Shown here: positions 1-46,814 of the stretch, piece after piece
Layout: the number at the start of each line of letters is the position of its first letter
How positions within the stretch are numbered: position 1 is the stretch's first letter
Source: Saprospiraceae bacterium
Lineage (GTDB): Bacteria; Bacteroidota; Bacteroidia; Chitinophagales; Saprospiraceae
DNA: 46,814 nucleotides
Direction: 5' to 3'
Assembly: GCA_024762995.1 (NCBI GenBank)
Contig: JANTGI010000008.1
Coordinates: 1-46,814 of the forward strand
The notes under the pieces: model-generated
Database searches by the model: none
Seen by the model: the letters and a program-made list of their open reading frames with translations, nothing else
What the model was told of the DNA's origin: nothing
Translations under genes and position numbers: made by a program

Positions 1-612
1 GGTAATGTAACCATGTTTTTGAGCTACGGAAAAGGAAAGATTATGACATTGAAAAACTTGGACGGGGAGTTAAGTTATGGGCGGTTGGTGTTGCCCAAGT
101 GTCATGATGTCACTTTGCAGTCCAAATATTCAAAAGTAAAAATATCGAAGGGTGGGGACTTGGCTTTAGATTCCAAATATGATACTTATCAACTTGGCGA
201 TATTCGCGAAATGCAGGTCGTCGGAAGATATAGTGACTATTCAATCAACCAAATTGACAACATTCAATTTGATGGCAAATACTCCGATATTAAGATTTTT
301 TTATTGGTCAATAATGGCAGCTTTGATTCCAAATACGGCAACATCATTATCACCAATATTGAAGATGGTTTTGGGCTCATTGAGTTAGAAGGAAAATACA
401 CTGACTTTAAAATTGGAACGGAAATGGCCAAATCTTTTTGTGTTGAAGCCGAATCCGAATATGGAGACATTTCTGTACCTCCTCAATTAAAAGTCACGGA
501 AAAAGTCAAAGAAGGCAATTCTCAAGCCGTTTCGGCCTTTCTTACCAGTCGTACTTGTAGCAGTCGGATATTTAGTGTGATAAAATATGGTCAGCTAAGG
601 ATTATTCATTGA
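1..612 (+). CDS. beta-solenoid-like repeat protein, 3' part
   Basis: The reading frame is already open at base 1, so the gene is cut by the window edge; the first ATG (13) is probably internal. The visible 203 residues carry a regular (S/G)(K/R/E)Y motif. Counted from the ATG at 13, the tyrosines fall at residues 5, 22, 39, 56, 73 and 90 (exactly 17 apart), then 108, 129, 150 and 192. The intervening strands are short and alternately hydrophobic, as expected for a beta-solenoid or a DUF4097-like adhesin fold. A strong terminator follows at 664. The signal peptide, if any, lies outside the window. Family assignment is inference; I recognise no catalytic motif. Confidence 0.7.
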   Translation, partial: GNVTMFLSYGKGKIMTLKNLDGELSYGRLVLPKCHDVTLQSKYSKVKISKGGDLALDSKYDTYQLGDIREMQVVGRYSDYSINQIDNIQFDGKYSDIKIFLLVNNGSFDSKYGNIIITNIEDGFGLIELEGKYTDFKIGTEMAKSFCVEAESEYGDISVPPQLKVTEKVKEGNSQAVSAFLTSRTCSSRIFSVIKYGQLRIIH

Positions 613-663
613 TTTGGAATGCAATTTGCATATAAAAGATTACTGATTCGATTTTGTGAGCGG

Positions 664-701
664 AACCATCGTTTATTTGTATAAACGATGGTTTGCTTTT
701 T
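664..701 (+). terminator. Rho-independent terminator
   Basis: A perfect 13-bp stem (664-676 with 681-693) closes on a TTGT tetraloop and is followed by a T-rich tract (TTTGCTTTTT). It lies 51 bases after the stop of the solenoid gene, so it should end that transcript. Confidence 0.85.
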
Positions 702-772
702 GGTCTATGTGGGAACCGGCGATGGAAGCTTTGCTTTAACAAAACTTTAAAAAATGGTGCGTCAAAATTCTT

Positions 773-780
773 TATCTTTG
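773..780 (+). promoter_or_regulatory. -7 promoter box TATCTTTG
   Basis: Exact match to the Bacteroidota sigma-ABfr -7 consensus TAnnTTTG, upstream of the thioredoxin-like gene at 866. The -33 element is weak (TTTA near 745-748). The leader of roughly 80 nt contains an unusual all-GC stretch at 819-836. Confidence 0.65.
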
Positions 781-865
781 CTCCGGATTTCTATTCTCTA
801 ACGAAAAGGTAATTATTTGGGCCGCCCGCCGGCGCGTTTTGGTAGTTACTCCTAATGTTTTATTA

Positions 866-2233
866 ATGTCAACTTTACCGCAATCTCTTCATAAGTGGTC
901 TTTTGTACTGCTCCTTGCTATTATTTCTGTATCTGCTTTTGCTGCAAAGCCTTATGTGCTGGACGTAAAATATGTAGATTGCCTTCCGCCAAAACTAATG
1001 CTTTATGAGTTTGATGGCATTACCTTTTCTATTCTTCAGGTAAAAAAACCGGGCGAAGACTCTACTTTTGCTTTCAGTATTGATACAAAGACACCCAAAA
1101 TGTACTTTGTAGGTCAGCAGCCTAATGTCCTAAAGCCGGTTATCTTTGGGCTGGATAAAAAATTGTTTCTGCGGCCAAGATGTAGAAAAATACCTAATGC
1201 CACTTTTGCCGAAGGCACCTACAATAGGGAAGTAGAAAGATTGCTGCAAGAAGCTGCTATGTTTCCTAGTAAGGAACAAGGAGTGAGAAACCGACTCGGT
1301 AAAGGGGCTGACTTAGAATCCCTAAAAAAGGCTATGAAGCCGTTAGACAAAGAGAAACTTGATTGGGCAAAGAAGAAAAGGGCTATCCACCCATTTTTGG
1401 GCAAGATGGCTGATTTGCACATCTATCTAAGCTTCGCCAATGATGAATCTAACTATAGCTCAGAACTAGAATATTTTGCCAGAGAGTTTTTTCATTATGT
1501 TGATTGGAAAGATCCGGCGTATCAGGATATACCAATGGTCTTCGATTTGTTTAAGACCTACGCAAGCACCCTAAATCGGTACCGACAAGAAAATGCCTTG
1601 CAGCAGGTATATATCGAAGAAATGTTAGAAAAAATTCCGGCAGATTCGAAGACTTACCGATATGCACTTGGTGGCGTTACAATGGCTTATCGTGGGGTCA
1701 ATGCGGAGTTGTTTACGTATTTTGGTAAGCAATACATCAAAAAATATAAAACCGCTAAGCCCAATGCTTCTATCATCAACTTAGAGCGAATGGTGAATGC
1801 GGAGCATCATCTGGATGTCGGTCAAGTGGCTCCTGATTTTACGCTTGAAGACACTAATGGTCAACCCTTTAGTATGTCCAGCTTGCGCGGAAAAGTGCTC
1901 TTGATTGACTTTTGGGCCAGTTGGTGTGGCCCTTGTCGCCGGGAAAATCCTAACGTGAAGCGACTATATGCCAAATACCACAGCAAAGGCTTTGATGTCC
2001 TCGGAGTGAGCCTAGACCGTAAAAAAGCCAGTTGGCTTGCTGCTATCCAAAAAGATGGCTTGCCTTGGCATCACATCAGCGACCTAAAAGGCTGGCAGTG
2101 TGCTGCGTCCCGGTTGTACAAGGTGCGCTCTATTCCATCCACCTTTCTTTTGGATAAAGACGGAAAAATTATAGCCAAAGGCATGCGCGGCCCTGCCTTG
2201 GAGCAGAAATTAAAGCAAATATTCGGCGAATAA
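866..2233 (+). CDS. TlpA-like thioredoxin-domain protein
   Basis: 455 residues. I chose the ATG at 866 over the upstream TTG (839) because it gives a clean signal peptide (positively charged start, hydrophobic stretch, then AFA-AK). The middle of about 290 residues matches no family I recognise. The last ~140 residues are an AhpC/TSA-TlpA thioredoxin domain with the redox motif WCGPC at 353-357 and a cis-Pro region (RSIPSTF). It is probably an exported thiol-disulfide oxidoreductase or reductant for envelope proteins. This two-part architecture (helical N-terminal domain plus TlpA domain) is common in Bacteroidota. The stop overlaps the next ATG by one base (TAATG), which suggests translational coupling to the dipeptidase. 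Confidence 0.88.
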   Translation: MSTLPQSLHKWSFVLLLAIISVSAFAAKPYVLDVKYVDCLPPKLMLYEFDGITFSILQVKKPGEDSTFAFSIDTKTPKMYFVGQQPNVLKPVIFGLDKKLFLRPRCRKIPNATFAEGTYNREVERLLQEAAMFPSKEQGVRNRLGKGADLESLKKAMKPLDKEKLDWAKKKRAIHPFLGKMADLHIYLSFANDESNYSSELEYFAREFFHYVDWKDPAYQDIPMVFDLFKTYASTLNRYRQENALQQVYIEEMLEKIPADSKTYRYALGGVTMAYRGVNAELFTYFGKQYIKKYKTAKPNASIINLERMVNAEHHLDVGQVAPDFTLEDTNGQPFSMSSLRGKVLLIDFWASWCGPCRRENPNVKRLYAKYHSKGFDVLGVSLDRKKASWLAAIQKDGLPWHHISDLKGWQCAASRLYKVRSIPSTFLLDKDGKIIAKGMRGPALEQKLKQIFGE

Positions 2234-2907
2234 TGACGACCAAGTATTTAGGTTGGTTGACCATCTTTTTTTTGATTAGTTGTCACAATCAACCTTCCAA
2301 GCCTCCAGTCAAGACATTGGTCAAGCCTCCTAAGGTGGTTAAGAAAAAAGTCTATCCGACCATACCGGGCTTTACCAATATCCAAAAAATAGCACCGACC
2401 ATCGCCTTAGATATTCGATATGCCACCAAAGATAATTTTACCGGTGAGCAGATTTATCCGTGCCCGGCGTGTTATTTACGTCCGGAAGTCGCTGCCGCAC
2501 TAGCTTCCGCAAACACTAAATTGCGCAAAAAAGGATATGGCATCAAAGTCTTTGATTGCTACCGGCCTCGTCCCGCCCAACAACGCCTGTGGGATAAAGT
2601 ACCCAATCCCAACTATGTCACCCCACCGTCCAAGGGGTCTATGCACAATCGGGGGATGGCGGTTGATTTGACTATTTTTGATGTCAAGAAGATGAGAGAA
2701 TTATACATGGGTTCGCCCTATGATTTTTTTGGGATGAAGGCGCATACGGATTATCCTTCGCTTTCGCAAAAAGTCATCCGGCACCGAAAAATACTCACGG
2801 ATGCCATGACGGAAGCCGGTTTTAAAGGGATTCGCACTGAATGGTGGCATTTTTACTATGTAGGACCCTTACAAGCCTTGAGCGATGTGGAGTGGGAATG
2901 TAAGTAG
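2233..2907 (+). CDS. D-Ala-D-Ala dipeptidase, VanX/DdpX family
   Basis: 224 residues with a lipoprotein signal (LISC, lipid-modified Cys17). The body is a zinc D,D-dipeptidase of the M15D family. The SxHxxGxAxD motif gives zinc ligands His138 and Asp145, and ExxWH gives catalytic Glu203 and ligand His206. The CYRPRPAQ segment carries the conserved substrate-binding Arg. It should cleave D-alanyl-D-alanine released from cell wall. The lipobox suggests a periplasmic, membrane-anchored enzyme for peptidoglycan recycling rather than the cytoplasmic vancomycin-resistance VanX; no vanH or vanA is nearby. It is coupled to the preceding thioredoxin-like gene through a TAATG overlap. Confidence 0.9.
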   Translation: MTTKYLGWLTIFFLISCHNQPSKPPVKTLVKPPKVVKKKVYPTIPGFTNIQKIAPTIALDIRYATKDNFTGEQIYPCPACYLRPEVAAALASANTKLRKKGYGIKVFDCYRPRPAQQRLWDKVPNPNYVTPPSKGSMHNRGMAVDLTIFDVKKMRELYMGSPYDFFGMKAHTDYPSLSQKVIRHRKILTDAMTEAGFKGIRTEWWHFYYVGPLQALSDVEWECK

Positions 2908-3005
2908 AGACCACAAGGCTTTTCAAGTGTCTATACGTGAAAAAATGCCTATTTTTCTTCTCATACAGCCGCAAAAAAAGGTTGCTCATCAAAAAAAAAC
3001 AATCG

Positions 3006-5858
3006 CTACTCAACAAATATTTTCTGCGTGTTCAATACATCCTTGTTTTTTACTTCCAGATAATAAAGCCCTTTGGGCAAGCCCGTTAAATCCAATGGGT
3101 GTCTGCCATTCGAGACTTGCTTTTCCGAAATAACTAACTGCCCCGTTTGATTATAGACTGCAAGGTCAAACAAGCCGGTATATTGTTGATTGATAAACAC
3201 CGTAAAAATTCCCTTATTGGGATTCGGATATACTTCCACCCCTTGATAGCCATCAACAGAAAAACTAACCGCTACGATATGGTGATGTGTTTTTACTCCA
3301 TCAAAATCTTTTTGAACTAAGCGATAATAATTAATACCGGCTCCGGGGTTATTATCCAAAAATGCGTAACTTTTCGGGGTAGATGATTGGCCCGCTCCCT
3401 TCACATGACCTATCGGTCTAAAGTGAACACCATCCATAGATCGTTGAATGATAAATTCTTCATTATTGATTTCTGATGAAGTTGTCCAATTCAAGGCAAT
3501 TGCATGGTGGCTTATCTTTTTTCCTGAAAAGGAAATCAACGAAACCGGTAAAGGAGCCGAAGCCAAAGGCGAAGACCACATACCGCGCCCATAGGTGGCG
3601 ACCCTAATCAAATTATTACTAGGATTAACATCGTCATAATAAATTTCTAGCTCTCGAGAATCCACATTAACGGGAAGGTTGGTTGAGAAACTGGTCCAGT
3701 TATTTGTTCCCGGTTCTAAATAATAAATACCCGCCGGAGTGCCTGCATAAATACCTTCGTTAGTGGTCTTATCATAGGCCAAACAAAATGGCTTAAGAGC
3801 AGGAAAATTGTGCGTATAATCTGTCCAAGTCCCCCCTTTATTCGTTGATTTATACACGTGAGTCCCAAGGGTAATATAGACGGTGTTTAGTGCTGTTGGG
3901 TGGGCGACAATATCATTGACAGATTGATTATTGAGTGGTAAACTGACTTCTACCCATGTTGGGCTGGATGCCGTAATATCATCTGTACGGTACAAATGGT
4001 CATTCGTCGTAGAATAATAGCAAATTTTCCCATCTACCGGTGACACCTCCACATCCAGACCGTCATCTAAAGTAGAAGTTACTCCCGTCCAGGAGACATC
4101 TCCGGTACTAGCTGCCTTTGCGTTGGTGGTTCGCCAAAGTTTAGTGTTCCTTCCGGACAAAATCATATTTGGATCGGTTGGATTGATTTTATATGGAGTA
4201 ACCCATGGGCCATCTTCCAAGCTTGATGCAATACTACTAAACCAGCCACCATTGACACTTCTTCGTATATCCCCATAGTAAAGTGCCATATATTTGTAAC
4301 TGTCATTAGTAGGATCAATAGCACACTCCATCCCATCCCCGCCGACAACGGTGGACCAACTATTGCCATCACGCAGACCGGTACCATTATCTTGAAACCC
4401 GGCTAGGGTCAAGTCGGCTGTATTTCGACTTTGGCCGATTTTATACAGTTGGGCGATAGAAAGACCACTGGAAATTTCTGTTTCTGAATCCCAGCCATCC
4501 GATGAATAATACAAACCGCCATCATTACCGGCATAACAATATCCATTCGGTCCAAAAGCTAAGTGATGTTGATCCGCATGAACATCAGAAGTCCAAGACG
4601 TTTTTTTTGTCCAACTAGCACCATTATTTGTGGATTTCCAGATATTGACACCACCGACATAAATGGTCCCGGCAGTGGTCGGATCAGCCACAATCGTTAA
4701 ATCATACCACCCTTGTCCACTTGTGGCATCGCTTCCTGTGCCGTCATAATATCCGAGAAGATTAGGACTTCCCGACTGCTTGCTAAAACTAGCCCCATTA
4801 TCCGTTGAGCGGTATAATCCTTCAAAAGGCCTACCGTCAGCACGAACCACATAAACATCGTTGGGCGCTGCCGCAGAAACCGCAATAAATGCCCGATGCG
4901 TTCCGGATGATGTCAGATTCGGAAAACCGGAAGTAATCTGACTCCAATTCTGCCCATTATCTGTTGACCTGTAAAACTTACCGTATCTCGTACTTGCGTA
5001 AACAATCTGGGAGTTACCCGGCTTGAAAGCCAAGCTAAGAACCGCATCCGATGGGCTCGGATTGGACACCGTTGACCAACTAGCCCCTCCATTACTTGTA
5101 CGATAAATACTCTTGAAATAACCAGCGGCGATCATCACATCACCATTATTGGGGTCTTGTATCAGGTCATTAATGTATTCGTAGCTAAGAATACCTGAAT
5201 TAATTGCGGTAAAAGTATTCCCTCCATCCGTCGATTTCATCACGCCTTTACCGGCAGAATCATTACCATCCCTATCTCCGGTACCGATATAGATGGTATT
5301 GGCATCATCTTTATCCACTACAATCGCCGAAACACCCAAGGAAGGAAGGTTGTCGGTATTGGAAGCCCAATTAGAACCGCCATCCGTTGATTTCCATAAT
5401 CCGGCTGCAGGTGTACCCACATAAATCGTATTGGAATTACTAGGCCCAAAGGCAATCTCATTAATACGCCCTAGTCCGTTAGGTTGAGAAGGCAAATTAG
5501 TGGGCAATGTAATCGGACCTTCCTCCACCCAATTAGAACTCACACTTCTTGATGCGGGTTCTCTCTTAAAATCATAATACGCTTTTTCTACTTCAGATGC
5601 GGTCATGATTGTTCCATCTGCTTTGACCTGTAACCTAGCTCGCGATTCCCAACGGTGATACTGCTTGTACTTTCCCGGATGTTTGGACTCATAAAGCTTA
5701 AAAGCCCTTTGAATATCTTTTAACTTCGCTCGGGGCGACTTAATCAAATCGGCATAAATAGGCGTTTGCTCCGCCATCTCATCCGTAAACGGGACATTTT
5801 GCGCGTAAGCAGTAGAGAAGATGCCTAAGGCAAAGATTAAGAGTAGAACATTTTTCAT
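3006..5858 (-). CDS. T9SS-exported BNR/sortilin-like propeller protein
   Basis: 950 residues. A signal peptide (cleavage near AYA-QN, residue 20) precedes many Asp-box (BNR) motifs of the type STDGGxxW, STDNGxxW and SNGGASW between about residues 150 and 740. This is the pattern of multi-blade propellers of the sialidase/Vps10/GH74-like superfamily. From about residue 766 an FN3-like module begins (LPVSLISFSG, WTTSSEIN), and from about 872 a type A T9SS sorting domain (VEVYPNPNKGIF) ends in a basic tail. It should cross the outer membrane by T9SS and be surface-attached or secreted. I see no catalytic signature that fixes a substrate, so it may be a binding or sortilin-like protein. It is divergent from the beta-helix cargo gene at 6107, which shares its C-terminal modules. 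Confidence 0.88.
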   Translation of the reverse strand: MKNVLLLIFALGIFSTAYAQNVPFTDEMAEQTPIYADLIKSPRAKLKDIQRAFKLYESKHPGKYKQYHRWESRARLQVKADGTIMTASEVEKAYYDFKREPASRSVSSNWVEEGPITLPTNLPSQPNGLGRINEIAFGPSNSNTIYVGTPAAGLWKSTDGGSNWASNTDNLPSLGVSAIVVDKDDANTIYIGTGDRDGNDSAGKGVMKSTDGGNTFTAINSGILSYEYINDLIQDPNNGDVMIAAGYFKSIYRTSNGGASWSTVSNPSPSDAVLSLAFKPGNSQIVYASTRYGKFYRSTDNGQNWSQITSGFPNLTSSGTHRAFIAVSAAAPNDVYVVRADGRPFEGLYRSTDNGASFSKQSGSPNLLGYYDGTGSDATSGQGWYDLTIVADPTTAGTIYVGGVNIWKSTNNGASWTKKTSWTSDVHADQHHLAFGPNGYCYAGNDGGLYYSSDGWDSETEISSGLSIAQLYKIGQSRNTADLTLAGFQDNGTGLRDGNSWSTVVGGDGMECAIDPTNDSYKYMALYYGDIRRSVNGGWFSSIASSLEDGPWVTPYKINPTDPNMILSGRNTKLWRTTNAKAASTGDVSWTGVTSTLDDGLDVEVSPVDGKICYYSTTNDHLYRTDDITASSPTWVEVSLPLNNQSVNDIVAHPTALNTVYITLGTHVYKSTNKGGTWTDYTHNFPALKPFCLAYDKTTNEGIYAGTPAGIYYLEPGTNNWTSFSTNLPVNVDSRELEIYYDDVNPSNNLIRVATYGRGMWSSPLASAPLPVSLISFSGKKISHHAIALNWTTSSEINNEEFIIQRSMDGVHFRPIGHVKGAGQSSTPKSYAFLDNNPGAGINYYRLVQKDFDGVKTHHHIVAVSFSVDGYQGVEVYPNPNKGIFTVFINQQYTGLFDLAVYNQTGQLVISEKQVSNGRHPLDLTGLPKGLYYLEVKNKDVLNTQKIFVE

Positions 5859-6082
5859 AAAGCTGACTTTTTACCAAAGAACCTTGGGGTAAGGCTATCC
5901 GATTGGATAGAAAAAGGGAATCAATTGCTCCCGACAAACTCCTTACTAACAATCCGAAAGTAATTTAGTTTTTGATAAAAAAATAGTGTAACCGTTTTGA
6001 TGCCCCTGTTGCTACCCAAATTTTTCATCCGTAGTACAAGCCATGTCTTTGTATCCTATTCTATACTTTCGCAATAAAACAC

Positions 6083-6090
6083 TAACTTTG
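6083..6090 (+). promoter_or_regulatory. -7 promoter box TAACTTTG
   Basis: Exact TAnnTTTG match that ends 16 bases before the ATG of the beta-helix gene. A second weaker box, TACTTTCG (6064-6071), lies just upstream. No clear -33 TTTG at the usual spacing was seen. Confidence 0.65.
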
Positions 6091-6106
6091 TACAAAAATC
6101 CGGTTT

Positions 6107-8089
6107 ATGAAAAATTTACTCATTGCACTACTCGTATTTATTTCCTTTTTTGCGCAAGCTCAATCTAACTACTACGTCGCCAAAAATGGTAATGACACCA
6201 ACGATGGCTCCGCCGCTACACCATGGTTGACCATCCAACATGGCGTCAACCAACTCTCCCAGGGTGACGTCTTAAATATCAAAGCTGGAACGTACTTCGA
6301 GAAAGTGGATATTGACGTAAGTGGAACAGCCACCAATATAATTACTATCAAAAACTACCAAAATGACAATGTCATCATCAGCGGGGCACAATCTACCAAT
6401 AATCTTTCCATCATTTGGACAGACAACGCCTATTTGCGAATCGAAGGTCTTCATGTCAGCGATAGCCAAAAAAATTATGCCCAAGGCATTGCCTTACAAG
6501 AAACTGCCCATCACATCGAAGTTGTCAACAACAAAGTCTCCAAAATTAATTTTTCATCCGATCCCAACGCCACCGTCACAAGTAATACCAATGCAGTGCC
6601 TGTAAGTGCCTTAGGAGATGCCCCCGACACCGGCAATGGCGTACCCGACTCCGTTCATCATATCTCCTTTATCGGCAACGAAGTCTTTGATAATCGAACC
6701 GGTTATAGCGAAAATCTCACTATTGGCGGCAATGTGTCTCATTTCCTGATGGAAAACAACATCGTCCATGACAATACGAACATTGCCATCGATGTCACCG
6801 GAAATTATGGCGAAAGCCCCGTCGCCGCTTATGACCATGCTCGATACGGTACCATCAAAAATAACACGCTTTACAACAATACGTCTCCATACAGCCCGGC
6901 GGCAGGAATTTATATTGATGGCGGACAAAACATCGTCGTCGAAAACAATCTAAGTCATCACAATGGCTATGGCGGAGAGATTGGCTGCGAAGAAAATGGG
7001 GCAACCACTAATGTCATTTTTAGAAACAATGTTTTTCACCACAACACCAACGCAGGGATGCACTTTGGCGGGTATGACAGCAATACCACCGGGCATGTAA
7101 CCCATTCCCAAATTTACAACAACACTTTCTACCAAAATGACAGCCAACACGAGGGCTTTGGCGAACTCATACTCACCCAATCGTCTGACTGTAAAATTTT
7201 CAATAATATATTCTACATCAACAATCAAAACGTATTTCTTTATGCCTATCGGACACAGACCAATCTTGATATGAATTACAACTTGGTTTATTCCGTTGCC
7301 GGCAATGCATCCACCATCGAAACCACCACTGACGGGGATAATAACGGGGGCAATGCTTATGAAGGTCTGGCGGCCTTTTATTCGGCAACCGGCTATGGTG
7401 CGAATAGCCTATTTGGCGATCCATTATTTACGGATGCGACTCAGGCTGATTTTCACATTCCGTCTAATTCTCCGGCAACGAATGCCGGCGACCCGTCCCA
7501 TAATCCGGATGCTTCGGAAGTTGATTTAGATGGAGCCGCCCGAGCCGTAGAAAGAGTGGATATAGGCGTAGATGAGTATCCCATACCCTTGCCGGTGGAA
7601 TATTTATCCCTATTTTCCGGACGCACTAAATCGGATGGCATTTTATTGACTTGGACAACTTCTAGGGAAATTAATGCGGAAAAATTTATTATTCAGCGGC
7701 TTACGCCAAATGACCAATGGCAAGATGTTGCGGAGATTTTTGCCGGTCAATACCGCTATCAATTCTTGGACTCACAGCCGTTGACAGGAGTCAATATTTA
7801 TCGCTTAAAGCAGGTGGATTTGGACCAGCGTTCTAGTCTTTCCGAAATGGTAAGCATCCTTTGGGAAGAGCCAATAGCCATCTCTTTGTATCCCAATCCG
7901 ACTGCAGGAACGGTTACATTTTCGGACAACTTGACGCATACGGTGATGGTCAAAAACATCCTTGGGCAGACCGTACTCCTTGCGAGAAATGCGCACCAAA
8001 TACAAATTCCTGCAAAGGGCATTTACTCCATTCTTCTTATGGATTATACAGGAAAAATCTTATCTTCTCACCGTTTGATTGTGGAGTAA
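6107..8089 (+). CDS. T9SS-exported parallel beta-helix protein
   Basis: 660 residues. The signal peptide is cleaved near FAQAQS. A DUF1565-like start (NYYVAKNGNDTNDGS, LNIKAGTY) is followed to about residue 440 by right-handed parallel beta-helix repeats rich in NNxxHDN, NNTLYNNT and HHNxNAG. This is the fold of pectate lyases, polysaccharide lyases and phage tailspikes. From about residue 494 an FN3-like module (LPVEYLSLFSG, WTTSREIN, FIIQR) leads into a type A T9SS sorting domain (SLYPNPTAGTVTF, about 594). It probably binds or cleaves polysaccharide outside the cell; I cannot name the substrate. The tail is clearly homologous to that of the neighbouring propeller protein. Confidence 0.87.
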   Translation: MKNLLIALLVFISFFAQAQSNYYVAKNGNDTNDGSAATPWLTIQHGVNQLSQGDVLNIKAGTYFEKVDIDVSGTATNIITIKNYQNDNVIISGAQSTNNLSIIWTDNAYLRIEGLHVSDSQKNYAQGIALQETAHHIEVVNNKVSKINFSSDPNATVTSNTNAVPVSALGDAPDTGNGVPDSVHHISFIGNEVFDNRTGYSENLTIGGNVSHFLMENNIVHDNTNIAIDVTGNYGESPVAAYDHARYGTIKNNTLYNNTSPYSPAAGIYIDGGQNIVVENNLSHHNGYGGEIGCEENGATTNVIFRNNVFHHNTNAGMHFGGYDSNTTGHVTHSQIYNNTFYQNDSQHEGFGELILTQSSDCKIFNNIFYINNQNVFLYAYRTQTNLDMNYNLVYSVAGNASTIETTTDGDNNGGNAYEGLAAFYSATGYGANSLFGDPLFTDATQADFHIPSNSPATNAGDPSHNPDASEVDLDGAARAVERVDIGVDEYPIPLPVEYLSLFSGRTKSDGILLTWTTSREINAEKFIIQRLTPNDQWQDVAEIFAGQYRYQFLDSQPLTGVNIYRLKQVDLDQRSSLSEMVSILWEEPIAISLYPNPTAGTVTFSDNLTHTVMVKNILGQTVLLARNAHQIQIPAKGIYSILLMDYTGKILSSHRLIVE

Positions 8090-8156
8090 CCCAACCCGGT
8101 CATCATTTTCATTCTCGCTAAAGTAAGGGAGTATGAACGGAATTTAGGATAAAAAT

Positions 8157-9074
8157 CTAGCAGACGAGCAAAAAACCTTTCTTTTTCAAAATTAATTCAC
8201 ATGGAGCCTTGCCGAGATACTCGCCATCGGCTTCTACGAGAATTTCTTCTTCGCCTGTGGGTTCAATCAAAATTCTTTCGGTCTCCAAGCACGTGATTTT
8301 ACCATGCCGGGCTACTTTTCCATTATAAAAATAGGGAGTAGATAGTAATACACGAATCGGGTGCATTTTTTTAGACACCGTCACTGCAAAACCATCTCCA
8401 AAAGGATTGGCATGTGGCACAAAGCACATCCCCCCGCCCGAGTATCGACAAATCCCGATATTGGCGGTATAATAAGCCCCTTCCATTTGACCACCGGGCC
8501 ATGAAATTCGTCCCTTGGGTGGCCGATACCGAAACAAAAATTTTAAGATGAGTATCAAATACTGCACGGATGAACGAATCGGTTTTTTCCGCAAGGTTAC
8601 AGCACGTACAATGTATCCATCATAAAAAAGACCTGCTACATTGATAAAATATCTTGTCTCTTTTTGATGGTCACCGACGTAAGAAAGGAATCCAAGATTA
8701 TGGCTTTTGGTTTGGAATCGCTCCAGCATTTGTAACCATGCGTCTCCCCACTTAGGTATTTTATGCTGCCGGACAAAATCATTGCCTGTGCCGACGGGCA
8801 ACAAAAAAGTCGTAGGCGGCGTCGATAAGCCGGCTTGCATTAAGCCGTTAATCATTTCATGGTAGGTGCCGTCTCCACCGATGGAAAGGTAGCATTTATA
8901 ATTTTTTGCGGCTGCTTCTCTTGCGATTCGGATTCCATCGCCTTTACAGGTGGTTTCCACAAAATCAAACAACCATCCTTTGGATTGCAAGCTGCTCTGA
9001 ACTTCCGGCCATAGCTTTTTGGCCTTTCCGTTGCCGGCAGCGGGATTAACTACAAAAAACAACCGATTATTCAT
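8157..9074 (-). CDS. diacylglycerol/lipid kinase family protein (YegS/BmrU type)
   Basis: 305 residues. The N-terminus FFVVNPAAGNGKAKK and the GGDGTYHE motif (about residues 66-70 for GGDGT) are the nucleotide-binding signatures of the DAGK_cat domain, followed by the usual C-terminal beta-sandwich (VEADGEYLGKAPCEL). It should phosphorylate diacylglycerol or a related lipid at the inner membrane. I chose the ATG at 9074 because it overlaps the stop of the upstream heptosyltransferase gene by 8 bases (ATGAATAA), a coupling arrangement repeated elsewhere in this window. The four extra residues of the longer ORF (from 9086) are unlikely. The operon with a core-LPS transferase suggests a role in envelope lipid turnover. 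Confidence 0.9.
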   Translation of the reverse strand: MNNRLFFVVNPAAGNGKAKKLWPEVQSSLQSKGWLFDFVETTCKGDGIRIAREAAAKNYKCYLSIGGDGTYHEMINGLMQAGLSTPPTTFLLPVGTGNDFVRQHKIPKWGDAWLQMLERFQTKSHNLGFLSYVGDHQKETRYFINVAGLFYDGYIVRAVTLRKKPIRSSVQYLILILKFLFRYRPPKGRISWPGGQMEGAYYTANIGICRYSGGGMCFVPHANPFGDGFAVTVSKKMHPIRVLLSTPYFYNGKVARHGKITCLETERILIEPTGEEEILVEADGEYLGKAPCELILKKKGFLLVC

Positions 9075-10071
9075 CCGACAAGGCATTAAGGATCTGACTG
9101 GCCGGAATATCCATCATACATCGAAAATGCCCTTTGGGACACTCCTGATACCCGATTTTGGAGCAAGGACGACATTTTAGTTGCTTGATTTCAATGATTT
9201 GGTGCTTGTCGGAAGCGGGGTAGGGCGTCATCCCAAATTCCGGAACCGTATTGCCCCATACTGACACGGTGGGGGTGCCCAAAGCCGCAGCGATGTGCAT
9301 CATTCCCGTATCCGGAGTCAAGAGTTTTTGAGCATAGGAAATAATGGATGCAGATTCAAATAAAGTCGTGCTTCCGCAAAAATTGACCATATTATTGTGA
9401 TTGGTTTTGGCCAGGATATGCTCCCCGTCTTCTTTCTCTTTCGGGCCGCCGAGTAATGCGACCGGGCCGGGCCACTGTTGGGCGATGGCGATTAGCTTTT
9501 TTAGCGGAATACGCTTGGTTTGATGAGCGGCTCCCACCGCAATCGCTAAGAGAGAAGGAGCACTTGCGTCAAAATTCGGGAAATACTTACGCATATTATC
9601 TTCCGTCATCCCCTTACCTTGCGGAATAAAAAAGTCCAAACCCAAACCATCATTCTGTATTCCGAAAGGAACAAGAGGCGCTAAATAGCGATCAACAATA
9701 TGTATGTCGGGTAACTGATTGATTTTTAGTCGGGTCAACAACCACTTCTCCCTATTCAATTTGTCAAAACTTACCGCCGGGCGTTTGAGCCCTAATTTCA
9801 CCAAAAATGACCGAATATTACGGTGTAAATCAATGACTAAGTCGTATTTTTCTGCTTTTAGTAACGGAGTAATCTCCGATAATTTTTTCCGAAAGGAGAA
9901 AACCTTGCTTACTCGTGGATTGGCTTCAACTATATCTGCAAACGCAGCCTTAGTCAAAAAATGGACTTCTGCCCCCCACTGTTGATGCACCGCACGAATG
10001 ACCGGGCTTGTCAACACAATATCGCCAATCGAGCTAAAACGAATAATCAAAACTTTCTTTGGTGGTGTCAT
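9067..10071 (-). CDS. glycosyltransferase family 9, heptosyltransferase
   Basis: 334 residues. It begins with the ADP-heptose:LPS heptosyltransferase signature (VLIIRFSSIGDIVLTSPVIRA). The second Rossmann domain carries the donor-binding motif TPDTGMMHIAAALGTPTVSVWG. A late cysteine cluster (CRPCSKIGYQECPKG) is typical of this branch. It should add a sugar, probably heptose, to the LPS core at the inner face of the inner membrane. It is the first gene of a two-gene operon with the lipid kinase. A -7 box TATGTTTG lies 18 bases upstream of the start. Confidence 0.9.
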   Translation of the reverse strand: MTPPKKVLIIRFSSIGDIVLTSPVIRAVHQQWGAEVHFLTKAAFADIVEANPRVSKVFSFRKKLSEITPLLKAEKYDLVIDLHRNIRSFLVKLGLKRPAVSFDKLNREKWLLTRLKINQLPDIHIVDRYLAPLVPFGIQNDGLGLDFFIPQGKGMTEDNMRKYFPNFDASAPSLLAIAVGAAHQTKRIPLKKLIAIAQQWPGPVALLGGPKEKEDGEHILAKTNHNNMVNFCGSTTLFESASIISYAQKLLTPDTGMMHIAAALGTPTVSVWGNTVPEFGMTPYPASDKHQIIEIKQLKCRPCSKIGYQECPKGHFRCMMDIPASQILNALSDE

Positions 10072-10089
10072 TTTCGCAGTTCTAGGCTA

Positions 10090-10097
10090 CAAACATA
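10090..10097 (-). promoter_or_regulatory. -7 promoter box TATGTTTG (minus strand)
   Basis: Exact TAnnTTTG match on the minus strand, 18 bases before the heptosyltransferase ATG (10069-10071). The -33 element is not clear. Confidence 0.6.
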
Positions 10098-10342
10098 CGA
10101 AAATTTAAGTTTCTCTATGGCTCTCCAATGCTAGATTTGTGAAAAGCAGGAACCATTTCCCTTGTGGTAACGCCACTACAAGAGCATACTCCTTGACCCC
10201 ATTTTTCAATGGTTTGAAAAATCATAAATTTTGAGTTGGTAAATTATAACTTGCATTCAATTAGAAAACGTCCGTCGTTATTGAAGTTTTTATAATCCTT
10301 TGACTGGCCTTTAACCAATGCCAAAAAGCCAAGAAAGCATGA

Positions 10343-10387
10343 TACCGTTACTCCATTACACCGTTACACCGTTGTACCGTTACACCG
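10343..10387. repeat. short degenerate tandem repeat
   Basis: A roughly 10-11 base unit around ACCGTTACA is repeated four times with changes. It sits in the 329-base gap 10072-10400, between the OmpA-like gene and the heptosyltransferase. Apart from the heptosyltransferase promoter, nothing else was recognised in that gap. Confidence 0.55.
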
Positions 10388-10400
10388 CAACTTAAATTAC

Positions 10401-12251
10401 TTATAATTCACTCTTACGAACCAACTGGAGCTCTTCCGAATTATTGCGAAAGATTACTTCTGTCCGCCGGTTGTATTGATGCTCTTCTTCGGAGCAATCG
10501 ACTCCGTTTTTACACCTATTGCGTATATTTACTTCTCCTCGTCCGACCGGTTTGATACGATTAGCGGCGATGCCTTGCTTCACCAGAAATGCTTTGGCGG
10601 CACGAGCCCGATGGCGGGCCAGTCGCTCGTTGTATTTTTTGGAGCCTCGGCTGTCGGTGTAAGCCACCAGTAAAATATTTATTTCGGGATGTTGCTTTAG
10701 TATTTGCGCAAGCCGCAAAAGCTCTTCGGCGGAACTCTCCTTAATTCTTGAATCATTAAAGTCATAGTAAATATTTTCTAATACAATAGTTTGCTTCACC
10801 AAACCATTCTCTATCGGGAGTAAAAAAACATCTGCGGACTGCCCGATGGTCAATCGAGTGTCAAAAGTCATATATCCGGATTTGGACGCCATCAACTCAT
10901 AGCTTTGACTGTTTTCCGGAAGGCAAAATGAAAATTGTCCGTTTTTATCCGTTACCGTAGTAATGGTTAAGCTGCTATCAATATCCGGAATAACGACCAC
11001 ATTCACTTTTTCCAAAGGCTGAGTATGGTCCATTTTGGACACAAAACCATGTTGTTTCAGGCACGGTGCTTTTTTCTTTTCCACCCAAATAGTTTGATTA
11101 AAATCACTACTATCTGTCAACGTCAATTGAAAAGGCTCATAAGGCTCTTTCGAGAAAACAATCTCGTACTTCTCGTGAGGAGTAAGCTCAAAGGTCACCA
11201 ATCCTTTCGAGTTGGTCTTTGCAGAAAAAAGAGTATCATTCCCTTTTAAAATAGAAATATCCGCTCCTTGAACCGGCTGATCCGTACTCAAATGAAGGCT
11301 TAAAGGCGTATTTTCTAAGACCTTCAATAAAAGTTGTTTTTTGGGGGAAGGCGTGGGAGCTAAGATGTGATATTCGTATATGTCGTCAGTGCCGGCACGG
11401 TTGGATGAAAAGAAACCAAACGTCCTTGAAGTATCCAGAATGAGTCCAAAGTCGTCACTAGCGGAATTAATGGGTGCCGGTAACCTTCTCAATGGCTTGA
11501 CACAATGATTCCGGTGGAGTCGGCAGAGATAAATATCCAACCCTTTTGGTTGTCCGTCAACGGGTCGGTTTGAAGCAAAAAACAACAGACTGTCTTGAAA
11601 GATATAGGGAAAGAGTTCATTTTTTGATGTATTGATTGATGGGCCCAAATTAACCGGAGTGCCCCATTTCTCCCCTTCCTTTTGACTATACCAAATGTCA
11701 AAACCACCGTAGCCACCGGGGCGGTCAGAAGCAAAATACATGATGGTGGCATCCTGTGTCAGTGTCGGATGCACATGGCAATAATCCTTGCTGTGAAAAG
11801 ATAATTTTTTCTCCGTTGCACCTTCTTCTGTAAGTGTGACTTCATAGATGTCCAATCGGTTTAGCCCTAAAGAGTCCGAAATGGGTTTGCCGCTTTCCAA
11901 GTCACTACGCGTAATAAAAACCGTCCGACCTTGATTCGTCACAGCCAAAGGTCCTTCGTGATATTCCGTATTGAGTGTTTTGAAAAATTGGGGCGTTCCA
12001 AGGTGGCCTTCCTTATCCATTATAGAATAAGCAATGTCAAAATACCTCTTCTTTTTTTTCTTCTTGGAAGTCACAAATAACAATCCATCCCTGTAGAAGA
12101 CCGGAGAAAATTCTAAGTAATCCGAATTTAAGGTAGTAATAGATGTAGAAATCTTTGATGAGTCCGGGAAAAGCTCTTGAGCAGGACTAATTTGACTCAA
12201 AAAACTCAATCCGACTATCATCACCAATTTTTGGGGTTTAGGTAATGTCAT
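10401..12251 (-). CDS. PD40 propeller-CRD-OmpA envelope protein (PorE-like without TPR)
   Basis: 616 residues. The start at 12251 is preferred because the -7 box TATCTTTG (12276-12283) overlaps the longer start at 12278. A signal peptide is followed by a PD40/WD40-like beta-propeller (about residues 45-295, with FFASNRP and YFASDRPGGYGGFDIW repeats), then two carboxypeptidase-regulatory-like domains (about 305-385 and 395-480). An OmpA C-terminal domain ends it (about 485-605), with an intact TDSRG and LARHRARA pair for diaminopimelate binding. It should tether the outer membrane to peptidoglycan. The order matches the T9SS protein PorE minus its TPR region, so a T9SS role is possible but unproven. 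Six consecutive lysines occur near residue 65. Confidence 0.88.
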   Translation of the reverse strand: MTLPKPQKLVMIVGLSFLSQISPAQELFPDSSKISTSITTLNSDYLEFSPVFYRDGLLFVTSKKKKKKRYFDIAYSIMDKEGHLGTPQFFKTLNTEYHEGPLAVTNQGRTVFITRSDLESGKPISDSLGLNRLDIYEVTLTEEGATEKKLSFHSKDYCHVHPTLTQDATIMYFASDRPGGYGGFDIWYSQKEGEKWGTPVNLGPSINTSKNELFPYIFQDSLLFFASNRPVDGQPKGLDIYLCRLHRNHCVKPLRRLPAPINSASDDFGLILDTSRTFGFFSSNRAGTDDIYEYHILAPTPSPKKQLLLKVLENTPLSLHLSTDQPVQGADISILKGNDTLFSAKTNSKGLVTFELTPHEKYEIVFSKEPYEPFQLTLTDSSDFNQTIWVEKKKAPCLKQHGFVSKMDHTQPLEKVNVVVIPDIDSSLTITTVTDKNGQFSFCLPENSQSYELMASKSGYMTFDTRLTIGQSADVFLLPIENGLVKQTIVLENIYYDFNDSRIKESSAEELLRLAQILKQHPEINILLVAYTDSRGSKKYNERLARHRARAAKAFLVKQGIAANRIKPVGRGEVNIRNRCKNGVDCSEEEHQYNRRTEVIFRNNSEELQLVRKSEL

Positions 12252-12275
12252 GTTTGTAGTTAAGTATGTTTCCCC

Positions 12276-12283
12276 CAAAGATA
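12276..12283 (-). promoter_or_regulatory. -7 promoter box TATCTTTG (minus strand)
   Basis: Exact consensus. An ATTG lies 20 bases upstream as a possible -33 element. It fixes the start of the PD40-OmpA gene to 12251. Confidence 0.65.
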
Positions 12284-12409
12284 ATCTAATTCTTGGTTTT
12301 AAACAATAGAATAACGGTTAATTTAGTGTAAATGGATGGTCGTGGCTAAGACACGATGTATAACAATTTAATTACAAGGAAAAGATAAGGTCGTAAACTC
12401 TAGGTATAT

Positions 12410-13171
12410 CTATACACCGTAAGCTTTCTTTTTCAACTCTTTCAAGAAAGGAGAAGCGAAGATAAAAGACTGCAAGAGTTCGTTGTCGGAGTGGATAATC
12501 TCGTTATTATGTCCTTGCCAAGCCACTCGGCCTTGATGCAGCAAGGCGATGTTTTCTCCGATACCCATTACGGAGTTCATATCATGGGTATTGATGATGG
12601 TCGTGGTATTATTGAGGCGGGTGATATTCAGTAATAATTCATCAATAACTAAAGATGTCTTAGGGTCCAATCCCGAATTCGGCTCGTCACAAAACAAATA
12701 TTCCGGATCTAAAACAATGGCTCTGGCAATCCCCACCCTTTTTTGCATTCCGCCACTTATTTCCGAAGGATACTTGTCATTAATTCCTTCTAGTCCTACA
12801 ACTTCGAGACAGTAATTGACCCTTTTTAGCTTTTCGCCCGGAGTCATTTTCTTAAACATGTCCATTGGAAAGCGAATATTCTCTTCAACTGTCATCGAAT
12901 CAAACAAAGCCGATCCCTGAAACAACATCCCAATATTCATCCGAATTTCACGCAAGGATTTTTTATCTAATTGCGTAAAATTAATGTCATCGTACCAAAC
13001 CGTACCCGATGTCGGAGCAATCAACCCTACCAAGATTTTTAGTAGGACTGTTTTGCCGGCTCCGCTCCGTCCAATGATCAAATTCGTCTTCCCTTTTTCA
13101 AAGGTTAGGGATATCCCCTTGAGTACTTCTGTATCTCCAAAAGTTTTGTGTATATCTTCTGTCCTGACCAT
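12410..13171 (-). CDS. mlaF: ABC transporter ATP-binding protein, MlaF-like
   Basis: 253 residues. Walker A GRSGAGKT (34-41), signature SGGMQKR (139-145), Walker B YLFCDEP (158-164) and a Q-loop (GMLFQGSALFDSM) are all present. The LFDSMTVEENIRFP segment after the Q-loop is characteristic of the MlaF/Mkl branch that powers retrograde phospholipid traffic. The gene follows the MlaE-like permease with one base between them, so they are translated together. No MCE-domain (MlaD) gene follows in this window, so the periplasmic partner must be encoded elsewhere if the system is a full Mla. Confidence 0.9.
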   Translation of the reverse strand: MVRTEDIHKTFGDTEVLKGISLTFEKGKTNLIIGRSGAGKTVLLKILVGLIAPTSGTVWYDDINFTQLDKKSLREIRMNIGMLFQGSALFDSMTVEENIRFPMDMFKKMTPGEKLKRVNYCLEVVGLEGINDKYPSEISGGMQKRVGIARAIVLDPEYLFCDEPNSGLDPKTSLVIDELLLNITRLNNTTTIINTHDMNSVMGIGENIALLHQGRVAWQGHNNEIIHSDNELLQSFIFASPFLKELKKKAYGV

Positions 13172-13172
13172 C

Positions 13173-13922
13173 TCAATCGCTTGTTAAAAGTACCACTAGC
13201 AGATAATCCGCTAACAAAATCAAAATATTACTATATACGACCGCTTGAGTACTGGCTTTTCCTAGATTAACACTACCGCTTTTGACATAATACCCTTGGT
13301 AGCAACTTACAGTCGTCATAATAAAGGCAAACACATAAGATTTAATAAACATCATTCGGACATTGTACGGATTATAAAATGTCAACAACCCGCGTACATA
13401 ATCCGTATGGCTTAATTCTCCGGGCAATACCGTGGCCGCATATCCACCCAAAATCGCCAAAATCGCTGACACGGCCACCAACATAGGTATCACCACCAAT
13501 GCCGCGACCGTCCTAGGCAACACCAAATAAGCTGCTGTATTCAAACCCATGATTTCCATTGCGTCGATGTGTTCTTTCTGACGCATACCACCGATTTCGG
13601 AAGTCATATTGGAGCCTACTTTTCCCGCAAGGACCAAGTTTGTAAAAGTAGGAGAAAGCTCAATAATCGCCAGATCCCGCACGATATATCCAATATAATA
13701 CATCGGTATCAACTGCCCATCCAACTGATAGATAAATTGTAAGCCCGACACCGCACCAATAAATATGGAAATCAACGCCACAATAACCAAAGAGCCTATT
13801 CCGATATCATACATTTGACGCACAGTCTCCTTCCAATACATCCTGTAATTTTCAGGAACGGAAAAGGCCTGCCAAAGCATCATCAAATATCGTCCGAAGT
13901 GATATGGTAATCTCCAGAGCAT
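13173..13922 (-). CDS. mlaE: MlaE family ABC permease
   Basis: 249 residues, multi-spanning. It contains the MlaE/TtgB family signature EIGGMRQKEHIDAMEIMGLN followed by the AAYLVLPR segment, and the first cytoplasmic part ends in the usual long hydrophobic IGSLVIVALISIFIGAVSGLQ helix. It should move phospholipid between inner and outer membranes with the ATPase MlaF just downstream. No TAnnTTTG box was found close upstream; the gap 13923-14384 holds a MITE-like element. Confidence 0.9.
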   Translation of the reverse strand: MLWRLPYHFGRYLMMLWQAFSVPENYRMYWKETVRQMYDIGIGSLVIVALISIFIGAVSGLQFIYQLDGQLIPMYYIGYIVRDLAIIELSPTFTNLVLAGKVGSNMTSEIGGMRQKEHIDAMEIMGLNTAAYLVLPRTVAALVVIPMLVAVSAILAILGGYAATVLPGELSHTDYVRGLLTFYNPYNVRMMFIKSYVFAFIMTTVSCYQGYYVKSGSVNLGKASTQAVVYSNILILLADYLLVVLLTSD

Positions 13923-14095
13923 AAATTTTTCGTTTTTGTAACCATGTTGAAGGGCGTCCTAGGTCAGAAAACAGAAGCTTTTCCGGACTCAAACATAGTC
14001 ACTCATTTTCTTAGAACGCCAAAAGTATTACTAATTTTACTAAATGATAAGTTTTACCAACGTATTTATTAGCTTTGTGGTTCATTTAATTAAGA

Positions 14096-14313
14096 GTTAC
14101 CGTTTAGGTGCTCCTGTTTTTAGGCAGAAAATAGGCATTTTCGTGTCTGATGAACCTGCCTTTGCCTTTTGATACGTAGATACAAGGCATTGTATCATCT
14201 TACGTGAGAAAAATTGGGCAAAAACAGGCCTGCCGGGGCAGGCAGGCCTGAAGGGGCAGGCAGGCGCAAAAAAGGCACTTTACGGCAAAAACTAGCCCTA
14301 CCTAAACAGTTAC
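14096..14313. repeat. MITE-like palindromic element, long form (copy A)
   Basis: Terminal inverted repeats: left GTTACCGTTTAGGTGCTCC, right (reverse complement) GTAACTGTTTAGGTAGGGC. Both continue as GTTTTT(A/G)... for about 30 bases. The interior contains a hairpin GATACAA-GGCA-TTGTATC (14179-14196) and a GC-rich module of CCTGCC/GGCAGG repeats (about 14226-14265). It fills most of the 462-base gap 13923-14384; the flanks hold nothing else I recognise. It has no coding capacity and no clear target-site duplication. Confidence 0.75.
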
Positions 14314-14384
14314 AATTGGTTAGATGGTAAATTCGGCTCATTTTATGTGAGTTGTTCAAAAATCTTTAAAATAGCCATAGTCCG

Positions 14385-15089
14385 ATGAATAAAACAGCAG
14401 TTATTTCCGGTGCCACCAAGGGGATTGGATTAGCCATAGCCCATGCTTTCGCAAAAGAAGGGTTTGATTTAGCCGTATGCTCTAGAAATCAGGAAGACTT
14501 AGACCTTTTTGCCCGTGCTTTCGCAAAAGACTACCCAAACTCTAAGGTATGGACAAAAGTGGCAGATTTGAGTAAAGTAAACCAAGTCAAGGATTTTGCC
14601 CGATTTGTACAAACTCAATTCCCCACAGTGGATGTATTGATTAATAATGCCGGTGTCTTTCTCCCCGGTGATATCTTAACTGAACAAGAAGGTACTTTGG
14701 AGTCACAAATTGAAACTAATTTGTACAGTGCTTATTATTTAACTCGAGAGTTGATTCCGGCGATACCAAAGCACGGACACATCTTCAATATGGCTTCAAT
14801 AGCCAGTTTTATGGCTTATCCGGGCGGTGGTAGTTACACCATTTCTAAATTTGCGATCCTGGGTTTTTCCAAGGTCTTGCGCGAAGAGCTAAAAAAACAA
14901 TACATCAAAGTCACCTCCATCATGCCCGGAGCGACTTGGTCTAACTCTTGGCAAGGCGATAATCTGCCCCCTTATGAAAGGCTAATGCCTCCTGAAGACA
15001 TCGCCACAATGGTCATCGCAGCTTGGCAACTGGGCCCTTCTTCTGTCGTCGAAGACTTGGTTATTCGCCCCCAGTTAGGAGACTTATAG
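14385..15089 (+). CDS. SDR family oxidoreductase
   Basis: 234 residues, the usual length of a classical short-chain dehydrogenase/reductase. The cofactor motif SGATKGIG (8-15), NNAG (87-90) and the catalytic tetrad Asn112, Ser138, Tyr151 and Lys155 are all present. The Arg34 after beta-2 (CSRN) favours NADP(H). It probably reduces a 3-oxoacyl or other carbonyl substrate; the substrate cannot be told from sequence. It is a single gene, convergent with the cytochrome-like gene 36 bases away. Confidence 0.88.
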   Translation: MNKTAVISGATKGIGLAIAHAFAKEGFDLAVCSRNQEDLDLFARAFAKDYPNSKVWTKVADLSKVNQVKDFARFVQTQFPTVDVLINNAGVFLPGDILTEQEGTLESQIETNLYSAYYLTRELIPAIPKHGHIFNMASIASFMAYPGGGSYTISKFAILGFSKVLREELKKQYIKVTSIMPGATWSNSWQGDNLPPYERLMPPEDIATMVIAAWQLGPSSVVEDLVIRPQLGDL

Positions 15090-15125
15090 ATTTTAACCCT
15101 TAAATTGAATGCATCTCACTCAACA

Positions 15126-15845
15126 TCAATTATCCGGAGCCCCTTGCTCGACCCAATTTTTTATTTTTGCCTTCGCACAATCCGTTATGCCATTTCCGGA
15201 AGGTGGCATGGGGGAGTAGCCGTTAAGGTGGGCGGCAGTACCATATAGTTTTCCATTATTGGCAAATGTCGCAACGCTCTGATAAGCATCCAAAGACACA
15301 TTTCCACTAGGCGTGTTACCGCTATGGCATCCGGTACAACTATTGCTCAGGATAGGTACTATATCATTCGCATAAGACACGTTCACAGAATCACATCCTA
15401 CGTTTGCATCGCAAAAATACTCTTTGGCGCCTTGATTTATCCACTTTTTGATAATGGCTTTTTGGTCATTAGTCAAAGACGGTCTTGGATTCGGGGGCAT
15501 CTTTTCCTCGCCGGACTCAAATAAGACTTTATACATCTTGCTTTGATTCGGCTGATTAGGCTTTACCTTTCCGGTAGAAAGAGTGGTGGAAAAGCTAGAA
15601 TAATTTATCCCCTCTTTATGGGTAGATGCATCATGACATCCGGAAACTGCACAATTGGACATAAGTATAGGCTGCACATCACGAAAATAATAGACAATGC
15701 CCGGCTCACAGGGTGTGCCCGAATTATGAATAGTATCTTGCGGATTAGTTGATACATTTTCGATAATCGGGTCATGCTTACACGATACTCCCCAAAGAGA
15801 TACCAAAGCAATAGAGACTAAAAGTAAAAGCTGAAATATACGCAT
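15126..15845 (-). CDS. c-type cytochrome-like lipoprotein (two heme sites)
   Basis: 239 residues with a lipoprotein signal ending in VSC (Cys22). Two related halves follow. The first has Cys65-x4-Cys70-His71 and a distal Met in EKMPPNP; the second has a normal Cys170-Thr-Gly-Cys173-His174 and a distal Met in SPMPPSG. The KWINQGA and NWVEQGA segments close each half, as in the planctomycete-type cytochrome C domain (PF07635). It is likely a periplasmic electron carrier or a hemoprotein of unknown partner. The CX4CH spacing in the first half is unusual for heme lyase substrates. Confidence 0.82.
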   Translation of the reverse strand: MRIFQLLLLVSIALVSLWGVSCKHDPIIENVSTNPQDTIHNSGTPCEPGIVYYFRDVQPILMSNCAVSGCHDASTHKEGINYSSFSTTLSTGKVKPNQPNQSKMYKVLFESGEEKMPPNPRPSLTNDQKAIIKKWINQGAKEYFCDANVGCDSVNVSYANDIVPILSNSCTGCHSGNTPSGNVSLDAYQSVATFANNGKLYGTAAHLNGYSPMPPSGNGITDCAKAKIKNWVEQGAPDN

Positions 15846-15943
15846 GATTCAATTTTTTGGTCACCTAAATTCGATGAAGGTTTGGAGCTTCAAAAGCTTC
15901 GTAGAAGTCAAGTTTGTAGATAAAAAAAAACGGTTTAACAAAC

Positions 15944-16000
15944 GTAACTGTTTGGGTGTCCATGTTTTTAGGCAAAAACTTGCCCTACCTACATAGTTAC
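15944..16000. repeat. MITE-like palindromic element, short form (copy C)
   Basis: 57 bases. The left end GTAACTGTTTGGGTGTCC and the right end (reverse complement GTAACTATGTAGGTAGGGC) meet through GTTTTTAGGCAAAAAC. Each half closely resembles the matching end of copy A, so this looks like the same element without its interior. Confidence 0.75.
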
Positions 16001-16079
16001 TAAAAACAAAGAAACCCTTTTTTCTTCCAAAAATTGGACGTGCTTGCGACATTTTGGGCATTTTACTCATTATCTACCT

Positions 16080-17126
16080 TCAATACCAATAAGGCAAGCG
16101 CTTGCGCAAAAAACCTAGAAAAATACTAAAACCTAAATAGGCCAAGCAATAGATTGGTCCCCAAAAATGAGCAATAGCCCATCCCACGAGCAAGTAAAAC
16201 AAAGGAAAAACAACCCCAATAAAAACAAGGCGCATCGTATAAATAAAAGCAGGGTCTTTTATCTTCTTTTTGCGACTCCACCATAAGGACAAAGGCACAA
16301 TATTGAGCACCAAAAACAAATAATAAATAAACAAACCCCATAAGGTCTTTTTTCTCCTTGGCCCCTTGCTTCCGCTAAATTGTTTTGATTTTACGAGTTC
16401 ATTGGCCGCAGCAGGATCCAAAAAATCAATGCCTTTGGCGACTAAATGATCATGTATCTCCTTGTAATCTTCTTTGGGTTCAATATGTGTTGTCAGTGTT
16501 TTTACTTGAGCGGAGACGGCAGCATTCAACCGACTCATTGACTCTTTGGGATGAGCCGGATCGTAGTACTCTCTGACATTAATGGGCTCTCCAAAGATGA
16601 TATTAACCTGCGCAGAAAAACGTTGCCGGCTATCATAATTCAGACCTGTTGGGATGAGTTTTAGGGGCAAATTTGGATTTTTATCCAATGCCAAAAAGGC
16701 AATTTCAATAAAACCATTCTTAAAATTGCGAACTCGCCTATCCGTATGATGATTGCCTTCCGGAAAAATTTGCAATACTCCACCTTCTAGGAGTAGGTCT
16801 GCGCATTGTTCGATGATCTCAGCGTTTTTGGCCAACTGGTCCCGCCCATCCCGCAATCTATAAATCGGAAACATATTGATACTTCGTAAATAACGACCAA
16901 TCAAGGGATTTTTAAATACATCCGCACGTGTCATAAAGTGCACCTGACGCTTAATCAATGGAGCAATCATAATGGCATCTACCAATGCATTTTGATGATT
17001 GGGCAAAAAGATAACCGGATCTTTTTTAGGGATTCTATTCTTGTTGATTAAATTCCGTTTCCGAAAGGTAAAGAAAAGAATTACGACAACAACTATTTTC
17101 GTCACATAATACGACACATTCTTCAT
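16080..17126 (-). CDS. 1-acylglycerol-3-phosphate acyltransferase family (PlsC-like)
   Basis: 348 residues. An N-terminal membrane segment (residues 7-20) precedes motif I NHQNALVD (His44, Asp50), motif II around FPIYRLRDG and motif III FPEGNHHTD (121 on). The C-terminal ~90 residues hold two or three transmembrane helices not found in minimal PlsC. It should acylate lysophosphatidic acid or a related lipid. Motif I is HX5D here, whereas PlsC enzymes normally have HX4D; the extra residue gives a NHQNALxD form. It stands alone on the minus strand. Confidence 0.85.
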   Translation of the reverse strand: MKNVSYYVTKIVVVVILFFTFRKRNLINKNRIPKKDPVIFLPNHQNALVDAIMIAPLIKRQVHFMTRADVFKNPLIGRYLRSINMFPIYRLRDGRDQLAKNAEIIEQCADLLLEGGVLQIFPEGNHHTDRRVRNFKNGFIEIAFLALDKNPNLPLKLIPTGLNYDSRQRFSAQVNIIFGEPINVREYYDPAHPKESMSRLNAAVSAQVKTLTTHIEPKEDYKEIHDHLVAKGIDFLDPAAANELVKSKQFSGSKGPRRKKTLWGLFIYYLFLVLNIVPLSLWWSRKKKIKDPAFIYTMRLVFIGVVFPLFYLLVGWAIAHFWGPIYCLAYLGFSIFLGFLRKRLPYWY

Positions 17127-17164
17127 TTAATTCGCTTTGTATGGTTCGCCGTTTATTTTTATTT

Positions 17165-17378
17165 GGTTCAACCGTTCAACTGTTCAATCGTTGAGTCTGC
17201 TGTAATAAGTCGATAGTTCGCTTACTTGCCAAATTTTGTTTCGTTCGCTGTTTTTTTTATTTTGTTCAAGCGTGCAATCGTTAAACTGTTAAACCTGCCC
17301 GTAGCAGGCGGCCTGAATTAATTGATAATCAATTAGTTACAAAAATCGGTTGACCGATTGCACAGTTGAACAATTTAA
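17165..17378. repeat. decayed inverted-repeat region
   Basis: This lies in the 368-base gap 17127-17494. GTTCAACTGTTCAATCG (17174-17190) recurs inverted at 17355-17371 with one mismatch, and a related direct copy (TTCAAGCGTGCAATCG) lies at 17265-17280. Between them are a perfect palindrome TAATTGATAATCAATTA (17319-17335) and a small CCTGC/GCAGG hairpin (17294-17308). It may be a remnant of a non-coding mobile element. No gene or promoter was seen in the gap. Confidence 0.5.
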
Positions 17379-17494
17379 CAAAATATCCCAAAACCAAATA
17401 ATATTCTACTAAACAAGAGCCAATATTCCAAGATGAACTTTTTACAGTGGATTTATCGTTAAACCGTCAGACCGAAATACCTACATTTAAATCA

Positions 17495-18409
17495 CTAAGC
17501 CGAGACCATTTTAGTATCCGGTGTTTTATTAGACCAGTAATAAGCCAGAGCCAAGCCTGACACGATGTCCCACACTCCCCAAAAAGCAGCCAATAGCATC
17601 ATGCCTCCGAGTCCGTCAAAAAATTCAAAAATGAGTGCCATTCCAAGAGCGGAGTTTTGGATGCCGGTTTCAATCGCAATTGTTCGCCGATCATTTTGAG
17701 CTAACTTAAATCCCGTTGCCGTAAGATACCCCAATAAGTACGCCAACAGATTGTGCCCAATCACCAAGAAAAGAACAAAATGGATATAACCCATAAAAAT
17801 GTCAAAATTTCCTGAAAAGGCAATCACCACAAACGCCAAAAAGACGACTATCGAAATAGGCTTTAGTAGCTTACTAATCTTATCTGCTATCTTGGGTTGA
17901 TATTGCCTGACTAGCATACCGGCGACCAAAGGCGCTCCCATGATAATGGCGATGAGCCTGTATAGCTTATAAGGATCTAACGCCACTTCCTTTAAAATAG
18001 CCCGAGTCGGTGGATATAGACTGCCCCAAAAATGAAAATTAAACGGGGTCATCACCACTGCCACCAACGTCGCAAAAGCCGTTAAACTCACGGACAACGC
18101 CGCATTGCCCTTTGCCAACTTACTCAAAAAATTAGAAATATTACCTCCGGGACAAGCTCCTACCATTATCAAACCTAAAGCAATACTAGGCATCGGCTTC
18201 ACAAAATAAACAATCAAAAAAGTCAACAAAGGCATCAAAACAAACTGCGATAATACTCCGGCAAATAGAATCTTTGGCTTTTGGAGCAAGCGCTGAAAAT
18301 CACTCACCCTAATATCTAATGCCACCCCAAACATAATGACGGCCAGAGTTATATTCAATGCCAATAAGTCGCCCTGCTCAAAATGTATTTTTACTTGATC
18401 TAACTCCAT
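17495..18409 (-). CDS. bile acid:sodium symporter family transporter
   Basis: 304 residues, nearly all hydrophobic, with about 8-10 membrane helices. The two crossover motifs of the ASBT/NTCP fold are visible: GACPGGNISNFLSKLAKGN and the ETGIQNSALGMAL helix that carries the Na-site residues. It should take up an organic anion with sodium; bile acids themselves are an unlikely natural substrate. It starts 5 bases after the acyl-CoA ligase gene, so the pair likely forms an uptake-and-activation operon. Confidence 0.88.
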   Translation of the reverse strand: MELDQVKIHFEQGDLLALNITLAVIMFGVALDIRVSDFQRLLQKPKILFAGVLSQFVLMPLLTFLIVYFVKPMPSIALGLIMVGACPGGNISNFLSKLAKGNAALSVSLTAFATLVAVVMTPFNFHFWGSLYPPTRAILKEVALDPYKLYRLIAIIMGAPLVAGMLVRQYQPKIADKISKLLKPISIVVFLAFVVIAFSGNFDIFMGYIHFVLFLVIGHNLLAYLLGYLTATGFKLAQNDRRTIAIETGIQNSALGMALIFEFFDGLGGMMLLAAFWGVWDIVSGLALAYYWSNKTPDTKMVSA

Positions 18410-18414
18410 ACCGA

Positions 18415-19974
18415 TTATGCGTCTTTTAATTCTTGACGAAGCACCTTCTTCAGTAATTTGCCGGTGGCACTCATGGGCAAGCTTGGGCGAATCTCTACCA
18501 TTCTTGGGTACTTATAGGCGGCCAGCTCTTCTTTCGTAAAATGAATAAGCTCTTCAGCCGTTGCAGAATGACCATCTTTTAGTACCACATAGGCTTTTAC
18601 TTCTTCGCCTTTTTCCTCGTCCGGTACGCCAATTACCGCTACTAGTGAAACCGCCGGATGCTTCATCATTACATCCTCTACTTCTCTCGGATAGACATTC
18701 AACCCGCCACGTATGATCATATCTTTTATCCTATCCACAATAAAAAAATCTCCGTCTTCATCCATGATTGCAATATCGCCGGAGTGCATCCAACCATTAC
18801 GCAATGCCTTGGCATTTGCTTCAGGTTTCTTGTAATAACCCTTCATCACGTTGTGACCGCGATAGACAATCTCCCCCTTTTCACCCACAGGAACCGTGTG
18901 GTCATGCTCATCTACCAGCTTGACCTCTACTCCCCATACAGCGGAACCGATGGAACCCGGTTTCCGCTTTCGAGTCAATTTATTAAAGGTGACCACCGGC
19001 GACCCTTCAGACATCCCATAACCTTCTAAAATCGGCACTCGAAATTTCTCTTCAAAATCCGTCAATACTTTTACCGGTAGAGAGGCCCCTCCCGAGACAG
19101 CCACCCGCATATACTGAGCAATAGTAGAAATATCATCTGCCGAAATCTTGGCGTTGGTCAGCGCCCAATACATCGTCGGGACGCCGGCAAAAAAGGTAAC
19201 TTTTTCCTTGAGTAGGAGACCAAACACGTTTTCCGGCGTAAATCTCGGCAATAATACATTGGTCGAACCCGCTAACACACCTGCGTTCATCTGTACCGAT
19301 TGACCAAATATATGAAACAAAGGCAAAACCGTTAACATAATATCTTCAGGCACTATCCGTATCATATCCCGAACCATGATGGCATTCATCAATAGGTTAG
19401 AATGACTTAACTCCGCCCCCTTGGGATGTCCCGTAGTCCCTGATGTATAAATAATCACAGCGGTGTCATTCTCTTGGGTCTGCCGAGTATCAAAAACAGG
19501 AGAAGCCCCATTCATTAACATCCCTAATGTTTCTGTTTTCCCGAAAGGGGATGGGGCGCCGGGATTTCCTGTAATCGTAAAAAATTGTTGGCATGAATCG
19601 ACTTGCGTAAATCCTTCATAACCTTGTGCGCCCATAGGTAAGGTGTCAGTGCCTTCAAAACAAAAATACGCCTTAGCCTCGCTGTCTTCCAAGTGATAGG
19701 CCACCTCATTATGTTTTAGTAAGACACTCAGCGGCACCACAACCGCTCCCGCTTTCAATATGCCAAAATATACGATTGGAAAATAGGGCAAATTCAAGCA
19801 ACTCAAGGCCACTTTATCTCCTTTTTGTATCCCGCGCGCTACTAAGGCATTTGCCACTTGGTTGGCCGCCCCATTAACTTGAGCAAAATTAAGTCGAGTG
19901 TCACCAAATATAAACGCTTCTTTGGCAGGCCTTTCTTTGGCAGAATCTTCAAGAATAAAGGCTAAGTTCATCAT
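18415..19974 (-). CDS. long-chain fatty acid-CoA ligase, AMP-binding
   Basis: 519 residues, typical of class I acyl-CoA synthetases. Motifs: TSGTTGHPKG (177-186), GYGMSE (318-323), HSGD (397-400), DRIKDMIIRGGLNVYP and the terminal catalytic Lys506 (ATGKLLKK). It should adenylate an acyl acid and load it onto CoA. The ATG at 19974 or the adjacent one at 19971 are both plausible. A -7-like box TATCTTTC lies 30 bases upstream. It is followed 5 bases later by the symporter gene. Confidence 0.92.
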   Translation of the reverse strand: MMNLAFILEDSAKERPAKEAFIFGDTRLNFAQVNGAANQVANALVARGIQKGDKVALSCLNLPYFPIVYFGILKAGAVVVPLSVLLKHNEVAYHLEDSEAKAYFCFEGTDTLPMGAQGYEGFTQVDSCQQFFTITGNPGAPSPFGKTETLGMLMNGASPVFDTRQTQENDTAVIIYTSGTTGHPKGAELSHSNLLMNAIMVRDMIRIVPEDIMLTVLPLFHIFGQSVQMNAGVLAGSTNVLLPRFTPENVFGLLLKEKVTFFAGVPTMYWALTNAKISADDISTIAQYMRVAVSGGASLPVKVLTDFEEKFRVPILEGYGMSEGSPVVTFNKLTRKRKPGSIGSAVWGVEVKLVDEHDHTVPVGEKGEIVYRGHNVMKGYYKKPEANAKALRNGWMHSGDIAIMDEDGDFFIVDRIKDMIIRGGLNVYPREVEDVMMKHPAVSLVAVIGVPDEEKGEEVKAYVVLKDGHSATAEELIHFTKEELAAYKYPRMVEIRPSLPMSATGKLLKKVLRQELKDA

Positions 19975-20004
19975 ATGTCAATCGTTTTTTTTTATTTAAA
20001 GCCT

Positions 20005-20012
20005 GAAAGATA
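20005..20012 (-). promoter_or_regulatory. -7-like promoter box TATCTTTC (minus strand)
   Basis: One mismatch to TAnnTTTG, positioned 30 bases before the ligase ATG. Confidence 0.4.
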
Positions 20013-20084
20013 GTAAAAAAAAGTGACTACGAAACATTGTGTGTATAACATCGTGTCTCCTTTTCAAAATTTTGGTCAATTCAA

Positions 20085-20112
20085 ACTCCATAGGAGTGAC
20101 ACCTTTGTCGCC
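20085..20112. repeat. REP-like short palindrome plus conserved tail
   Basis: ACTCC-ATA-GGAGT (20085-20097) forms a small hairpin, followed by GACACCTTTGTCGCCC. The reverse complement of the tail recurs nearly intact at 41654-41668 (GGGCGACAAGGTG). Together these suggest a dispersed short repeat. It lies in the intergenic gap 19975-20236. Confidence 0.4.
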
Positions 20113-20236
20113 CGTTCAAATTTTTTCTTAATCAAGGCGGATTTTGGAGGCATAGCAGGTTATGACGACCACTAGCCCTGTCTGGAATATTGTTTTTGTG
20201 CAATCTGTTATATACACCGAAACATTTGGCTGCCAA

Positions 20237-21511
20237 TCAAGACAAAGTCAAATATAAAAAGAAAACCGAAAATCCTCCCAAAAACAGTATGCCCAACCAA
20301 CTCAGCACCCGCATCCAGGCCGGTGGCCGAGCTCCTTGCGGAAAATCTTTAGCCGTCACCAGCTGAAAATTTACCACTGCAACAAAGGGCGCAATCAAAA
20401 ACGAAATGGTGGTAGCCAAATCTACCAAAGCCTTAAAACCCTTTGGATTATGTTGCCAAAAAAGCATATAGTACAATATGCCAAATGCGCCTAACAGCAA
20501 AATAACAATCGCCCCATTATAGAATTTTTGGTCATTGAGCGCTTCCTTTGCTTCCTTTCGATTTAAAAACAACAACTCTGCCGTACGCTCCAGCACACGA
20601 GCATAACCATCCATTACCGAAATAGACGTTCCAAACATAATAGAAAAAGCAGAAGCGGCAACTATCCAATAACTCCAAGCACCAATCGTCTGGGTGTACA
20701 TCTCAACCACTTGATTGGCAAATACCGCACTTGAACCGGCCATTTGTGTGCCTGTGTCATACATCAAATAAGCCCCTAAAGTCACAAAACAAATAGACAA
20801 CAATGCAGTCGCGATATACCCAAAGTTGAAATCAAACAAACTTTCTTTCAAGGTGGGGTGATACCCCGTTTGCTTGATGCGCTCTACCGTCCATAGACTA
20901 GTCCAAGCAGACATGTCCACTGCCGTAGGCATCCACCCCATCAAGGCAATTAAAAACAGGATGGTCGCATCATCAGACCAGTTGATGTCGGGAAGAAAAT
21001 CCGCTTGCTTTGCCTGTGGCCCATGGATTAGCGCCAGGACGAAAGCCAATATGGTACTCAATAATAAGACGCCGCCAATCACCTTAATCAAAGAATCCAA
21101 CGTTTTATACTGCCCAACAACCAATAGCACCAAACCAAACAAAAACAAACCAATGGTCACCCACAGCAAATTCCCGATGCCAAATAAATTATCCAAAAAA
21201 CCCGCCGTGACGACTCCGACCGCCGCCATCACAAAAAACATCGACGCAATCGTCAAGATAAAATATCCCCACAATACCCATTTTCCCATCTTGTAATACC
21301 CATCTATCAGACTTTCTCCTGTCGCATTCGCATACCGAGTTGCATAGTTAAAAAAAGGATATTTTAGTAGGTTGGCCAACAAAATCAAGCCCAAGAGCCC
21401 AAATCCATACATCGCTCCTGCCCGAGTGGATTGTACCAAATGAGACACCCCAATAGCCATCGAAGCAAAAATAATCCCCGGCCCAATCGTTTTCAAAAGA
21501 TTCGATTTCAT
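20237..21511 (-). CDS. divergent Nramp-like transporter
   Basis: 424 residues with about 11 membrane helices and the overall Nramp/APC layout (GPGIIFASMAIG near the start, GAMYGFGLL after helix 1). Classical Nramps have the metal-ligand motif DPGN in helix 1 and MPH in helix 6. Here the aligned positions read GVSHLV and MPTAVDMS, so neither DPGN nor the methionine of MPH is kept in its usual form. The usual reading would be a divalent metal importer, but the substrate is uncertain. A TACATTTG box lies 15 bases upstream of the ATG. Confidence 0.85.
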   Translation of the reverse strand: MKSNLLKTIGPGIIFASMAIGVSHLVQSTRAGAMYGFGLLGLILLANLLKYPFFNYATRYANATGESLIDGYYKMGKWVLWGYFILTIASMFFVMAAVGVVTAGFLDNLFGIGNLLWVTIGLFLFGLVLLVVGQYKTLDSLIKVIGGVLLLSTILAFVLALIHGPQAKQADFLPDINWSDDATILFLIALMGWMPTAVDMSAWTSLWTVERIKQTGYHPTLKESLFDFNFGYIATALLSICFVTLGAYLMYDTGTQMAGSSAVFANQVVEMYTQTIGAWSYWIVAASAFSIMFGTSISVMDGYARVLERTAELLFLNRKEAKEALNDQKFYNGAIVILLLGAFGILYYMLFWQHNPKGFKALVDLATTISFLIAPFVAVVNFQLVTAKDFPQGARPPAWMRVLSWLGILFLGGFSVFFLYLTLS

Positions 21512-21526
21512 ACCTTTTTGTTTTCA

Positions 21527-21534
21527 CAAATGTA
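21527..21534 (-). promoter_or_regulatory. -7 promoter box TACATTTG (minus strand)
   Basis: Exact TAnnTTTG match 15 bases before the Nramp-like ATG (21509-21511). The region between here and mtaB also carries the short MITE-like element D. Confidence 0.6.
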
Positions 21535-21544
21535 GTAAAAAAAC

Positions 21545-21602
21545 AGAACTGTCTAGGTGCCCCTGTCTTTAGGTAAAAACTTGCGGATGCCTAAACATTT
21601 AC
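21545..21602. repeat. MITE-like palindromic element, short form (copy D)
   Basis: 58 bases, the same size as copy C. Left end AGAACTGTCTAGGTGCCCC, right end (reverse complement) GTAAATGTTTAGGCATCCGC; the centre contains CTTTAGGTAAAAACTTGC, matching the centre of copy C. It lies between the divergent Nramp-like and mtaB promoters. Confidence 0.65.
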
Positions 21603-21702
21603 CAAGCAAAACTACTGAAACGCTTCTCAAGAAAATCAATATCATGTACTCAGACCCCTTCCCGGGAAATTCGCCGCCTTGTATCAACAATTTTTTTTCC
21701 CT

Positions 21703-21710
21703 TATCTTTG
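21703..21710 (+). promoter_or_regulatory. -7 promoter box TATCTTTG for mtaB
   Basis: Exact TAnnTTTG match with CTTG (21679-21682) 20 bases upstream as -33. The box ends only 8 bases before the mtaB ATG (21719), so the message would start almost at the codon. Confidence 0.7.
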
Positions 21711-21718
21711 CAAACCTT

Positions 21719-23062
21719 ATGACACCACAGACAGTAGCATTTAATACTTTGGGTTGCAAACTCAACTTTTCGGAGACATCCACCATCGGACGGCAATTTA
21801 CCCGTGCAGGTTATACGACTGTTCCGTTTGATGAAGCGGCCGATGTCTATGTAATCAATACCTGTTCGGTTACGGATTTCGCAGACAAAAAATGCCGCCA
21901 GATAGTTAGGCGTGCGCTAAAGACTGCACCCGATGCCTTTGTTATCGTAACAGGCTGCTATGCCCAATTAAAGCCGGATGAAATCGCTGAAATTCCCGGT
22001 GTGGATTTGGTGATGGGTGCCGGAGAAAAGTTCAAAATTTTAGATTATCTTGATGATTTGAAAAAGCTACCCGGCAAAGGGGTTGTTCACGCCGGTCAAA
22101 TCAATACCGTCAATACCTTTGAAAACGCCTTTTCTTTTGGAGACCGTACACGTTCTTTTCTAAAAGTCCAAGATGGATGCTCCTACAAATGTACGTTTTG
22201 CACGATTCCCCAAGCCAGAGGAGCCAGCCGAAGCAATACCATCGAAAGCATTCTGCAAAATGCTCAGGAAATTGCTCGCCTAGGTGCCAAAGAAATCATA
22301 CTCACCGGTGTTAATATTGGAGATTTTGGCAACGGGACAGAGGTCATCGATGGCATTCGTCCCAAAAAAGAAGCTCTTTTTATCGACCTTATCAAAGAAT
22401 TAGATCAAGTAGAAGGCATCGAGCGCTATCGAATTTCCTCTATTGAGCCCAACCTACTGACCAAAGAAATCATTGAATTTGTCGCACAATCGAAGCGCTT
22501 CATGCCCCATTTTCACATCCCGTTGCAGTCCGGTAATAACCGCATTCTAAAAGAGATGAAACGTCGTTACAAACGGGAATTATTTGCCGAAAGGGTCGCT
22601 ACCATCAAAAAGGTCATGCCACATGCTTGTATTGGAGTAGATGTCATCGTAGGTTTTCCGGGAGAGACGGAAGCAGATTTTAAAGATACTTACCGATTTA
22701 TCCAAGACTTGGATGTCAGTTATTTGCATGTATTTACCTATTCCGAAAGGCCCAATACGCCTGCTATCGACATGGATGGCCGAGTCCCCATGGAAGAGCG
22801 TCGAGCCCGCAATCAGATGTTGAGAATCCTTTCGGAAAAAAAGCGGGCCGCCTTTTACTCTACTTTTGAAGGTCAAAAGTTAGAAGTTTTGGTAGAAAAC
22901 TCCAAAAAAGAAGGCAAGTTGACCGGTTTTACCAAAAATTATATCAAAGTTGAATTGGCTCAAGGCTCTGCGTCTGTCAATGATTTGGTGCCCGTCCAAC
23001 TCGGTCGTTTCACCGGCAACAATACCATGCCCGCTGTCACCTTATCTCCTTCCAATGTCTAA
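21719..23062 (+). CDS. mtaB: tRNA t6A37 methylthiotransferase
   Basis: 447 residues. I chose the ATG at 21719 rather than the upstream extension (21557) because it directly precedes the conserved NTLGCKLNFSE start and follows a promoter box. Cys13, Cys49 and Cys80 are the auxiliary [4Fe-4S] ligands (UPF0004 domain); CSYKCTFC (Cys154, 158, 161) is the radical-SAM cluster motif; a TRAM domain closes the protein. This pattern and length fit MtaB (ms2t6A in ANN-decoding tRNAs) rather than MiaB or RimO. The TetR gene overlaps its stop by 8 bases (ATGTCTAA). Confidence 0.93.
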   Translation: MTPQTVAFNTLGCKLNFSETSTIGRQFTRAGYTTVPFDEAADVYVINTCSVTDFADKKCRQIVRRALKTAPDAFVIVTGCYAQLKPDEIAEIPGVDLVMGAGEKFKILDYLDDLKKLPGKGVVHAGQINTVNTFENAFSFGDRTRSFLKVQDGCSYKCTFCTIPQARGASRSNTIESILQNAQEIARLGAKEIILTGVNIGDFGNGTEVIDGIRPKKEALFIDLIKELDQVEGIERYRISSIEPNLLTKEIIEFVAQSKRFMPHFHIPLQSGNNRILKEMKRRYKRELFAERVATIKKVMPHACIGVDVIVGFPGETEADFKDTYRFIQDLDVSYLHVFTYSERPNTPAIDMDGRVPMEERRARNQMLRILSEKKRAAFYSTFEGQKLEVLVENSKKEGKLTGFTKNYIKVELAQGSASVNDLVPVQLGRFTGNNTMPAVTLSPSNV

Positions 23063-23600
23063 TAAGACAAAAGAACGCATTCTATCCACTGCGCTGACTC
23101 TTTTTAATGAAAAAGGATTGAGCCAAGTACCCACTCGTGCCATCTCCGAGCACCTACACATTAGTCAAGGGCATCTGACCTATTACTTTCACAAGCGGAC
23201 GGACATCTTGAATACATTGTTTAGTCATTACGAAGATCAATTTACAATCTTATTGGACACGCCCGTCGAAAATGTGGATAAATATGATTTTTTCGCTTGG
23301 CTAAAAGCACTCTTAGAAATCAATTATACTTTTCGGTTTTTGTTTTTAGATTTTGCGCAAGTCATGCGGGAAAGTCCTGTTTTTAAGCAAACATACCTAA
23401 AACTTCGGCATTTGCGCAAGCAGAAATTTATGGAATTTATGAATTTGCTTTCGCCAAATGGGGACGATTTTTCCTTGGTTTATCAGCAAGTGGAGTTAAT
23501 TCTTGAATTTGGAATGCTCTACGACATCATGGAAAAACCCGAGAATAATCTACAAATTTTGGCAAAACTAGAATCGGACTTAAGGAGTATCTTTGCGTAA
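23055..23600 (+). CDS. TetR/AcrR family transcriptional regulator
   Basis: 181 residues. The N-terminal helix-turn-helix lies at about residues 25-50 (TRAISEHLHISQGHLTYYF), matching the TetR DNA-binding domain, and the C-terminal ligand domain is short and helical. I chose the ATG at 23055, which overlaps the mtaB stop by 8 bases; the longer frame back to 22950 lies inside mtaB. The target is unknown; the flanking SdpI-like gene on the opposite strand is a candidate. Confidence 0.87.
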   Translation: MSNKTKERILSTALTLFNEKGLSQVPTRAISEHLHISQGHLTYYFHKRTDILNTLFSHYEDQFTILLDTPVENVDKYDFFAWLKALLEINYTFRFLFLDFAQVMRESPVFKQTYLKLRHLRKQKFMEFMNLLSPNGDDFSLVYQQVELILEFGMLYDIMEKPENNLQILAKLESDLRSIFA

Positions 23601-23611
23601 GCGCAACCCTA

Positions 23612-23947
23612 TCAAAATCGCTTTTTTAGCGCAAGCTCCGTCGCTACCATCGGAGAAATAATCAACGCCACGAATAAGCCAACAAACGGAATCGCTAAAT
23701 TATCTCTGCCCACTCCCGGAAGATACGGAGCCGCTAGACCCAAGGCGACCAAACCCAAGCCGGCCCACTGGAAAGATATCGCCGAATAACGCTGGGCAAA
23801 ATCCCATGCTTTTTGGCTACTGCGTGCTCGCTTCGTATGGTAGCCTGCCCGGTTCGTAATTTCTTTTTTGGGACGAAGCTTGGACAGCCAACCCATCGCA
23901 AAATAAAAAATACCCGCTAAATAAACCACCAACAGTAAGTTGTCCAT
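23612..23947 (-). CDS. SdpI/YhfL-like small membrane protein
   Basis: 111 residues with about three transmembrane helices. The central NRAGYHTKRARSSQKAWDFAQRYSA segment fits the SdpI-family signature (GxRTxxxxxSxxxWxxAxRxxG). B. subtilis SdpI is an immunity and signalling protein, but most family members have no known role. It is convergent with the TetR gene, 11 bases apart. Confidence 0.7.
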   Translation of the reverse strand: MDNLLLVVYLAGIFYFAMGWLSKLRPKKEITNRAGYHTKRARSSQKAWDFAQRYSAISFQWAGLGLVALGLAAPYLPGVGRDNLAIPFVGLFVALIISPMVATELALKKRF

Positions 23948-24026
23948 AATCCTTTTGGAGACAAAAATAAAACAAAATCACCAAAAACACTGTCAATAAT
24001 CATCAAAATAATAGTAGAATCTTTAT

Positions 24027-24034
24027 TACATTTG
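24027..24034 (+). promoter_or_regulatory. -7 promoter box TACATTTG for fumC
   Basis: Exact TAnnTTTG match ending 32 bases before the fumC ATG at 24067. It overlaps the in-frame TTG at 24034, which argues against that longer start. Confidence 0.6.
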
Positions 24035-24066
24035 TGCTTAGCCTTTATTTAACAAAATTCGTCAAA

Positions 24067-25473
24067 ATGACTTACAGAATAGAAAAAGACAGTATCGGCA
24101 AGGTCAAAGTGCCCGCTGAAAAATATTGGGGTGCACAAACTCAACGCTCCTTTGAAAACTTCAAAATTGGTAGCGGTAAAATGCCTATCGAAATTATTCG
24201 TGCTTTTGCCATCCTTAAAAAAGCAGCCGCACAGGCCAATGCAGAACTAGGAGTATTGCCCAAAAACAAATCAACACTTATCGGAAAAGTCGCTGACGAA
24301 ATCCTTAAAGGCGATTTGGACGATCAATTTCCCTTGGTGGTTTGGCAAACCGGTAGCGGTACCCAATCCAATATGAACATGAATGAGGTGATTGCCAATC
24401 GAGCTCATGTCCTAAAAGGAGGGAAGTTGACCGATGAAAAGAAAATTATCCACCCCAACGATGATGTAAACAAGTCCCAAAGCTCTAATGACACTTTCCC
24501 GACGGCCATGCACATTGCTGCCTACAAAATGCTGATGGAGACAACCATACCGGGAATTAAAGCATTGCGCAACACACTCGCCGCTAAGTCCAAAGAGTTT
24601 AAAAAAGTGGTGAAGATTGGGCGGACTCACTTTATGGATGCTACTCCTTTGACTGTTGGGCAGGAGTTTTCCGGTTATGTAGCTCAATTGGATCATGGCT
24701 TAAAAGCCATTGAGTTCTCCCTTAAACATCTTTCTGAGTTAGCGTTGGGTGGGACGGCTGTCGGCACCGGCCTAAATACCCCCTACGGCTATGACAAGTT
24801 AGTGGCAGCCAAAATCGCTAAACTTACCGGCTATCCTTTTAAAACAGCTCCAAATAAATTTGAAGCATTGGCCGCTCACGATGCCATCGTAGAAGCGCAT
24901 GGCGCTCTAAAAACCGTCGCCGTTTCTCTAATGAAAATTGGTAATGACATCAGAATGCTTGCTTCCGGTCCTAGAAGTGGGATTGGAGAGCTCATCATTC
25001 CCGCCAACGAGCCGGGCTCATCCATCATGCCCGGCAAGGTCAATCCTACACAAACGGAAGCGTTGACAATGGTCGCAGCCCAAGTATTGGGTAATGATGT
25101 GGCCATTAATGTAGGTGGAGCTACGGGACATTTTGAGTTGAATGTATTTAAGCCGATGATGATAGACAATTTCTTGAAGTCTGCTCGTTTAATCGGTGAT
25201 GCTTGTCGGTCTTTCGACAAAAATCTGGCTCAAGGTATCCAACCAAATTATAAGCGAATCCAAGAGATGCTTGAAAATTCTCTAATGTTGGTGACCGCAT
25301 TAAATACCAAAATAGGATATGACAATGCCGCCAAAATTGCGAAGAAAGCCTACAAAGAAGATACGACTTTGAGAGAAGCGGCTATTTCTTTAGGTTTATT
25401 GACTTCAGAAGAATTTTCTAAGTATGTCAGGCCGGAGAAAATGATTAGCGGCTTGCCTAAACCAAAGAAGTAA
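24067..25473 (+). CDS. fumC: class II fumarate hydratase
   Basis: 468 residues, the family's normal length. It has [14 protein letters not shown] and [15 protein letters not shown] substrate loops and the fumarate-lyase signature [11 protein letters not shown]. It interconverts fumarate and malate in the TCA cycle without an iron-sulfur cluster. I prefer the ATG at 24067 (MTYRIEKDS), since the TTG at 24034 lies in the promoter. It is monocistronic and ended by a structured terminator at 25524. Confidence 0.96.
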
Positions 25474-25523
25474 AAAACTGTTTACTTTAGACAGAAAATG
25501 AGTTGAATTGACTCAATGATACG

Positions 25524-25606
25524 GCAACCAGACCTTCGAAGACTGCATATATTTTGAGGCATTAGTGACCTCCGTCCGCAGTCAATTAGGCTGGTTGCTT
25601 TTTTTT
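25524..25606 (+). terminator. branched terminator downstream of fumC
   Basis: The outer stem GCAACCAG (25524-25531) pairs with CTGGTTGC (25591-25598) and is followed by eight Ts. Inside are a self-complementary CTTCGAAG (25534-25541), a GACTGC/GCAGTC stem (25541-25546 with 25578-25583; shares base 25541) and a GAGG/CCTC stem (25556-25559 with 25569-25572). This is far more elaborate than an ordinary terminator hairpin. Confidence 0.65.
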
Positions 25607-25614
25607 ATTCTTTT

Positions 25615-25630
25615 GTAACTGTTTAGGTAC
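25615..25630. repeat. solo end of the MITE-like family (copy E)
   Basis: GTAACTGTTTAGGTAC matches the terminal repeat of copies A and B exactly, but no partner end was found downstream. It may be a decayed half element. The rest of the 233-base gap after fumC holds only the terminator. Confidence 0.4.
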
Positions 25631-25706
25631 TCAAATCCTATAAAACGTTTGTTTTGCTTGTCGCTGCGGCAGCCCAATCAGTTTTTCAAAGCCCAAAAAT
25701 CTGCGG

Positions 25707-26114
25707 CTACTCCTCCAAAATCTCATCGTTGTCCTCATGCAAATCCACCAGCCAAACACCCTTTAGGTTGACTAGTTGAACAGAGTTGGAGATTATTTCT
25801 CCTTCTTCTACAATTTGGTAAGTGCAAATGGCGGTATCTTTCTGGACGACACAAGAAATATTTTGGATCTCCGAAAAATCATTGCCGGAAGTCGAATCTG
25901 TATCGTCAGAAATTTCTGCAATCTCTTTAAGCCAGTTGATAGTAATAGGAGTACTTAGCGTTTCTGCTTGCGCAAATTGACCGGCATCCACTAATTTTTG
26001 CCATTGAACAAAGACGGCTTCGGGGCCATTAGCGCCTTCCCGTTGGGAGTCACTTTTGCAGCTCATAACAAGGAGATAAAAACCACATAGCAAAATGAAA
26101 CAAACTGTTTTCAT
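25707..26114 (-). CDS. small lipoprotein, DUF4878-like
   Basis: 135 residues. The signal peptide ends in a lipobox LVMSC (Cys19). The mature part (EAVFVQWQKLVDAGQFAQAETLSTP, then a short beta-rich half) resembles DUF4878 or NTF2-like small lipoproteins: a helical start and a cupped beta sheet. Function is unknown. It ends 233 bases beyond fumC and starts 31 bases after the dnaN stop, so it may be read through from dnaN. Confidence 0.7.
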   Translation of the reverse strand: MKTVCFILLCGFYLLVMSCKSDSQREGANGPEAVFVQWQKLVDAGQFAQAETLSTPITINWLKEIAEISDDTDSTSGNDFSEIQNISCVVQKDTAICTYQIVEEGEIISNSVQLVNLKGVWLVDLHEDNDEILEE

Positions 26115-26145
26115 CAGACCCTAATAGTTGTTCAAAAAGACATCC

Positions 26146-27261
26146 CTACCCATGTGTCATTACCGGCATCACCAACATCATGATTTCTACTTCAGAGTTA
26201 TCTTGATCCGGGTAGAGTAATCCCGCTTTGTTAGGAGAAGATAATTCCAAGCGTACATTCTCCGAGTGCAAGGCATTCAGCATCTCAATCATAAACTTGG
26301 CATTAAAAGAAATGGTCATGGGCTCTCCTTCATATTGGCAAGTCAACTGCTCTGTTGCTTCATTAGAAAAGTCTAAATCCTGTGCGGACACCGTTAAACT
26401 TCCATCAGAAATATTAAAACTCACTTGATTGGTGGTTTTATTGGCATAGATGGCAATCCGCTTCAAAGAACCCAAAATATCGGTTCGGGAGATGGTCAAA
26501 ATATTGTTGTTGTTTTGCGGAATGACCGCCGTGTAATCCGGAAATTTTTGGTCGATAAGGCGACAAGAAATTTCTGTATTACCAAAACTAAAGAAAGCAT
26601 TTTTGCGGTCAAAAGACAAGGAGACAGAATCATCGTTGCCCATCGCTCCTTTTAAGAGAGAAAGGCCTTTTTTGGGTACGATGAACGAAGCAACCACATT
26701 TGTGGGTATATTTTTCATCTCATACTTCACCAGTTTATGTGCGTCAGTAGCAACGACTGTTATGTCATTCATGTCCACTGCAAAATAAACACCGGTCATC
26801 GCCATTCTCATCTCATCCGTTGTGGTGGCAAATATGGTGGTGCTGATGGCTTCTTTAAGCTTCGAACCTTCTATCGAAATATTGTGCTCTTCAGGAGGTG
26901 CAGGCATTTCGGGAAAATCTTCACCGCTTTCACCGGCCAAGCGATATTTACCGTAAGAGGACGTAATTTCAATCGCTTTGGTATCCATACTTACGTTAAA
27001 AGTTAAAGGTTGCTCCGGAAAAGACTTTAGAGTTTCCAGCAAAATTTTACCGGGAATCGCAATACTGCCGCTTTCATCAGAACGCACATCCATAACAGAC
27101 TTGATGGTTGTATCCAAATCGGACGCAGTAATTGTCAAAGTATTGCCTTTTATATCAAAAAGGAAATCTTCCAAAACAGGAATTACAGGATTGGAAGGAA
27201 TGGCCCCGCTGATAATTTGCAGGTTCTTTAATAGTTCTCCGGATGAAATACTGAAGCGCAT
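26146..27261 (-). CDS. dnaN: DNA polymerase III sliding clamp (beta subunit)
   Basis: 371 residues. Start MRFSISSGELLKNLQIISGAIPSNP and the three repeated clamp domains are typical, ending in VMPVMTHG. It forms the ring that holds polymerase III on DNA. A TATTTTTG box (27285-27292) lies 23 bases upstream. dnaA and gyrB are not adjacent, so this is not the origin-linked dnaN arrangement of many bacteria. Confidence 0.96.
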   Translation of the reverse strand: MRFSISSGELLKNLQIISGAIPSNPVIPVLEDFLFDIKGNTLTITASDLDTTIKSVMDVRSDESGSIAIPGKILLETLKSFPEQPLTFNVSMDTKAIEITSSYGKYRLAGESGEDFPEMPAPPEEHNISIEGSKLKEAISTTIFATTTDEMRMAMTGVYFAVDMNDITVVATDAHKLVKYEMKNIPTNVVASFIVPKKGLSLLKGAMGNDDSVSLSFDRKNAFFSFGNTEISCRLIDQKFPDYTAVIPQNNNNILTISRTDILGSLKRIAIYANKTTNQVSFNISDGSLTVSAQDLDFSNEATEQLTCQYEGEPMTISFNAKFMIEMLNALHSENVRLELSSPNKAGLLYPDQDNSEVEIMMLVMPVMTHG

Positions 27262-27284
27262 GTTTTACTTTTTTTGTTTCACGG

Positions 27285-27292
27285 CAAAAATA
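27285..27292 (-). promoter_or_regulatory. -7 promoter box TATTTTTG for dnaN
   Basis: Exact TAnnTTTG match on the minus strand, 23 bases before the dnaN ATG. No clear -33 element. Confidence 0.6.
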
Positions 27293-27477
27293 ATACGAAT
27301 TTTGCACAATAGGGTAATATTATGTTAGTTATTCATCTAACAAATGATGGTTTGCTAGGATTACCCCTAAATTTCACGCCAAAAGACACTAAATCGTTGA
27401 AAATCATGGTTTTTTAACAAAACAAAGAGAAAAAAAAGGCGTATATTATAAAATTACGTAATTTTTCATTTGTTTTG

Positions 27478-27820
27478 CAATTGGTTACCGGGTGGATTGG
27501 GCGTATGATATTTTTTGTACCGCATTTTTCCGAAAGGAGACCTACTAGCAGGATGAACAAAATTTGATTAGGTGGGATAATTATCGAAGGAAACCTGATT
27601 AAAACGATGAATGACCCGGTCCGTCTATAATTGCGACCAACGTGAGAAAACCGTACAAAAAGAACATTATTCCGAGCGGAATCCTGCCTCCCTACTCAGC
27701 CGATGACCGAGTCTATTTAGGGAAGTAAAACCCAAGGATACACTAATGAACTGTCTGCTTGTGCACCCCGGACTTAATCATCCGGGTGTATTGCTAACAC
27801 AAAAAATGAGATAAATATAA
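27478..27820 (+). ncRNA. candidate structured leader RNA upstream of mreB
   Basis: The 559-base gap 27262-27820 has an AT-rich first half with only the dnaN promoter, then this GC-richer stretch with no ORF. Visible stems: ATTCCG-AG-CGGAAT (27680s-27690s), TCCCTA/TAGGGA enclosing CTC/GAG (about 27692-27725), and CACCCCGGA-loop-TCCGGGTG (27764-27788). CCGGGTG also occurs at 27488-27494 and could pair with the same CACCCCGG. A possible -7 box TTCATTTG is at 27465-27472. It matches no RNA family I know. It may be a long regulated 5' leader of mreB or a separate small RNA. Confidence 0.35.
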
Positions 27821-28852
27821 ATGGGGCTTTTTAGTTTTTTTACCAAAGAATTGGCCATAGATTTGGGCACTGCAAACACCTTGATTATTCAGGAAGGTAA
27901 AGTTGTAGTGGATCAACCATCTATCGTTGCTATAGACCGCCGCACTAACCAAACCATTGCTGTCGGCAAACGAGCAATGATGATGCATGAGAAAACACAC
28001 GAAAACATAAAAACCATTCGTCCCCTAAAAGATGGGGTTATTGCCGACTTTCAGGCAGCGGAAAGCATGATCGAAGGGATGATCAAAATGGTTGGTAACA
28101 AAAGAAGCTTTTTCTCTAGCCTAAAAATGGTCATCTGCATACCTTCCGGCATTACGGAAGTAGAAAAAAGAGCCGTTTTTGACTCCGCCGACAATGTCAA
28201 CTCCAAAGAGACCTATCTAATCTATGAGCCCATGGCCGCTGCATTAGGTATAGGACTAGATGTCGAAGAGCCCGAAGGCAATATGATTATTGATATAGGC
28301 GGGGGGACTACAGAGATTGCGGTGATTGCCCTTTCGGGAATTGTCGCCGACCAGTCCATCCGCATTGCCGGGGATGAAATGACGGGAGATATTATTTCTT
28401 ACTTGAAGCAAGAACACAATATCCTAATCGGAGAAAGAACTGCAGAGAAGATAAAAATCAATGTCGGGGCCGCCATTACGGATTTGGAAAATCCTCCCGA
28501 AAAATATGCGGTCAATGGACGTGATTTGATGACAGGAATCCCTCGCCAGATATACACGACTCACTTAGAGATTGCGGAAGCGCTGGACAAATCCATCTCA
28601 AAAATTGAAGACGGAGTGCTCAAAGCCTTGGAAATGACTCCGCCGGAGTTGGCTTCTGATATTTTCAGACGTGGTTTATATTTGACCGGGGGCGGTGCCC
28701 TGCTACGTGGAATAGATAAACGGTTGAGTGCCAAAACAAAACTACCCGTTACTATCGTTGACGACCCGTTGCGTGCGGTAGTTCGGGGAACAGGCATTGC
28801 CCTAAAAAATATTGACAAATACACCTTCTTGATTGATCGAAAGAGTGTCTAA
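27821..28852 (+). CDS. mreB: rod shape-determining actin MreB
   Basis: 343 residues. The phosphate-1 loop DLGTANT follows FTKELAID at the start, and the phosphate-2 loop IDIGGGTTEIAVI and adenosine motif GGGALLRGID are present. MreB forms membrane-bound filaments that steer the elongasome. It heads the mreBCD-PBP2 cluster. The 79-base gap before mreC contains a perfect hairpin at 28884-28901. Confidence 0.96.
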   Translation: MGLFSFFTKELAIDLGTANTLIIQEGKVVVDQPSIVAIDRRTNQTIAVGKRAMMMHEKTHENIKTIRPLKDGVIADFQAAESMIEGMIKMVGNKRSFFSSLKMVICIPSGITEVEKRAVFDSADNVNSKETYLIYEPMAAALGIGLDVEEPEGNMIIDIGGGTTEIAVIALSGIVADQSIRIAGDEMTGDIISYLKQEHNILIGERTAEKIKINVGAAITDLENPPEKYAVNGRDLMTGIPRQIYTTHLEIAEALDKSISKIEDGVLKALEMTPPELASDIFRRGLYLTGGGALLRGIDKRLSAKTKLPVTIVDDPLRAVVRGTGIALKNIDKYTFLIDRKSV

Positions 28853-28883
28853 GAATTATCATCAGAATAAATTGTGCAATTAT

Positions 28884-28901
28884 TTAGGGCATGTGCCCTA
28901 A
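28884..28901 (+). promoter_or_regulatory. hairpin between mreB and mreC
   Basis: TTAGGGCA-TG-TGCCCTAA, eight perfectly paired bases, 32 bases after the mreB stop and 30 before mreC. There is no following T-run, so it is not a classical terminator. It may be an RNA processing or stability site that sets MreB to MreC ratios. Confidence 0.45.
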
Positions 28902-28931
28902 GTACTTGTCACTACACTAACCTACTCATCT

Positions 28932-29786
28932 ATGCGCACCTTAATTCTGCTGTTACTAAAAAGGAGTAGTTTACTTCTTTTCCTTGTGATGGAGTTGATT
29001 TGTGCCGTATTGGTCATCAACTACAACAAAAAACAGAAGGATATATTTATTGCGTCTTCCAATTTCTTTGCAGGAAAATTTTATAGTCAAGTCAATGCGG
29101 TGCAAGGATATTTTTATCTTAACGCCATTGCGGATAGCTTGTCGAATGAAAACAAAATGCTGCGCGACCAATTAGCTTCTTCCCGATACATCAATATTGC
29201 CGAGCAAGATACCTTTGTCAGGGTGCGCGTAGATAGCTTGGGTGGTGATTCTATATTAGTACAATTTGTTTACACTGATGCGGAAGTAATCAATAATTCA
29301 GTCGCTTCCGCAAATAACTTTTTTACCATCAATAGGGGATCATTGCATGGAATAAAAAAAAGCATGGGCGTCGTCTCGGCGCATGGAGCGGTGGGCATTG
29401 TCTCCAGTGTCTCTCCCCATTTTTCTACCGTTAGGTCTTTATTGAACCGAGACATCAAAGTGAGTGGGAATGTGCTGGTAGAAGGCAAAGCTTTTTTTGG
29501 CTCTTTATCTTGGCAAAATCACGATTACCGTTTTTTAGATATGGATTTTGTTCCCAAATCCACAAAAATTGCCATTGGAGATTCAGTCGTAACAAATGGC
29601 TTTTCTTCCGTTTTCCCGCAAGGGTATCTCATCGGCAAGATAGACACCTTCTATGTACCACCGGGTAGCGGATATTATAAGATAAAAGTCAAATTGGCAG
29701 AAGACATGACCTCTTTGCGAAGAGTCTATGTAGCCAATAATTTATTGAAAGACGAGCAAAAAAACCTGGAAGAAGCCAATGAATAA
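28932..29786 (+). CDS. mreC: rod shape-determining protein MreC
   Basis: 284 residues. One N-terminal transmembrane helix (residues 8-27), a coiled coil (about 55-80, SLSNENKMLRDQLASSR) and two beta-barrel subdomains (NRGSLHGIKKSMGVVSAHGAVGIV). It links MreB filaments to PBP2 in the periplasm. Its stop overlaps the mreD start by 8 bases (ATGAATAA). Confidence 0.94.
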   Translation: MRTLILLLLKRSSLLLFLVMELICAVLVINYNKKQKDIFIASSNFFAGKFYSQVNAVQGYFYLNAIADSLSNENKMLRDQLASSRYINIAEQDTFVRVRVDSLGGDSILVQFVYTDAEVINNSVASANNFFTINRGSLHGIKKSMGVVSAHGAVGIVSSVSPHFSTVRSLLNRDIKVSGNVLVEGKAFFGSLSWQNHDYRFLDMDFVPKSTKIAIGDSVVTNGFSSVFPQGYLIGKIDTFYVPPGSGYYKIKVKLAEDMTSLRRVYVANNLLKDEQKNLEEANE

Positions 29787-30297
29787 TCAACTACAGTCCA
29801 GTATTTTTCGATTTATATTCGTGGTCATCATCCAGTTATTGATACTCAAGCAGATTCCTATTGAGTTAGCCAACTTTCGGTTGCTTATTTTTCTTTACCC
29901 CTTGTTTATTATTTTAATGCCAACCCAAAGCCCCAAGCAATTATTGATATTTTTGGGGTTTTTGATAGGGATTATTTTAGATGTTTTTTATGATTCGCCG
30001 GGAGTTCATGCGGGTGCGGCGGTATTTACCGGATATATTCGAGATTTTTCGTTGCGGTTGTTTGGGGTCGATTTAGACAAGGCGAAGTCGTTTACTCCGT
30101 CTATCGCCCAAATTGGCTTGGGTAAGTTTGCGCAAGTAGCGGCCTTCATTTTATTTTTTCATATTTTTGTATATTATATCTTTGACGTCTTTACTTTCGT
30201 TTACTTAGGAGAAATATTAATCAAAACGGTAGGAAGTTTTATTGTTTCTTATCCGTTAGTACTAGCGTATGCTTTGATTTTTAACTCAAAAAAATGA
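29779..30297 (+). CDS. mreD: rod shape-determining protein MreD
   Basis: 172 residues, five or so transmembrane helices, with the family segment GFLIGIILDVFYDSPGVHAGAAV. The position between mreC and PBP2 supports the call, since MreD is poorly conserved in sequence. The start overlaps mreC by 8 bases; the stop overlaps PBP2 by 4 (ATGA). Confidence 0.92.
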   Translation: MNNQLQSSIFRFIFVVIIQLLILKQIPIELANFRLLIFLYPLFIILMPTQSPKQLLIFLGFLIGIILDVFYDSPGVHAGAAVFTGYIRDFSLRLFGVDLDKAKSFTPSIAQIGLGKFAQVAAFILFFHIFVYYIFDVFTFVYLGEILIKTVGSFIVSYPLVLAYALIFNSKK

Positions 30298-32162
30298 AGA
30301 AAGGAGCTAACGACAGAAAAAGATTGCTTGCGATTCAGGTGGTGATGACCATAGGGGCTTTTGTCCTAATAGCAAAAGCTACTTCTTTGCAGCTTATCAA
30401 TAATGCTTTCCGCTCTCGTGCGCAAGCTATTGCCATTGACAAAACGACTACGTATCCTTCTCGAGGCATTCTGCTGGACAGGAATGGCAAGCTGATGATT
30501 TCTAACAATCCGATGTACGACCTGATGGTCACTTATAAGTTAGTGAATCCGCATATGGACACCGCTAAATTTTGTGAATTACTAGATATAGACAAATCCA
30601 CTTTCGTTAAAAACATGAATAAAGATTGGAAGGATGTTCGGTTTTCAAAATCCGTCCCTTTTGTCTTTCTCAAAAAATTGTCTGTACCCACTTTCGCCAA
30701 ATTACAAGAACACTTACATGAATACCCGGGCTTCTTTCCGGTACTCAGAAATATTCGGGGCTATCCGGTACATGCCGGCGCCCACCTTTTGGGTTACATC
30801 TCTGAAGTAAGCCCTAAAGACATCGAAAAAGGAAATGGAATTTATAGCCCGGGAGACTATATTGGAGCCATCGGTCTGGAAAAACAATACGAGAAGTACC
30901 TGCGCGGCAAAAAGGGTTACAAGTATCAGCTAAAAGACAATTTAGGAAGGATTGTTGGCTCCTTTAAAGACGGTGCCCAAGATGTTGATCCGGTATCGGG
31001 GTCAGACCTAAAGACATCCATTGATATAGACCTTCAGGCTTACGCCGAATGGCTCATGGCCGGTAAGGTAGGCAGTGTGGTGGCCATAGAGCCTAAATCT
31101 GGAGAGATTCTTTCTATGGTCAGTACCCCCACGTATGATCCCAACCTATTAATCATCACACGGGAGCGAGGTAAAACCTTATCAAAACTTCTAAAAGATC
31201 CCCAATTACCATTTTTTGACCGCTCCATTATGGCCGAATATCCTCCCGGTTCTGTATTCAAAACCGTGGTCTCACTTATCGGTCTAAATGAGGGAGTCAT
31301 CAAACGAAATACCGGCTTTGTGTGTAATCATGGCTATTTTTACGCCGGACACCTTTACGGCTGTCACGGTCATCGTCCGGTACATTCTGTGGATTATGCG
31401 GTGCAAATCTCCTGCAATAGCTACTTTTTCCAGACGCTCCGAAAAATTGTTGATCAATATGGCTTTTACAACCCTGACAAAGGCTTAGACCGTTTTGTAC
31501 ACGATGTCACTAAGTTTGGGCTGGGGCACAAGCTGGGTATTGACTTTCCCAACGAAAAATCCGGTAATATACCGACCACCGCTTATTATGACAAAATATA
31601 CCCTAAGAAGCTAGGTGGATGGAAATCTCCAGCCATCATGTCTATTGGTATAGGTCAAGGAGAAATCCAACTAACCACCCTACAAATTGCCAATTTGGCG
31701 GCTATAATGGCCAATCGGGGTTATTTTTACACACCCCATTTAGTTACGGAGATTTCGGATGGCACCCCGATAGATAGTATTTATTCCGTCAAGAGATCCG
31801 TCGATATTGACCGCCAATACTTTGAGCCGGTCATTCATGGTATGCAGATGGCCGTAGAAGCCGGTACCGCCCCACTGGCTAGAATACCCGGCGTAACTAT
31901 CTGTGGAAAAACTGGAACCGTTCAAAATGCCCACAAAAAGGATCACTCCGTATTTTTTGCATTCGCCCCCAAAGATGACCCTAAGATTGCCATTGCGGTA
32001 TTTGTAGAAAATGCCGGCTGGGGGGGTTCTTATGCAGCGCCTATTGCCAGTCTCGTTGCCGAAAAATATATTAAAGGGGAAATTGATCCATCCCGAAAGG
32101 CCTTGGAAACAAGAATGCACGAAACTGTAATCAATACCATTGAAAAGAAAGATGAAAAATAA
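30294..32162 (+). CDS. mrdA: penicillin-binding protein 2, elongation transpeptidase
   Basis: 622 residues. An N-terminal membrane anchor (about 14-32), a pedestal domain with RGILLDRNG, and a transpeptidase domain with catalytic Ser320 (SVFK), SCN (373-375) and KTGT (539-542). It cross-links peptidoglycan during side-wall growth. In many rod-shaped Bacteroidota rodA follows PBP2; here folA follows instead, with an 11-base overlap. Confidence 0.95.
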   Translation: MKKGANDRKRLLAIQVVMTIGAFVLIAKATSLQLINNAFRSRAQAIAIDKTTTYPSRGILLDRNGKLMISNNPMYDLMVTYKLVNPHMDTAKFCELLDIDKSTFVKNMNKDWKDVRFSKSVPFVFLKKLSVPTFAKLQEHLHEYPGFFPVLRNIRGYPVHAGAHLLGYISEVSPKDIEKGNGIYSPGDYIGAIGLEKQYEKYLRGKKGYKYQLKDNLGRIVGSFKDGAQDVDPVSGSDLKTSIDIDLQAYAEWLMAGKVGSVVAIEPKSGEILSMVSTPTYDPNLLIITRERGKTLSKLLKDPQLPFFDRSIMAEYPPGSVFKTVVSLIGLNEGVIKRNTGFVCNHGYFYAGHLYGCHGHRPVHSVDYAVQISCNSYFFQTLRKIVDQYGFYNPDKGLDRFVHDVTKFGLGHKLGIDFPNEKSGNIPTTAYYDKIYPKKLGGWKSPAIMSIGIGQGEIQLTTLQIANLAAIMANRGYFYTPHLVTEISDGTPIDSIYSVKRSVDIDRQYFEPVIHGMQMAVEAGTAPLARIPGVTICGKTGTVQNAHKKDHSVFFAFAPKDDPKIAIAVFVENAGWGGSYAAPIASLVAEKYIKGEIDPSRKALETRMHETVINTIEKKDEK

Positions 32163-32694
32163 TGAAGTGACCATTTCTGCCATATTCGCAGTCGCAGAAA
32201 ATGGGGTCATCGGGCGACACAATGAAATCCCTTGGTACCTGCCGGCCGATTTTAAGTATTTTAAGCAGATGACCGTGGGCAGTCCTATTATTATGGGACG
32301 TAAGACTTTTGACTCCATTGGAAGGCCTTTACCCAAACGGCATAATATCATCATCTCCAATAATCGATCTCTGAGTATTGCCGGTTGTAGTGTCGTCCAC
32401 AGCTTAGAGCAGGCGATTGGTTTGGCGAAAGCAGAAAACCCGAAAGAAATTTTTATTGCGGGAGGAGCGACCTTGTATGTGGCGGCTATGGAATATTTGG
32501 ACCGAATTTATCGAACGATTGTGCATATCTCGCCGATAGGAGATGCTTTTTTTTCCATCTCGAATGAGTCGGACTGGGCGATACTCTCTTCTAATTATCA
32601 CCCGGCCGATAATAAAAATCTAGTCCCTTTCAGCTTTCAAGTATTGGAGCGCAAGAAAAGATCTAACAAGGGCAAGGAAATAATTGCCGGCTAA
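32152..32694 (+). CDS. folA: dihydrofolate reductase
   Basis: 180 residues. Start MKNNEVTISAIFAVAENGVIG with the GVIGRHNEIPW substrate loop, and MGRKTFDSIGRPLP for NADPH. I prefer the ATG at 32152 over the TTG at 32140. It overlaps the PBP2 stop by 11 bases (ATGAAAAATAA), so it is translationally coupled to the elongasome operon. It reduces dihydrofolate to tetrahydrofolate. Confidence 0.94.
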   Translation: MKNNEVTISAIFAVAENGVIGRHNEIPWYLPADFKYFKQMTVGSPIIMGRKTFDSIGRPLPKRHNIIISNNRSLSIAGCSVVHSLEQAIGLAKAENPKEIFIAGGATLYVAAMEYLDRIYRTIVHISPIGDAFFSISNESDWAILSSNYHPADNKNLVPFSFQVLERKKRSNKGKEIIAG

Positions 32695-32718
32695 GAAACA
32701 GTCAAAATAAACAAAACA

Positions 32719-33321
32719 ATGGCTCCTGAGTTGCTCATTATATTTACAAAAAATCCGGTATTGGGTCGGGTGAAAACGCGGTTAGCGAAGACCATTGGCG
32801 CCGAACCCGCACTAAAAATATTTAAAAAACTTTTAGCGCAAGCGGCGAAAACGGCGCTATCTTGGTCCGGTGATGTGTGGGTATTTTATGCGGATTTTCT
32901 TCCGAAAAAAGATTTATGGTCTCCGGTCGCCGACAAAGTATTTTTGCAACAGGGAGAAGACTTGGGGGAACGAATGAAATATGCCTTTGAGCAAGGTTTC
33001 AAAGGCTATAAAAAAGTAGTACTAATAGGTACCGATATTCCTTCTATTTCCAAGGAAGTAATCGAAGAAGCATTTAGAAAACTGGAGCAGAAGGATATGG
33101 TTTTAGGGCCAACTTATGACGGAGGCTATTACTTGATAGGCATGAATGCACCCAATTATTATGTTTTTGAAAAAATGGCTTGGAGTACGCCTACTGTTTT
33201 GGAAGAAACAATAGACAAGATTCATGAACAGGAGCAAGACTTCTCACTGACACCGCGCTTGGTTGATGTAGATAACGAATCGGATTTAGTGGGATTCGAA
33301 TGGTTGCTCCAAGATGAGTAG
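32719..33321 (+). CDS. TIGR04282/DUF2064 glycosyltransferase-like protein
   Basis: 200 residues with the DUF2064 pattern: IIFTKNPVLGRVKTRLAKTIG at the start, LIGTDIPSIS in the middle and GPTYDGGYYLIGM near the end. The family is GT-A-like and often annotated as arsenosugar biosynthesis glycosyltransferase; no ars genes are nearby, so the substrate is open. It starts 24 bases after folA and may end the operon. Confidence 0.85.
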   Translation: MAPELLIIFTKNPVLGRVKTRLAKTIGAEPALKIFKKLLAQAAKTALSWSGDVWVFYADFLPKKDLWSPVADKVFLQQGEDLGERMKYAFEQGFKGYKKVVLIGTDIPSISKEVIEEAFRKLEQKDMVLGPTYDGGYYLIGMNAPNYYVFEKMAWSTPTVLEETIDKIHEQEQDFSLTPRLVDVDNESDLVGFEWLLQDE

Positions 33322-33511
33322 TTCTCTCGAAAGGAAATACCTGACTTTCGTCAAAAAAAAAAGACATATTTTTTATCTTTATTCATTCTTTATAAAAAAT
33401 TAACACCAAGCGTAATCAATGAAAAAACAAGTAGCTTTGAATTGTAATAATCTATATGTATAACGCAGTCATGTTAACCATCATTTAAAAGTGTTTGTGG
33501 TGGGCAATACC

Positions 33512-33543
33512 CTTGATTTTTAGTGCGTTTTACCCTATATTTG
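33512..33543 (+). promoter_or_regulatory. promoter CTTG-N20-TATATTTG
   Basis: CTTG (33512-33515) and an exact -7 box TATATTTG (33536-33543) are 20 bases apart, the usual spacing. It lies 76 bases before the small ORF at 33620 and is in the 489-base gap 33322-33810. Confidence 0.65.
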
Positions 33544-33619
33544 AACAGCAAAAAGTGTCCTTCTAACTCTTGCATTTTTTGTGTGAACACTATCCAAGAA
33601 ACTCAAAAACACTAGAACC

Positions 33620-33691
33620 ATGATCATCCTGGCAGCCCTCTTATTACTCATGCTTATTGCCTTAAAATACCAGCAATATACCGAGGCATAG
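33620..33691 (+). CDS. candidate 23-residue membrane peptide (KdpF-like in form)
   Basis: ATG ... TAG encodes MIILAALLLLMLIALKYQQY plus TEA. A single hydrophobic helix of about 14 residues ends in a charged, polar tail. It has its own promoter (TATATTTG at 33536) and a leader of about 70 nt. KdpF is a peptide of similar length and start (MIIL...), but no kdpA, kdpB or kdpC is near. It may be an unannotated small membrane protein or a chance ORF. Confidence 0.35.
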   Translation: MIILAALLLLMLIALKYQQYTEA

Positions 33692-33723
33692 GTCTTCACA
33701 TCGGGAACTATATTCGACCATAA

Positions 33724-33755
33724 TTTGGTTGTTTCGCAGAATTGACATACCTTCG
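33724..33755 (+). promoter_or_regulatory. putative recJ promoter TTTG-N20-TACCTTCG
   Basis: TTTG (33724-33727) and TACCTTCG (33748-33755), 20 bases apart; the second departs from consensus only by C for T in the penultimate position. It supports transcription of recJ from about 33760. Confidence 0.5.
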
Positions 33756-33810
33756 ACGGTGGAATTGAATCGCAATGTCTATTTTGATGGCATTGCCTGT
33801 CATATCTGCT

Positions 33811-35553
33811 ATGAAAAAACAATGGAAATATAAACCCGTCGATACCTCTGCGGTCCAGGCACTCCAAGTCGAATTAGGAGTGAATGCCACCATGGCCAAG
33901 CTGCTTTATTTGCGTGGTGTAAAATCCAAAGAACAAGCCGATAAATTTTTTAACCCTTCCTTTGACGACCTTCATGACCCTTATCTACTCAAAGATATGG
34001 ATTTGGCGATTAGCCGATTAGAAACCGCTATTTCGAAAGGTCAAAGAATCTTACTCTACGGGGATTATGATGTGGACGGAGTGACTTCGGTAAGTTTATT
34101 GTACTCTTTTCTAAAACGATATACGGAGCATTTAGATTTTTACATTCCCGACCGATACAAAGAGGGCTATGGACTCACCTTACAGGGTGTTGATTATGCC
34201 AAACAAAATGATGTCAAGCTGTTGATTACCATGGATTGTGGGACAACGGCGTTAACACAAATTCAGGAAGCCAAGGCTAAAGGCATAGATGTCATTGTTT
34301 TAGACCATCATCTCCCCGTGGATGAACTCCCACCGACTGTGGCGCTCATTAATCCCAAGCAAACAGACTGCCCCTATCCCTTCAAGGATTTGAGTGGATG
34401 CGGGGTCACCTTCAAATTTGCGCAAGCCTATGCTGCTCATCTGGGCATGCCTAGACGTGCCTTGATACCGTTATTGGACTTTGTTGCGACAAGTATTGCT
34501 TGTGATTATGTCCCGATTGTTGGTGAAAATCGAATCCTAGCGACTTTTGGTTTGCACCAAATCAACCACAATACCAGAGTCGGCTTAAAAGCACTTATCG
34601 CCAGAACCAATTACACTTATCCTTTCTCCATTTCTGATATTGTTTTTGGGATTGGTCCTTATATCAATGCCGCAGGAAGACTGTCTGATGGAAAGGAGGC
34701 CGTTCGTTTATTGCTTGCAGAAGATTGGTTGGTTGCTTCGGAGTACGCCAATATCCTTCGGGAGCGCAACACACAACGACGTATTTTTGATCGTAAAAAC
34801 TTAGCCGAAGCCATCAAAGTCTGGGAAAGCAATGAACACCACTCCAAAGTGCCTATTGTGGTTCTTTTTCAGGCTAACTGGCACAAAGGGGTACTGGGCA
34901 TTGTGGCTTCAAGGATGGCCAAACACTACCATAAACCTGCTGTTATCATGTGTGAATCTAACGGTGAAATCGTTGCATCCGCCAGATCCACTCCAACCAT
35001 CGATATCCATGAATTACTAAAACAATCAGAGCATCTACTGACTACTTTCGGGGGGCATCCCAAGGCAGCAGGTTTTAGTATGCCTCCGGAAAATCTGGAA
35101 GCACTAACCCGAAATTTACTCCAGAGTATGCAAGGGGTTTCAGCCGCCCAACAAACGCCTACTTTATTTATTGATTCAGAGTTAGAACTGAAGGACATCA
35201 CGCCTAAGTTTATGGAAGAGTTGCATAAGTTAGCTCCTTTGGGTCCCGGCAACCCCAACCCTTTGTTTGTTTGCGAAAATGTCGAAGTCGCCGGCCCAAT
35301 AAGATATATCGAAAAAAATAGCATTCGTCTTTTGGTCGCCAAAGAGAACTCGAAGCGATTTAAGGCGGTAGGCTTTCGCAAAGGGGATTATATTGACCAA
35401 ATAAATAGCCAGGAGTTTGCGATGTGTTTTAAAATTATTGAAAGTGTTTGGAAAGGAGAAAAACAATTGCAACTTCAAATGAAAGACATCTTTGAAGGAG
35501 AAATTAAACAACCCCTTCCCATCTCTACTTCTGAGCTAAAGGAGGAGGAATAG
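33811..35553 (+). CDS. recJ: single-stranded-DNA exonuclease RecJ
   Basis: 580 residues from the ATG at 33811 (MKKQWKYKPVD, the usual RecJ opening). An in-frame ATG at 33775 adds 12 residues and is closer to the promoter box, so either start is possible. DHH-family motifs: GDYDVDG (84-90), MDCGTTA (141-147), LDHH (164-167) and AGRLSDG; the DHHA1 and OB-like C-terminal parts follow. It degrades ssDNA 5'-3' in recombination and repair. It is convergent with the envelope TPR gene, only 10 bases apart. Confidence 0.94.
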   Translation: MKKQWKYKPVDTSAVQALQVELGVNATMAKLLYLRGVKSKEQADKFFNPSFDDLHDPYLLKDMDLAISRLETAISKGQRILLYGDYDVDGVTSVSLLYSFLKRYTEHLDFYIPDRYKEGYGLTLQGVDYAKQNDVKLLITMDCGTTALTQIQEAKAKGIDVIVLDHHLPVDELPPTVALINPKQTDCPYPFKDLSGCGVTFKFAQAYAAHLGMPRRALIPLLDFVATSIACDYVPIVGENRILATFGLHQINHNTRVGLKALIARTNYTYPFSISDIVFGIGPYINAAGRLSDGKEAVRLLLAEDWLVASEYANILRERNTQRRIFDRKNLAEAIKVWESNEHHSKVPIVVLFQANWHKGVLGIVASRMAKHYHKPAVIMCESNGEIVASARSTPTIDIHELLKQSEHLLTTFGGHPKAAGFSMPPENLEALTRNLLQSMQGVSAAQQTPTLFIDSELELKDITPKFMEELHKLAPLGPGNPNPLFVCENVEVAGPIRYIEKNSIRLLVAKENSKRFKAVGFRKGDYIDQINSQEFAMCFKIIESVWKGEKQLQLQMKDIFEGEIKQPLPISTSELKEEE

Positions 35554-35563
35554 TTACCTTTCT

Positions 35564-37591
35564 TTACTCCAACAAATACCGTTGCAATTTTGGGTAAGCC
35601 TTAATGATGGCCGGTTCAATCCCTTTTGTGATGGGCTTGCCGGCGATATAAGGAATGATTCTAACGACCTTAAGATGATTTTGGTTAAGTTCTTCCGCCC
35701 ATTGCTGTGCAGTCTCTAAGGTCAAAAACCGACCAAATAACATTCGCCATTCCTCATTCACTAAATCAAAAGAGAAGTCATATTTATTAGTCGTTAGAAA
35801 AGACTTAAATAGGGAACTATCCGGAGCTAATTCAATTTTATATCGGAGCCCAAGTGGTGTTCTGGGCACGAAGCTGTACTTTTTGATGCCATTGATGGGA
35901 GTAATGGGCTTTTTGGGGTTATTTTTATATAAGATAATGGCTTCTAAATAACTACCCGGTTGGCTCGATTTTTTGGGTATCAGTAGCTGTTGAGAATAGT
36001 TAATGGATGTGTTAGGCGCATTGCTTTTCAAAAATGAAAGGAGCACCTTAGAGATCGGACTCAGACCAACACCGGAGCCTTTCTTAGAGGAGGTTGATTG
36101 GGTCATATTGACGACAAGCTCTGCTTGCGGGCGCTCATTCAGAATACGTGCCAGAGTACGCAATGCGGCAAACTGCGTACTATCCGGCATGATAACACCC
36201 AAGCCATATCGCTGAAACAATACCGGCTGTGCCACGATTACCGAAGTGTCATTATTTACTTCATTTTCCACATTTACCGTCATTACAACCTGATCTGATT
36301 GTTGTTCAAAAAACTGACCTTCGAAGATATCATACTTGCCCATAGATTCATGCCGGTTGGAGGAGAGGACAAAGTGCCAGCCATCATTTGCCATCTGAAA
36401 ATATTGATCGTCATCCGCAGAATTAATAGGAATGCCTAAATTTTTACTTTTATTCCATTTTTTTAGAATTGGGGAATAAGTTGACTTATAAATATCATCG
36501 CCACCGATGCCTGCCGGCTTGTTAGAAGAAAAATAAAGACCTCTGCGATTATTGGTCAAAAAAGGAAATTTTTCATCATAAGGACTATTGATATTCGGCC
36601 CCATGTTTATCGGTTCGGACCAACCATCCGCTGTTTTATTGGCAATAAATAAGTCATATCCCCCAAAACCTTCCAATCGGCGACTGGCAAAAATAACCAT
36701 GGTGTCCATAAAGAAAAATGGAGTCGCATCTCCTTTTTGCATGTCAAAGGGAATCTCTAGCAAATTGCCTGAAATTCGGTCTTTGCTACTGCTATCAAAA
36801 TAGTCTTCGTACAATAGGCCGGCATCTTTGGTATATCCTTTTTTGTAGTACATGCGCAATCCATCTCCACTAAAACCTATTACTTCATCAAATAAGGAGG
36901 TATTCAGTAGTCCGGACATGCGCTCTACGTGGTAGGCGGGTGTTATCTCCGCCACGTACATATCCGGATTGCGGTGCCCGTGTTTGTTGTCCACCTTGCC
37001 ATTATCACTCCTAAGCCCACCTAAAGCCCCTAGTCTATTGGATGAAAAATATAACTTACTCCGTTGCGAAAGAGGGCTATAAATTGGATGAAAGTCATTG
37101 TCTGTTGTATTGATTGGCTCAGGAAACCCTTCTAGGGTTGCCATAGGCGCTTGATTTTTGATGAGTAATCCGCTTTCGCAATTTCTTAACTTCGTTTTGA
37201 CCAACCCTTCAAAATCGCTGCGATTATTCTTTTTCAAAAACTCCTTATAAAGACCAGCCGCCTTCCGGAATTCTAACTTCCGATGGTACAAGTTGCCTAG
37301 GTAATAGACTACATTTGGGAATTGAGCCTTCCTTTTCTCGTAGATGATATTTAATACGGTTTCCGCTTCCAAAAGCCGGTTTAGGAATAAATAAGAGATA
37401 CCTAAGTGGTAATCCATCTCATAATCCGTAGGTCTTTCGCGAAAGCAATCTTCATACCGCTTAGCGGCCAATTCATAAAAACCATCTGCAAAAAAGGCGT
37501 CTCCTTCCGATTTTATCGATTTATAGGATTGACCCTTTCCTGCAAAGGGAAGCAGAAAAAACAAAATAAAAAAACAATAAATTAATCTCAT
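35564..37591 (-). CDS. TPR-PD40 propeller envelope protein with degenerate OmpA and SPOR-like parts
   Basis: 675 residues. Signal peptide (about 1-21), TPR region (about 25-125), PD40 propeller (about 165-425: YFSSNRLGALGG, FASRRLEGFGGYDLF, YFSSNKPAGIGGDDIY). About residues 458-540 resemble an OmpA domain, but the ligand residues of TDxxG and LSxxRA are lost (NMTQSTSS, LSPISK). About 600-650 look SPOR-like (WRMLFGRFLTLETAQQWAEEL). Likely a periplasmic scaffold of the envelope. It starts 9 bases after the E2 stop, so both are on one transcript. Confidence 0.82.
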   Translation of the reverse strand: MRLIYCFFILFFLLPFAGKGQSYKSIKSEGDAFFADGFYELAAKRYEDCFRERPTDYEMDYHLGISYLFLNRLLEAETVLNIIYEKRKAQFPNVVYYLGNLYHRKLEFRKAAGLYKEFLKKNNRSDFEGLVKTKLRNCESGLLIKNQAPMATLEGFPEPINTTDNDFHPIYSPLSQRSKLYFSSNRLGALGGLRSDNGKVDNKHGHRNPDMYVAEITPAYHVERMSGLLNTSLFDEVIGFSGDGLRMYYKKGYTKDAGLLYEDYFDSSSKDRISGNLLEIPFDMQKGDATPFFFMDTMVIFASRRLEGFGGYDLFIANKTADGWSEPINMGPNINSPYDEKFPFLTNNRRGLYFSSNKPAGIGGDDIYKSTYSPILKKWNKSKNLGIPINSADDDQYFQMANDGWHFVLSSNRHESMGKYDIFEGQFFEQQSDQVVMTVNVENEVNNDTSVIVAQPVLFQRYGLGVIMPDSTQFAALRTLARILNERPQAELVVNMTQSTSSKKGSGVGLSPISKVLLSFLKSNAPNTSINYSQQLLIPKKSSQPGSYLEAIILYKNNPKKPITPINGIKKYSFVPRTPLGLRYKIELAPDSSLFKSFLTTNKYDFSFDLVNEEWRMLFGRFLTLETAQQWAEELNQNHLKVVRIIPYIAGKPITKGIEPAIIKAYPKLQRYLLE

Positions 37592-37600
37592 AAAACCAAT

Positions 37601-38923
37601 TTAGATACCCTGATTGGGGTCAAATGCTTCCATATACGTCTTCAACGTATTGAGCATCGAACCACCTAGTGACCCATCTACTACTCGATGGTCATAGGAT
37701 AATGATAGGAACATCATGTGCCGGATTGCAATTACGTCCCCATATTCGGTCTCTAACACTGCCGGTTTTTTGCGTATCGCCCCTAAAGCCAATATGGCGA
37801 CTTGTGGCTGGGGGATAATCGGCGTACCCATGACATTACCAAATGTACCTACATTAGTAACGGTAAAAGTACCGCCCTGTATTTCATCCGGTTTCAATTT
37901 GTTGGCACGAGCACGTTGGGCCAAATCATTCACTTGTTTGGCGAGTCCCGGCAAACTTAATTGGTCAGCATTCTTTATCACCGGCACAATTAAATTGCCA
38001 TCCGGTAAAGCAGCGGCCATACCAATATTAATGTCCTTTTTGACCAGTAACTTCTCTCCTTCAACGGATATATTAATCATTGGGTGATCCAACAGTGCTT
38101 TTACGGTCGCTTGAATAAAAATAGGCGTAAATGTAATCTTATCTCCATAGCGCTCCACAAATAAATCCTTGTTCTTTGTACGCCATTTGACGATGTTCGT
38201 TACATCTACTTCGATATAGGAGGTGACATGCGGCGAAGTATGCCATGATTGAACCATGTGCTTGGCGATCAGTTTTCGCATTCGATCCATCTCAATTATC
38301 TCCACATTTCCGGAAGCAGATGTCTGTACCGGAGCAGAAGAAGCGACCTGAGCAGATGGCGATGGTGTGTGCACATGAGGAGTTGATGACGTCGATTTTC
38401 TATCTGACTTGATATAATTCAGGATATCTGTCTTGGTCACTCGATTATTCAGACCCGTACCCGGAATCCGGCTCAACTCTGCTTCTGTGACCCCTTCAGC
38501 CTTAGAAATACTGCGCACTAATGGAGAATAAAAACGATCTCCATTGGACGAAATGGTGGCTACTGCGGGAGTCGAATCGGACGCTACTGCTACTGCAGGT
38601 TCTTGGATAGCTGCTTTCCCATTTGATTCTTCCTTCGGCATTTCTACGACGGTCGGTGATGCTTCGGGCGCTACTTCTTCTCCTTCCGTAGCGATGACAG
38701 CGATGACCTTACCAATCTCCACGACCGTATCTTCTTCAAATAAGATCTCCGCAATGGTGCCTGCCACCGGAGACGGCACTTCAGAATCCACTTTATCGGT
38801 AGCAATTTCTAAAATCGGTTCATCCAACTCCACCGTATCACCGACCCCTTTGAGCCATTTAAGGATGGTTGCTTCGACTATACTTTCGCCCATTTTGGGC
38901 ATGACGAGTTCTACTTTTGCCAT
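37601..38923 (-). CDS. 2-oxo acid dehydrogenase E2 (dihydrolipoyl acyltransferase)
   Basis: 440 residues. Lipoyl domain with the modified Lys44 (EIATDKVDSEV), a variable Ala/Pro/Ser linker, a peripheral subunit-binding domain (SPLVRSISKAEGVTEAEL...GRVTKTDIL-like, residues about 133-170), and the catalytic domain with His412/Asp416 (SYDHRVVDGS). It moves the acyl group to CoA in the branched-chain or pyruvate-type complex. No E1 or E3 gene is nearby. The upstream gap holds MITE-like copy B. Confidence 0.93.
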   Translation of the reverse strand: MAKVELVMPKMGESIVEATILKWLKGVGDTVELDEPILEIATDKVDSEVPSPVAGTIAEILFEEDTVVEIGKVIAVIATEGEEVAPEASPTVVEMPKEESNGKAAIQEPAVAVASDSTPAVATISSNGDRFYSPLVRSISKAEGVTEAELSRIPGTGLNNRVTKTDILNYIKSDRKSTSSTPHVHTPSPSAQVASSAPVQTSASGNVEIIEMDRMRKLIAKHMVQSWHTSPHVTSYIEVDVTNIVKWRTKNKDLFVERYGDKITFTPIFIQATVKALLDHPMINISVEGEKLLVKKDINIGMAAALPDGNLIVPVIKNADQLSLPGLAKQVNDLAQRARANKLKPDEIQGGTFTVTNVGTFGNVMGTPIIPQPQVAILALGAIRKKPAVLETEYGDVIAIRHMMFLSLSYDHRVVDGSLGGSMLNTLKTYMEAFDPNQGI

Positions 38924-38942
38924 TTTATTTGATTGTTTTAGA

Positions 38943-39118
38943 GTAACTGTTTAGGTACCCGCAGGTTTTTGTCATAAAATGCCCTTTTTGCGCCTGCCTA
39001 CCCCTGTAGGCCTGCCTACCCCTGTAGCCTGCCTGCCCCTGTAGCCTGCCTGCCGCCTGCCCCTGCAGGGGCAGGCAGGTCTATGTTCCGTCAAAAACGG
39101 GAGTACTTAAACAGTTCT
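38943..39118. repeat. MITE-like palindromic element, long form (copy B)
   Basis: The left end GTAACTGTTTAGGTACCCGC and the right end (reverse complement AGAACTGTTTAAGTACTCCC) are inverted repeats, continuing as GTTTTTG(T/A)C. The interior is a GC-rich module of repeated CCTGCCTGCCCCTG-type units. The left 75 bases match the reverse complement of copy A's right side closely, including TTTTTGCGCCTGCCT. Confidence 0.75.
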
Positions 39119-39141
39119 TATTTTTTAGGACTTCGGCAAAG

Positions 39142-40392
39142 TTAAGTTTCTTTTTTCACAAGAAAAACCTTTCTAAGCAGATTAAGTGCTAAGACTGACG
39201 AAAATTCTATGTTTGTCAAACGATTTTCACCTAATTGAAGTTTCTTTGCTACCGTTTTATCTTTGGACGCAGCGGCAATCCATATGGTGCCTACCGGTTT
39301 GTCGGGAGTTCCTCCGGTAGGGCCGGCAATTCCGGTGGTAGCGACTCCATAGTCTGTGCCCAGTGCCTTTCGTACGCCATTAGCCATCTCTTCGGCAGTT
39401 GCTCGACTGACGGCACCATATTTTTCTAGTGTTTTGGATTGTACTCCCAGTATATTTTCCTTCACTTCATTGGCGTAAGCTACCACGGTTCCTTTGAAGT
39501 AAGCAGAGGCGCCGGAGTTGACTGTAATTAAGTGAGCGATATGCCCACCGGTACAACTTTCCGCAGTGGCTAATGTGGCTTTTTGTGCGACCAACAGTTG
39601 CCCGATGGCTTGCGCAAAATTAATGTCCTCTTCTGCCACCAACAATGAGCCAATCTCCTGTCTTATTTTTTCGGCAACGGAATCGATGGCTTGCGCCAAA
39701 ACAAGCGCATCATCATGCTCCCCGCTTATTCGCAAACGTATGGTACCCAGCTTCGGCAAGTAAGCCAAACTTAAAAAATCGGGCATCTGCCCTTCCATTT
39801 TTTCCAATCTTTCAGAAAGAGAGCTTTCAGGGATGCCGGCGACCAAAAATGTCTTGTGCAAGATATGCCTATCACCGGCTTTCGCCAAAAGCTTGGGGAT
39901 TATTTCTTCCCGCATGATGCTCTTCATTTCACGAGGAACTCCCGGTATGGCCACAAATATCCGGTTATTGCGCTCAAACCACATGCCGGGGGCCGTACCC
40001 AAGGCATTATCCAACAGGATGGCTGACTTAGGTAAAAAACTCTGCCGACGATGAGAATCGGAAACTTCCACTTGATATTGCGTTAATTTCGCCTTCATTT
40101 TTGCGAAAGCATCATCGTTAAACACCAATTCGGCCCCAAAATAATCCGCTAATACAGAAACAGTCAAATCATCTTTCGTCGGCCCCAAACCTCCCGTCAA
40201 AATCACTATATCCGCTAAGTTCGCGGCAAAATCTAATCCTTTTTTAATATCTTCTGCACCGTCTCCCACCGTCATTTTACCAACCGTCTCCACACCTATC
40301 GGGGCCAATGCTTGCGCAATCCATCCCGAATTGGTATCTGTTACCTGTCCGATTAATAATTCGTCCCCGATGGTGATGATGTATGCCTTCAT
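39142..40392 (-). CDS. cinA: CinA-like protein (nicotinamide-nucleotide amidase/COG1058)
   Basis: 416 residues. The N-terminal molybdopterin-binding-like domain (IITIGDELLIGQVTDTNS, LTGGLGPTKDDLTV) is joined to the C-terminal amidase domain (TAESCTGGHIAHLITVNSGASAYFKG, VATTGIAGPTGGTPDKPVGT). It should act in NAD recycling by deamidating NMN. A TACCTTTG box lies 14 bases upstream of the start. Confidence 0.93.
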   Translation of the reverse strand: MKAYIITIGDELLIGQVTDTNSGWIAQALAPIGVETVGKMTVGDGAEDIKKGLDFAANLADIVILTGGLGPTKDDLTVSVLADYFGAELVFNDDAFAKMKAKLTQYQVEVSDSHRRQSFLPKSAILLDNALGTAPGMWFERNNRIFVAIPGVPREMKSIMREEIIPKLLAKAGDRHILHKTFLVAGIPESSLSERLEKMEGQMPDFLSLAYLPKLGTIRLRISGEHDDALVLAQAIDSVAEKIRQEIGSLLVAEEDINFAQAIGQLLVAQKATLATAESCTGGHIAHLITVNSGASAYFKGTVVAYANEVKENILGVQSKTLEKYGAVSRATAEEMANGVRKALGTDYGVATTGIAGPTGGTPDKPVGTIWIAAASKDKTVAKKLQLGENRLTNIEFSSVLALNLLRKVFLVKKET

Positions 40393-40406
40393 GTTTAAGT
40401 TTTGAG

Positions 40407-40414
40407 CAAAGGTA
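40407..40414 (-). promoter_or_regulatory. -7 promoter box TACCTTTG for cinA
   Basis: Exact TAnnTTTG match on the minus strand, 14 bases before the cinA ATG. Confidence 0.6.
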
Positions 40415-40545
40415 TTGATTTTCCCATTGTTGTTGGGAGTTTATATTTATTCAGGATTAATTTTGATTAAATCATTGGAGTGCGTGATATAATTGATGTG
40501 CCATGGTTATTATGCGTTTTGGTTTAAAAAATGGTGAATTTCCGG

Positions 40546-40553
40546 TATATTTG
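40546..40553 (+). promoter_or_regulatory. -7 promoter box TATATTTG
   Basis: Exact consensus, 21 bases before the ATG at 40575 and inside the longer ORF that begins at 40503. It shows that 40503 is not the real start. TTTG at 40518-40521 is a possible -33 element, though the 24-base spacing is long. Confidence 0.65.
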
Positions 40554-40574
40554 TTTTCACAAAAAATCAACAGT

Positions 40575-41606
40575 ATGTTTAACTTGAAATTTATTTTGTT
40601 TGTCACGGGACTGGTTATTTTATCTTGCCGTAGTGAAACGACTAAAGACTATGCGACCATCTCAGGAAAAATTACCAATCACTTGGGTAAAGACGGTAGC
40701 CTGCGTTCGGAAGATGGCTATCGAAAAGTGATAAAAATCAATAAAGATGGAACGTTTTCTGATACCGTACATGTGGGAGGCAAAGGAAAACTATTTGCTT
40801 TTAGCGATGGTAATGAAGTGACGACGGTTTTTCTTAAAGACGGATACGATCTTCATCTTGTCCTTGATACAGATGAATTTGACGAAACGATTAAATATAC
40901 CGGAAAGGGGGCTGAAAATAATAATTATCTCGCCCAAAAGCTATTACTGAATGAGTCGTTATTTACTTCGGAAGTCTTTGGTCTCGAAGAGGAGGACTTT
41001 AAGGGTGCTTTAGAGAAAAATACAGATAAACTGTTTGCTTTTTTAGAAGAAACAAAGGGACTGGATGCTGATTTAATTGCTGAAGAAAAAATTGAAATTC
41101 AAGATTCTAAGGCCAATATGATGGAAACCTACTCGGAGATAAAGGCTACAAGAGAAGCGAATGCTAAACTGAATGGTTTGCCTTCTCCACCTTTTAACAA
41201 TTTTGAAAACTATCAAGGGGGAACGACTTCTTTGTCTGACTTAAAAGGCAAGTACGTTTATGTTGACGTTTGGGCGACTTGGTGCGGCCCTTGCAAAGCT
41301 GAAATTCCTTATCTAAAACGATTAGAAGAAAAATACCGCAATAAAAATATTGCTTTTGTGAGTATTTCTGTGGACGAAAAAGAAGATTACGACGCTTGGC
41401 GCAAAATGATTAAAGCTAAAGAAATGGGCGGAGTGCAATTATTCGCAGATAAATCTTGGAAGTCCGATTTTTGTCAGGCCTATCATATCCATAGTATTCC
41501 GCGTTTTATTTTGATTGATCCGGCCGGGAATGTCGTTAATGCGGACATGAGCCGTCCTTCTGAAGAAGCAACAGTGGAGACATTGGATAAATTGTTGTCG
41601 CACTAA
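40575..41606 (+). CDS. TlpA/DUF4369-type thioredoxin lipoprotein
   Basis: 343 residues from the ATG at 40575. A lipobox ILSC gives Cys18. A DUF4369-like beta domain (about 25-115) and a helical linker precede a TlpA thioredoxin domain with WCGPC at 236-240 and cis-Pro SIPRF. It is probably a membrane-anchored disulfide reductase of the periplasm. It is the second TlpA-type protein of the window; the first (866) has a different N-terminal half. Confidence 0.9.
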   Translation: MFNLKFILFVTGLVILSCRSETTKDYATISGKITNHLGKDGSLRSEDGYRKVIKINKDGTFSDTVHVGGKGKLFAFSDGNEVTTVFLKDGYDLHLVLDTDEFDETIKYTGKGAENNNYLAQKLLLNESLFTSEVFGLEEEDFKGALEKNTDKLFAFLEETKGLDADLIAEEKIEIQDSKANMMETYSEIKATREANAKLNGLPSPPFNNFENYQGGTTSLSDLKGKYVYVDVWATWCGPCKAEIPYLKRLEEKYRNKNIAFVSISVDEKEDYDAWRKMIKAKEMGGVQLFADKSWKSDFCQAYHIHSIPRFILIDPAGNVVNADMSRPSEEATVETLDKLLSH

Positions 41607-41763
41607 AAAGGCAGGGTATGCCTATGGTTATTCATTATGATGTAGGTCCGCTTGGGCGACAAGGTGCCTAGGCTAGTTGATAAAGGTTCAGGCTTTGGTA
41701 GATCTCCTCCCAAAATGAACGAACATCCCCCAATAAACGTTTAGTCGAATCAAACCAAGATTT

Positions 41764-44700
41764 ATGCAATACCGACAATCCCCTACTTATCCAACCCTTT
41801 CTGCGCAAGCAAAAAAGAAAATTCTAGTCCTAGACGGAGCCATGGGCACGATGATTCAGCGCTACAAACTCCAAGAAGCAGATTTTCGGGGAGAGCGATT
41901 TGTGCATCATCCCAAAGATTTGATGGGCAATAATGACCTGTTGTCATTGACTCGACCGGATATTATTGAAGCGATTCATAAGAAGTATTTGGAGGCGGGG
42001 GCAGACATTTTGGAGACCAATACTTTTAGTGGGACGGTCATTGCGCAAGCGGACTATGGACTGGAAGAATGGGTTTATGAACTCAACTATGAGTCCGCAA
42101 AAATAGCCCGAAAGGCAGCCGACGAATATACTGCCAAAAATCCGGAGAAGCCAAGGTTTGTAGCTGGCTCGATGGGCCCAACTAATAAAACAGCGTCCAT
42201 TTCGCCGGATGTCAATGATCCCGGGGCGCGGGGTATTACCTTTGATGAATTGGTGGATGCTTATTACACGCAGGCTAAGGGTTTGGTCGAAGGTGGCGCG
42301 GATATTTTATTGGTAGAGACCATATTTGATACATTGAATGCCAAGGCTGCATTGTTTGCCATTGATCAATTATTCGAAGAAAAGGGGATGCAGTGGCCGA
42401 TTATGGTGTCGGGAACGATAACGGATGCGAGCGGACGGACGCTTTCGGGGCAAACAGTAGAAGCCTTTTGGATTTCAATTAGCCACATGGACTTGTTTAG
42501 TATTGGGTTGAATTGTGCCTTGGGTGCCAAGGAGATGCGCCCGCATATTGAGACTTTGTCCCGGTTGCACCCGGGTTTGGTGAGTTCCTATCCCAATGCC
42601 GGTTTGCCAAATGAATTTGGCGAATACGACCAAAGCCCGGAAGAAATGAAGGGCTATATCCGTGATTTTGTGGCGAATCGCTTTGTCAATATTGTAGGGG
42701 GATGCTGTGGAACGACTCCGGATCATATTAAATTGATGGCAGAAGCTTGTGAAGGGATGCCGCCAAGGATTCCGGTAGAAGCCCCGACGGAGACGATGTT
42801 GAGCGGCTTGGAGCCATTAATCTTTACAGAAAATACGAATTTTGTCAATGTTGGGGAACGAACCAATGTGACGGGGTCTCGAAAGTTTGCCCGGCTCATC
42901 AAGGAAGGAAAGTTTGCGGAAGCACTCTCCGTCGCCTTGCAGCAAGTCGAAAATGGTGCCCAAATCATCGACATCAATATGGATGAAGCCATGTTGGATT
43001 CTGAAAAGGAGATGACTCGGTTTATGAATTTGGTTGCTTCGGAGCCGGATATTAGCAAGGTGCCGATTATGTTGGATTCGTCTAAATTTTCGGTGATAGA
43101 AGCCGGCTTGAAGTGTATGCAGGGCAAGGGCGTGGTCAATTCTATCTCGCTAAAGGAAGGGGAAGAAGATTTTTTGGCGAAAGCGAAATTAATCAAAAGG
43201 TATGGAGCGGCTATGATTGTCATGGCATTTGATGAAGTGGGGCAAGCGGATACGATGGAGCGTAAAGTAGAAATCTGTGAGCGAGCCTATCGTCTCCTTA
43301 CGGAAAAAGTCGGGGTGAAGCCCCAAGATATTATCTTCGACCCTAATATTTTTGCGGTAGCGACTGGTATCGAAGGGCACAATCGGTATGCGATTAATTT
43401 CATCGAAGCCACGCGTATCATCAAGGAAAAAATGCCTTTGACGAAAGTCAGTGGTGGTGTAAGCAATGTGTCTTTCTCTTTTCGGGGAAATAATGCCGTC
43501 CGGGAAGCCATGCACGCATCCTTCTTGTATCATGCTATTCAGGCGGGTATGGATATGGGCATCGTGAATGCGGGGATGATTGAAGTGTATGAAGAAATTC
43601 CCAAGGATTTATTGGAAAAAATAGAAGATGTGCTTTTTGACCGTAAGGTCGATGCAACGGAAGCTTTAGTGGATTTTGCGGAAGGGTTTAAAGGGGCAAA
43701 AAAGGCGCGGGTAAAAGATATGTCTTGGCGGGCAGGCTCGGTTGAAGAACGATTGTCTCACTCCTTGGTCAAGGGAATTACTGAATTTATCATCGAAGAT
43801 ACGAAGGAGGCTTACGCAAAATATGATACCCCTTTGGAAGTGATTGAAGGACCATTGATGGATGGAATGGGCATCGTGGGCAAGTTATTTGGGGAAGGCA
43901 AGATGTTTTTGCCGCAAGTTGTCAAAAGTGCTCGGGTGATGAAGCAAGCAGTCGCTTGGTTGACGCCGTATATAGAAGCGGAAAAGGTGGAGTCCGGAGC
44001 GAAAGCTCGTGGAAAAATCTTGATGGCCACCGTAAAAGGAGATGTGCATGACATCGGGAAAAACATTGTCGGTGTCGTATTGGGGTGCAATAATTATGAG
44101 ATTATCGACATTGGGGTGATGGTCCCTTCGGACAAGATTCTTTCTGTGGCGAAGGAAGAAGGGGTGGATATTATTGGATTAAGCGGGTTGATTACGCCTT
44201 CGTTGGACGAGATGGTGCATATTGCCAAGGAGATGGAGCGATTGGAGATGGATATTCCCTTGATGGTAGGCGGTGCCACCACTTCAAAAGTACATACTGC
44301 CGTGAAAATTGCCCAAGAATACAGTGGCCCTGTGGTTCATGCTTTGGATGCCTCGGTGAGTGTGACTATTGCTAGTCAGTTGTTGAGTGATACGGATAAG
44401 GCAGCCTTTGTGGAGCAAACCAATATAGAATATGAGCGGATGCGTCAAGCGAGAGCCAACCGGCAATCGTCAAGGGTGTATCTTTCGATAAAAGATGCCC
44501 GTGCGAATAAATTGCCCATGGATTGGGATAATTATGAACCACCAACGCCTAATTTTTTGGGGACGAAGGTTTTTGATGATTATGCCCTTTCGGAAATTGC
44601 AGAATATATTGATTGGACACCATTTTTCTCTAGTTGGCAATTGGCGGGGAAATATCCGGCTATTTTGGATGATGAAGTCGTGGGAGAAGAAGCGACTAAG

Positions 44701-45453
44701 CTTTTCCTAGATGCGAAGGTCATGTTAAAGAAAATCCTTGCGGAAAAATGGTTGCAAGCGAAGGCGGTCATCGGAATATTCCCCGTAAATTCTGTCAATG
44801 ACGATGATATTGAAGTATATTTTGACAAAAGTCGCACTCAAAAACAAGTTTTATTAAGTCATTTGCGCCAGCAGCTCAAAAAAGGCAAAGGGCGTCCTAA
44901 TCGGAGCCTAACCGATTACTTGGCTCCAAAATCCAGTGGAAAAGCGGATTATATGGGTGCTTTTGCGGTGACGGCCGGAATTGGGATTGAGTCGCATGTG
45001 GCTCGGTTTGAAGCGGCGCATGATGATTATTCGGCCATTCTGGTTAAGGCATTGGCGGATCGGTTGGCGGAAGCCTTTGCAGAATTGATGCATGAGCGGG
45101 TGCGAAAGGAATTTTGGGGCTATGAGCAAGGTGCCAAATTGAGTGCCGAAGAATTGGCGGCGGAGCAATATCAAGGTATTCGTCCGGCACCGGGTTATCC
45201 GGCCTGTCCGGAGCATACAGAAAAAGGGAAGTTATTTGATTTGTTGAATGTGGAGGAAGAGATTGGTATTCGGCTGACGGAGAGTTATGCGATGTATCCG
45301 GCGGCTTCGGTAAGTGGTTGGTATTTTTCACATCCGGAAGCTCGATATTTCGGCATTGGTAAGATTACGCAGGAGCAAGTGGAAGATTATGCCAAAAGGA
45401 AGGGGATGAGTGTGGAAGAGGCAGGGCGGTGGTTGGCTCCTAATTTGGTTTAG
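41764..45453 (+). CDS. metH: cobalamin-dependent methionine synthase, full length
   Basis: 1229 residues, like E. coli MetH (1227). Homocysteine domain with zinc ligands Cys251 and Cys314-Cys315 ([10 protein letters not shown]). Folate/pterin domain ([18 protein letters not shown]). Cap and B12 domain with the lower-ligand His762 in [13 protein letters not shown]/reactivation domain with [15 protein letters not shown] (1140 on). It methylates homocysteine from methyltetrahydrofolate, so it links to folA upstream by function but not by operon. The 157-base leader shows no cobalamin riboswitch motif. Confidence 0.97.
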
Positions 45454-45491
45454 GGTGAATAAGGGGATGTATGGGTTTAGGGTGACGAGGG

Positions 45492-45511
45492 AGACAAGGC
45501 GTGCCTTGTCT
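45492..45511. repeat. short perfect palindrome
   Basis: AGACAAGGC-GT-GCCTTGTCT, nine paired bases with a two-base centre, between metH and the Wzz-like gene. It is followed by a run of Gs, not Ts. It may be a REP-like dispersed palindrome or a weak end signal for metH. Confidence 0.5.
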
Positions 45512-45544
45512 GTACGGGGGGGGATTTATTGGGCTTGGTTCATA

Positions 45545-45576
45545 TTTGGATTTTAGCAATAAAATACGCAACTTTG
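45545..45576 (+). promoter_or_regulatory. promoter TTTG-N20-CAACTTTG
   Basis: TTTG (45545-45548) and a -7 box CAACTTTG (45569-45576; one mismatch to TAnnTTTG) are 20 bases apart, 22 bases before the Wzz-like ATG. Confidence 0.6.
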
Positions 45577-45598
45577 CCCAGCATTTTTAAATAGCAAA

Positions 45599-46672
45599 AT
45601 GGAATCACAAGAAAAGTATTATATCGAAGATGATGAAATCACCCTGAAGGAGCTGATTTTGAAGCTGAAGGAGTTTTGGGCTTATCTTTGGGAGCGAAAA
45701 GTTCCTATTATTATCATTAGCATTTTGATGGCGGCCATTTTTGCTGTTAAGACAAAGCTTAAACCCACGGAGTATCAAGCATCTCTTACTTTTATGGTGG
45801 AAGAAGATACTGGTGGTGGCGCGGGAATTGGAGGCATATTGAGTCAGTTTGGTTTTGGTGGTGGTGGAAGTGAGTACAATCTTCAAAAGATATTAACCCT
45901 ATCCAAGTCTATGCGTATTGCCAGTGAAGTGATTTTGGATACAGGTGTGGTCGATGGGAAGAGTGATTTGTATGGAAATCACATTATCGACTTGTATGAA
46001 TTCCGCAAAAAGAAATCTTGGAAAAAACCGGAAAATGGATTAGATGGCTTTTATTTTGGAGATAAAAGTAGGAGTCAAAAGGCAAAAAACTTAGCCCTTA
46101 AATCCGTTTTTGGAAAAGTGATAGGAGGAAAAAAGACCAAGAATCCACTTTATTCAAGCTCTGTTGATGAAGATACGGGTATCATGACCCTTTCAGTTAA
46201 ATCAAAGTCTGCGGATTTGTCCTTAGGTTTGGTGAAGAATTTCTTTGAGCATTTGAGTGAGTATTATATCGAAAAATCTACAGAGAAGGCAGAGTCAACT
46301 TATGCTATTTTGAAAGCAAAGACAGACTCCATACACAATTTGCTAGGGCAAAAAGAATATGCCTTGGCTCAGTTCAGGGATAAAAATAGGGGTGTTTATT
46401 TGAATAAAGTGAAAGTGAAGGAGCAGCAATTAATGACTCAGATTCAGGCCTTGCGAATGGCATGGGGCGAATCACTAAAGAATCAAGAAATGGCCGATTA
46501 CGCCCTTAAAGAGCAGACACCTTTTATTCAACCTATTGATGAGCCATTTGCACCTATTGCTCCGATACCTAATTCGTTATTGAAAGCTTTGGTTATTGGT
46601 GGGTTTTTGGGTGGATTTTTGGCGGTGGTGTATTATCTATTTCGTAAAATAATTAAAGATGCTATAGCATAG
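45599..46672 (+). CDS. Wzz-type chain-length determinant protein
   Basis: 357 residues. Membrane helix 1 at about 34-50, helix 2 near 328-348, and a long, partly coiled periplasmic part between them, with a Gly-rich stretch (residues 71-92). The PxxP-containing segment before helix 2 (FAPIAPIPNSLLKALVIGG) is typical of Wzz/PCP proteins. No kinase domain is fused. It controls polysaccharide length; it likely opens an exopolysaccharide or O-antigen cluster beyond the window. The last 142 bases hold nothing I recognise. Confidence 0.88.
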   Translation: MESQEKYYIEDDEITLKELILKLKEFWAYLWERKVPIIIISILMAAIFAVKTKLKPTEYQASLTFMVEEDTGGGAGIGGILSQFGFGGGGSEYNLQKILTLSKSMRIASEVILDTGVVDGKSDLYGNHIIDLYEFRKKKSWKKPENGLDGFYFGDKSRSQKAKNLALKSVFGKVIGGKKTKNPLYSSSVDEDTGIMTLSVKSKSADLSLGLVKNFFEHLSEYYIEKSTEKAESTYAILKAKTDSIHNLLGQKEYALAQFRDKNRGVYLNKVKVKEQQLMTQIQALRMAWGESLKNQEMADYALKEQTPFIQPIDEPFAPIAPIPNSLLKALVIGGFLGGFLAVVYYLFRKIIKDAIA

Positions 46673-46814
46673 GAATCTGTCTAAGATGGCACGCCCCTGT
46701 TAGGTGTCAAATGGTCGAGTCGGTCTTAGTTCAGAGTAGATACTTTATTCTTAATCTTTCCCATCTCCTAAGCACCAAATTAAGTCAAAAATAGTCGTGA
46801 ATAAATAAATTGTA

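Follow-up and report, generated by a model that had tools for sequence, protein, structure and literature searches.

The stretch of Saprospiraceae DNA analysed here (46,814 nucleotides, referred to as the window) carries several short palindromic repeats between its genes, which raises the question of what kind of element they are and what moves them. The repeats are short gene-less mobile elements that have spread through one Saprospiraceae genus. They very probably constitute a MITE family that is moved in trans by an IS66-family DDE transposase (ISBst12-type, with a single ORF) recognising GTAACTRTTTAGGT ends.

Element copies in the window

The family is delimited by 14-bp inverted ends (GTAACTRTTTAGGT), and the window contains four elements and one solo end, all placed on the + strand. 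Copy A (14096-14313) is a 218-bp long form with an exact right end (GTAACTGTTTAGGT on the - strand) and a left end reading GTTACCGTTTAGGT; its CCTGCC/GGCAGG palindromic module (14229-14266, recorded without a strand) is terminator-like on the - strand. Copy B (38943-39118) is also a long form, of 176 bp; its interior contains four CCTGCCTRCC units, and a repeated CCTGCCTRCCCCTG module with a GGCAGGCAGG arm spans 38993-39079 (also without a strand). Copy C (15944-16000) is a 57-bp short form made of two joined ends, and copy D (21546-21602) is a short form with both ends degraded. Feature E (25615-25630) is a solo, exact 14-bp end with no partner in the surrounding 450 bp of the window when 3 mismatches are allowed. 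An earlier note had placed all five features correctly apart from the start of copy D, which was moved from 21545 to 21546, where the left end reads GAACTGTCTAGGT.

Searching the window for GTAACTGTTTAGGT at up to 3 mismatches returned 11 matches, including all nine ends of A to E, compared to a mean of 3.63 and a maximum of 9 in shuffled sequence (0/100 shuffles reached 11). The extra match at 5988-6001 (3 mismatches) is possibly a decayed end, and the one at 15216-15229 (3 mismatches, within an ORF) is probably due to chance.

As the note had described, A to E are intergenic and non-coding: they lie between longer ORFs, and no long ORF belongs to the window copies (57-218 bp). Copy A is neighboured by an MlaE permease gene (-) and a short-chain dehydrogenase gene (+), and copy B sits between an E2 acyltransferase gene and cinA. 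A GTG ORF listed from 21557 overlaps copy D solely through its probably spurious start codon; opposite another gene, a TTG ORF (38544-38954) reaches 12 bases into copy B. The 8-bp flanks of the window copies showed no clean target duplication (4, 5, 3 and 4 mismatches out of 8 for A, B, C and D, respectively), and A to D look like old, decayed members of the family.

Distribution and size classes

Many further copies were found outside the window, both genome-wide and in congeners. In the window's own genome (G000), blastn of copy A gave 52 matches. Ends at up to 1 mismatch were counted in four congeners (G001 to G004) against a reversed-pattern control, and numbered 545 versus 3 in G003, 324 versus 9 in G002, 122 versus 2 in G001, and 3 versus 1 in G004. 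Across the genome contigs, a first, over-strict end pattern had 0 hits and a looser one marked at least 104 stretches, with all of the matches listed in three Saprospiraceae MAGs. Nothing credible for the family was recovered from plasmid, phage, and viral collections. Unpaired ends were common in G000, where 12 of 20 stretches had no partner within 450 bp (exact or 1-mismatch ends) and the nearby ORFs resembled ordinary host genes by eye. Many of the element ends in G002 and G003 are close to a contig edge, no more than a few hundred bases away; thus, the family probably causes many assembly breaks too.

The commonest long lengths were 163 and 164 bp (50/160 end pairs). Within the window, motif search placed the CCTGCC/GGCAGG module, which had been attributed to the long copies, only in A and B, and it does not characterise long copies in general: a loose module motif test, which may also be triggered by an end reading AGGTAGG, was positive for 12/21 sampled elements in G000, 2/11 in G001, 0/25 in G002, and 9/103 in G003. 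The proposal that C and D represent A without its interior holds for the class, given that the 58-bp form in G003 reads as the joined ends of the 163-bp form; the size class of copy C matches 57-59-bp copies in G001, G002, and G003. Nine identical 58-mers were located at nine sites in G003 (the duplication being perfect at four and having 1 mismatch at a fifth). Identical 163-mers were also found, in two sets of four, with perfect duplications at 7/8 copies and 1 mismatch at the eighth. These identical 58-bp and 163-bp copies occupy different sites with different duplications. The 57-59-bp form itself appears to be mobile, and we infer that the 58-bp form moves directly, not by repeated deletion in place, and that the palindromic modules were added later.

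Target-site duplications and empty sites

The target-site duplications that the note had proposed looking for were found at copies outside the window, in the form of a mostly A+T-rich 8-bp direct repeat. Using end pairs from four genomes (160 in total, some nested or false and none removed before counting), the flanking repeat was perfect at 65 and had at most 1 mismatch at 83, compared to 0.18% and 0.88%, respectively, under random pairing of flanks. At the other 77 pairs, the two 8-base flanks differed at two or more positions.

Sites lacking the element were likewise recovered. The orthologous intergenic place for copy B was without a copy in 4/4 aligned congeners (G001, G002, G003, and G004), and that for copy A was without an element in 3/3 (G001, G002, and G004). 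An end-like string (GTAACTATTTAAAC, 11/14 bases, 3 mismatches) lies in G002 at about the start of copy A and may be a decayed end; 8/300 shuffles of the 131-bp stretch scored as well. The intergenic sequence at site C had diverged too far in G001 for the presence or absence of an element to be scored. A blast for empty sites among the sampled loci returned mostly self, neighbouring-copy, and repeat matches, with no clear empty site.

Hairpin structure

Fold energies were -83.7 kcal/mol for copy A (z -5.5) and -79.3 kcal/mol for copy B (z -7.9). A consensus fold was calculated from 39 long copies in a hand-picked alignment (A4; of nine copies first removed for unclear orientation, six were restored by eye, while eight were dropped from the remaining 41). 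In this fold, 13/52 pairs had changes on both sides, and 98.2% of cells were paired versus 93.8% in shuffles and no more than 53.2% in slid versions. Two-sided cells numbered 81 versus 11 one-sided cells, and further pair types barely exceeded the shuffles (39/500 reached the count). As read from this alignment, the hairpin shape is maintained by paired changes.

These strong folds and paired changes, together with three terminator-like hits around copy A (0.5 expected) and insertions located mostly outside long reading frames, would fit elements that are retained for a cellular function of their RNA or DNA hairpins (as terminators, mRNA ends, or RNase or protein binding sites), with mobility being secondary. 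We regard this as improbable, because placement is not conserved between congeners and copies carry target duplications. The ratio of 81 two-sided to 11 one-sided cells is also unlike that expected from RNA selection, where G-U steps are common. Since two-sided changes far exceed one-sided ones, DNA-level causes fit as well as an RNA hairpin role, and the excess is explained by homogenisation of the arms through template switching (as treated in the available part of PMC8604942) or by spread from a few master copies. There were no Rfam matches at the gathering score in the window or in two sampled loci (L055 and L017). A further reading, in which the element depends on its near-perfect self-complementarity and the hairpin shape is selected for mobility or a DNA-structure function, with paired substitutions keeping the arms matched per species as the sequence changes and a 58-bp hairpin as the irreducible mobile unit, is doubtful.

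An IS66-family element with the same ends

No transposase had been noticed in the window, and the window elements indeed carry none (they are non-coding and were not counted as autonomous IS66 members). A transposase with matching ends exists in an IS66-family element that was complete only in another genus of the Saprospiraceae (G530). In this genome the element is present as eight complete copies of 1,483 bp, each bounded on both sides by GTAACTATTTAGGT; seven of the copies have a perfect 8-bp duplication. The ends equal the MITE ends at all 14 bases on both sides, and the duplication length is the same. The transposase matched PF03050 (4.3e-41), DUF6444 (2.2e-13), zf-IS66 (6.6e-7), and NF033517 (1.3e-83).

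Coding sequence of the IS66 type was found beside the same end in several other genomes. An exact GTAACTGTTTAGGT end in G003 is followed by an ORF of the IS66 type (DUF6444, E 1.5e-10, above the cut-off) that runs off the contig, leaving a candidate of one end and approximately 85 codons. This candidate aligned to the G530 transposase over 44 residues (45%, E 0.001; tblastn 1.4e-4) and had no IS66 match in NCBIfam, whose IS66 model begins further in. End position 7 is G in 191/206 G003 ends and likewise in this IS-type end. G188 has an IS66 transposase remnant beside the end (NF033517 2e-12, below the cut-off), and G160 has three IS66 starts with the exact end, two of which share their first 20 nt with an end of a resident 196-bp MITE. 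In G251 too, an IS66-type coding sequence adjoins the end. A 27-residue IS66-type end, which alone matched no Pfam or NCBIfam family and nothing credible in the plasmid collection, was identified through its G530 homologue (69% over 26 residues).

The window's own genome yielded no IS66 element bounded by the MITE ends. Its two PF03050 hits were an intact copy, with GTAAGCGTCCGAGCAA ends, and a 145-aa frame; the resident IS66 on G000:C202 was ruled out as the partner by its differing ends. The G530 transposase as query returned nothing in G000 to G002, and a PF03050 search of G001 to G004 also returned nothing. By geometry, 181 sequences (844 kb, consisting of the window and sampled loci, overlapping and biased towards MITE sites) contained no end pair with a spacing of 450-6000 bp whose duplication had 0 or 1 mismatch. 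The 20 stretches around G000 ends included three long pairs with 2 mismatches (L211, L213, and L218). L211 and L213 were rejected as autonomous copies because their ORFs were host-like, as was a G003:C18 pair approximately 3.96 kb apart (host-like by eye).

Given that searches of the genus recovered no complete IS66 bounded by these ends and that the shared stretch is little over 14 bp outside G160, some other DDE transposase with 8-bp duplications could be moving the family, its ends resembling those of IS66 through chance convergence. Such a coincidence is highly improbable with 14/14 bases shared at both G530 IS ends, the same duplication length, and the adjoining coding sequences in G003, G188, G160, and G251. 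Spread of REP/RAYT-type palindromes by a TnpA-REP (RAYT) enzyme, which would account for palindromic, mostly intergenic sequences in many copies, has a negligible probability, since long inverted ends with 8-bp target duplications were observed here and are not a known feature of such systems, so that this alternative does not fit.

Proposed origin and movement

Under the IS66 reading, the transposase would bind the 14-bp ends, move the non-coding elements in trans, and make the 8-bp duplication; it would presumably also be the mover in the window's genus. The usual full form is 163-164 bp and almost wholly self-complementary. Interior loss would give the 57-59-bp form of two ends, and A and B would exemplify the longer forms that result when small palindromic modules are gained in the interior. 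Outside G160, IS66 elements and the MITE have little in common beyond the 14-bp end, too little to establish an IS66 ancestry for the MITE.

Assignment to the MITEs is based on terminal inverted repeats, a fixed-length duplication (at copies elsewhere, the four window copies having none), short non-coding sequence (by ORF check for the window copies and by size class alone for the others), many non-conserved sites, and an autonomous partner that shares the ends (in G530, and within the genus solely the incomplete G003 candidate). The ends are of the IS66 type, starting GTAA with an 8-bp duplication. They are not the 20-30-bp ends starting GTAAGCG of classical IS66; they start GTAACT, so the ISBst12 group fits better.

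Comparison with known systems

According to the available part of PMC12898284, ISDge4 belongs to the ISBst12 group, has been observed transposing, and carries ends GTAACTGCTCAGCA / GTGACTACTCAGCA, an 8-bp repeat, and one 449-aa ORF. The ISBst12 group (ISDge4 and the G530 IS) and the MITE both have ends beginning GTAAC and an 8-bp duplication, whereas the window elements are without a transposase. Repeats of 8 bp are given for the IS66 family in the accessible text of PMC11946415. Classical IS66 (GTAAGCG ends, including the copy on G000:C202) also resembles the MITE in its GTAA start and 8-bp repeats, but the ends of that copy diverge after GTAA (GTAAGCGTCCGAGCAA).

From the portion of PMC6382973 available, bacterial MITEs span about 50-600 bp, which puts the 58-bp form near the lower end, and MITEAba12 (111-114 bp, 9-bp duplication, ISAba12 partner) has intact duplications at 40% of 90 copies. 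MITEAba12 and similar bacterial MITEs are likewise non-coding, with ends matching an IS thought to drive them in trans and duplications intact at a fraction of copies. Unlike MITEAba12, the family here ranges from 57-59 to more than 200 bp in several size classes, with an 8-bp duplication and an IS66 partner. The MITEs of Cardinium are likewise present in multiple copies and have a named parent IS, in that case ISCca4; the sole IS66 element tabled in the consulted part of PMC9769881 is single copy.

The family is thus a new one of a well-known kind, with copies that are unusually small at 58 bases. It connects palindromes that abound in Saprospiraceae genomes from the environment with the ISBst12 branch of the IS66 family, and no description of an IS66-driven MITE was found in the available parts of the literature searched (including PMC9769881, PMC6382973, PMC3189936, and PMC6053426). 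Transposition in the ISBst12 group is called insufficiently characterised in PMC12898284 (available part), and the 58- and 163-bp copies lend themselves as substrates to probing what an IS66 transposase requires. The 196-bp MITE of G160 and G188 has the same 14-bp end and an 8-bp duplication in 7/8 examined copies; its interior is unrelated by eye, making it another family of the order.

Copies and distribution of the element

Copies A (14096–14313), B (38943–39118) and C (15944–16000) and the solo end E (25615–25630) were borne out, with the 14-bp ends located at these positions in the window; copy D was also present, although it starts one base later than the earlier note had it (21546–21602). 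With ≤ 3 mismatches allowed, the end motif was matched 11 times in the window against 3.63 expected (at most 9 in any of 100 shuffles). The genome to which the window belongs, as contig C8, is a 3.68-Mb assembly of 241 contigs, and the family was not confined to the window, given that copy A returned 52 matches across this genome. At ≤ 2 mismatches, the end motif occurred 260 times there versus 137 times for the reversed control, and many of these 2-mismatch matches are therefore due to chance. Between divergent ORFs at 5988–6022 of the window, GTAACCGTTTTGATGCCCCTGTT may be one more decayed end: it departs from the end motif at 3 positions, and 35 nt align to copy A at 69% identity.

When 100 genomes (own included) were searched using a 164-bp copy, matches were obtained in the window's genome (G000) and three congeners (G001, G002, and G003) and none in the congener G004 (79% complete); outside the genus, there was a single marginal 30-bp match (G061, E 8.5e-4). 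Ends at ≤ 1 mismatch numbered 545 in G003, 324 in G002, 122 in G001, and 3 in G004 (reversed control 3, 9, 2, and 1, respectively). A looser-pattern scan of named genomes gave at least 104 stretches, and among the matches listed all were in the Saprospiraceae metagenome assemblies JALVEF01, JALVCY01, and CAMZKG01 (G003, G002, and G001). This is a new family of IS66-type MITEs, detected in four of the five genomes of the genus. It is ordinary in kind; its number of copies, size range, and palindrome upkeep are striking.

Two arrangements were noted in the congeners. A contig start in G003 (L062:1-1300, contig C11) holds tandem units of ~380 bp with one element end per unit, which may be genuine or may stem from the assembly, and two identical 164-bp copies lie 11 bp apart in G002 (L038:1501-1839).

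Target-site duplications and mobility

The window and a set of retrieved loci yielded 160 facing-end pairs ≤ 450 bp apart (21 in G000, 11 in G001, 25 in G002, and 103 in G003). The flanking 8 bases were identical in 65 pairs and differed once in another 18, compared with 0.18% and 0.70% when flanks of different elements were paired. Target-site duplication, for which the earlier note had suggested looking, was thus found at 83 of the 160 pairs (8 bp, ≤ 1 mismatch), well above this shuffled-flank control. By size class, such duplications flanked 43 of 59 pairs at 160–172 bp, 22 of 50 at 28–62 bp, 8 of 22 at 77–111 bp, 4 of 7 at 121–140 bp, and 6 of 22 at 182 bp and longer. In two sets of four identical 163-bp copies, the duplication was perfect at seven copies and had 1 mismatch at the eighth; among identical 58-bp copies at nine G003 sites, it was perfect at four, had 1 mismatch at one, and had 2–6 mismatches at four.

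Median identity among 160–166-bp copies was higher within a genome (0.88–0.93) than between genomes (0.81–0.86), and amplification therefore seems to have proceeded separately in each species, from its own variants. The family is old in the window and recently active in G003. Among the 62 duplication-bearing elements that had ≥ 450 bp of flank, 12 break a stop-free frame of ≥ 150 codons versus 69% of 2,475 random positions; insertion inside genes seems to occur, yet is strongly under-represented.

Larger elements of 308–386 bp with different interiors (L215:101-473 and L207:3235-3542 in G000, L060:158-543 in G003) are possibly captured or nested repeats; 8-bp duplications with 1 mismatch were present at L215 and L207 and absent at L060. 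Two facing ends also lie 851 bp apart around an apparent host gene (L025:301-1151, G000:C1:22243-23093), where no matching duplication was seen by eye.

Sites A and B in congeners

No element was seen at either site in the congeners to which they align; because these are different species, exact single-copy target sites are not readable. Sequence on both sides of B aligns in G001, G002, G003, and G004 without the element, and the best end-like string had no fewer than 4 mismatches. At A, the flanking genes and 67–82 bp of left intergenic sequence align to G001, G002, and G004, after which no element follows; between the end of this aligned part and the next gene there is no alignment. Roughly at the start of A, G002 carries GTAACTATTTAAAC (L182, ~base 2344), which agrees with 11 of 14 end bases (3 mismatches), was equalled in 8 of 300 shuffles, and is either chance or a decayed end. 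End-like strings at A in G001 and G004 were no better than chance. Copy A may therefore have inserted more recently, or it may be old and G002 may have lost most of it.

A transposase with matching ends

Classical IS66 elements have 8-bp repeats and ends beginning GTAAGCG (PMC11946415), and ISDge4 of the ISBst12 group has one ORF, an 8-bp repeat, and the end GTAACTGCTCAGCA (PMC12898284). By comparison, the MITE ends are of the ISBst12 type.

The transposase with matching ends that the earlier note had proposed to seek was found in G530, a genome from another genus of the family. Eight complete 1,483-bp copies carry GTAACTATTTAGGT at both ends, seven of them with a perfect 8-bp duplication, and two further loci are cut by contig ends. 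The single ORF encodes an IS66-family transposase (PF03050 4.3e-41, DUF6444 2.2e-13, zf-IS66 6.6e-7, NF033517 1.3e-83); other IS66 transposases in G530 are about 39–40% identical. Such a transposase very probably moves the MITEs in trans.

An order-wide scan of 396 genomes using GTAACTRTTTAGGTRNYC (G002, G003, and G530 lay outside the draw) was positive, besides G000 and G001, only in G251, of the same family, and in G160 and G188, of another family. In G251, seven contigs stop 94 bp into an element whose coding sequence extends nearly to its end; of 398 genomes in the family, 3 had a match to this 27-residue C-terminus (G251 itself, G530, and G643). A PF03050 search of G251 gave no match, and the main part of a multi-copy IS can therefore be missing from such assemblies.

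No IS with such a transposase was found in G000, G001, or G002, and the genome of the window holds a classical IS66 with ends GTAAGCGTCCGAGCAA on a short contig (L005, G000:C202). In G003, which is richest in the element, an exact GTAACTGTTTAGGT end (L281:303-316) precedes an ORF that reads in the direction away from it and is truncated by the contig start. The 85 codons of this ORF match, above the family cut-off (1.5e-10), the DUF6444 domain found at the N-terminus of the G530 transposase; direct alignment to the G530 protein was short (45% over 44 residues), and there was no IS66 match in NCBIfam. A broken IS66 transposase start adjoins the same 14-bp end in G188, and three IS66 starts lie ~230–245 bp inside it in G160, where two of the three IS66 ends share their first 20 nt (GTAACTATTTAGGTACTCTT) with a resident MITE end. 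G160 and G188 carry a MITE of their own, 196 bp long, that shares these 14-bp ends (e.g., L229:1501-1696 and L243:1501-1696) and has perfect 8-bp duplications in seven of eight copies.

Hairpin structure

The predicted folds of copies A and B are much stronger than those of shuffled sequences. Among 39 long copies chosen by hand, the 52 pairs of the consensus fold were intact in 98.2% of cells, versus 42–53% in slid controls. Two-sided changes occurred at 13 of the 52 pairs and in 81 cells, versus 11 cells with one-sided changes. The earlier note had considered action as RNA hairpins; the paired changes would reflect upkeep at the DNA level, or a few palindromic master copies that have spread, and do not prove RNA function. 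Only the two ends remain in the 58-bp form, which explains how C and D can have the shape they do. At two G002 loci (L068:2195-2334 and L072:174-336), a different palindrome, GGGACGCACGGCCGTGCGTCCC, stands in place of the central one.
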